From: Candidatus Termititenax persephonae
GTDB taxonomy: Bacteria > Margulisbacteria > Termititenacia > Termititenacales > Termititenacaceae
Assembly: GCA_003864475.1 (NCBI GenBank)
Contig: BGZO01000011.1
Coordinates: 1 to 41,785, forward strand
Direction: 5' to 3'
Length of the DNA: 41,785 nt
Positions 1 to 41,785 of this stretch are shown piece by piece. Below the pieces are notes generated by a model that saw only the letters and a list, made by a program, of their open reading frames with translations, made no database searches and was not told the DNA's origin. A program made the translations under genes and the position numbers. Within the stretch, counting starts at the first letter, position 1. Each line of letters starts with the position of its first letter.

Positions 1-1
1 C

Positions 2-100
2 AAGGAGCAGGAAAAGCTCTATCGGCAGGTCTGGCAAATCAGCACGAAAGAACGTAAACTACTGAAAATCAAAACCGCCCCGCGGAGCAAAAAAAGATGA
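2..100 (+). CDS. 3' end of an unidentified upstream gene (partial)
   Basis: An open frame enters from the window edge and runs 32 codons to a TGA at 98-100. Its tail is strongly basic and ends in SKKR. The stop overlaps the ATG of the next gene (ATGA at 97-100), the same translational coupling used throughout this gene run, which is the main reason to treat it as a real gene end. The fragment is too short to assign a family. Confidence 0.6.
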   Translation, partial: KEQEKLYRQVWQISTKERKLLKIKTAPRSKKR

Positions 101-1377
101 TAAATAATATTTTTATTTTTGAGGACGAAAAGTACAGCAATTTTCTGCCGCTGACCCAGATGCGTCCGGTCTATGATTTGATTTGCGGCATCTCGCCGCT
201 CATCGCCAAGATTGTCCGCCAGCTGCCTGAAGCCAATATTTCCCTGCATTGCCGCGGGCATCTCAAGAACATCGTCAAGCAAAACCATACGGGCATCGGG
301 GTCAATCATTTGAACACCGGGCTGGGTTGCTTGATTGTCAACGGTCGCCTGCTGCCCAGCGAAAAATTTTGCGCCAACCTGTTGCTGGACGGGCGGGACA
401 GGCTGTTCATCAGCCAGGACGATGAGATTATCGCTGGGTATCTGAACACCGACAATCTCTACGAGCTGCGCGACATTTTGGATGACACGCTTTCCTCGCA
501 TAAGATAATCAACACTTTCCGCAACCGGACGGAGATTTCGCATATCAACGAAAAACTAATCGAGTATCCTTGGGACATACTCAATGCCTGCAGCGGACAG
601 ATTGTCCGTGACTTCCAAGATGCTGTGCCGATGGGCATAGTCAAAGGCGATGTGCATGTCAATGCCACGGTGCTGGACGAGTATAAGCTCTATGTCGGCG
701 ACGGCGCACGCATTCTGCCCGGTGTAACGCTCGATTGTGAAAAAGGCCCGGTTTACATCGGCGACCACTGCCTCATCAAGCCCCATACTTATATTGAAGG
801 TCCGGCTTATATCGGCAAATTTTCCGAGATTGCCAATTCGCGAATCTTGGCCGGCTCGTCGATTGGACCGAACAGCGTCATCAATAATTCGGAAACCAGT
901 AATTCAATTCTGCATGGCTACTCCAGCCTCGACCACAATTGCCTGCGCTCCTCTTATCTCGCTGACTGCGTGAATCTCCAGTCCCAGACTTTTACCCAGG
1001 ACTTGCTCGATTTGTTCAATAAAGAGCCGACCTTTCATCTGCCCGGCGCGGAGGTCGAGTCCGACGAAAAACGACTGGGTTTAATTTGCGGAGATTTTGC
1101 CAGCGTGGGCGCACAAATCAATATCCCGGCGGGCAGTTCGCTGGGGGTCGCCTCCCGCTTGACCGCCGACCACAGCACCGCCCCGCGCTATACGCCCTGC
1201 TTTATTCAGCAGAACGGCGACGCTTTTGAGGAAATGAGCATCAAGGAAACTCTCGACATTTTGGAGTATACCTTGGGCTTAAAAGAAGTGGAATTGACCG
1301 CCGTAGAAAAAGATTTGATTGAGACCATTCACGATTTCCTCGGTTCAGAGCGTAAAGTGTCCAAGATAATTTACTAA
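97..1377 (+). CDS. GlmU-like bifunctional sugar nucleotidyltransferase with hexapeptide acyltransferase domain
   Basis: A 426-residue protein. The N-terminus (residues 1-60, IFIFEDEKYSNFLPLTQMRP followed by a DL-x-CGI segment) matches the opening of the alternative GlmU family found in Bacteroidetes and other phyla, where an R-P-x-x-D-L motif follows a short beta strand. From about residue 200 the sequence becomes a left-handed beta-helix of hexapeptide repeats (VYIGDHCLIKP, YIGKFSEI, AGSSIGPNSVI), as in acyltransferases. Family members are annotated as UDP-GlcNAc diphosphorylase/GlcN-1-P acetyltransferases; the exact sugar here is inferred. The start overlaps the preceding stop by 4 bases and the stop is one base from the next ATG. 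It could instead serve another nucleotide sugar, for example for a surface polysaccharide. Confidence 0.75.
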   Translation: MINNIFIFEDEKYSNFLPLTQMRPVYDLICGISPLIAKIVRQLPEANISLHCRGHLKNIVKQNHTGIGVNHLNTGLGCLIVNGRLLPSEKFCANLLLDGRDRLFISQDDEIIAGYLNTDNLYELRDILDDTLSSHKIINTFRNRTEISHINEKLIEYPWDILNACSGQIVRDFQDAVPMGIVKGDVHVNATVLDEYKLYVGDGARILPGVTLDCEKGPVYIGDHCLIKPHTYIEGPAYIGKFSEIANSRILAGSSIGPNSVINNSETSNSILHGYSSLDHNCLRSSYLADCVNLQSQTFTQDLLDLFNKEPTFHLPGAEVESDEKRLGLICGDFASVGAQINIPAGSSLGVASRLTADHSTAPRYTPCFIQQNGDAFEEMSIKETLDILEYTLGLKEVELTAVEKDLIETIHDFLGSERKVSKIIY

Positions 1378-1378
1378 A

Positions 1379-2680
1379 ATGCAGGATGTTTTGTTCACGG
1401 ATTTGATAATTCCTAGGCTTGGCGTGGCCAAGTTTGATGCGGTAAAAACGCTCAGCCATAAAGTTGACGACATCCGTGAGGACAATCAGATACTTTTTTG
1501 TCGGCACAGCGTGGACTTCCAAGAATATGCGGCGCATCAGGCCAAACTGCCCTTGCTGGAATTGGCCGGCCCGCGGGCAAAAATCTTTTTCAATCCGCGC
1601 CGAGTAAAAGTCGGCATCGTAACTTGCGGCGGCCTGTGTCCGGGCTTGAACACCATCATCCGTTCACTGGTTTTTACCGCGCACCAATATTACGGCATCA
1701 GGACGATTTACGGATTTCGCTACGGCTATTCCGGCTTGAATCCCCGGGTCGGACTGCCGCCGCTCAAACTCGACCCGGACAGCGTGGACAATATTCATGC
1801 GCAGGGCGGCACCATCCTTGGTTCCTCGCGCGGCCCGCAGGAAGCCAAGGTCATGGTCGATTATCTCGAAACCTTAGGGGTCAATGTCCTTTTTGTCGTG
1901 GGCGGCGACGGCACGATGCGCGGCGCGCTCGACCTGACCCAAGAAGTGGCCAAACGCCGTTTGGCCATCGCGATTATCGGCATTCCCAAAACTATTGATA
2001 ATGACATCGCCTTTATCGGGCGCAGTTTCGGGTTTGAAAGCGCGGTCGAGGAAGCCACGCGGGTTATCGCCGCGGCGCACATGGAAGCCAAGGGCGCGGT
2101 CAACGGCATCGGGCTGGTCAAGCTCATGGGGCGCGAGTCTGGTTTCATCGCCGCCAATGCTGCTTTGGCGAGCTGTGTGGTCAATTTTTGTCTGATACCC
2201 GAGTCTCCTTTCCGGCTGGACAAGTTTCTCCCGGACTTGGAGCGGCGCATCAAAAGACGGCATCACGCCGTCATCGTCGTCGCGGAAGGCGCGGGACAGG
2301 ACTTGATACCCCAGACCAAGGCGGCTTTTGACAAGTCGGGCAATAAACGCCTGCAAGACATCGGCGCTTTTTTAAAGAACGAGATAGTCCAATATTTTAC
2401 GCGCAAAAAACTGGAAGCCAACGTGCGCTACATTGACCCCAGCTACGCCATCCGTTCCGTCGCGCCGACGGGCGACGATAATGTTTTCTGCCTGATGCTC
2501 GGACAGAGCGCGGTGCATGCGGCCATGAGCGGACGGACGGCGATGGTGGTCGGCCACCGCAATGAACATTTTGTGCATCTGCCGATGACTTTGGTTACGC
2601 GTTTTCGCAAGAAAATTGAGATTCACGGCCGGGTTTGGCGGACCGTGCTGGACACCACAGGGCAGGCGGAGTACAAATGA
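1379..2680 (+). CDS. pfkA: 6-phosphofructokinase, plant/protist-type (ATP-dependent predicted)
   Basis: A 433-residue enzyme phosphorylating fructose 6-phosphate in glycolysis. Visible motifs are [12 protein letters not shown] (81-92), [11 protein letters not shown] (144-154), GGDGT (175-179), the catalytic PKTIDND (203-209), [11 protein letters not shown] (248-258), CLIPESPF (271-278) and a late IDPSYAIRS segment. Gly in GGDGT corresponds to the position that is Asp in pyrophosphate-dependent enzymes, so ATP is the predicted donor. Lys in PKTIDND is shared with PPi enzymes and with plant and trypanosome ATP-PFKs. The long, ordered similarity to plant-type PFK ([23 protein letters not shown]) places it in that subgroup. 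The N-terminal 75-residue extension is typical of this longer clade. It overlaps hisI by 4 bases. Confidence 0.9.
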
Positions 2681-3021
2681 TTGCCTTGCGCTACAATGCC
2701 GCTGGGTTGATTCCCGCTGTCATCCAAGATTATGGCGACGGCGCGGTCCTGATGCAGGCGTATTTAAATGAGGAGGCGCTCCAAAAAACACTGGCCAGCG
2801 GCGAGACTTGGTTTTATTCGCGCTCGCGGCAAACCCTCTGGCATAAGGGCGAAACGTCCGGGCATATCCAAAAAGTCAAAGAAATTTACGTGGACTGCGA
2901 CGGGGACTGCCTGCTCATCAAAGTGGAGCAGGTCGGCGGCAGCGCCTGTCATACCGGACGGCGCAGTTGTTTTTACCAAAAACTGCCTTGCCAGCCCCAG
3001 GCGGCGGGCGGCCAAGCATAA
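2677..3021 (+). CDS. hisI: phosphoribosyl-AMP cyclohydrolase (HisI)
   Basis: A 114-residue enzyme that opens the purine ring of PR-AMP, the third step of histidine synthesis. The family signature is complete: [19 protein letters not shown], then the metal-binding DCDGD (Asp, Cys, Asp), then [11 protein letters not shown] with the two zinc cysteines. I place the start at ATG 2677 ([10 protein letters not shown]), which overlaps the phosphofructokinase stop as ATGA. An in-frame ATG at 2635 would add 14 residues lying wholly inside pfkA. The length matches stand-alone HisI. The HisE partner is a separate gene just downstream rather than fused. Confidence 0.93.
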
Positions 3022-3023
3022 AT

Positions 3024-3057
3024 TTTCCAAAATCTTCGATTTCCGATATACTATAAT
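3024..3057 (+). promoter_or_regulatory. predicted promoter overlapping the hisE start
   Basis: TTTCCA (3024-3029), 17 bases, then TATACT (3047-3052). A perfect TATAAT also occurs at 3052-3057, overlapping the first possible ATG (3056). No Shine-Dalgarno-like sequence precedes either ATG (3056 or 3062). A transcript from here would start at or next to the start codon, so hisE may be read from a leaderless mRNA as well as by read-through. Prediction by eye only. Confidence 0.35.
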
Positions 3058-3376
3058 GAACATGCAGGCGCTAGAAAAAGTTTACCAAGTCATTCAACAG
3101 CGGGCGGCACAGCCGGAAGCAGGGTCATACACCAATTATCTGCTGGGCAAGGGTTTGGACAAGATTTTGAAAAAAGTCGGCGAGGAAGCGGCGGAGACTA
3201 TCATCGCGGCCAAAAACGGTCAGCCCCAAGAATTAATCGGCGAGGTGGCCGATTTACAGTATCATTTGCTCGTAATGATGTATAATGCGGGTCTGACTCC
3301 CGCCGACCTTGAGCAGGAGTTGGACAAGCGTTTTGCCAAAGGGGGGTTTCATGGCAGGACAGACAGACAACCATAG
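3056..3376 (+). CDS. hisE: phosphoribosyl-ATP pyrophosphohydrolase (HisE)
   Basis: A 106-residue all-helical MazG-like enzyme that hydrolyses PR-ATP to PR-AMP, feeding HisI. The core SYTNYLLGKGLDKILKKVGE is followed by the metal-binding acidic helix EEAAETIIAAK and the second acidic helix GEVADLQYHLLVMM, all in family order. Two starts are possible, ATG 3056 or ATG 3062 (two residues shorter); neither has a ribosome-binding site. The frame stays open upstream across hisI, but that is a GC-rich overlap and not coding. The 3' end overlaps the following TPR gene by 26 bases. Confidence 0.9.
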   Translation: MNMQALEKVYQVIQQRAAQPEAGSYTNYLLGKGLDKILKKVGEEAAETIIAAKNGQPQELIGEVADLQYHLLVMMYNAGLTPADLEQELDKRFAKGGFHGRTDRQP

Positions 3377-4406
3377 CCAGGACTGGACAAAATTATCCTA
3401 TTTTGCTTGGCTGAAAATCGCGGTGGTTATTGTTGGCGCGGTGTTCTTGGTCTACCGTTGTTTCCTGCCGTTCTGCGCGGAATATGTCTTCCGTGAAGCG
3501 TATAATTTTGAGGCGCGGCAAAATTGGACAGGGGCTGTCCAGAAATATCGCCAGGCTTGGAAATTTGCGCCGTGGGAAACTTATTACCTGACCGGGCTGG
3601 GACGTATTTACGAAAATCAGGCACGGGCGGCGGCCACTGCCGAAGAAAAATTGGCTTTGACCAAGCAGGCCGAGGAAGTCTACGACTGGTGCTTGAAAAT
3701 CTCACCGACCAATCCCTGGTACGTCATCCGCAAAGGCGAGATATACGGTCTGTATGCCGAAATGGAGTCTGACCCGCAGAAAAAGATGGACCTGCTCCAG
3801 CAACGCGAGGAAAAGATTTTGGTGGCCGCCGAATTGGATAAGAATAATGCCATTTTCCAAATGAGCGCGGGCAATATTTATTTGGGCAAGAATGATTATG
3901 CCAAAGCCCAGGAGTATTACGACCATTCGTTAATCATCGACGACCGCACCGGCGAGGCGTATCTGCGTCTGGCGGAAATCGCCGCGGTGCGGCGTGAGAA
4001 CGCTAGACAGCGCGAGATTGCCGAGGCTTGGCTCAGCAAAATACCGGACGATATCAATGCCCATCTGTACCTCGGACAGCTTTATGACGCGGCGGGCCAG
4101 AACGGCGAGGCTTTGCAGCTCTACAAAAACGCGGCGCAACTGGACAAAAGCAGTGAGACCGCTTTTCGCCTGCTGGGCAGCGCCTGCTACCGCGCCCAGG
4201 AATGGCGCAATATGGAAATCGCTTACAACCGTTTGACGGCCATCCAGCCCGGCAATGCCGACTACTATGTTTATAAAGCGCAGGCGCAAATCCGTCAGGC
4301 CAAAATGCGCGAGGCGCTCTCCGCGCTGGAGACCGCCTTGACCTTGCGCCCCGGCGATGCCAATATTCAGAACAGCATCAACACCGTCAAGGCGCAGATT
4401 AAATAA
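3351..4406 (+). CDS. membrane-anchored TPR protein
   Basis: A 351-residue protein with one N-terminal membrane segment (about residues 21-43, hydrophobic from WLKIAVVIVGAVFLVYR) and no lipobox. Residues from about 50 to the end form helical TPR-like repeats, for example NWTGAVQKYRQAWKFAPWET, AKAQEYYDHSLIIDDRTGEA, GEALQLYKNAAQLDKSSE and REALSALETALTLRPGDANI. It probably acts as a scaffold on the outer face of the inner membrane. I chose ATG 3351 because it has a purine-rich GGGGGG stretch just upstream and the earlier ATG (3309) lies deep inside hisE. It abuts the GerMN-domain gene with no gap (stop 4404-4406, ATG 4407), so the two may be co-translated. Partner unknown. Confidence 0.8.
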   Translation: MAGQTDNHSQDWTKLSYFAWLKIAVVIVGAVFLVYRCFLPFCAEYVFREAYNFEARQNWTGAVQKYRQAWKFAPWETYYLTGLGRIYENQARAAATAEEKLALTKQAEEVYDWCLKISPTNPWYVIRKGEIYGLYAEMESDPQKKMDLLQQREEKILVAAELDKNNAIFQMSAGNIYLGKNDYAKAQEYYDHSLIIDDRTGEAYLRLAEIAAVRRENARQREIAEAWLSKIPDDINAHLYLGQLYDAAGQNGEALQLYKNAAQLDKSSETAFRLLGSACYRAQEWRNMEIAYNRLTAIQPGNADYYVYKAQAQIRQAKMREALSALETALTLRPGDANIQNSINTVKAQIK

Positions 4407-4907
4407 ATGCGCCGGTTGTTTTTTCTCCTCTTAGTCAGCTTGGCAATTATGGGTTTTTATTTGGGGTTTGGCGTTCTGTCCGGGCCGGACACCGTAACTG
4501 TTTATTTTTACCGCTATGAGAAATTACAGCCCGTCCGGCGTACCCGGCAAAACGATTTGCCGAAAGCAACCGTGGCCTTGACGGAATTATTGGCCGGGCC
4601 GACAACCGAGGAACGCAGTAATCGCATCCAGACCATGCTCCCGCCTCAGCTCCAATGTAAGTCATGGTCAAAGGCCAACGACATTTTGATTTTGGATTTT
4701 AACCAAGAGCTGCTCAAAATCTCCGGCGGCCACAATGTCATCGAGGGCGCGTTAAAGCAAATAGTCTTTACAGCCACGGAAATAAAAGGTATAAAAGCGG
4801 TGCGTTTTCAGGTCGAAAATCAACGGGGCGGAACGCTCGTCATCGGCGGCGAAGGTTATACTATCGAGCGGCCGCTGGGCAGAGATTATTTTGCGGGAGA
4901 ATATTGA
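4407..4907 (+). CDS. GerMN-domain envelope protein
   Basis: A 166-residue protein with an N-terminal hydrophobic signal or anchor (residues 4-24, no lipobox cysteine) and a single GerMN domain. The domain motifs are visible: TVYFYRY, ALTELLAGPT near residue 57, MLPPQL, ILDFNQELLKISGG, and ALKQIVFTATEIKGIKAVRF. GerMN is known from spore germination protein GerM and from many non-spore-formers, where it sits in envelope lipoproteins, so this is no evidence for sporulation. It starts immediately after the TPR gene and its TGA overlaps the gatC ATG (TGATG). Confidence 0.85.
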   Translation: MRRLFFLLLVSLAIMGFYLGFGVLSGPDTVTVYFYRYEKLQPVRRTRQNDLPKATVALTELLAGPTTEERSNRIQTMLPPQLQCKSWSKANDILILDFNQELLKISGGHNVIEGALKQIVFTATEIKGIKAVRFQVENQRGGTLVIGGEGYTIERPLGRDYFAGEY

Positions 4908-5191
4908 TGGCTATCAATATCGCTGATGCCAGACATGTTGCCGACTTGGCGCGGCTGGACTTGACCGAGCAAGAACTGGCGACCTATACCGAGCAATTAA
5001 ATCAAATCCTCGACTACGCCCAAGAATTGGAACAAGTCAATACGGACAAGGTGGAGCCGACTTATCACTCTGTCGCGGCGGGAACTGCCCTGCGCGAGGA
5101 CAAGGCCGTAGATTTTCCCAATCAAGCAGGCATTCTGCGCAACGGACCGGAGGTCAGCGGAACAAGTTTTGTCGTGCCGAGGATACTTTGA
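4907..5191 (+). CDS. gatC: Asp-tRNA(Asn)/Glu-tRNA(Gln) amidotransferase subunit C
   Basis: A 94-residue GatC that stabilises the GatA-GatB complex. Family features are VADLARLDLTEQELATYTEQ near the start, a linker of negative residues (VNTDKVEPTYH) and the LREDKAVDF and VVPRIL elements at the end. ATG 4907 is preceded by GGGAGA at 4895-4900 with 6-base spacing and overlaps the previous stop by one base. A TTG one codon upstream is less likely. Confidence 0.93.
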   Translation: MAINIADARHVADLARLDLTEQELATYTEQLNQILDYAQELEQVNTDKVEPTYHSVAAGTALREDKAVDFPNQAGILRNGPEVSGTSFVVPRIL

Positions 5192-6645
5192 TGCAACACC
5201 TGACTTTAAAAGAATTAAGGGACAAATTGCAAAAAGGCGAGACGACAGCGGTCGAGGCCGTGCAGAAAGTTTTTGCGCAAATCCGAAAACACGAGCCGGT
5301 CATCAAGGCTTATTTGCAGACTTTTGAGCAAGCCGCGCTGGGGCAGGCGCAAAAAGCCGACGAATTACTAAAAAAATCCGGGACGGAGGCTCGTCCGGCC
5401 CCGTTGCTGGGCGTGCCTTTGGCGGTCAAGGACAACCTGAATTTGCTGAACACCGAGACGACTTGCGCGTCAAAAATTTTGCGGGGTTATGTCTCGCCAT
5501 ACACCGCCACGGCGGTGCAGAAACTGATTGAGGCCGGGGCGATTATTATCGGCAAAACCAATCTTGACGAATTTGCGATGGGGTCGTCCACGGAAAACTC
5601 AGCCATCCAGCAGACCAGCAACCCTTGGGACACCGGACGTGTGCCGGGCGGCTCATCGGGCGGCGCGGCGGCGGCTGTCGCCGCGGACGAATGTTTCGGC
5701 GGCTTGGGGTCAGACACGGGCGGCTCCATCCGCCAGCCCGCCGCATTTTGCGGGATTGTCGGGCTGAAGCCGACTTATGGTCTGGTCTCCCGCTATGGCC
5801 TGGTGGCTTTTGCCTCTTCGCTGGATCAAATCGGGCCTCTGGCCAAGACCGTCGAGGACGCGGCCATAATCTTAAATGTCATCGCCGGGTATGATGCGGC
5901 GGACTCCACGTCCCACGCCAGACCGCCCCAGGATTATACGGCGTTGCTCGGACAGGACATCAAGGGCAAAAAAATTGCTCTCATCAAGGAATTGCTGGGC
6001 GACGGCATTGCCGACACTGTGCGGCAGGCTGTTGAGACCGCCGCGGACAATCTGCGGACTCAGGGCGCGGTCATCGAGACAGTCTCCCTGCCCACTTTCC
6101 AGCACGCGCTCGCCGCCTACTATCTGGTCGCCACTTCCGAAGCTTCGGCCAATCTCGCGCGTTTTGACGGGGTGCGCTTCGGTTACCGCCAGCAGTCGGC
6201 CAAAAACGTGCTGGAGTTATTTAAACAATCCCGCGCGGCGGGTTTTGGCGCGGAAGTCAAGCGGCGCATTATGCTCGGCACTTACGCCCTGTCCGCCGGC
6301 TACTATGACGCTTACTATCTCAAGGCGCAAAAAATCCGCACGCTGATTAAGCAGGATTACTGCCGGGCCTTTGCCCAATACGACGCGCTTATTTCGCCGA
6401 CCGCCCCGACGGCCGCCTTTAAATTCGGGGAAAAAGTCGGCAGTCCTTTGAGCATGTACCTCTCTGATATCGCGACCATTCCGGTCAATCTGGCGGGTCT
6501 GCCCGGCATCAGCGTGCCGTGCGGCCTGGCTGACGGTTTGCCAGTAGGGTTGCAGCTGGTCGCCGCTGAATTTGAGGAACAAAAGCTCCTACAAATCGCC
6601 GCCGCCGTGGAGCGCGGCAGTAAATTTGCAAGGATTCGCCTATGA
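5191..6645 (+). CDS. gatA: Asp-tRNA(Asn)/Glu-tRNA(Gln) amidotransferase subunit A
   Basis: A 484-residue amidase-signature subunit that releases ammonia from glutamine. The Ser-cisSer-Lys triad is present: Lys80 in GVPLAVKDN, Ser155 in GGSSGG and Ser179 in GSDTGGSIRQP, one position on from the usual K79/S154/S178 of characterised GatA. The downstream GIVGLKPTYGLVSRYG stretch is canonical. Length is typical. ATG 5191 overlaps the gatC TGA by one base and has GAGGA at 5179-5183. It overlaps gatB by 4 bases, so the three subunits are translationally coupled. Confidence 0.97.
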   Translation: MQHLTLKELRDKLQKGETTAVEAVQKVFAQIRKHEPVIKAYLQTFEQAALGQAQKADELLKKSGTEARPAPLLGVPLAVKDNLNLLNTETTCASKILRGYVSPYTATAVQKLIEAGAIIIGKTNLDEFAMGSSTENSAIQQTSNPWDTGRVPGGSSGGAAAAVAADECFGGLGSDTGGSIRQPAAFCGIVGLKPTYGLVSRYGLVAFASSLDQIGPLAKTVEDAAIILNVIAGYDAADSTSHARPPQDYTALLGQDIKGKKIALIKELLGDGIADTVRQAVETAADNLRTQGAVIETVSLPTFQHALAAYYLVATSEASANLARFDGVRFGYRQQSAKNVLELFKQSRAAGFGAEVKRRIMLGTYALSAGYYDAYYLKAQKIRTLIKQDYCRAFAQYDALISPTAPTAAFKFGEKVGSPLSMYLSDIATIPVNLAGLPGISVPCGLADGLPVGLQLVAAEFEEQKLLQIAAAVERGSKFARIRL

Positions 6646-8093
6646 CCGAATACGAGACAATCATTGGCTTGGAAATCCACACCCATCTGAAGACCAAGAG
6701 CAAAATGTTCTGCGCCTGTTCGACGGAATTTGGCCAGCCGCCTAACAGCAATATCTGCCCGGTCTGCACGGGACAGCCGGGAGCCTTGCCCGTCTTAAAT
6801 AAAGAAGCCGTCAGCTTGGCAATCCGTTGCGGACTGGCGCTCAATTGCACGATAAACAAAAAAAGCGTTTTTGCCCGTAAAAATTATTTTTATCCCGACC
6901 TGCCGAAGGCCTACCAAATCTCCCAATTTGACTTGCCGATTACGCAGGCTGGTTTTGTGCAGTTGCCGCTGCCGGACGGTACGGAAAAACGTGTCGGCAT
7001 CACGCGTGCGCATCTCGAGGAGGACGCGGGCAAGCTCGTGCATCAAGGCGCGGAAGGCATTGAGGGCGCGACCGCTTCGCATGTCGACTTCAACCGCTCC
7101 AGCGTGCCTCTGCTGGAGATAGTTTCCGAGCCGGATTTGCGTAGCGCCGAGGAAGCCAGGGCCTATCTGGACAAAATAAAATCTATCCTGCAATACGCCG
7201 AGGTCTCCGAGGCCAATATGGAAGAGGGCAAGCTGCGCTGTGATGCCAATGTCTCCATCCGTCCCGTCGGACAAAAAGAATTCGGCGTAAAAGTGGAGAT
7301 AAAAAACATGAACTCTTTTCGCGCGGTGGAGCGAGCCATCAAGATTGAAGTGGAACGCCAGAAACAGGTACTGGCCGCCGGACAAAAAGTCGTCCAGGAG
7401 ACGCGCAGTTACGACGAGGCGGCGGGCCGAACGGTCTCGATGCGCGGCAAGGAAGAGAGCCATGATTACCGTTATTTCCCGGAGCCGGATTTACTGCCGT
7501 TGCTCATCGACGATGCCTGGGTTGCGCAGGTCAAGCAGGATTTGCCCGAATTGGCGGAGCAACGCGTCAAACGTTATCAGGAGGCCTACGGCATCTCCGC
7601 CTATGACGCGCGGGTGCTGACGCTGGACAAGGCGGTGGCGGATTTTTTTGACGCGGCGGCGCGGCTCTACGGCGGCGACAAAAAAACTATCGTCAATTGG
7701 CTGACCACCGACGTGCTGGGTTATCTCAAAAATGAGAATCTGGAGCTGGGACAGACCAAACTTACGCCGCCCCAGCTGGTGGAGATGCTCGGACTCATCG
7801 ATAACCAAACTATTTCCGGCAAGATAGCCAAGGATTTGCTGGTTAAAATCCTCCAGACAGGTGCCTCCGCCCAGAAGCTGGTCGAGCAGGGCGGCCTGCG
7901 GCAGATTACTGACGAGGGCGAATTGCAGAAAATCATCCAAGAAATTCTCGCCGCCCATCCCAAGCAATTGGAGCAGTACCGCTCCGGCAAAACCGCGCTC
8001 AAAGGCTATTTTGTCGGCGAGACCATGAGGCGCACCAAAGGTCAGGCCAGCCCGCCGCTGGTCAATCAATTGCTGGACAGACTGCTGGCTTGA
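6642..8093 (+). CDS. gatB: Asp-tRNA(Asn)/Glu-tRNA(Gln) amidotransferase subunit B
   Basis: A 483-residue subunit that binds the mischarged tRNA, phosphorylates it and transfers ammonia. The N-terminal zinc site is intact (Cys24, Cys26, Cys39 and Cys42 around FCACSTEF and NICPVCTGQPG), followed by LNCTINKKSVFARKNYFYPD, DLPKAYQISQ, LEEDAGKL, VDFNRSSVPLLEIVSEPD and RYFPEPDL. The C-terminal YqeY-like tail domain (from about 330) is present. Presence of GatCAB implies that Gln-tRNA and/or Asn-tRNA is made indirectly. It is convergent with the next gene, with a 37-base gap and no obvious terminator. Confidence 0.97.
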   Translation: MTEYETIIGLEIHTHLKTKSKMFCACSTEFGQPPNSNICPVCTGQPGALPVLNKEAVSLAIRCGLALNCTINKKSVFARKNYFYPDLPKAYQISQFDLPITQAGFVQLPLPDGTEKRVGITRAHLEEDAGKLVHQGAEGIEGATASHVDFNRSSVPLLEIVSEPDLRSAEEARAYLDKIKSILQYAEVSEANMEEGKLRCDANVSIRPVGQKEFGVKVEIKNMNSFRAVERAIKIEVERQKQVLAAGQKVVQETRSYDEAAGRTVSMRGKEESHDYRYFPEPDLLPLLIDDAWVAQVKQDLPELAEQRVKRYQEAYGISAYDARVLTLDKAVADFFDAAARLYGGDKKTIVNWLTTDVLGYLKNENLELGQTKLTPPQLVEMLGLIDNQTISGKIAKDLLVKILQTGASAQKLVEQGGLRQITDEGELQKIIQEILAAHPKQLEQYRSGKTALKGYFVGETMRRTKGQASPPLVNQLLDRLLA

Positions 8094-8130
8094 AAAAATC
8101 TTTCGCGTTTTCCTCTAATAAGCAGTCAAA

Positions 8131-9888
8131 TCATGCTTGGGTTAAAGTTTTCAGCAAATCCTCGCGCTGCAAGAGTTTCAAGGCCTTGGCCACCTGCCGA
8201 TAATTTTTAGGCAGATGCGGTTGCAATAACGCCTTTTGGAAAGCCCGCTCTTCGCCTTTCGGGACGTGGATGGGTTTTTTGGTGAAGGGGTCAAGGCCTG
8301 TGTAATACATTGTGGTCGCGGCGGTCATCGGCGTGGGCGTAAAATTCTGCGCCTGCTCCAGCCGGAGATGATGCTCATGGAGATACAGGGCCAGCTGCAA
8401 AGCGTCAGACAGAGTACAGCCCGGATGCGCGGAAATAAAATACGGCACGATGTATTGCTGCACATGGTGTTCCCTATTGAAGGCCAGAAATTTGTTCAAG
8501 AATTTTACGTACAAATGGTAAGAGGGTTTGCCCATGACCGCCAAGACATTTTCGCAGATATGCTCCGGCGCGAGGCTGAGCTGTCCGCCGACATGATGCG
8601 TAAAGAGCAGCCCCAGATATTCCGGGTCGAGCAGGGCGAGGTCATAGCGGATGCCGCTGTTGAGCAGGATTTTTTTGATGCCGGGCAGTTTGCGCGCACG
8701 GGAAAGCAGGGCTTTTTGTCTGGCATGGGTGGCCTGCAAATGGGGGCAGATTTTAGGATACAGGCAACTGTTTTTCAGGCACTCTTGGGACGAGCGGCAA
8801 GACATGCCGTACATATTGGCGGTCGGGCCGCCGAGGTCAAAAACCGTGCCTTGAAAATCTTTATCTGGGCTGATAATCTCGCGCAATTCTTGGAGAATGC
8901 TTTCCTCGGTGCGGCTGATAATTTGCCGTCCCTGATGCTGGGATATCGCGCAAAAGGCACAACCGCCAAAACAGCCGCGGTGTGTAATCGTGGAGAAACG
9001 CACAAAATCATAGCAGGGAATTTTCTGCGCTTGGTAGCGCGGATGCGGTGCGCGGGCAAAAGGCAGGAAAAACAATGCGTCAACTTCCCGTCCGGTCAGA
9101 TTGTCCGGCGGCGTGGTAACCAGAAATCTGTCCGGGTACGGCTCGACTATGACGCGCGGTTTTTTCTTGCGGCCTTCACGGAAGTAGCTGGCAAAATGCT
9201 CGGCAAAAATCTTTTTGTCTTGCAGGGCCGTCTCCGCTGCCGGCAAAACCAGCCGGTCGGCAGGCACGGCGGCGAGGGTTTTATGGGCTTGCGTGCTATT
9301 GGGCGGCTGCGGCAAGTCGGCCCATTGATTGCCCGCGCGTAAATGCTCGGCGATGCAGAGGGTCGCTTTTTCTGACATGCCGTAGAGCAATAAGTCGGCC
9401 TTGCTGTCCAGCAGCAGCGAGCGGCGGGGCTTATCGTCCCAGTAATCATAATGGACGAAACGCCGCAGGCTGGCCTCCACGCCGCCCAAAACTACTGGCA
9501 CATTCTTGTAGACCTGCTTGAGGAGCGAAGTGTAGACGATGCTGGCGCGGTCGGGACGATGCCCGGCCTCATTGTCGGGCGAGTACATGTCTGTGCGCCG
9601 CGGTTTCTTGTCCGCCGTGTAATTATTGACCAGGGAGTCGATATTGCCCGCGCTGACACAGAAAAAAAGATTTGGCCGCCCCAGCACGGCAATGCTTTGC
9701 GGATTTTTCCAATCCGGCTGGGGAATAATGCCGACCTTGAAGCCATGCGCTTCAAGATAACGGCCGATTAGGGCCGTGCCGAAACTAGGGTGGTCGACAT
9801 AGGCATCGCCGCTGACGAGTATCACGTCCAGCGTATCCCAACCCAGCTCCCTAGCTTCGGTCAAAGTTGTCGGTAAAAAATGCGTCAT
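8131..9888 (-). CDS. ygiQ: YgiQ-family radical SAM protein
   Basis: A 585-residue protein, the only clear minus-strand gene here. The N-terminal part (VDHPSFGTALIGRYLEAHGF, GIIPQPDW, NVPVVLGGVEASLRRFVHYD) is diagnostic of the YgiQ (UPF0313) family. The radical SAM cluster motif is Cys306, Cys310 and Cys313 in THRGCFGGCAFCAI. The cysteine cluster near residues 380-400 (RSSQECLKNSCLYPKICPH) is also family-typical. The biochemical role of YgiQ is not established. Two divergent TATA-like boxes lie between it and miaA. No Shine-Dalgarno is seen upstream of its ATG, which is preceded by an AT-rich stretch. Confidence 0.92.
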   Translation of the reverse strand: MTHFLPTTLTEARELGWDTLDVILVSGDAYVDHPSFGTALIGRYLEAHGFKVGIIPQPDWKNPQSIAVLGRPNLFFCVSAGNIDSLVNNYTADKKPRRTDMYSPDNEAGHRPDRASIVYTSLLKQVYKNVPVVLGGVEASLRRFVHYDYWDDKPRRSLLLDSKADLLLYGMSEKATLCIAEHLRAGNQWADLPQPPNSTQAHKTLAAVPADRLVLPAAETALQDKKIFAEHFASYFREGRKKKPRVIVEPYPDRFLVTTPPDNLTGREVDALFFLPFARAPHPRYQAQKIPCYDFVRFSTITHRGCFGGCAFCAISQHQGRQIISRTEESILQELREIISPDKDFQGTVFDLGGPTANMYGMSCRSSQECLKNSCLYPKICPHLQATHARQKALLSRARKLPGIKKILLNSGIRYDLALLDPEYLGLLFTHHVGGQLSLAPEHICENVLAVMGKPSYHLYVKFLNKFLAFNREHHVQQYIVPYFISAHPGCTLSDALQLALYLHEHHLRLEQAQNFTPTPMTAATTMYYTGLDPFTKKPIHVPKGEERAFQKALLQPHLPKNYRQVAKALKLLQREDLLKTLTQA

Positions 9889-9907
9889 TTAATTATTAAA
9901 ACTAATA

Positions 9908-9937
9908 ATAATACCACGATTAATCCGCATTTTGAAA
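9908..9937 (-). promoter_or_regulatory. predicted promoter of ygiQ
   Basis: On the minus strand, TTTCAA (complement of 9932-9937), an 18-base spacer, then TATTAT (complement of 9908-9913). Transcription would begin about 12 bases before the ygiQ ATG, leaving almost no leader. Judged by eye; the region is AT-rich, so chance matches are likely. Confidence 0.3.
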
Positions 9938-9961
9938 TGAATCATTTTTCAGCCAGCATTT

Positions 9962-9990
9962 TTTTTAACCGCCGCTTTTTTTGCTAGAAT
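9962..9990 (+). promoter_or_regulatory. predicted leaderless promoter of miaA
   Basis: TAGAAT at 9985-9990 ends exactly 6 bases before the miaA ATG (9997). That is the spacing expected when transcription begins on the A of the start codon. A weak T-rich -35 candidate, TTTTTA, lies at 9962-9967. No purine-rich ribosome-binding site is possible in the 6-base gap apart from AGGG, which is too close to the ATG. Confidence 0.4.
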
Positions 9991-9996
9991 AGGGCG

Positions 9997-10860
9997 ATGT
10001 CCACCAGCACACTCATTCTCGGTCCCACCGGGGTTGGCAAGTCGGAGTACGCCGTGCGCCTGGCTCTGGAACAAAACGCCGCGATTGTTTCCGTGGATGC
10101 CCTGCAGGTCTATAAAAAAATGAATATCGGCACCGCCAAACTCAGCATGGCACAGCGGCAGGGCGTGCCGCATTACGCCATTGATTTGGTCGAGCCGACG
10201 CAGGAATTTTCTGTGGCGGATTATGTGCGCTATGTCGAGAACCTTTTGCGCGGCGAGCTGGCGGGGCGCAGGGTTATATTTTGCGGCGGCACGGGGTTTT
10301 ATTACAATGCCCTGCTTAAAGGGCTGGGCTTGCCGCTGGCCGCCAAGGACGAGGCTCTCCGGCAAAAACTAAGAAAACAGGCCGAGGAGAAGGGCCGAGA
10401 ATGGCTCTGGCGGGAATTGCAAAAAGTCGATGAACCCTCGGCGGCAAAAATCCACGCCCATGATGTTTTCCGGGTAATCCGCGCCTTGGAAGTTTATGCG
10501 CTGACCGGGCGCAAAATCTCCGCACAGCAGAGGCGAAAGCCGTCAATCTTAGGGACAGATTATCGGCTGATTGGGCTGACCCTGCCGCGCCCGGAGCTTT
10601 ACGCCAGGCTGGACAGGCGCGTCGAGGCGATGCTGGAACACGGCTTGGTCGCCGAGGTCAAGGGCTTGCTTGCCTTAGGCTGTACGGCGGAGTTATCATC
10701 TATGCAGGCCATCGGGTATAAAGAGATTATCGCCCATCTCCGCGGAGACTATGCGCTGGACGCGGCGGTGGCGGCGATTAAGCAGAAGACCAGAAACTTT
10801 GCCAAGCGGCAGTACACGTGGTTTCGGGCGTTCCAGGATGTGGAGTGGCGGGTAAATTAA
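9997..10860 (+). CDS. miaA: tRNA dimethylallyltransferase (MiaA)
   Basis: A 287-residue enzyme that transfers a dimethylallyl group to A37 of tRNAs reading codons starting with U. The P-loop GPTGVGKS is at 9-16, followed by VDALQVYKKMNIGTAK (usual DSxQVY form with Ala in place of Ser), VPHYAIDLVEP, FCGGTGFYYNALL and the late AIGYKEI and TRNFAKRQYTWFR segments. Length is slightly short but complete. It is the first gene of a miaA-dapF-dapL run and is probably transcribed from a start at or near its own ATG. Confidence 0.96.
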   Translation: MSTSTLILGPTGVGKSEYAVRLALEQNAAIVSVDALQVYKKMNIGTAKLSMAQRQGVPHYAIDLVEPTQEFSVADYVRYVENLLRGELAGRRVIFCGGTGFYYNALLKGLGLPLAAKDEALRQKLRKQAEEKGREWLWRELQKVDEPSAAKIHAHDVFRVIRALEVYALTGRKISAQQRRKPSILGTDYRLIGLTLPRPELYARLDRRVEAMLEHGLVAEVKGLLALGCTAELSSMQAIGYKEIIAHLRGDYALDAAVAAIKQKTRNFAKRQYTWFRAFQDVEWRVN

Positions 10861-10878
10861 ACAGGAGGCTTGACTTAA

Positions 10879-11706
10879 ATGAACTTTGTAAAACTCGAAG
10901 GCTTGGGCAATGACTTTATTCTCTGCGATGCGCTCAAAGAAGATTTGGGCAGTATCGATTTTCGCCAGCTAGCGCCCAAACTCTGCAATCGGCATTTTGG
11001 CATCGGCGCGGACGGCCTGCTCATCGTGCGCAAGTCAGACAAGGCGGATTTTCAGATGCAGATTATCAATCCCGACGGCTCCGAGCCGCAAATGTGCGGC
11101 AATGGCATCCGCTGTTTTGCGCGTTACGTCTATGAGAATTATGCCCAGAAAAGCTTGATTTCGGTGGAGACTTTGGCGGGGATTATCCTGCCTGTTCTCG
11201 ACCCGAAAAATAACATTATCGAAGTGGACATGGGCGAGCCGCGCCTGAGACCGGAACTGATACCAGCCAACGTGGACGGCGGTCAGATGCTGGACAGGCC
11301 GCTCCAAGTTTTGGATAAAACTTGGGCGGTAACTGCCGTCTCAATGGGTAATCCGCACGGCGTGATTTTTGTCGAGGATATTAAGGCCGTCAGTGTGGGC
11401 GTTTATGGCGCGGAGCTGGAGAGGCATGAGGTATTTCCCGAAAAAGCCAATATCGAGTTTTGCCAAGTCGTGAACCGCGGTGAGATTAACATGCGTGTCT
11501 GGGAGCGCGGGGCGGGCGAGACGCTGGCTTGCGGTACCGGAGCCTGCGCGGCGGTCGTGGCGGGGGTCTTGACCGGGCGCCTCGACCGCGACGTGTCCGT
11601 GCATCTGGCGGGCGGCGACCTGCGCATATCTTGGGACGTGGAGGACAATCATGTTTTCATGGCGGGTCCCGCCTATGAAGTTTTCCGGGGAGAGGTCAAG
11701 CTGTAA
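10879..11706 (+). CDS. dapF: diaminopimelate epimerase
   Basis: A 275-residue cofactor-free epimerase converting LL- to meso-diaminopimelate for lysine and peptidoglycan. Both active-site cysteines are present, Cys73 in MCGNGIRCFARY and Cys218 in LACGTGACAA. NDFIL near the start, IGADGLL and SMGNPH are also typical. A strong AGGAGG at 10863-10868 precedes the ATG by 10 bases. The stop overlaps the dapL ATG by one base, pairing the two enzymes that act in succession. Confidence 0.97.
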   Translation: MNFVKLEGLGNDFILCDALKEDLGSIDFRQLAPKLCNRHFGIGADGLLIVRKSDKADFQMQIINPDGSEPQMCGNGIRCFARYVYENYAQKSLISVETLAGIILPVLDPKNNIIEVDMGEPRLRPELIPANVDGGQMLDRPLQVLDKTWAVTAVSMGNPHGVIFVEDIKAVSVGVYGAELERHEVFPEKANIEFCQVVNRGEINMRVWERGAGETLACGTGACAAVVAGVLTGRLDRDVSVHLAGGDLRISWDVEDNHVFMAGPAYEVFRGEVKL

Positions 11707-12890
11707 TGGTCGCGCGTAACCCGAATTTTGCTAAATTGCCGGCGGGCTACTTGTTCCCGGAAATTAATCGACGTAAAAAAGCCCTACTGGAGAAACGACC
11801 GGATGCCCGCATCATCAGCCTCGGTATCGGCAATACCACCGAGCCTTTGACCCCTGCGGTGGCGGGCGGTCTGGTGCAGGCGGCTGAGCGGCTGGGCACG
11901 GCGGAAGGCTACTCCGGTTACGGCGACGAGCAGGGTTTGCCGGAACTGCGTACGAGGATTGCCGAGACGCTGTATCAGGGGCTGGTCAGCCCGGAAGAGA
12001 TTACGATATCCGACGGCTCAAAATGCGACATCGGCAGACTGCAATTTATGTTCGGGAAGGTGTCCGTCGCGGTGCAGGATCCGTCATATCCGGTCTATGT
12101 GGACGGCTCTTTTATCGTCGGTGCGGATACGGATTTGCAGCGGCTGATTTGCGCACCGGGAAACGCTTTTTTCCCGGATTTGGCGCGGGCCAGACGCGCT
12201 GACTTGATTTATTTCTGCTCGCCCAATAACCCGACCGGAGCGGTGGCGGACAGAGAACAATTGGCGGCCCTGGTGGAGTTTGCGCGGCGCCATCAGTCGA
12301 TAATCGTTTTTGACGCGGCCTACAGCGAATATATCACGGACGAGAAGCTGCCGCGGAGCATTTATGAGATACCCGGAGCGGAAGAAACGGCCATTGAGGT
12401 CAATTCTTTTTCCAAGTCCGTTGGTTTTACGGGCGTGCGGCTGGGCTGGTGCGTCGTGCCGCGAAAACTCAAGTTTGCGGACGGCACGCCTGTCTGGCAG
12501 GATTGGACGCGCGTGATTACCACGCTCTTCAACGGCGCCTCCAATATCGCCCAGCGCGGCGGGTTGGCGGCTCTGACCGAGGCGGGGCGGCGGGAGACGA
12601 GGAAATTAATCGCCTATTATCAAGAAAACGCCCGGATTATCCTGGAAGGCTTGCGGAACTCCGGTATCCAGACTTTTGGCGGCGTGAACGCCCCTTATAT
12701 CTGGGCGCATTTTCCCGGGCAAAAATCTTGGGACGTTTTCACTAAAATCTTAAATGAAGCCTGCGTGGTTACCACTCCGGGCGCGGGTTTTGGGGCGGCT
12801 GGCGAGGGTTTTTTGCGCCTCAGCGCCTTCGGCCAGCGGGCGGATGTGCGGGAGGCCATGCGGCGGTTGCGGCCAGTTTTGGCTGGATAA
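11706..12890 (+). CDS. dapL: LL-diaminopimelate aminotransferase
   Basis: A 394-residue class I PLP aminotransferase that makes LL-DAP directly from tetrahydrodipicolinate, bypassing the acylated intermediates. Features are GYLFPEI, LGIGNTTEPL, GYSGYGDEQGLPELR, the DapL hallmark DGSKCDIGR (103-111), SPNNPTG (172-178), DAAYSEYI (203-210) and Lys237 in NSFSKSVGFTGVRLGW. It follows dapF with a one-base overlap. Odd point: the last 10 codons (MRRLRPVLAG) differ from a second copy of the 3' end found at 14158-14238, which ends VDRLGRILR. The present tail therefore appears to have been replaced by the insertion that follows. Confidence 0.96.
   Translation: MVARNPNFAKLPAGYLFPEINRRKKALLEKRPDARIISLGIGNTTEPLTPAVAGGLVQAAERLGTAEGYSGYGDEQGLPELRTRIAETLYQGLVSPEEITISDGSKCDIGRLQFMFGKVSVAVQDPSYPVYVDGSFIVGADTDLQRLICAPGNAFFPDLARARRADLIYFCSPNNPTGAVADREQLAALVEFARRHQSIIVFDAAYSEYITDEKLPRSIYEIPGAEETAIEVNSFSKSVGFTGVRLGWCVVPRKLKFADGTPVWQDWTRVITTLFNGASNIAQRGGLAALTEAGRRETRKLIAYYQENARIILEGLRNSGIQTFGGVNAPYIWAHFPGQKSWDVFTKILNEACVVTTPGAGFGAAGEGFLRLSAFGQRADVREAMRRLRPVLAG
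12805..12856 (+). repeat. left 52-bp direct repeat within dapL
   Basis: Matches 14156-14207 with a single difference (T at 12809, C at 14160, a synonymous Gly codon change). It encodes GFLRLSAFGQRADVREA of DapL. The spacing between repeats is 1351 bases. Confidence 0.95.
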
Positions 12891-12900
12891 ACAGCCAAAA
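12877..12900. repeat. perfect inverted repeat spanning the dapL stop codon
   Basis: TTTTGGCTG (12877-12885), a 6-base loop containing the TAA stop, then CAGCCAAAA (12892-12900). The T's are on the 5' arm and the A's on the 3' arm, the wrong polarity for an intrinsic terminator. It lies just inside the left end of the inserted unit and could be a recombination or processing site. Confidence 0.6.
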
Positions 12901-12927
12901 ACGGCGGTGTTTTCCCCGGTTTTAGGC

Positions 12928-12955
12928 TTGAAAATCAGAAAAAGGAAGATATAAT
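12928..12955 (+). promoter_or_regulatory. predicted promoter of the AAA ATPase gene
   Basis: TTGAAA (12928-12933), a 16-base spacer and a perfect TATAAT (12950-12955). The expected start near 12962 gives a leader of about 59 bases. It lies within the inserted unit, so the ATPase gene brings its own promoter. Confidence 0.55.
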
Positions 12956-12972
12956 AGTAAAAATGGAATTTA

Positions 12973-13004
12973 CATTTCCAATTTTTGGCATAATTTTGGA
13001 AATG
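12973..13004 (+). promoter_or_regulatory. operator-like palindrome in the ATPase gene leader
   Basis: CATTTCCAA (12973-12981) and its exact reverse complement TTGGAAATG (12996-13004), separated by 14 bases. It sits just downstream of the predicted transcription start and 16 bases before the ATG. It could bind a dimeric regulator or fold in the mRNA. A ribosome-binding site AAGGA follows at 13010-13014. Confidence 0.4.
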
Positions 13005-13020
13005 AAAGTAAGGAAATACA

Positions 13021-14157
13021 ATGATTGTAAGAAGTATTAAAAAACAGATAGACAAGGCACTTTATAAGGGTAAAGTTGTCATTATTTACGGTGCCAGAAG
13101 GACTGGCAAGACCACTCTGGTTAAAGCGATTTTAAAAGAACAGGAGCAATCCGGGAAAAAAAACTATTACATTAACTGTGAGCTTCTGGATGCGAAAAGA
13201 AGTCTGGAAACAACCAATGAAAAACTTTTGAAAAATTATCTGGGCAACAACGATATTGTGGTTTTAGATGAAGCGCAAAATATTGAAAATATCGGTTTGG
13301 TTTTAAAAATTATGGTGGACACCTATCCCCAAATCCAAATCATAGCGACGGGGTCGAGCAGTTTTGATCTGGCTGGCAAGATTTCCGAGCCATTGACCGG
13401 CAGGAACCGCGCTTTCATTTTATACCCGTTCTCTGTGCTGGAGATTCAGAATAACGCCGGATTCCATGAAACCTCCGCCCAGCTGAGCCGGGCGTTGATT
13501 TATGGAATGTATCCGTCGGTTTACAGTCTGCCGGATCAAGAAGCCAAGCTTGAATTAATGGAGATCGCCAGCAGTTATTTATACAAAGACATACTGACTT
13601 TTGAACAAATTAAAAATTCCAAAGTGCTGGTCGAACTTTTGGCACTGCTGGCTCTGCAGGTGGGCAATGAAGTTTCCTATACGGAAATCGCGCAAAAACT
13701 GGGCGTAAGCAATCATACAGTGAAAAAATATATTGATTTACTGGAAAAATGTTTTGTGGTTTTTTCGCTGCGTTCTTTTAGCCGTAATTTAAGAAATGAA
13801 ATAAATAAATCCCAGAAAATTTACTTTTATGATTTGGGCATTCGCAATGCGATTATTCAAAATTTCAATAAATTAAGCCTGCGGACGGATTTGGGTGCTT
13901 TGTGGGAAAATTTTTGTATAATTGAACGGCTGAAATACAATCAAGACAGAGAGATTTTTGCGAATAAATATTTTTGGAGAATGTATTCCGGACCGGAAAT
14001 TGATTATATCGAAGAAAGAGACGGCCAATTGGCCTGCTATGAGTTTAAATACAGTTCCGGTGCCAGAGTTAAGCGGCCAACGCTTTTTCTGGAGAAATAC
14101 AAACCAAAATCTTTTACCGCAGTAAATTCAGACAATTGGTTCGAGTTTATGCTGTAG
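13021..14157 (+). CDS. AAA ATPase with C-terminal DUF4143
   Basis: A 378-residue ATPase. Walker A is GARRTGKTT (24-32), Walker B VLDEAQ (81-86) and the sensor-like region IIATGSSSFDLAGKISEPL (107-125). A winged-helix segment (about 217-247, EIAQKLGVSNHTVKKYIDLL) leads into the C-terminal DUF4143 domain. That domain carries the PD-(D/E)xK-like pattern GPEIDYI and CYEFKYS. The family is widespread, patchily distributed and of unknown function. The gene is visibly more AT-rich than dapF/dapL, has its own promoter, and lies between direct repeats, all pointing to acquisition. Its TAG stop shares bases with the right repeat. Confidence 0.9.
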   Translation: MIVRSIKKQIDKALYKGKVVIIYGARRTGKTTLVKAILKEQEQSGKKNYYINCELLDAKRSLETTNEKLLKNYLGNNDIVVLDEAQNIENIGLVLKIMVDTYPQIQIIATGSSSFDLAGKISEPLTGRNRAFILYPFSVLEIQNNAGFHETSAQLSRALIYGMYPSVYSLPDQEAKLELMEIASSYLYKDILTFEQIKNSKVLVELLALLALQVGNEVSYTEIAQKLGVSNHTVKKYIDLLEKCFVVFSLRSFSRNLRNEINKSQKIYFYDLGIRNAIIQNFNKLSLRTDLGALWENFCIIERLKYNQDREIFANKYFWRMYSGPEIDYIEERDGQLACYEFKYSSGARVKRPTLFLEKYKPKSFTAVNSDNWFEFML

Positions 14158-14207
14158 GGCTTTTTGCGCCTCAGCGCCTTCGGCCAGCGGGCGGATGTGC
14201 GGGAGGC
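14156..14207 (+). repeat. right 52-bp direct repeat (dapL 3' sequence)
   Basis: Copy of 12805-12856 with one mismatch. It begins in the stop codon of the ATPase gene and continues without a break into the leftover dapL 3' end. Confidence 0.95.
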
Positions 14208-14238
14208 GGTGGACCGCCTGGGCAGAATCCTGCGCTAA
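14158..14238 (+). pseudogene. dapL: orphaned dapL 3' end
   Basis: In the dapL frame this reads 26 codons from GFLRLSAFGQ to VDRLGRILR and then TAA at 14236-14238. It has no start codon or upstream portion. The tail resembles ordinary DapL C-termini (an REAV-x-R pattern), so this is probably the original end of the resident gene, separated from its body by the insertion. Confidence 0.75.
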
Positions 14239-14390
14239 ACATACCCTGCCCCATACGCAATTTTTGGCGTACCTGCGCTAAAAAACCACTCTTTGCCAGA
14301 AAAAACTCAGATTGCCGCGCCGCGTACATGCCGACCGGATTCTCGTGTGCCGAAAAACTTAGGCATAAATCCATTTTTTTTGGGTATTCT

Positions 14391-14422
14391 TTGGCAGTGA
14401 TTATGGTAGCCATGACTATAAT
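14391..14422 (+). promoter_or_regulatory. predicted promoter of the giant-gene operon
   Basis: A perfect TATAAT lies at 14417-14422. The best -35 match, TTGGCA at 14391-14396, is 20 bases away, longer than ideal. Transcription would start near 14429, giving a leader of about 73 bases. No other promoter-like gap exists before 41692, so this is probably the main promoter for five genes. Confidence 0.4.
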
Positions 14423-14453
14423 ATAAAAACTTGCAACGATTTTTGGTTGCTTA

Positions 14454-14484
14454 CGATATCTTTATATGGGATATCGGGGTTTTT
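14454..14484 (+). promoter_or_regulatory. leader hairpin followed by a T run
   Basis: CGATATC (14454-14460), a 9-base loop and GATATCG (14470-14476) form a perfect 7-bp stem, followed by GGG and TTTTT (14480-14484). It sits between the predicted promoter and the ATG at 14502. It could be a weak attenuator, but the stem is AT-rich and GGG separates it from the T run. A ribosome-binding site AAAGG is at 14489-14493. Confidence 0.3.
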
Positions 14485-14501
14485 AATGAAAGGTTAAAAA
14501 C

Positions 14502-17500
14502 ATGTACCGTTATTTGTTAAAAGTGATTGCGGAGAGACATGCCCCACCTAGCCTTAACGAAATCGTTAATGCCGATGCTCCACAGCAGAATGTGCCAAAA
14601 ATGGTCGCGTTTGATAGGCGGCAGGCTCTTGATGCTGAGTTGGAAAGAGCCAAAAATATAGATTTACAATTTTTCGCCGAAGATTCTCCGCTGACCGGGG
14701 AGGAGATTGCCGAGCGTCTGGATGTCAAAAAGAACGATATTCAGGTGCGGGAATACGAGAATAGCCCCCTGGCCTTGGTAACCCCAAGCAAAGGCGGGGA
14801 ACTGAATATCCGGATTGCCCCCCAGCAAAAAGTTACAGTGTCCCGGCCTTTCTTGGTGAATAAGCAGACCGGTCAGCCCGTGGGTCCCCTGCGGCTGGTC
14901 GAAAAGATAGTGCTGGAGATTGCTGGGCGCAAGATAGAGACGGGCAGTATCCGGGTAACGCTGGACGGAAATTTGCCATCCGTCTCGGACTCCGCGCAGG
15001 CGGCGGCGGACATGCCGAAAATCGCCCATATTATCAGGGGTACAAACAGGTCGTTGAATCTGAATGGTCAAAAAGCCGGGGCCAGTATGGAAAAATTAAA
15101 TATACTGAATAGCGAAGACACGGGGTACATTATTTATGACAACAACAAAGAGCCGTTATGGGTGGCCATAAGAAATAATCTCAATAGTCCCCAAAACCCC
15201 CAAGAAAAATTTAAAATTTATGAGGCAAAAACCGTGAACGACCAAGCATACCCCACATTGGTCCGGGAAATAACCGACGGTTCGGTACGCATAGAAATAG
15301 AAGGTAATATAAAAGGTGATTTTGAGCGGGTGTCTGCCGACAAACAGGCACTGGAGCAGGCGCTGGGGCAGAAAGATGCCCCTCCCCAAATAAACATTGA
15401 GCCGTATGTCAGTCAAACAGATAAATTATTGAAAATGCTCGGAACGGACGGCAGAGACATTGTTCCTAAATGGTCGATGCCGGTGAAAGTGCTGGACAAG
15501 GGCAGTATTGTCAATGCTTTATTGCTGGATTTTAACTATGCCGGACGGGGGATAATAGTGATAGACACGTATGGTCGGCAGTCCCCGATTGCCGCCTTGC
15601 CTGTCCGCGCTGGTCAGTCTGATGCCGTGAGTTATCGGTTTGTGGATGTTGAGATTCTGAAAAATGGCTATATCAATCTTGGCAAGGAAATAATCGGCAA
15701 GGATAACGCGGCTAGGATTGATTTGGCGCGGCGCATGCTGGCTAAGGCGGTGGAGATAGCCGCTCGGCAGGGAGGGCAGACGGCCTTGCCGCCAAAATTG
15801 GCAGAAATGGCGGTCGCCCAAGCGGGGACAAAAATAGGTCAATCACAGCCGCAAGACGGCGGCGCGGGAACGGCTGCCACGGTAAAAACGCCCGCAACGG
15901 CAGAGACTATCGCCGCCACGCAAGGGGCGAAAATATCTGTACCAGCGGATGCCAACGCTCTGCTCAAGGGTCAGGACGCGATACCGTCCACGCCGCGGGC
16001 GGAAAATGAACAGACAGAAAAACAAAACCAGCAGGATGAACAGCCGGAGCAGGGGCGGCAGGAAGATTCCGCCGAAAAGGACAATGAGTTCGCGGGAGAG
16101 CCTGGCCTTGGCTTGACACAGCAACAGCCGCTGGACCCTAGGAACGTGCCGGGGATTGACAGCAAGCAAGGTTCGGAAATCACATTGCGCCTGCCGGACG
16201 GTCAGGTTATTCAGGGTAACTGTCGGGCTATGGAAGACGGTCGTCGACTGCTTATTGTCAATAAGAATGATACTCCGCTTTATATTGCAGTGCCGATAAA
16301 TTCAGCGAATGGCAAACTTAAGGGATATAAATTTTTTGAAGTAAATATTGATGCCAAAAATGGTGTCCAGCAGGGTAAAGAAATTGATAACCTGATAATG
16401 TATAACAAGGATTTGTCTAAAATTGTTATAATAAATGATAAGGTAGCCAAGAACAAGACTCCCTTAAAAAAATTTCATGATAGGCATAAAGACAGTCTTC
16501 ATAGCGACATAGATATTACTAGAAGTAACTTGGGCTGGCTTAAAACTTTTGAAGATTTGGAGCGCGCCAGAGAGCAATTTGCTATAAATGACGATGTTAG
16601 AGAAACTCAGCTAAAACACTGGTCAGGTCCGCTGAACTTTTTTAGAAGATGTGGGGAAAATATTAAATGGTATCGTGATTTGTTGACGCATTATCCTCAT
16701 GTCGGGCTAACCTTGGTTACCCAGACTATCTTGCTAAGCGCGTTGCCGATTCTTTCATTCGCGTCCATAGCCGCTGCGGGCATTGGGCTGGCAGTATTTT
16801 TGCAAGCGGCGCCGATTATTATAGGAGGAATAGTTTGTACTTTCTTCTTTGGCGCTATTTTTTCGTTTGGCAAGAGTATGCATATCTATACCAAGACAAT
16901 GTTCGAGACGGACAAGAGCAAAGGCGAGGAAAACACTTGGCAAACCACGCTTAGTGGTAAAGCCGCGGAGATTTTTTTGCAGGCCATGAATGACAAAAAC
17001 CCTAATAATATCAATAAGGACAAGTGGGCGCGTTTCGAAAAATCCGAGGAGAATTCCGGTATCTTACTCGAGCGCGGGAAGGACGGCCACAGCCTGACGC
17101 TGAAGTTTAACACCTCGGTATCGCTAGAAGACTCGACCACATGGCTGCATTTGATGCAGGAAGATATTCTGCCTAAAGCAGAAAAGATTTTTGCCGACAC
17201 AGATAAGTGGAGAGATAAAACAAAAGAGAGATCATTAAGAAAATCATTAAAAGCAGACCGGATTGCGGCTGGTCAATTGGCGGGACTGGACTATTGGTCG
17301 CGGCAGCGTAACGCGCATACCTATGCCGGACGTAATGACCGCAACCGCACCGTGCGCTGGCAGCTGTGTCTGACTGATTTGGCTGACAAGCATCACCTAG
17401 AAGGTTTGGAAAAATATGCTTTACCTGCGGAATTAGAGAATCTGGCGGGCGTGTTTGTGGACACCAAAATAATTAAGATTGGACAGCACGAAGAGGAGTT

Positions 17501-20500
17501 TAAGTTCTTGCAGGTAAATTATCGACTGACCAAAGCCCAATTAGACGACATTATCCAAAGTTTGCGTAGCGGGTGGGAGAAAGGCTTAATTAAGGGTGAT
17601 AAGGCTGCTTTGGAGCAAGTAATTACCAAAATCAAGATTGCTTACAAGATTGTGCAAAAAGGTTTCGACGCTGAGATGAAAGAGGCGGAGGAAGAAAACC
17701 GCAAAGTGGCCATCAACGAAAGAGCCAATCAAATCGATGCGACGCATACAACTTATACTTCCGCTCCGGTATACGTAGTGCTGAACATGCTCTATACAGC
17801 GGCTAAGCAGGACGGCACCAATCTGCGCTTCATGGCGAGCAATATCAACAACGGACCGCAGGCCTTGTTTGATGCCCAGTCGAGAGGCATGTACGTGATG
17901 GCGCGCACGGTGGAGGCGCGGGCCAATGCGCTGAAAGCTGTGCTTAAAGAAAAAGAAGTTTGGCCGGGCAATCCTTTTGCCAGCCTGCTGGACATGGGCG
18001 ACCCGCTGCGTTCCGCCGAGGAGAACGAGTTGTTTGTCCTGCTGTCTGACACTTATGGCGAGGAAGTCTGGAACAACCTCAAGCTGTCCGACGTGATGTT
18101 CAAGGTTTGTCCCGCCTTGGGCGAGGAACATGCGGTCTTGCAGGCCAGCCTGAGCCGTTTTCTCCTGCACAACAATGTCAGCCTAGACCAGCAGCTTTAT
18201 GTAGACATTAAGAAAATGGGCGGCCTCTCAGGAAGCAAGTACAATGGCAAAAGACTGCGCATCTCTGGCGCTCAAGAAGATAAGGACGAGGTAAATTTAG
18301 AAGAACTGCTGATAGACGATATTATCAATAACGAAGGTAGCCTGATTGTCAGCGAAGAACTGATTCATAATTTTTGCGTGCAGCTGCAATATTATATCAA
18401 GACCAATATTGAGCAGCCCAAACAGATACGCGATTTGGTTCGCAAGTATTATAGTTCCAATCTGAAGCAAGCCGGGCAGGGCAAATTGGCTGAATTGCTG
18501 GCCACGCGCTTTGCTTTTCAGGGAGATGCTGCGCAAGACGGCAATCATATCGATGGTTTCGCTAAGGCTCTGGACTTGGTTAAGAACATGTGCGTCCACA
18601 GGGAACCCATTTATGACAAAGCCCAGGAATATCTGCGCGCTCAATTAAAGCAAAACATGCTTAACAATACCAATGCCATCGGCGAATTAACTGACGAAGA
18701 ATGGCTAAAAACCATGGGCTATGCTTATTACTTGACGCATCAGGAGTTAAGGGCAAAAGAGACCGCCCCGTATATCGGACAGGATATGCATGGCCGTCTC
18801 GATTTGACCGATGACGTGAAAGAAGAGTACCGCAAGTGGTTTGCAAAACGTTTGCAAAAAGTTCTGACCGTATCTGACGGTCAAGATTTTGTGGCGGATA
18901 TTCTTGCTGGACGAGAAGTCGAGTACTTGAAGTATGACAAGCCAACCCTGGAGAAAGCTTTTAAGCTGAATAAGGAATTGGATAAACAATACGAGCAACC
19001 GCTGGTGGAGTGGCTGGTGAAATATATGAGTGCAACAGAAGAAACACGACAGACTGATTTGTTAAAACTACAGACTGATTTGAATAAACTGAAGGAAAGT
19101 CTAGCCGAAAAAGAATATGAAGAAACACAAAAAACAGCCGAATTAAAAGAAGAATATGAGGAAATACAGAAAAAAGAAAAACAAGAAACAACAAAGTTAG
19201 AACAAAAAATAAAAGAAATAGAAAACAATATATCGGTTAGAGAATCAGAAATTCTCGAGGGCACAAGAAGCAAGCTGTTGGCTGATTTGTTTAAAACTAT
19301 TCATCAGGTTAAAGTGGGCGAAAATTTACGGTCGGCAACCTTGGCCAAGGATATGTGCCAAAAAATGTTTGATGACAGCATGGCTGATAACGGCAACTAT
19401 ACCTTGGGCGGCGGCCTACAAGAAGCTTTTCGCCGCAAGATTGAGATGTTTTTCCGCATCGAGTGGTGTCGCCACCAGCAGCGCCGTAAACGCAGCAATG
19501 ATGTGCAGGTTATTCAAGTGCCGGTCAATAAACTATTTAAAGGCGTGGTGGAAGAGTCCATCGAGCTGGACAAAAATAAAGACAAAAATATCCTCGCGCT
19601 GCTGCAGGAAAACAAGTACAAAAACAAAATCATTTATAACGAGGCTCAAAAAAAACTGATTTTTAAGTTTGATGCCGGAAATGATGGCGATCTTTTTGTG
19701 CGTTTGATTAAAGAAGCGCAGCTTACTTATGGGGAACAAACGAAGCTGTACAATATTTTTGTCAAATATAATTTTTATGACACCAACGCTTTTCGGAACG
19801 TTCGAGTGCAAGAAAAACTCGACGACAATACCAGCCTGTCGACGAAGACTATTGATGAATTGCTGCCCAAATATAAAAAAGCCGTTCAATACAATAACAG
19901 CACGCGCACGCTGTCTTTCCAGACTGGTAGCTTGGATTTCTTCAAATTATTGAACGATTCAAGGCTTGCCCCAGCTGATGAAGAATTGCTGCGCAGCCTT
20001 TGGGCGAAGCATAATGAGCTGGGGCATCTCGATAAAAAGACACGTGATGCGGAACAGGAGATTTTGCTTAAAACCTATGCTTTTACGGAAGCGGCGCAGA
20101 CTATCATGGAGAACTACCGTTTTGATATTAAGCGGCTACTAGTAAAAATTAAAGTCAAATACAACAACAAGGATTTCCGCCACTTGACCCCGCAGGATAG
20201 ATTTTCCGCCGTACTGGATGAAGAACATGCGGAAATGCGCGCGGAATTGCGCCGTGCCTTTGTGGAAATTTACCAAAATAACAAAGGCAGTATCCAGAAT
20301 TTATCTGAGTGGGCAGAGTTGGCTGAGAATTCTGCCGATGCCAAGAATGCCGCCGATGTCAAGAATGCCGCCGCCTTGGCGGATTTGCTGACGGGCGTGG
20401 TGGAAGAAGGCGACTTGGCCGCGCAGACGACCGCCTGGGGTTTGCTACAGCAGACCAATGCCGTACTGATTGACGCAGCTAAGCTGCACGGTAAAACAGC

Positions 20501-23500
20501 GTTGGCTTATGAGGACTCCAAAGATATGGATTTGGTTGCCCAGGCTAGGATGGAAAGGGATAAAATCCTAAAACAGCGCGAGCAATCGGAGCTTTTTGTG
20601 CGCGATGCACAAGACGACCTTGTTGCCGTCAAAAATCCTTCCTCGAAGGTACTAATGCGGAAGTTGCTGAGAGATTATTTAAAATCTTTTGAAGATAAGA
20701 AAGGCACTGCTGCTGGTGGTGGTGCTTTTGTACAAATCGCCTACAGTGAGATTGCGCCACGGCTGTCGCAGGCCTTGTTAGACGCTTTAGATTATCTGCA
20801 TAATAAAAAGGGCAACCTTACGTTGAATATCTTTAAGTTTGCGGATTTTTCACAGGTCTCCAACGGCGAGGAAGGCAAGAGTATTTTTGACGGCAAGTCC
20901 GAGGCGGTGGTCGCGTCCTTTGACAAGAAATTAGGCAATATCCTGCCGTTGCTGGTTGAAATAGCCAAAAGTAAATTTACAAAAGACAATAAATTAATTG
21001 CACTCGACAGAATCGACGACATCGACGGCATGTGGGAATTGGCTGGTCTAAATAATAACAAGTCGCGAGCCGATCTTCTCAAGCAGATTGGGTGGCCAAC
21101 GAACAAAGGCTGGCCGGAGTTTAAAGGTAGAGAACACAAAGACCTCAGCGGCAGCGAGATGAGACTTTTGAACGCACTGTCCGCAAAATATCTTGAAAAA
21201 TTGCTGAAGGAATTCCTTGGCCTTGGGGATGACGAGTGGCGCGAGCTGAACACCGGAAATAAGAAAGGAAATAAGAAAGGAGATAAGGAAAAGGTTGACC
21301 AAATTAGAAAGAAAGCACTCCAAAACCTTACCAAGGAGTTAGACAATATTGTTGCTTTACTGGAAGAGGAATCTTATCTGCGTACTGATTTGGAATTGAT
21401 TTTTGTGGGGTGGGGCATGGCCAGAGACGTGGCTGAAGCGGCGGCAGTCGGTTTGTTTGAGGATGTGGTGTTGCACGGGGAGGACAAAAAATTTGCCTTG
21501 CCCGCAACTGACGATAAATCAAAGTCCGCAACTAACGATGCCAAGCCAGCAACTGACGATAAATCAGAGATTTATATCGACCCCCGCAAATGGGTGAATG
21601 ATTATCACAAGCTACATAATGCTGGGCATAAAGATGCTTTGACTAAAGAATCTAAAGACAAGGGACTGAGTTTCTTCACGGAGAATGTTCTGGGTAAATA
21701 TATAAAGAGTACGGCGGACAAAATGATAGATATAGAAAAAAAATGGCAAACGGAAACACTCAAATCAACCAACGAGCCGTCCACCATGTTTTATATGTAT
21801 CGGATTTGCCCGAAAATCTACAGCACTTTTAAGCCAGATTCGATAAACCAAACCATGACTGGCTCCAACGTCTTTGAGCATATTCAGATGACCATCAAGC
21901 TGGTGCTACAGCAATACAAAAAATATCATGGCAAGAGAAAAGCCTTGGACATCTGGCATGATTTGCAGGAGCGTATGGGACGGGACTCGCCGTCCGCCGC
22001 TTTTGCTGACTTCTTCTACCATGGCACCTTGCATTGCTTCGAGCCGATAATAACAAAGGCGTGTGAAGCTTTTGATGACTATGTAGCTGAAAATAAAGGA
22101 TTTGCCGACAATCACATGAATGTTTTTGCCGAGGATTTCCGGGACAAGCATGCTGAATACAAACTGGATCGTAAACGCAATATGCACAAAAAAATTGACC
22201 GGATTTTCCATGTGCTTATGCCGACGGTAATCGATTCTTACAATAGGGAAATACGAAGTAAAGAGTTTCAGGGTGCGCCTAGTGAAGAAATCGAAGCGTT
22301 GCAAAAACAGAAAGCCACGGCGGTGCGGGCGATGAACTCCGCGCATACCTTGAACGAAGTAATGGATGTGGTCTTGCGGACGGATTTTGATAAAGATAAT
22401 TACCTGACGAATGAATATCCCCGGTCGATATCCGCCCTGTGGCGGCCAGACAATGAAGGCAACTTCGCCAATTCGGATTATATTAATAATATTTTTGAAC
22501 AGCCGGGCGCCGTAGACCCCAACATCGATAGATATGTACATTCCGCCATGGTCAACAGCCACAACTTTATGAATGGTTATGCGGAGGCGACATCGGAGAG
22601 CCGCAGGCTGGGCGCTGGCACTCAACCGGAAGGTTGTTTTAACGGACACAATATGAAAGATTGGGAATATATTTATTATACGCTGTCCAAGAATTGTTAT
22701 ATATCTTCTGCGCCAGACGACAGGCAGGCACCGTTTATACCGCGCGCCATAGAGGTGGTGGTGGGCGGCATCCTGCATTTGCTGGTTTCGGGGCTGGTAT
22801 TCTCCTTGACTGGCGGCAATATCGTGGCGACGCTTGGCGCAAATTGGCTTACGCATAATATATTTATCCCACGGCTGAATAGAGCTATTCAGTGGGGAGC
22901 CCAGAAATGGTATGTATATAGTAGAAAAATGTATCCGCAGTTTCTTGAGCGGCATTTGACTTTGATTTCTAGTGAATCGTCGGTGGAAGATCGCAAAAAT
23001 CGGGATAAACAGTGGCTTTCACTGTCCCGCTTCTCCAAGCATTCTCCTGGCTATATCGGCAACGCGCCCGGCGAGCCTAAAACTTCCCGTGCCGCCCAGA
23101 TTAAACGTTGGTTTGGGGCGATAGTTGAAGGAGTTAAAGCCAATCTGCTCAATGCCAAGTGGTTAATCACCCACATGAAAGATTATTGTCTGCCCCAGGC
23201 GGTCTATGACCATATTCTTAACGGTTTTCAGGATGGCGAATACCAAGACCAATTCCCCAGAGCGTCATTGATTAATCAGCGTTTTGCCTTCACGCTGGTA
23301 TTATCCCTGATAGCAAGTGTTCCGGTGTTGACTTTTGCGAGCTCACTTCCGGCGATTCTTCTGGGCGGGGCGATTACAGCGATTGCTTTTAATTTGGCCG
23401 CGTCTTTTGCGCAATATTTCTTTATCAAACAGTCGATTAGCCACTACCATTACCACCGGGATGGCGTAACTAGAAAAATCGAAAAAGATGCTGACAATAC

Positions 23501-24086
23501 GGATGCCATGAACTATGGCAGTAGTTCGTTGTCGCGGCGCGTCTTGCAGGTGCTGTACACTATTAACAAAATAGTGTTCATGACCACAGAAACACCGTGG
23601 ACGTATACGCGTGAGAATTTTAATCAATATTATCATGGCCGGATTATTGATAGAAATGAGGCTTTAAAAGCGGAGCTGGGCAGCCAAAAGAAAGTCCCAG
23701 ACAATTTTGGCCGCATCCTCTCTGGGCCAGGGTCGACTGGGCAGAAAACACTGCGCCAACTTGATTATCTGCGTCGGCTGATGCCCAAAGTTGCTTCTAT
23801 CGCGGCGGTGGTCTATCCGCCGGTGCTGGCTGGCATGTACTTGACGAGCGGCTTTAATGTATTTTCCTTGCTTACCGTGCTGCCCTATCTGGGTGTTACC
23901 GCCTGGGCTGTTTTGGGCGCACGTACGCAGTACTCCCGCCTGAAGAAAATCGTCAATAGAGATTCAGTGGGTACCGCTAGCCGACGCGATTGGTATAATG
24001 TTCCGCGGAGCAGGCTGATTATGGACTATCAAAGAAATCGCCAAACTCAGCGCAAAGTAAGCGACGCGGAAAGAGTGGTGTCGTGA
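14502..24086 (+). CDS. giant inner-membrane protein of unknown function (3194 residues)
   Basis: I do not recognise the family. There is no signal peptide. Residues 1-730 are soluble and contain three copies of a small beta-rich repeat (about 207-258, 349-396 and 579-627; compare RGIIVIDTYGRQSPIAALP with RRLLIVNKNDTPLYIAVP, two of them ending in GKEI). A Q/E/A-rich linker covers 440-545. Two or three membrane helices lie at about 735-790. A soluble, mostly helical region of some 1900 residues follows, with a coiled coil at about 1506-1596. Three hydrophobic clusters lie near 2745-2790, 2925-2985 and 3093-3140, and the C-terminus is basic. This layout suggests an inner-membrane hub. I searched for GT2 synthase motifs (D, DxD, ED, QxxRW) and found none convincing. 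Its stop overlaps the ATG of the GH8 lipoprotein, so the two are coupled. Confidence 0.8.
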   Translation: MYRYLLKVIAERHAPPSLNEIVNADAPQQNVPKMVAFDRRQALDAELERAKNIDLQFFAEDSPLTGEEIAERLDVKKNDIQVREYENSPLALVTPSKGGELNIRIAPQQKVTVSRPFLVNKQTGQPVGPLRLVEKIVLEIAGRKIETGSIRVTLDGNLPSVSDSAQAAADMPKIAHIIRGTNRSLNLNGQKAGASMEKLNILNSEDTGYIIYDNNKEPLWVAIRNNLNSPQNPQEKFKIYEAKTVNDQAYPTLVREITDGSVRIEIEGNIKGDFERVSADKQALEQALGQKDAPPQINIEPYVSQTDKLLKMLGTDGRDIVPKWSMPVKVLDKGSIVNALLLDFNYAGRGIIVIDTYGRQSPIAALPVRAGQSDAVSYRFVDVEILKNGYINLGKEIIGKDNAARIDLARRMLAKAVEIAARQGGQTALPPKLAEMAVAQAGTKIGQSQPQDGGAGTAATVKTPATAETIAATQGAKISVPADANALLKGQDAIPSTPRAENEQTEKQNQQDEQPEQGRQEDSAEKDNEFAGEPGLGLTQQQPLDPRNVPGIDSKQGSEITLRLPDGQVIQGNCRAMEDGRRLLIVNKNDTPLYIAVPINSANGKLKGYKFFEVNIDAKNGVQQGKEIDNLIMYNKDLSKIVIINDKVAKNKTPLKKFHDRHKDSLHSDIDITRSNLGWLKTFEDLERAREQFAINDDVRETQLKHWSGPLNFFRRCGENIKWYRDLLTHYPHVGLTLVTQTILLSALPILSFASIAAAGIGLAVFLQAAPIIIGGIVCTFFFGAIFSFGKSMHIYTKTMFETDKSKGEENTWQTTLSGKAAEIFLQAMNDKNPNNINKDKWARFEKSEENSGILLERGKDGHSLTLKFNTSVSLEDSTTWLHLMQEDILPKAEKIFADTDKWRDKTKERSLRKSLKADRIAAGQLAGLDYWSRQRNAHTYAGRNDRNRTVRWQLCLTDLADKHHLEGLEKYALPAELENLAGVFVDTKIIKIGQHEEEFKFLQVNYRLTKAQLDDIIQSLRSGWEKGLIKGDKAALEQVITKIKIAYKIVQKGFDAEMKEAEEENRKVAINERANQIDATHTTYTSAPVYVVLNMLYTAAKQDGTNLRFMASNINNGPQALFDAQSRGMYVMARTVEARANALKAVLKEKEVWPGNPFASLLDMGDPLRSAEENELFVLLSDTYGEEVWNNLKLSDVMFKVCPALGEEHAVLQASLSRFLLHNNVSLDQQLYVDIKKMGGLSGSKYNGKRLRISGAQEDKDEVNLEELLIDDIINNEGSLIVSEELIHNFCVQLQYYIKTNIEQPKQIRDLVRKYYSSNLKQAGQGKLAELLATRFAFQGDAAQDGNHIDGFAKALDLVKNMCVHREPIYDKAQEYLRAQLKQNMLNNTNAIGELTDEEWLKTMGYAYYLTHQELRAKETAPYIGQDMHGRLDLTDDVKEEYRKWFAKRLQKVLTVSDGQDFVADILAGREVEYLKYDKPTLEKAFKLNKELDKQYEQPLVEWLVKYMSATEETRQTDLLKLQTDLNKLKESLAEKEYEETQKTAELKEEYEEIQKKEKQETTKLEQKIKEIENNISVRESEILEGTRSKLLADLFKTIHQVKVGENLRSATLAKDMCQKMFDDSMADNGNYTLGGGLQEAFRRKIEMFFRIEWCRHQQRRKRSNDVQVIQVPVNKLFKGVVEESIELDKNKDKNILALLQENKYKNKIIYNEAQKKLIFKFDAGNDGDLFVRLIKEAQLTYGEQTKLYNIFVKYNFYDTNAFRNVRVQEKLDDNTSLSTKTIDELLPKYKKAVQYNNSTRTLSFQTGSLDFFKLLNDSRLAPADEELLRSLWAKHNELGHLDKKTRDAEQEILLKTYAFTEAAQTIMENYRFDIKRLLVKIKVKYNNKDFRHLTPQDRFSAVLDEEHAEMRAELRRAFVEIYQNNKGSIQNLSEWAELAENSADAKNAADVKNAAALADLLTGVVEEGDLAAQTTAWGLLQQTNAVLIDAAKLHGKTALAYEDSKDMDLVAQARMERDKILKQREQSELFVRDAQDDLVAVKNPSSKVLMRKLLRDYLKSFEDKKGTAAGGGAFVQIAYSEIAPRLSQALLDALDYLHNKKGNLTLNIFKFADFSQVSNGEEGKSIFDGKSEAVVASFDKKLGNILPLLVEIAKSKFTKDNKLIALDRIDDIDGMWELAGLNNNKSRADLLKQIGWPTNKGWPEFKGREHKDLSGSEMRLLNALSAKYLEKLLKEFLGLGDDEWRELNTGNKKGNKKGDKEKVDQIRKKALQNLTKELDNIVALLEEESYLRTDLELIFVGWGMARDVAEAAAVGLFEDVVLHGEDKKFALPATDDKSKSATNDAKPATDDKSEIYIDPRKWVNDYHKLHNAGHKDALTKESKDKGLSFFTENVLGKYIKSTADKMIDIEKKWQTETLKSTNEPSTMFYMYRICPKIYSTFKPDSINQTMTGSNVFEHIQMTIKLVLQQYKKYHGKRKALDIWHDLQERMGRDSPSAAFADFFYHGTLHCFEPIITKACEAFDDYVAENKGFADNHMNVFAEDFRDKHAEYKLDRKRNMHKKIDRIFHVLMPTVIDSYNREIRSKEFQGAPSEEIEALQKQKATAVRAMNSAHTLNEVMDVVLRTDFDKDNYLTNEYPRSISALWRPDNEGNFANSDYINNIFEQPGAVDPNIDRYVHSAMVNSHNFMNGYAEATSESRRLGAGTQPEGCFNGHNMKDWEYIYYTLSKNCYISSAPDDRQAPFIPRAIEVVVGGILHLLVSGLVFSLTGGNIVATLGANWLTHNIFIPRLNRAIQWGAQKWYVYSRKMYPQFLERHLTLISSESSVEDRKNRDKQWLSLSRFSKHSPGYIGNAPGEPKTSRAAQIKRWFGAIVEGVKANLLNAKWLITHMKDYCLPQAVYDHILNGFQDGEYQDQFPRASLINQRFAFTLVLSLIASVPVLTFASSLPAILLGGAITAIAFNLAASFAQYFFIKQSISHYHYHRDGVTRKIEKDADNTDAMNYGSSSLSRRVLQVLYTINKIVFMTTETPWTYTRENFNQYYHGRIIDRNEALKAELGSQKKVPDNFGRILSGPGSTGQKTLRQLDYLRRLMPKVASIAAVVYPPVLAGMYLTSGFNVFSLLTVLPYLGVTAWAVLGARTQYSRLKKIVNRDSVGTASRRDWYNVPRSRLIMDYQRNRQTQRKVSDAERVVS
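20334..20369 (+). repeat. 18-bp tandem repeat, two copies
   Basis: Two adjacent 18-base units (20334-20351 and 20352-20369) differing by one base, encoding ADAKNA and ADVKNA in the giant membrane protein. In-frame copy-number change would be tolerated. Confidence 0.8.
21255..21290 (+). repeat. 12-bp tandem repeat, three copies
   Basis: GGAAATAAGAAA occurs twice in tandem (21255-21266, 21267-21278) with a third diverged copy (21279-21290), encoding GNKK-GNKK-GDKE. It forms a lysine-rich surface linker. Confidence 0.8.
21504..21566 (+). repeat. degenerate 18-bp direct repeats
   Basis: GCAACTGACGATAAATCA occurs at 21504-21521 and 21549-21566, with a diverged copy at 21528-21545. It encodes an ATDDKS-type low-complexity linker. 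Confidence 0.75.
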
Positions 24087-27000
24087 TGGGTACAATGTGG
24101 CACAATAAAAATTATGCCGTGTCCAGAGAAAATCCCAGACTAGGAACGGCTCCGGGCTGGCCGCCCAAAGGTCAGCCGCCTTACGGTTTGCTGGCAATCG
24201 GCGCGGCGGGCTTGGGCTTAGCTATGACAGGCTGCCGAGAAGACCATGCTCCTCAAGGGAATATCAAAGTAAAAGAAGAAATAGAAAATATTCCCCCGTA
24301 TACCTATAGTGACCCAGACACTCCGCCGGATATCCTGTCCAAAGTTTTGGCAACCGAGACGGATTACCAATGGGGGGAAGGAACTGTTCCGACCGTCTAT
24401 CAAAAATTTCTCTATGGCTTGCGCGGTTTTTGGCGGAATAGCTGGCTGGACGATTCTCGCCGCAACGGTCTCTTGCGCCGCACCAAGTACACCCAGGGGA
24501 GTCAGCCAGCCATGGACGTTTATTTTGTCCGCCAGACCGTGGACGATAAGTATGCTCCCGACAACCCGACCCGGCGCACTTATCTGAGCGACCTGATTGT
24601 TTCGGAGAGCGTATATTGGCTGCGTACCGCCGCTGGCATTCATTATGCCGGGGTATCCGTACGGGAAAGCCAAGATTTATTTAACAAAATGTTGACCGGT
24701 TTTGGTCTGATGGCTGATTTGGATGACAAAGGCGCTTTCCCGGCTTGGCGCGTACGCGCTGTCTATGATTCAGACACGGCAAATGGTCTGGCGCTAAAAG
24801 AGTTAGTCTTGGACGATTCCGACCCCGAACTGGACGCATCTAATTCCGCTTCCGATGCCGACCATGACTTGGTACGCGCTCTACTGGCGGCGGTGGACAA
24901 TGTACGGCGCGGATACTGGACAGAGGATGCAACTACCAAGGTCGAATGGCGCGGCCAGAAATATACCTATGCGGAGTTGCTGGATTTGCTGATTCCGGCT
25001 TTAAAGAAAGAATATATTCTTTTGCCAGGCAGTAAGGATATTTATATTATGAAGCCTTCGGAAGATGATTATGAGGCGACCGAGACAGAAAAAGATGTCC
25101 GCTTGGACTATCTCTCGCCCGGCACCTGTTTTGCCATCGCCGAACACTTAAAAAATAAAAGCCCTGCGGAAAATTCTTTGGGAGAGTGGTGGGCAGACCG
25201 CGGCCAGGACAGTATGAAAATTTATCTAGCCTGCTTGGACGCTCATGGTTATGTGCCGGAAAAATCTTGGGTTACTTATACAGACGACGGACAAATTAAG
25301 ATAGAAGCCAATGGCCGACAGGGCTACGACGGCATCCGGGCGCCGGAACGTATTGCCGACGGCTTGCGTTATCCCCAATACTTTACGCTGGATGATGGTC
25401 AAAGGCAGATTCTTCAGAATTATTTAGCCCGTTACTCCGAAGGCTATACCGTGCCTCAACAGGACGCGGCGGCTTATTTGCCTTTGGCCGTGCAGCTGGG
25501 GGAAACGGCGGCGGCGCAGACGATAGCCAAAAAAGCGGCGGAAGGCATGTCCCGGCAAAGTGTTTATGGGGATTCCGCTTCTTATTTTGAAACAGCATAT
25601 ATTGCGGCGACGCTGATTAATACCTTGTATCCCTACAATCCTCAGGCGGTTTATCGGGGAAAGATTAATGAGTCTGCGCCGCAGGAGCTGGTCAAGCTTG
25701 GGCTGCCCGGCAAATATTATTTGGAGAGCGGCGGTTATGGTCTGGTTTTCAATAATAAGACGGATGATGTGGCGGGCTATCATTTCAATGACTTTCTGCC
25801 CACGGGTTGGCAGCTCTTGACCTCCGAGGCGGTGGCTTATGATTTGGATATATCCTTGTACTACTATAATCATCCCGAGCAACATCCTGATAGGCAGACT
25901 AAACCGCCGAAAACGAGTAAAAAAGTGCAGGAAGAGATGGAACAGCGAATCTCCGCTTTGGTACGGACGCTGATTATGGCGACCGCGCAAAACCATTATG
26001 AGACGGATACTTACACGCGCCAAATGCCTTGGGCGATTATGACCAACGGTCAGGAATATCGGGTTGTCCAGCAGCCGGGTTTTGACGGTTTTGGCAATGC
26101 CACCGCGTCCGATGCGGATTTAAAAATATTGGCTCGCTTGATTAAAGTTAAGGACTTTAAATTATTTAAAGAAACGGAATTAGATTTTATGATTTCTCAA
26201 CTGGCCTTGGATTTTATTCAACAAGACACGGTGTCCTATCGAGATTCTGACGGGACTCCGCGTCGTTTTATGAATTCTGGAGCTTACCGCTCGGCGGCGG
26301 AGGATTTAAATACTGGAGAGATTTTGCATGAATTTCACACATCTTACTATGACCAATATGACTTGCAATTGGTTTCAGAATATTTTCGCCGTCCGCGGCC
26401 CCAAGATTCTAACTTTAAGGTTGGCGACGATTATTTGGAGCAGTCTTTTGCCATGCTGGCGGAAGATTCCAAGAGACTGCTGGAGCAGATTAAAGAAGTT
26501 TTTAGGTTTAACGAAAATTATCAAAACTTTCCCGATAAACTCTATCTGTGTGTTTCGGAAAGAGGCCTGCGGATTTTGAAAGTTTTGGATATAGAAATCC
26601 CGCCCGGCAACGACCCGGACAAACCAGAGTATAGACAAAAAGGCGGCGGCGGGGCTGACGATGACGGGGATGGTGTGCTGAATAAATATGATCAAGGTAG
26701 TCCAGCTTACTATTTAAAAGGCGGCGAAGGCTATAAACAAGAGGAAGCTATTATGGAATGGTGGCAGTATGATGCGCAAAAGGGAGAAATGGTTTTGGCT
26801 GCTTCCAGCACAAGTATTCAGGATTACCTGGATTTTTATCGCTATTATCAATCTGCCCCAGACCAGTATCAGATAGCTATCCGGCGCTTGGCTCTTAGCG
26901 GCGAGGATACGCCCCAGGGAGATTTGCGCAAACTGCTGGAACAAGACAGGGATGACGATGACTATTACCGCTATTATTTGACCGCCATGTACGAGGCCAG

Positions 27001-29320
27001 GCGGGAGCAAGGCGAGCGCACAGATTTTTACAGCACGTCTCGGCGGTATAGTTTGGACAATACTCTTTATCAGCATGATGGCTGGGAAATGTTTGATGTT
27101 GTTAGAAAAGCGTTTCCGTGGTTTCCTGGCTCCTCGCTACAGAATACGTTTTATCCAAATAAAGGCCGCCGTAAGGATGCGTCCAGTCCGCTGGTCATAA
27201 ACAATATGCATAATGCCGGCAATGCCAATAACCCTCTGGATATGTATAATATTCTTCAGCCAGAAACACCGGGCTGGAGATTAGACAGCAGCTTGACGGT
27301 AAATTCGGCTCTCAACTCGGCCATCCTTTTTTCTAGCAGTGATGACACGATTCTTAAATCTTTGGGTTTGTACCGCCGCGTGTTGTATTTGACCATGCTG
27401 GATAATAGTTTATTGCTTGGCCCGGACACTTTGATTAACCTTGCCCCCAAAACCAAACTGGATGGCGAGTTGGCGCGGCTTTCCAAGGAAACTCCCGGTT
27501 CGGTCTATATCGTGCAGGGTTTTGTGGACATTCTGACCAAGCGCGGCTACAGCGAAAGCAGGATTGTGGAGGAGCTTAATCAGTTGCTCTCCGCCGCGTT
27601 GCGCGCCAGGGCTGACCGGGGAGACTCCAAGGAAGATGTGCAGGCAAACTTAGTGGTGCGTGCGCTGTATTTTCAGAAGTTATTATTATGGGATTTTCTT
27701 TCCATGTCCGACTGCCAAGAGTTAGAGGCGCTGGCGGCAGAACTGGGCTGGGTATACCCGATAGACAAAACCACTGGTCAGCCAGCCACGCCGCAAACCC
27801 CGCCGGAGAATGTTCTCGAGGTGGGTATTTTCAATCGTTTGAAAAATCCGCCGACCAATGAGCGCGACCCGCGCCGCCTGGTCTTGGACTGGGAAGGCCG
27901 ACATTTGGACACCCAAGCCAAAGACGCTACTGGCGAATATGTTTTGACCCCGCGCAGCCTAGAGGATAGAGGGTCGCCCTGGGTTAGACTGCCCCAGCGG
28001 CTCAAAAATGTGCTGATAACGGATATCATCAATAGGGACATCAACATTATTTTGGCTAAATACCCGCTGGACAAGCAAAATGACGAAGCCACCAGACGTG
28101 CTTTGATAGATGAACTGACTAAATATCTGGAAAAAGACTTGCCCAAGGAATATCATTTACAGGGTATAGTCCCCATTTTATTCTTAGACGGCGGATATGC
28201 TGAAAATGGTCGTCCCCAGCCAATACCCGTGCATGAAGAAGTGCGCCTCCATTTTATAGAAAAATATTCTGGCGAGGTAAACGTCAAGAAGCAAAAGATT
28301 TATGAAACGGATTATGACGGCCTCGTCTCCCCGGTGGATAATTCGCTGAATATTTCCCAAGACGCTCGACAAGCCAGCCGAGAAGCTTTTATAAAAGCTT
28401 ATCGTAATTATTTTGGCCTGCTTTTTAATGGCGCCAAACAAATGCTGTACAGGGAAGCGGAAGAAAAAGTCCAAGCCTGTGCGGATGCTTATAATAACGG
28501 AGAACCCCCGGATTTTGCCGCCGCCAACACAAGCATTTTGAGTCTGCTCCAGATGCTTGACGTTGTGAAACTCCTGCCGCGACCGAAGATTTCTGGGGAA
28601 ATCCCGGCCATGTCCACTGACTTGACTCAAGCGATTAAAAATATCTATGCGCCAGAGTTTTATTTTGACCGCTACTCTTATGAATATATGAGCGCTTTGG
28701 CGGATATTTTGAATAATCTGTACTGGCTGGGGTACAACATGAACAGGTTTCCGGTCGGGACGGCAGGCGCGGACGGTAAACCTTTAAGCCCAGAAAACAA
28801 AGCTTTTTACGAGCAGTTAATGCAGATGGCCACGGACTTGGCCGCGGAATATAAAGGTTTCAATGCCACGGGCTGGAGCGCTTATTACAAACTCCATGGC
28901 GCGATTTACCGCATCGAGCTACAGGAACGTATCCGGTCTACCGATCCCCAATATATTAATTTACAAACAGAGGTTGATGAACTACGCCGCCGCCAGCAAA
29001 ATGCCCTGAAACTGGGTCAGCGAGAGGAATACGCTTATTATCGCGCGACGGAAGCGTTCTTATGCGTAATGTTCCGTAACTTAGTAGCCCCTGTAACCAT
29101 ACGGAATGATGCTGGAAATATTGTAGAGCTTTCTACGAGGGAAATTTTTACAGAGATTATCAATGATTCTATAGTTAAACAGTATGAATATATCAAGCAC
29201 ATAGTGGGTAATATGCAAGAAGATTTGAATATTTTTGTTGAGCCTAAAGAACCAGAAACACCGAGTTTGATAGAGGGACAAGACCCGGTGATGGAAGCTT
29301 TGAAAAAATTGCTGAATTAA
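24086..29320 (+). CDS. giant lipoprotein with two GH8 (BcsZ-like) glycoside hydrolase domains
   Basis: A 1744-residue lipoprotein; lipobox MTGC with Cys50 after an unusually long proline-rich N-terminus. Domain 1 (about 100-520) follows the GH8 order: IVSESVYWLR with the acid candidate Glu174, the signature SNSASDADHDL (252-262; BcsZ has SNSASDGD), LDYLSPGTCFAIAEHL, GYVPEKSWVTYTDDG and GYDGIRAPERI with the base candidate Asp415. Domain 2 (about 530-1080) repeats it: LLTSEAVAYDL (Glu581), NATASDADLKILARLI (671-686), FHTSYYDQYDLQLVSEYF and HDGWEMFDVV (Asp998). A calcium-loop-like DDDGDGVLNKYD (858-869) sits within domain 2. The remainder (1080-1744) is helical and unknown. GH8 enzymes cut beta-1,4-glucans, chitosan or xylan; the substrate here is unknown. 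I prefer ATG 24086 over GTG 24083. Confidence 0.78.
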   Translation: MGTMWHNKNYAVSRENPRLGTAPGWPPKGQPPYGLLAIGAAGLGLAMTGCREDHAPQGNIKVKEEIENIPPYTYSDPDTPPDILSKVLATETDYQWGEGTVPTVYQKFLYGLRGFWRNSWLDDSRRNGLLRRTKYTQGSQPAMDVYFVRQTVDDKYAPDNPTRRTYLSDLIVSESVYWLRTAAGIHYAGVSVRESQDLFNKMLTGFGLMADLDDKGAFPAWRVRAVYDSDTANGLALKELVLDDSDPELDASNSASDADHDLVRALLAAVDNVRRGYWTEDATTKVEWRGQKYTYAELLDLLIPALKKEYILLPGSKDIYIMKPSEDDYEATETEKDVRLDYLSPGTCFAIAEHLKNKSPAENSLGEWWADRGQDSMKIYLACLDAHGYVPEKSWVTYTDDGQIKIEANGRQGYDGIRAPERIADGLRYPQYFTLDDGQRQILQNYLARYSEGYTVPQQDAAAYLPLAVQLGETAAAQTIAKKAAEGMSRQSVYGDSASYFETAYIAATLINTLYPYNPQAVYRGKINESAPQELVKLGLPGKYYLESGGYGLVFNNKTDDVAGYHFNDFLPTGWQLLTSEAVAYDLDISLYYYNHPEQHPDRQTKPPKTSKKVQEEMEQRISALVRTLIMATAQNHYETDTYTRQMPWAIMTNGQEYRVVQQPGFDGFGNATASDADLKILARLIKVKDFKLFKETELDFMISQLALDFIQQDTVSYRDSDGTPRRFMNSGAYRSAAEDLNTGEILHEFHTSYYDQYDLQLVSEYFRRPRPQDSNFKVGDDYLEQSFAMLAEDSKRLLEQIKEVFRFNENYQNFPDKLYLCVSERGLRILKVLDIEIPPGNDPDKPEYRQKGGGGADDDGDGVLNKYDQGSPAYYLKGGEGYKQEEAIMEWWQYDAQKGEMVLAASSTSIQDYLDFYRYYQSAPDQYQIAIRRLALSGEDTPQGDLRKLLEQDRDDDDYYRYYLTAMYEARREQGERTDFYSTSRRYSLDNTLYQHDGWEMFDVVRKAFPWFPGSSLQNTFYPNKGRRKDASSPLVINNMHNAGNANNPLDMYNILQPETPGWRLDSSLTVNSALNSAILFSSSDDTILKSLGLYRRVLYLTMLDNSLLLGPDTLINLAPKTKLDGELARLSKETPGSVYIVQGFVDILTKRGYSESRIVEELNQLLSAALRARADRGDSKEDVQANLVVRALYFQKLLLWDFLSMSDCQELEALAAELGWVYPIDKTTGQPATPQTPPENVLEVGIFNRLKNPPTNERDPRRLVLDWEGRHLDTQAKDATGEYVLTPRSLEDRGSPWVRLPQRLKNVLITDIINRDINIILAKYPLDKQNDEATRRALIDELTKYLEKDLPKEYHLQGIVPILFLDGGYAENGRPQPIPVHEEVRLHFIEKYSGEVNVKKQKIYETDYDGLVSPVDNSLNISQDARQASREAFIKAYRNYFGLLFNGAKQMLYREAEEKVQACADAYNNGEPPDFAAANTSILSLLQMLDVVKLLPRPKISGEIPAMSTDLTQAIKNIYAPEFYFDRYSYEYMSALADILNNLYWLGYNMNRFPVGTAGADGKPLSPENKAFYEQLMQMATDLAAEYKGFNATGWSAYYKLHGAIYRIELQERIRSTDPQYINLQTEVDELRRRQQNALKLGQREEYAYYRATEAFLCVMFRNLVAPVTIRNDAGNIVELSTREIFTEIINDSIVKQYEYIKHIVGNMQEDLNIFVEPKEPETPSLIEGQDPVMEALKKLLN
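28863..28989 (+). repeat. source copy of a 127-bp exact inverted repeat
   Basis: This stretch inside the GH8 lipoprotein gene reappears, exactly and in reverse complement, at 41659-41785. It stays in frame with the lipoprotein on both sides, so this is the genuine copy. Confidence 0.97.
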
Positions 29321-29338
29321 GAAAGCAGGTGAGTCGCA

Positions 29339-32300
29339 ATGTCTAGCATAGGTGAAAGACGAATAAACTGGGCAGCTGGGGTAGAGAACGGAACGGCTAC
29401 TCTCAAAATAGACGGTAATTTGGATGAAAAACCATATACCGCTTTGGATGCAGGACGTTCTATGTCTATAAACCAACATGATTACGATGCCCTGCTTCAA
29501 GCTTTTTTTGATGAGGTAGCCTATGTTGAGCGGAACGGCACAAGTGCTGCGCAGAAAGCAATAATGTTGTCTAGCTTGAAGGCCAAGCTGACATCTATGA
29601 CACAAAAAGATTCCAACTACGAAATCGAGCAAGTTCGTTCAATGGCTTACGCTAGAGTTTCTTTGACTATTGCCGTTGCTTCGGCTTATGAAAATGAGGG
29701 TAAAAGTTCTATAGCGCAAGATTACTATGATATGGCAAAGCGGCTATTACTTGCCTTGAATGAATCTGACGGACGGTCGGAAAAAAACCTGAATGAGTTG
29801 TATGGTACCTATTCTATGAAAGAAAATCTTACTACTACAGGAAACGGTGTTAATCCTAATAATGGAGCCAGTTCATTTGCCTTATTTAATCATACTAGAG
29901 ACCAGCAACTTTGGTTTTTATCAATGGCGTTGCAGTTAGTCGAAGAGGGGCGAATAACCGAAGGAGATGCCAAAAAAATAAGCGACATTTTGAGTGGTTT
30001 GGCAACTACTGCCAAGAACATTCGAGATGAATTGTTGAGCAAAGGCATTTATAGAATAGATAACGGAAAATACACTATGTTTGTTGAAAAAAAACAAAAC
30101 TACGATGATATGGTCGAAGCAGAAGACTTTTACAATTTAGCCGCCGCGTATTTTCAATGCAGGTCAAACCTTACAACTGGTGAAAGTAAATATGGGCAAC
30201 TCTATGAACAGATATGTAAAGCTAAAAAAGAAACGGTTGTTATGAATAAGAAAGAGATGGCAGAGGTAGTGTCAGAAGATTATGATTACGGTTCAATGAT
30301 TTATTTGCTGAAAATGCAAGTATTGAGCGATGCCTTTAATCTAAATCCCACAACTTACCTTGATGCTGTTGGAACAATTATTGATAAGTTCAATTTCGGG
30401 TTGACAACCGGGACAACAGGGTATCAGATGCCAACCCAAGCGGATTTTCAAGACATTTTGAGTAAAATCAAGGATCGTGTTAAGGAGCCAGTCGGAAGAA
30501 GAGGAGAAATTAGAAATCTTTCTAATAAGCAACTTGAATACAACACTTACGTGCAGGCTTATTACTTAAATCTGGCTTATCGACAGACGCTCGGTGATTA
30601 TACCGCCCTAGAAGAGCTTACCGGGAAAAGTGGAGATTTTTATAATCGAGACGGCTCGTCCAATGAAACAAACTGCTCATTGGCGACGCGTTTGCTAAAT
30701 AAAGAAAGTTCATCTTTCCAGCGTACTTTAGCTTTTGCCAGACGCGGTATCGCGACAATGAAAGTCGATATTGGCGGAATGAATGCTGGGTCAGCTAACC
30801 TTGGTTCTCCCAATTTAGTTGCCACCACGCCAGCGGAACGCCAGCAGGAATATTTTACGCGGGCCAAGGAATTAGCTTTACAGGCGGAAGAGGCACGCCG
30901 CGCGGGAAATCAGGGTGATTATGCCGCCAAATTGAGGACAAGAATCGCGCTAGATAATAGTGTTATCAATGAACTCAATAACACAGGGATAGCTAGACCA
31001 GCGTCCTACAATACGGGCAATAATTTATTTGCCCAGAATGTGCATTGTGATTTGGCGGAAGCTTATATTAGTTTAAGAAATGAAAATGATGCCAAAACTG
31101 AATACCAAACACTGAAAAAAGACTATCTCAACTTGCATAATTTACTTGACCCTACATCTGAAACTTATTATGTCAAACTCAGGAGTAGTTTCTCCAGCAT
31201 CGAACTCCGCTTCCTCTTCCTCGCCGCGCAGTTGGAGGATGATGAAAGTGTCCGCAAGAAGATTTTGGAAAGAATCAAGTCCTACTGCTCCCCGCCACAG
31301 GAAAAACCGGAGGATTTGCTGTCCGGCAAATTCCTCTACAACCGCCAGACTACGCGCAATTACTGGGAAGCTGTGGCCATGCTGGCGGAGCATGATGCCA
31401 AATATGCCGGAGAGATTAAAACAGAATTGGCTAGAGCAAAAACTAATAATGTTACCGATGTTTTTTATATCCAGCGGCTCTACAATAGAGTTTACTTCCT
31501 TGATGTTTTAAAAAGGCTGAAAGAATACAAAAAACAGGGCGAATGGACTGCGGCTATAAAATTGCTCGACAGTGATGGCACCGATGGTGTCGATAATGTC
31601 CAAAACACTTTGCTTGAATCCGACCAGCTGGCCGAGCTGTATTTCCAACGCGCCGAGTTTGAAAACCTGCGTTATGTTTATTCTCCGGCGCAGACCAAAC
31701 CAACAATGCTAGAGGACGGCCTGCCTGCCACGGTTACGGTTAATGGACATAAGATAACCATACCCGACACGCCGGCGAACCGTCAGCGGCTGATGTATAT
31801 CCGCCTAGCGCGTCTGGCCTCTGACCAAGAAAGAGACTATGCGGAAATTTTGAAACTAACTCAAGTTTTTGTGCAATGGGATTCGGACAATAAAAAATTG
31901 ACCTGTAATTTGCCGGGCGAATATACGGTCAAGGAATCTCCTGACAAGAAAAAAAGTCCAGAGCAGTACAATGCCGAATTCTGCGATGCCATGGTCTGCG
32001 CCTATTTCGAGGCCCTGAATTATCTGCGCGACAATAATCGTGCCGTGCTTTCCAGTAACAATGTCCCGCAGACTTTGGCGGAGATTAAGACGGCGTTTGC
32101 TTCTTATGAGGGCTGGCAGACCGCGCCGAGTAAATTGAATGAGGAGTTGGGAAAACTTACGCTGACCACTATTCAGGACGCGGAAGAGAAAGTCTGGTCA
32201 GATGCCAGGCTGCGCATACTCTCGCTGTACGCCGGGCTTAATGATGACACGGCGGTTTATGAGAATATCAGCGCCAAGTATTTGGGCTATAACAATGTTA

Positions 32301-35300
32301 AGAAAGCGACCAACGGTAATTATGCCTACAGTTCGCCGACGGCGCGCGCCTACTGGGAGGCTCTCCGTGGGCGGCTCGGCGTGCTGGCCAAAAATTCAGA
32401 AAACAATCTGGCAGGAATCAATGGTGTTTTTGATTTAATTGCCACGGAATATAATAATAAAAAAGAGGCTTCGTCTCTGGCTGATATTGCCTACATCCGC
32501 GACCTCTATGCCTATGCCTTGGCGGCGCAATGCTCTGCCGTGCTGTCTCAGTCGACGCTGACTACCGAAGAGTGCAGGACATTAGCCGCAAAAATTGCCG
32601 AGTTGGAAACATTGTATGGGACGATTGCCGCTGATTACGAAAAACGCGGCTGGACGAAAGAAATTGCCGAGCAGCGGGCGGGGCTGATTGATTTGCAGAC
32701 ACGCGCGGCCATGCTGTCCGACACTCTGGACCAGAAGCCGCAACAGGCAATTGATAATTTAAAAACGGTTTACGCTAAGTTTGGTTTGGGTGATGCGTCC
32801 AGCCCGGCAGACAAACTCTGCGCCGACATTATCCGCGGCAATGTCGAGGCCTTGCTTGCCGCGCATAGACAAAAAAATATCTCCCAGCCACGCCTGACTT
32901 TGCCGGACTGGCTCAAGGCTTATTCCGCAGTTGGTTTGACGGCAGATAGTTATGAAAAACTGTCCCAAGGTTATGAAAAACGTTTGCATATTTCTTTCCT
33001 GCTCAATCAAGCCAAGCTGGGCAATGAGCAGGCGGCCAAAACTTTGCAGGCTTTGCTGACGGACAGTCGCGCCGCCAAGACCACTGACGAGGTGGGCAAG
33101 GATTTCTTCGCCATAATCCAGCCGCGCTTGGATTTGGATGCGGCGTGGAATTCTCTGGACGCTGAGTATCATGGTTATTTGCCGCAAGGCATTAAAGCCG
33201 AGACCATTGCCCAGAGCTATCTCCGCTCTCAGTCCGCCAAGACGCAAGCTGAGGCAGAGGATTTGCTCCGTCTGGCTTGGTCGCAGGGCGATAATCCGCA
33301 GGCTGCCATTGACGGCGCGACGGTCGGCAACGTGTCTGTACCCGGCTATGCCGCCATAGCTAGGTCGATGAATCTTAACGACCCGCGGGCGCGCGGCGCG
33401 GTGGATAATCTGATTTCGCTTTACGGCTACCACCCGCTGACGCGTGATGCCGAGAAGAATAAAGGCCAATTAGCCGCCTTGGTCGAGAGCCTAGAAAAAG
33501 TTCAGTCCAACGACCCGCCTGACCCAGAATTCGCCCAAGAATTGTACGTCAAAGCCCTGCTGGCGCAGAGCGAGGGTTATTATCGGCAGGGTGAGATGGC
33601 AAAAATGGCGGCCATGCTGGACAGCGTGCAAAGGCTTTTGTCCGGCGAAGTTAGCAACGAGGAAAAAACCGAACAGTATTACGCTTACTGCGAACAGCGC
33701 ATCCGCCTGTTCCTGAAGCAGGCGCAGAATAGTGGCCGGGCGGCGGCGGATATTGCCAAGGGTTTGGCGGGTTTACGTGAAGAATTTAATTTAATCAGTC
33801 CCGCCAATCTGCCGACCAGCTTGACCGAGAAATTATTGGATTCCTTTATTACAGTTAATAAGCCGGGAGAAGAGACTGCCGTTATCGTGCCGAATCTGGG
33901 CAAAGAGGTAAACGATTGTTTTAAGGATTTTGGCGAGGACTTGGCCAAAGACCTGGCCGCCTGCCGTAAATATCTGCTGGAGACCTGCCAGACCAATTAT
34001 CAACGCCAATTGTTTATCGGCATCTTGAGCAATCTCGCCAATCTGACCGCGGGCAAGACGATTGACACCGAGACTGCCGCCAAGCTCGTCGAACACGGCG
34101 ACGCTGACCATTATGAACAGTTGGTGGAAGGGCTGTTGTTTGATGACAAATATCTGCCGACCGAGCAGGCGCGGAAATTTCTGGGCTCCAAATTTGCGGC
34201 GGAAGTTGTCAAGCCGCGTCTGCGTCTGGGCATGGCATGGCTCGGCGTATCTGGCTCTGACAAGGAGTCGATTGACCACGAGATTAAGCCCGGCTGGCTG
34301 GCGGTGGCCAAGGCCGTAGTTGAGGACATTGATGCTTTGGTCAAGGACAATGCGGTGGCACGTACAGAACTGCGGGAAGTGGATGATTTGCGTTACTTCG
34401 CGTTGATTAAGAGCGGCGAGGCGGAGCAGATTAAGAAGGCTTTGGACTATTATCTCGCGCAGGCTTCCACTGCCAATACCCAATCTCTGATAGCGAGCGC
34501 GTATGCCTACGATTTGCGCGAATATGCCCAGGCGTTAGAGTACATCGCTAGTATTGACCAAGGCATCCTAACTGGCGCGTCGCTCAACCCGGTTCTTTTC
34601 TCGATAGCGATGGACTGCTGGAGCAAGCAAGAGCCTAGAAAAGCGATACCCCAAGATATAGTGCAAAACTACATTGCCGCCACCACAACTCAGCCGGGAC
34701 TTTACGCCAGCGACAGAGAAAAATACGCGCTGGCCAATATTATCTGCTCCTATGTCGACCAGCAGTTAAAAAATTATGATACGGAAAGCCTCTCTTGGCT
34801 GGACAACATTATCCTGCCCTCGACAGAACACTCGCCGCAGGGACGCAGATATGTCGAGGAGCGGATAAACTTACTGCAGGCCAGGTCGGCCATGGCGCAG
34901 CGCAATTATGCGGCGGCGCGCGCGGCGCTGGAAGAGCTGCTGGCAAGATTGGCAGATGTCCAGGATGTGCTTCAGCCGCATCCCTTTACTTATCTCTACA
35001 ATGATGTGCTGCGGCAACTGGCCACCATCGCCGAGGTGCAGGGCGATTACGACTCCGCGCTGGGATTCTTGAACAATGTTACTTATAAAAGCACTGATGC
35101 CAAGGAAGTAACGCAGTTGGGGTTCTATGACAAGTTGCAGAGAGCCGGGGTTCTGTATGCCAACGGTACTGCGGCTGATTGCGCCTTGGCGCGGACGTTA
35201 CTGAACGAAGTGCTGAATAATAATAAATCCCTGCCGCCGGAAGACCAATGCCTAGTTTATTTCAAGCTGTTGGACATTGCCTTCGCGGACAAAGAGCAGG

Positions 35301-38300
35301 CCAGAACCAATCCACAGCATATTGTCAGCCTGTTAATCCAGCTGGGTGCGCTTAAATCAAATATGAACACTGAGAATCTATTGCTCTACGAATTACAGCG
35401 TGCCGCCTGCGCTGAGTTGTTGTCGGATACTGAACAGCGCGCCGCCGCCTTAGTTAATGCCCGCACGCAGGCTGCTCTGTTGCCTGAGTTTGTTCGCCGG
35501 GAATACCTTGACCTGCTTGACGATTTAGAAAATTATCGGCGCTTGGAATGCCGTGATTTTGCCAAAATCAACGCAGGCATGTCTTGGGCAACCTTGGCTT
35601 TGGCGCAGTTGGACACCGCCGACGGACTCAAGGACGAAGAGCATTTTCTGACCACACGGATTATTTACCTCAATGGTTTGATTACGCAGGGCGACGTTGA
35701 CGCGCTGACAAAGATTGAGGCTGATTTGGCTGTTTTAACCCCGGAAGCCCTGTCCCAGCTGGCGACAAAAGGCCTGCAAAATCTAGTGCAAAAATACTGT
35801 GCCGAATTGCTCCTGCTCCAATACACTTTCCGGCGTGCGCATTGCCGTTTTGACCCGGACGGAAAGATGAATGAGAGAGACAAGGATACCCTTGCCCAGC
35901 TTGAGGCAAATTTGACCGCGGCGATTGGCCAACTGCCAGAAGCGGCCAAAAATGATTTTACTAAACGTCTATCCGCTCTGCGCGACAACGCGATAGACAT
36001 TCCGCCTTACGATATGCTGGCGGATGAGTTGACCAAAGCCGTGGTTGATTTGCAGGGCAATTCGGAGCAGACCGATTTTTGGCAATTCAAGAAAAAACTC
36101 GACAAGGCGCTGGATTATGCGGTCGCCCTGCGCGGCGGCGGGGTGGCCTCGCCGGAAGAATTGATACAGGCGCTGGATACGCTGTATGGCCTTGACCTTG
36201 GTCTGGCTGCCGGAGAGTATGCCAATGGACGGATAATGCGCTATGTCTCCGCCTTCCAGGACAAAAGGCAAAAAGAGTTGCCGGGTTTTGAATTCACGCC
36301 GGAGGAAAAAGGCTTCGGTTATTATCTTTTGCTGAAACTCTTGAAGAATGATTCGCGCTATGAGCAGGTGCTGGCGCGCGCGCGCGCGGAACAGGCGCAG
36401 GGTCAGGGTTTGCTCGCCGACCGCGGCGCGGATTGGTATCCAGAGTCCAGCGCCTTGATTATTAAATATGTGAATGACCAGATTGACAGGAACAAAAAAC
36501 TAAAGCCGGGAGAACAAAAACCTTGGCTGAATGAAATACAGAGAGAAAAAGAAGCCAGCAAAACCCAAGGCACCGCCAAGATTTTACCCGAGATTGAGTA
36601 TGTGCCGAGCGGCAACTTGGTGGCGGATTACAATGCCATGAGCCGGGAAAATAATGTAGACCAGAAGATTGCTATGGCGGAAAAATCACTTAAATTGCCG
36701 TCCACCGCGGTCTTGCAGGGCAATACCCCGCATACGGCGCTCAAGATGCTGTTGGATTATCTGAACGCGCTGATTCGGTCGCGCGACGAGAATAATGCAT
36801 TCCAAGACAGGAAGATTGAGGCCTTGTTCAAGTTTATGGCTGGCCTGTCGCCTCAAGAGTCGTCAGCCGAGCAGAATTTATCGGCGGTGCAAGAGTCTTT
36901 AGCGAACTCCCATTATTACCAATTAAAAATTGCCACGCTGAAAATCCAGTACGGCGCGTCTGTTTTATCTGAGGCGGTCAATCGCCGAGACTGGAACAGC
37001 CCCGCCATGGACGGTTATATACAAAACGCCAAAGACCTTTTACGCGCCAGGCAAATAAAGCTGGGTGAGCAGGATAAAGAAGACGCGGAATATACGTTTA
37101 TCGAAAATTTATTAAATGTTTTGGACGGCGGGACGGCCGTGTCGGCGGATTATCACGATTTGCCGGAGGACGCTCTGTACCTCTACGTGGATTTAACCTA
37201 TCGCCTGTCGGCGGCTCTGCTGGCGCAACGGCAAGCGTCGCCTCGGCGCTTGGATAAGGCGGGCAAGGAGATGCTTAATGGTTTGGTGGCTTTGCTTGAG
37301 GCTTTGCCTCAGGACGAAAAGCATGAGGGTGTCCCGCCTCTACAGCGGGCAATAGATGAAGCGGCCACAAAATTTTATTTAGATGGATTTTTTAGTTTTG
37401 GCTTCGGACAAAACAGTTCCGAGTCAGATTGGAATTCTACTATCGCAAACCAATATTTGCTAACCCCTATCGAAACTTCCGGCGGTTTTTCAACCGAGAC
37501 GGCCACGTCTATTATTGGCTTGGCTGCTCGGCTTGGCTATAGACCGACTAACTTTTTTGGAATACGTCTGATGCCGGGTCTGGATTTCTTGTTTATTAAA
37601 AACAGGGATAGTTTCTGGAATGAGAAACTCGACTCGGTCAGAGAGGGATTTCCTATCATCAATAATGATAATTTTAACAATACTGACCATCGTTTTCTTG
37701 TGGCGCCCAAGCTGGGATTTGGTTTGGATTTTACCGCTCCGTCGCTGGGCTGGGGTTGTTTGACTTGGAACAACTCGCTCAGTCTGGATGCGAATTGGAG
37801 CCTGACTCCCCAATTGCGCTCGCCTTATGCCGCCGCGCGTTTTGGCGAGGAGACTCACTGGAACAATAATTGGTCTGGGAACGCGGCGTATATCGGTCGC
37901 CTAGGTTTTAGCAAGCGGTTTGGCTTGGAATTGCGCGACACCTTTGGTCTCAGCAGGTCGGAGAGCCGGGTGTCAAGCGAGACGGATGATTCTTATATGG
38001 AAGAGTTATACTTGGCCACTGCTTGGCGCAATCGGGTCGGCGGGCGGTTTGTTTTTAATCCTACTGGTCGCTGGTCGTTCTATGCAGGCGGGGACTACCT
38101 GTACGAGAAAGCCACTGATTCATACAGTCTCTGGCAGGAAGTGGACCGTCATGGCTGGGGCGCGGAACTGGGCGCGTCGTATTATGGCAAGGCGGTTGCG
38201 CTGAGCCTATCAGCCAATTTCAGCCAGTTAGCACAATATTCGAGGAACATGGGCATCAATTTTCAGGTTACACCGCTTGGTATATTTGACGGCAGGCTTA

Positions 38301-38494
38301 CTTTATTTGCTGGCGTGGGGATAGATTGGCTCCCAGGCTCGTCCATAACGGGGACAAAGACCGTTACCGCTACAGACAAATCTGGAGCAAACCCTGTTAC
38401 CACGACTACCGTTACCAATAATATAGACACGCGTCCTGACCAGACAAACCTTAGGGTAAATGTGGGTGTGAAAATCCCGTTAGGCGGGAAATAA
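29339..38494 (+). CDS. giant alpha-solenoid/TPR protein with C-terminal beta-barrel (3051 residues)
   Basis: Residues about 1-2680 are helical with many TPR-like pairs (for example SSIAQDYYDMAKRLLLAL, DYDSALGFLNNVTY, YAAARAALEELLARLADV). Residues about 2683-3051 switch to alternating hydrophobic/polar strands rich in Gly, Tyr, Trp and Asn (for example VAPKLGFGLDFTAP, WSFYAGGDYLYEKA, GWGAELGASYYGKAVALSLS). That pattern is expected of an outer-membrane barrel of about 14-16 strands. TPR plus barrel is the architecture of BcsC and PgaA exopolysaccharide porins, but it is several times larger. No signal peptide is present and an in-frame stop at 29330-29332 precludes an upstream start. AGGTGAG at 29327-29333 supports ATG 29339. 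The first 1.8 kb is visibly AT-richer than the rest. Confidence 0.78.
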   Translation: MSSIGERRINWAAGVENGTATLKIDGNLDEKPYTALDAGRSMSINQHDYDALLQAFFDEVAYVERNGTSAAQKAIMLSSLKAKLTSMTQKDSNYEIEQVRSMAYARVSLTIAVASAYENEGKSSIAQDYYDMAKRLLLALNESDGRSEKNLNELYGTYSMKENLTTTGNGVNPNNGASSFALFNHTRDQQLWFLSMALQLVEEGRITEGDAKKISDILSGLATTAKNIRDELLSKGIYRIDNGKYTMFVEKKQNYDDMVEAEDFYNLAAAYFQCRSNLTTGESKYGQLYEQICKAKKETVVMNKKEMAEVVSEDYDYGSMIYLLKMQVLSDAFNLNPTTYLDAVGTIIDKFNFGLTTGTTGYQMPTQADFQDILSKIKDRVKEPVGRRGEIRNLSNKQLEYNTYVQAYYLNLAYRQTLGDYTALEELTGKSGDFYNRDGSSNETNCSLATRLLNKESSSFQRTLAFARRGIATMKVDIGGMNAGSANLGSPNLVATTPAERQQEYFTRAKELALQAEEARRAGNQGDYAAKLRTRIALDNSVINELNNTGIARPASYNTGNNLFAQNVHCDLAEAYISLRNENDAKTEYQTLKKDYLNLHNLLDPTSETYYVKLRSSFSSIELRFLFLAAQLEDDESVRKKILERIKSYCSPPQEKPEDLLSGKFLYNRQTTRNYWEAVAMLAEHDAKYAGEIKTELARAKTNNVTDVFYIQRLYNRVYFLDVLKRLKEYKKQGEWTAAIKLLDSDGTDGVDNVQNTLLESDQLAELYFQRAEFENLRYVYSPAQTKPTMLEDGLPATVTVNGHKITIPDTPANRQRLMYIRLARLASDQERDYAEILKLTQVFVQWDSDNKKLTCNLPGEYTVKESPDKKKSPEQYNAEFCDAMVCAYFEALNYLRDNNRAVLSSNNVPQTLAEIKTAFASYEGWQTAPSKLNEELGKLTLTTIQDAEEKVWSDARLRILSLYAGLNDDTAVYENISAKYLGYNNVKKATNGNYAYSSPTARAYWEALRGRLGVLAKNSENNLAGINGVFDLIATEYNNKKEASSLADIAYIRDLYAYALAAQCSAVLSQSTLTTEECRTLAAKIAELETLYGTIAADYEKRGWTKEIAEQRAGLIDLQTRAAMLSDTLDQKPQQAIDNLKTVYAKFGLGDASSPADKLCADIIRGNVEALLAAHRQKNISQPRLTLPDWLKAYSAVGLTADSYEKLSQGYEKRLHISFLLNQAKLGNEQAAKTLQALLTDSRAAKTTDEVGKDFFAIIQPRLDLDAAWNSLDAEYHGYLPQGIKAETIAQSYLRSQSAKTQAEAEDLLRLAWSQGDNPQAAIDGATVGNVSVPGYAAIARSMNLNDPRARGAVDNLISLYGYHPLTRDAEKNKGQLAALVESLEKVQSNDPPDPEFAQELYVKALLAQSEGYYRQGEMAKMAAMLDSVQRLLSGEVSNEEKTEQYYAYCEQRIRLFLKQAQNSGRAAADIAKGLAGLREEFNLISPANLPTSLTEKLLDSFITVNKPGEETAVIVPNLGKEVNDCFKDFGEDLAKDLAACRKYLLETCQTNYQRQLFIGILSNLANLTAGKTIDTETAAKLVEHGDADHYEQLVEGLLFDDKYLPTEQARKFLGSKFAAEVVKPRLRLGMAWLGVSGSDKESIDHEIKPGWLAVAKAVVEDIDALVKDNAVARTELREVDDLRYFALIKSGEAEQIKKALDYYLAQASTANTQSLIASAYAYDLREYAQALEYIASIDQGILTGASLNPVLFSIAMDCWSKQEPRKAIPQDIVQNYIAATTTQPGLYASDREKYALANIICSYVDQQLKNYDTESLSWLDNIILPSTEHSPQGRRYVEERINLLQARSAMAQRNYAAARAALEELLARLADVQDVLQPHPFTYLYNDVLRQLATIAEVQGDYDSALGFLNNVTYKSTDAKEVTQLGFYDKLQRAGVLYANGTAADCALARTLLNEVLNNNKSLPPEDQCLVYFKLLDIAFADKEQARTNPQHIVSLLIQLGALKSNMNTENLLLYELQRAACAELLSDTEQRAAALVNARTQAALLPEFVRREYLDLLDDLENYRRLECRDFAKINAGMSWATLALAQLDTADGLKDEEHFLTTRIIYLNGLITQGDVDALTKIEADLAVLTPEALSQLATKGLQNLVQKYCAELLLLQYTFRRAHCRFDPDGKMNERDKDTLAQLEANLTAAIGQLPEAAKNDFTKRLSALRDNAIDIPPYDMLADELTKAVVDLQGNSEQTDFWQFKKKLDKALDYAVALRGGGVASPEELIQALDTLYGLDLGLAAGEYANGRIMRYVSAFQDKRQKELPGFEFTPEEKGFGYYLLLKLLKNDSRYEQVLARARAEQAQGQGLLADRGADWYPESSALIIKYVNDQIDRNKKLKPGEQKPWLNEIQREKEASKTQGTAKILPEIEYVPSGNLVADYNAMSRENNVDQKIAMAEKSLKLPSTAVLQGNTPHTALKMLLDYLNALIRSRDENNAFQDRKIEALFKFMAGLSPQESSAEQNLSAVQESLANSHYYQLKIATLKIQYGASVLSEAVNRRDWNSPAMDGYIQNAKDLLRARQIKLGEQDKEDAEYTFIENLLNVLDGGTAVSADYHDLPEDALYLYVDLTYRLSAALLAQRQASPRRLDKAGKEMLNGLVALLEALPQDEKHEGVPPLQRAIDEAATKFYLDGFFSFGFGQNSSESDWNSTIANQYLLTPIETSGGFSTETATSIIGLAARLGYRPTNFFGIRLMPGLDFLFIKNRDSFWNEKLDSVREGFPIINNDNFNNTDHRFLVAPKLGFGLDFTAPSLGWGCLTWNNSLSLDANWSLTPQLRSPYAAARFGEETHWNNNWSGNAAYIGRLGFSKRFGLELRDTFGLSRSESRVSSETDDSYMEELYLATAWRNRVGGRFVFNPTGRWSFYAGGDYLYEKATDSYSLWQEVDRHGWGAELGASYYGKAVALSLSANFSQLAQYSRNMGINFQVTPLGIFDGRLTLFAGVGIDWLPGSSITGTKTVTATDKSGANPVTTTTVTNNIDTRPDQTNLRVNVGVKIPLGGK
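36375..36388 (+). repeat. (CG)7 dinucleotide run
   Basis: Seven CG units inside the TPR/barrel gene, encoding alternating Ala and Arg (ARARA). Two-base slippage here would shift the frame before the barrel. Confidence 0.85.
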
Positions 38495-38552
38495 AATGTG
38501 CAATAAAGTCGCGCTAGTTACGATAACTTATTAGGGAAAGGAGTGGAAGATT

Positions 38553-40571
38553 ATGTTCAATCCGAAACTTATCTCTGACCCGCCAAGCGGTAAGCCCAGA
38601 TTGCGCCGGGGCTGGGCGGCAATTATTACCGCCGCCTTTACTGCTTGCGCCCTGCCAACTCTGGAGATAGAAAAAGAGCCAGAAACAGAAGAGCAGGATG
38701 TGTCCAATGAAGAACAGAAATATAACAATCAAATAATCTTTTACGGTGGCCGCCCGGAAGAGCAAAACCTAAATCTGGCCGGAGATAAAAAGGTAATCAC
38801 TGGAAAATTCCTAGAAAATCGCAATGACGCGGTGGAAGTAACCGTCAATGAAAGTCAAAAAGAAAATTACAGCACGCTGGACTATCAGGAATTGGCAGGT
38901 TTGACGATTAAACTGGACGAGTTTTATAAAAACAAGCCTGACGCGGGGGACATCACTTTTGGATTTGAGGGTTTGGGTAATTTTAATTTTGAGCGGCTGA
39001 TTGTCAGCGTGTCGCCAAACGTAAAGGACGAGCATGGAGAAGAGTATAAATATGTGGGCGATTATATAAATCGTCCTTACGACGAATATCAAAAATACGT
39101 ACAGACCATGATTAGCGTGCCGCTGTATCAGATGGACTGGGACAATGTTGCCCGGAATGAGCCAAAGGCTTATGACAATCCTGCCACTTATGGTCTGACC
39201 GTCAATCGAGAGGCGAAGACGATAATTATCAATCTCGCCCCGCGCGAGGTCTATGTGCATAATCTCATGCACAAAAATCCGGAAACTAAAAGAACCAATA
39301 TTACAATTTCAGATATTGAGAAACATTCCGTGAAATTTTCTGTCCAAGGGGTAAGCCATTTACCGGCAGAAGAAAAATGGTCATATCTAGGCGTGAATCT
39401 GGCGCAGCAGACTGACCATATCCAGCTAGCCCAGCGGGCGGACGGGACTACCAGATACGACCCTGTTTTTAAGATTCAAGGACTGGACGGCGGCGTGTCC
39501 TTTAAACTGGACACTGATGAGCAAAAACTGGAGTACCGCGTCGTGCTGACTACCGCGACTGATGAGACGCTGATATATTCTCCTGAAGAATATTCTAATA
39601 GCACGGCGGTGTTTGTCCCTTGGCAGAATTTTCATGAGGATTTTTATCTGACAGCATTTGGCGCGGCGGCGGGTTTTACCGATGACGGTGATGCGTTGCG
39701 GATAGATTTATCCCGGGAAGAGGATTCCAGAATTACCATCACAGATAAATCTAAAGAAACTGAAAGTGGCCAGCCGCCCTTAGCCAAAGTCAATCTGACT
39801 GAAAATTATCACAACCAAAAAAATGGCTATTTGCGTTTGCGCGTCAAGGGCGGTGGCAATTTTGACTGGGAGAGTTTCGTGCGCGGTATCCGTCCCACTC
39901 TTTCCTGCCGCGACGGCGAGGCCCCAGAGGCTTATTATTCGCTGGACATGCATTTTCCCCGCCACCCAGACCAATTGGCGGCCTTTAAGACGTATGTTGC
40001 TGACGGCGGCTACTGGGACATCAAGATTCCGCTCTCCTGCGTGAATGATGCCAATGGTTTGCCGTCCGGCGAGTTGACCGTAACGGGCGTGTCTTTCACG
40101 CGGAATAAAGATTTTGTCGTCCCGCAGGGATACGAGTATAAATATGACATTGTGGAGATTGCGCTGACTGATGATAATCCGGACGCGGAGCATCTCTTAC
40201 CGCTTACCCCAGTGAACAGAAACCAGCCGCTTAAAGGTATCGGCTTATCCCTGCTCGGCGAGGCTGGCGCGGCGCTGGATAATATCACTTGGAGCGAATT
40301 GGCTTTGCGTCCGACCGCAGCCGACACGGCGCTACCGCTGGATTTCCTACGGCGCATCAGTTCCATGCCTGGAAGAGGCGCGAAAGTGTCCTTCGGCGTT
40401 TATACCGGCCAGTATGAGAACGAAGACAAGGCCAACCAAATATTCCGTCCCTACGAGAAAGAAGAATTGCCAATCCGATATAGAGTTGCGTCGCTAAGTG
40501 GTAATATAACAAATATCGAGTGGGCAACTGTGCTGCAAAAATATTTGCCAGAAGAAGAAAAAGGAGAATAA
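38553..40571 (+). CDS. beta-rich envelope lipoprotein with duplicated domain
   Basis: A 672-residue protein. Its lipobox FTAC puts the lipidated residue at Cys32, after a basic, proline-containing N-terminus (FNPKLISDPPSGKPRLRRG). The hydrophobic stretch is short. The mature part is beta-rich and contains two related segments: GLGNFNFERLIVSVSP (about 132-147) and GGGNFDWESFVRGIRP (about 432-447), each followed by a similar strand series. This suggests duplicated beta-sandwich domains, perhaps carbohydrate-binding; that function is a guess. A strong AAAGGAG (38537-38543) precedes the ATG by 9 bases. It is a paralogue of the next gene (YGLTVNREAKTIIINL against YGITFDEAAMTVKIDL; YRVVL against YRVVF). 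Confidence 0.75.
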   Translation: MFNPKLISDPPSGKPRLRRGWAAIITAAFTACALPTLEIEKEPETEEQDVSNEEQKYNNQIIFYGGRPEEQNLNLAGDKKVITGKFLENRNDAVEVTVNESQKENYSTLDYQELAGLTIKLDEFYKNKPDAGDITFGFEGLGNFNFERLIVSVSPNVKDEHGEEYKYVGDYINRPYDEYQKYVQTMISVPLYQMDWDNVARNEPKAYDNPATYGLTVNREAKTIIINLAPREVYVHNLMHKNPETKRTNITISDIEKHSVKFSVQGVSHLPAEEKWSYLGVNLAQQTDHIQLAQRADGTTRYDPVFKIQGLDGGVSFKLDTDEQKLEYRVVLTTATDETLIYSPEEYSNSTAVFVPWQNFHEDFYLTAFGAAAGFTDDGDALRIDLSREEDSRITITDKSKETESGQPPLAKVNLTENYHNQKNGYLRLRVKGGGNFDWESFVRGIRPTLSCRDGEAPEAYYSLDMHFPRHPDQLAAFKTYVADGGYWDIKIPLSCVNDANGLPSGELTVTGVSFTRNKDFVVPQGYEYKYDIVEIALTDDNPDAEHLLPLTPVNRNQPLKGIGLSLLGEAGAALDNITWSELALRPTAADTALPLDFLRRISSMPGRGAKVSFGVYTGQYENEDKANQIFRPYEKEELPIRYRVASLSGNITNIEWATVLQKYLPEEEKGE

Positions 40572-40573
40572 CC

Positions 40574-41692
40574 ATGCAGATTAGTTCCAAACATATAGCC
40601 AATCAACCGGAGTTATTTCTGCCCCGGGTAGGCGGCAGGCCCAAGCCTAACCCCAAGCCCAGTCGGTTATTGGCAGGCATAGGGGCGGGAATATTGGCCA
40701 CGTCTTGCGACCTTCTTGTCGGCGGGCCGACTGGTGAAAAAAATGAATATCCGAAACCAACGGATGAAGATGCGAATCCGCCGGCTACAGAGCCGCTAGT
40801 GCCTCCCAATCCCCTCGACCCTCCCAGCGATTTTATCCCCGGTGATGAAGTTCCTGAGACTATTCCCAAAACTCCCCCGCCGGATTGGCAAGGCGCGGCG
40901 ATAGTTTTTGCCGGAGGCGTTATTTACCACAATAACAGCACTATCTATGTGAGAATCGACCACAGCGAAGCTCCGCGGCTGACAGACGGTCTGTCAGGTG
41001 AGGCCGCTGAAGCTGACTATCAAAGTGAAAAAAGACGGCTCAGCGGTCTGCGCCTGGATTTGGCAGAATACCGCCGCCAGTATCAGGAACTGCACGGCGA
41101 GTTGCCCCGAGAGATTATTTTGCAGTTCGAACAGTACCCGGCAATGAATAATTTTTCGCTGGCAATACTCAAGCGTTTTAAGATTAGCTTGTACGACAGC
41201 ACCAGCGCGGAGCTGGCCGACACGCTGGCCAATAAAAGCTTGAGAAATGCCCACACTATCGACGTGTCGCTTGACCCCAGCCAAAATGCCCTGCCCACCT
41301 TGGCAGAATACGGCATTACTTTTGACGAGGCGGCTATGACCGTCAAGATTGATTTAACCCAGCGCACGATTAGCTGGGATAATATTATGCGGGATGAGGG
41401 CGCGGGTACGGTAGCTTCTTATATTCAGAGGTATGAGTCTACCGCCGAGGGCGGGGTTAAGTTTAATATGCAAGCCAGACCTGCGTCCACAAAAGACTGG
41501 GCTTTTATCGGGGTTTACTATAATGACAAGTTTGATTTGCCCTTGGACAGCGGCAAGACATTTAGTTATAAATTGTCTAATTTCGTAGCGCCAGATTATG
41601 GCCACGACGAGAAAGACGCGGGGTATCGAGTGGTTTTCAGCTTCGGCAAGAAAGCGGACGGCGTAGTTCATCAACCTCTGTTTGTAAATTAA
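40574..41692 (+). CDS. beta-rich envelope lipoprotein, 3' end artefactual
   Basis: A 372-codon frame starting at ATG 40574, two bases after the preceding stop, with AAGGAG at 40561-40566. The N-terminus is proline-rich (RVGGRPKPNPKP), then a hydrophobic stretch and lipobox ATSC with Cys45, then a Pro/Glu-rich linker to about residue 115. The remainder is a beta-rich domain paralogous to the upstream lipoprotein. Codons up to about 362 (ending KKAD) are genuine. The final 10 residues and the stop come from the inverted copy of 28863-28989, so the real protein continues beyond and is truncated here. I expect the full protein to approach the length of its 672-residue paralogue. Confidence 0.72.
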   Translation: MQISSKHIANQPELFLPRVGGRPKPNPKPSRLLAGIGAGILATSCDLLVGGPTGEKNEYPKPTDEDANPPATEPLVPPNPLDPPSDFIPGDEVPETIPKTPPPDWQGAAIVFAGGVIYHNNSTIYVRIDHSEAPRLTDGLSGEAAEADYQSEKRRLSGLRLDLAEYRRQYQELHGELPREIILQFEQYPAMNNFSLAILKRFKISLYDSTSAELADTLANKSLRNAHTIDVSLDPSQNALPTLAEYGITFDEAAMTVKIDLTQRTISWDNIMRDEGAGTVASYIQRYESTAEGGVKFNMQARPASTKDWAFIGVYYNDKFDLPLDSGKTFSYKLSNFVAPDYGHDEKDAGYRVVFSFGKKADGVVHQPLFVN

Positions 41693-41785
41693 TATATTGG
41701 GGATCGGTAGACCGGATACGTTCCTGTAGCTCGATGCGGTAAATCGCGCCATGGAGTTTGTAATAAGCGCTCCAGCCCGTGGCAT
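41659..41785 (-). repeat. 127-bp exact inverted copy of 28863-28989 at the window end
   Basis: All 127 bases match the reverse complement of 28863-28989; the match breaks at 41658 (A, where C would be needed to pair with 28990 as G-complement). It reaches the last base of the window. On the minus strand it reads in the frame of the GH8 lipoprotein. Most likely a contig-end or fold-back assembly artefact; a true inversion cannot be excluded. Confidence 0.95.

Follow-up and report, generated by a model that had tools for sequence, protein, structure and literature searches.

Gene content and conservation of the locus

The window (the whole stretch of DNA that was analysed, 41,785 bp) is the full source contig of a 1.83-Mb draft genome in 201 contigs. 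Five genes on the plus strand, P1 to P5, form one tight operon (Table 1), in which P1 and P2 overlap by 4 nt and gaps of 18, 58 and 2 nt separate P2 from P3, P3 from P4 and P4 from P5, respectively. On the 5' side of P1, the window contains dapF, an aminotransferase gene and a gene for a DUF4143 ATPase. The earlier note had listed five genes on this strand; their open reading frames and the operon stand, except that the end of the fifth gene is artefactual and its start was revised (see below).

Table 1. Features of the operon and of the contig end; positions refer to the window.
Feature	Position	Strand	Length	Description	Basis
P1	14502..24086	+	3194 aa	predicted inner-membrane protein, mostly helical	open reading frame, hydropathy
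P1 D-K-D	22389..22397	+		invariant residues 2630-2632	six-sequence alignment
P1 VED...QxxRW...E	22983..23129	+		invariant residues 2828-2830, 2866-2870 and E2876	six-sequence alignment
P2	24083..29320	+	1745 aa	lipoprotein, tandem GH8 and about 900 further residues	open reading frame, lipobox Cys51, alignment
P2 GH8 domain 1	24500..25702	+			profile matches, catalytic residues
P2 GH8 domain 2	25715..26482	+		degenerate	second GH8 profile match
P3	29339..38494	+	3051 aa		open reading frame
P3 helical-repeat region	29339..37180	+		weak TPR signal	TPR_16 match
P3 C-terminal region	37373..38491	+		predicted beta-barrel	AlphaFold model, fold matches
P4	38553..40571	+	672 aa	lipoprotein, beta-rich by sequence appearance	open reading frame, lipobox Cys32
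P5, as first called	40520..41692	+			open reading frame
P5, revised	40574..41653	+		P4 paralogue, cut by the contig end	alignment, ATG and AAAGGAG
Contig end	41654..41785	.		artefact, inverted copy of 28863-28993	blastn self-comparison

The conserved part of P3 was used as query over named genomes and gave three matches, i.e. Candidatus Termititenax aidoneus NkOx7-01 (Margulisbacteria, termite gut; BGZN01000003.1, 119,151 bp; G001:C3) and the Margulisiibacteriota bins Gx481_bin108 (G003:C165) and Pcl387_bin129 (G007:C51). The first two belong to the same genus as the window and the third to the same family. The order P1-P2-P3-P4-P5, whose conservation the earlier note had proposed as a check, is kept in both T. 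aidoneus and Gx481_bin108. In T. aidoneus, the operon is preceded by dapF, the aminotransferase gene and a small gene, and downstream of P5 lie genes for three proteins: one secreted, of 2,390 aa; a barrel protein of 314 aa; and one of 204 aa that weakly matches radical SAM. Gx481_bin108 has the T. aidoneus order from the aminotransferase gene onward to the limit of its contig, and in a further genome (G006) P4, P5 and these downstream genes come after the end of P3. Because these relatives carry two or three extra genes after the fifth, the operon extends past P5 and its earlier description as a five-gene unit had to be given up. A second, partial P1-P2 pair is present in the source genome itself (G000:C71, L037).

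The GH8 lipoprotein P2

A profile of ten P2 sequences matched CelA (1kwf, 3.5e-6) and an Enterobacter glucanase (7f82, 1.8e-3) in the PDB, and E. coli BcsZ in hhalign (P=2.6e-7). Active-site residues named for BcsZ include the acid, the base and two others (PMC8805304). E175, D258, D416 and R419 of the first GH8 domain align to E55, D116, D243 and R246 of BcsZ; judged by these residues, domain 1 appears to be catalytically complete. The GH8 profile matched P2 a second time (P=7.3e-5), and in this second domain the region of the base Asp is not conserved in T. aidoneus. The double-GH8 lipoprotein described in the earlier note was thus confirmed by the two profile matches and by the lipobox. Domain 1 shares with BcsZ and CelA the catalytic Glu, the two Asp and the Arg, and the profile similarity is significant; P2 differs from them in being a lipoprotein of 1745 aa with a GH8 tandem, a degenerate second copy and about 900 unmatched residues.

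The single P2 sequence gave no GH8 match in Pfam. One of its relatives matched PF01270 (3e-6), and three GH8 stretches of the related operon in genome G008 score above the curated Pfam cut-off. In the same genome (G008:C20, 11850-28556), a gene next to the relatives of P1 and P2 encodes a protein of 5569 aa, in which two GH8 domains exceed the Pfam cut-off. Stand-alone GH8 genes occur elsewhere in the genus, and no signal peptide was found in their proteins (L067, L069). Two candidate assignments were rejected: a match of P2 to Phage_sheath_1C was below the cut-off and was taken as chance, and a P2-P3 read-through fusion is in frame in the window but not in T. aidoneus or Gx481_bin108.

The giant protein P3

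By sequence appearance, the bulk of P3 is helical. Pfam gave a single TPR match (TPR_16, residues 1845-1911, E=3.8e-4), which is below the curated cut-off. The AlphaFold model of residues 2615-3051, calculated from four sequences, consists of three helices followed by long antiparallel strands; its mean pLDDT is 60, much of the first strands reaches about 70-87, and the values are low towards the end. All 50 matches listed by Foldseek for this region are membrane barrels, comprising TonB receptors, autotransporter domains, FapF, porins and one mitochondrial barrel. The scores are weak, with a best E of 1.7e-3 and query TM-scores of 0.11-0.35 among the matches listed. On this model, a beta-barrel is the best reading of the P3 C-terminus. 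Of the TPR-like protein ending in a barrel that the earlier note had described, the barrel-like end is therefore retained on a medium-quality model and the 50 matches listed, whereas the TPR assignment stays below the cut-off.

No signal peptide was found in P3 of the window, T. aidoneus, Gx481_bin108 or Pcl387_bin129 (loci including L071, L073 and L059). The open frame of P3 continues for at most a few residues further upstream, which leaves no room for one. A P3 free of a signal peptide is hard to reconcile with insertion into the outer membrane. In P3 relatives, an EF-hand-like DGxLxxxEY stretch was observed at the start.

In P3, as in BcsC and PgaA, a long stretch of putative helical repeats precedes a C-terminal barrel, which for P3 is predicted, and its gene adjoins a GH8 gene. 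It differs from them in length (about 3000 aa vs 1157 and 807 aa), in a TPR signal below the cut-off, in the lack of a signal peptide and in having no significant sequence similarity to either. In genome G021 (family f7), the gene after a P2 relative encodes an unrelated-looking protein of 2,800 aa with a C-terminus that is barrel-like in sequence.

The lipoproteins P4 and P5 and the contig end

P4 and P5 are mutual paralogues, and counterparts of both occur in T. aidoneus, Gx481_bin108 and G006. The paralogy proposed earlier holds in the alignment. A likeness to BcsB, which the earlier note had suggested checking, does not: hhalign gave no signal between P4/P5 and BcsB, and the P4/P5 profile had no match in the PDB. 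In the lipoproteins of the operon, the n-region ahead of the lipobox is unusually long (24083-24235, 38553-38648 and 40574-40708 in the window) and often rich in Gly and Pro (GGxPP-like); the same holds for the counterparts in T. aidoneus and G006. In this they differ from the genomes' ordinary lipoproteins. At its N-terminus, P1 has a similar short motif, MYxYLLKVI...PP.

In a blastn self-comparison, the contig terminus was 99.2% identical over 132 bp to a segment of P2 in inverted orientation. This terminal copy is an assembly or amplification chimera; such inversions are frequent in amplified single-cell DNA. Since P5 runs into the copy, its final codons and the stop called at 41692 are artificial. 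In the relatives, the protein at this position has about 630-700 aa. The start of P5 is most likely ATG 40574 rather than GTG 40520, judged by the sequence; this ATG lies 2 nt past the P4 stop and is preceded by a Shine-Dalgarno-like AAAGGAG.

The membrane protein P1 and the search for a synthase

Hydropathy peaks common to P1 and its relatives indicate a membrane hairpin around residues 742-790 and another three within the final 460 residues, which bears out the earlier assignment of P1 to the inner membrane. Compared with each other as an internal repeat, the hairpins gave weak pairwise scores. P1 had no match in Pfam, NCBIfam or the PDB. In a profile search among 74 genomes of the phylum, it was found only in the family of the window and in G008. 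An alignment of six sequences, with 19-26% identity, has few invariant residues, which include the two motifs given in Table 1.

The second of these motifs resembles the TED-36-QxxRW acceptor pattern of the GT2 enzymes BcsA and PgaC and is followed by a Glu six residues past the Trp. In ten processive GT2 synthases, the spacing from TED to Q is exactly 36; in P1, the corresponding spacing from D to Q is 36 in the window and 45 in G008, and four relatives have 37. Shuffling of the invariant letters produced the pattern in 0 of 300,000 cases, which is not a fair probability because the pattern was chosen after it had been seen. The best alignment of a ten-sequence GT2 profile around the QxxRW of P1 is in the GT2 register, and the profile match to P1 is not significant (P=0.32, acceptor part). 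No similarity to E. coli BcsA, PgaC and others was detected in hhalign. A membrane hairpin is predicted between DKD and VED; we know of no GT2 enzyme with a hairpin at that place. The AlphaFold model of residues 2200-3194 had a pLDDT of 42 and was not used.

P1 is like BcsA and PgaC in being membrane-bound and in having TED-like and QxxRW motifs at the same spacing, and unlike them in its 3194 aa, the absence of profile similarity, a hairpin inside the putative catalytic region and the absence of PilZ. A homologue of the cyclic beta-glucan synthases (GT84-GH94) was also considered. These are likewise giant membrane proteins, and a member of the phylum, G010, has one of 2910 aa; however, the hhalign comparison of P1 with two such sequences of the phylum (P=0.19) was no better than the reversed control (0.095), and the candidate was rejected. 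The earlier note had seen no synthase motif. P1 has the VED-36-QxxRW pattern, but none of the profiles was significant and no synthase was demonstrated.

Genes downstream of P5 in relatives

In the relatives, P5 is followed by a gene for a secreted repeat protein of about 2,300-2,400 residues (P6) and by one for a PorV-family barrel (P7). The gene after that of the 2390-aa protein matched the PorV family NF033709 (1.5e-18), and the 2390-aa protein itself had a weak Por_Secre_tail match. These matches recall the PorV/PorQ family and T9SS-type tails; the scores are below the curated cut-offs. The C-terminal part of P6 and its PorV-type partner are the best conserved parts of the operon, with 80-93% between genus members; the values for P1-P3, by contrast, fall to about 25-58%. 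Many giant proteins of the genus, several of them beside PorV-like genes, carry the C-terminal domain of the 2390-aa protein (L072, 4554-12672), a recurrence that suggests a T9SS-like sorting route.

Comparison with secretion systems and possible functions

By their published definition, synthase-dependent systems combine a synthase in the inner membrane with a c-di-GMP part, an enzyme that modifies the polysaccharide in the periplasm, and a TPR domain coupled to an outer-membrane pore; the helical (TPR) domain coupled to an outer-membrane barrel is their defining export part (PMC7112194). P2, a GH8 protein with a lipoprotein signal, is the candidate for the modifying enzyme, and it directly precedes P3 as bcsZ directly precedes bcsC in E. 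coli. As far as sequence similarity goes, P2 is the only protein of the operon that resembles its Bcs counterpart. PilZ, another point that the earlier note had proposed to check, was not detected in any of the six genomes of the genus that were searched, while matches were obtained in five control genomes. Conventional GT2 genes are present elsewhere in the source genome (14 PF13641 matches). Although it is laid out like a synthase-dependent system, the operon should not be filed as a member, because the PilZ form of c-di-GMP control is absent, the synthase and the TPR pore are at most putative, and P2 may face either side of the outer membrane. From the polysaccharide secretion system proposed earlier, the two GH8 domains, the barrel-like end and the conserved order are left; PilZ and a BcsB likeness were not found, no synthase was demonstrated, and the TPR signal is weak. 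The operon, with a layout that by analogy looks like cellulose-type secretion, is conserved in relatives of a termite-gut bacterium.

With somewhat less than even confidence, we favour the reading that the operon encodes a divergent trans-envelope machine for a beta-glucan-type polysaccharide, working like Bcs or Pga. P1 would make or feed the polymer from the inner membrane, P2 would trim it in the periplasm, P3 would span the periplasm and let it out via the barrel, and the chain would be guided or bound by P4 and P5. Further downstream, the giant repeat protein may, with its PorV-type partner, display adhesive material at the surface, perhaps for attachment to spirochaetes, for which Termititenax is known in termite guts. 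This reading is supported because the nearest named relatives of the two GH8 domains are CelA and BcsZ, the long helical P3 has a barrel-like end, P2 and P3 follow each other as do bcsZ and bcsC, and the order P1-P2-P3 is kept in T. aidoneus and Gx481_bin108. The P2 relative of G021, which adjoins another giant with a barrel-looking end, and the GT2 spacing of VED-36-QxxRW-5-E in P1 also argue for it. It is weakened because P1 has no significant similarity to BcsA, PgaC, the GT2 profile or the cyclic-glucan synthase and has a hairpin between DKD and VED unlike GT2 enzymes, because PilZ is absent from the genus and P4/P5 are unlike BcsB, and because P3 lacks a signal peptide and conventional GT2 genes exist elsewhere in the genome. 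If the operon secretes a glucan, it would represent a synthase-dependent system whose giant parts had gone unrecognised, from a phylum that is uncultured, and it could be the means by which Termititenax cells attach to spirochaetes. That P1 itself is an unrecognisably divergent polymer synthase with a GT2-type acceptor region, and the operon a new oversized secretion class without PilZ-type c-di-GMP control, we regard as unlikely; the P1 motif offers a residue-level test for such a hidden synthase. For four of the five operon proteins, the libraries searched contain no matching described family.

A machine for degradation and uptake would fit the GH8 domains and the wood-feeding habitat almost as well. 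It would capture and digest wood cellulose or another beta-glucan at the surface by a Sus-like logic, in which P2 cuts, P4 and P5 bind, the barrel of P3 admits oligosaccharides and P1 couples or scaffolds from the inner membrane; this main rival is judged somewhat unlikely. It gains from the closeness of the GH8 domain to CelA, a secreted cellulase, from the three lipoproteins of the operon, the stand-alone GH8 genes and the absence of PilZ from the six genus genomes, and from GH94 phosphorylase-type genes, which are widespread across genus and phylum as expected of cellobiose users. The description of Termititenax reportedly inferred cellulose fermentation. However, P1 would be left without explanation, no SusD-like or TonB-dependent protein was found in the window, and P3 has no Pfam match to TonB-dependent receptor families. 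Nor, to our knowledge, is a helical repeat scaffold fused to a barrel an uptake architecture. If cellulose is digested, the operon would give a symbiont of the termite gut an unusual machine at its surface.

The strong conservation of the P6 C-terminal part and the PorV-type partner relative to P1-P3, together with the occurrence of the P6 tail on many giant proteins, several beside PorV-like genes, is also consistent with an apparatus for protein display or adhesion, in which P1 and P3 would be structural giants serving P6 and its partner and the GH8 protein would locally clear or remodel glycan. Such an apparatus is decidedly unlikely, as P6 and P7 may form a separate transcription unit and many other giants with the P6 tail were not observed near a P1-P5 operon. 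It is very improbable that P1-P3 act mainly inside the cell or periplasm on storage or cell-wall glucan, with another beta-rich fold at the P3 end: no signal peptide is present in P1, P3 or the stand-alone GH8 proteins and the P3 barrel model is of medium quality only, but all its listed fold matches are membrane barrels, and P2, P4 and P5 carry lipoprotein signals.

Sequences flanking the operon

A 52-bp direct repeat (98%; 12805-12856 and 14156-14207) flanks the DUF4143 ATPase gene, and its second copy is followed by an apparent alternative 3' end of the aminotransferase gene (...EAVDRLGRILR*). The arrangement suggests that the DUF4143 ATPase gene was inserted here and that the aminotransferase gene had its end duplicated in the process; T. 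aidoneus and Gx481_bin108 have other genes at this spot. On the 3' side of the T. aidoneus operon (about 97306-101688), there is a gene of Cas9-like appearance with cas1- and cas2-sized neighbours, and a Cas12a-looking N-terminus was noticed on another contig of Pcl387_bin129 (G007:C93, about 9553-9999), both by the look of the sequence.
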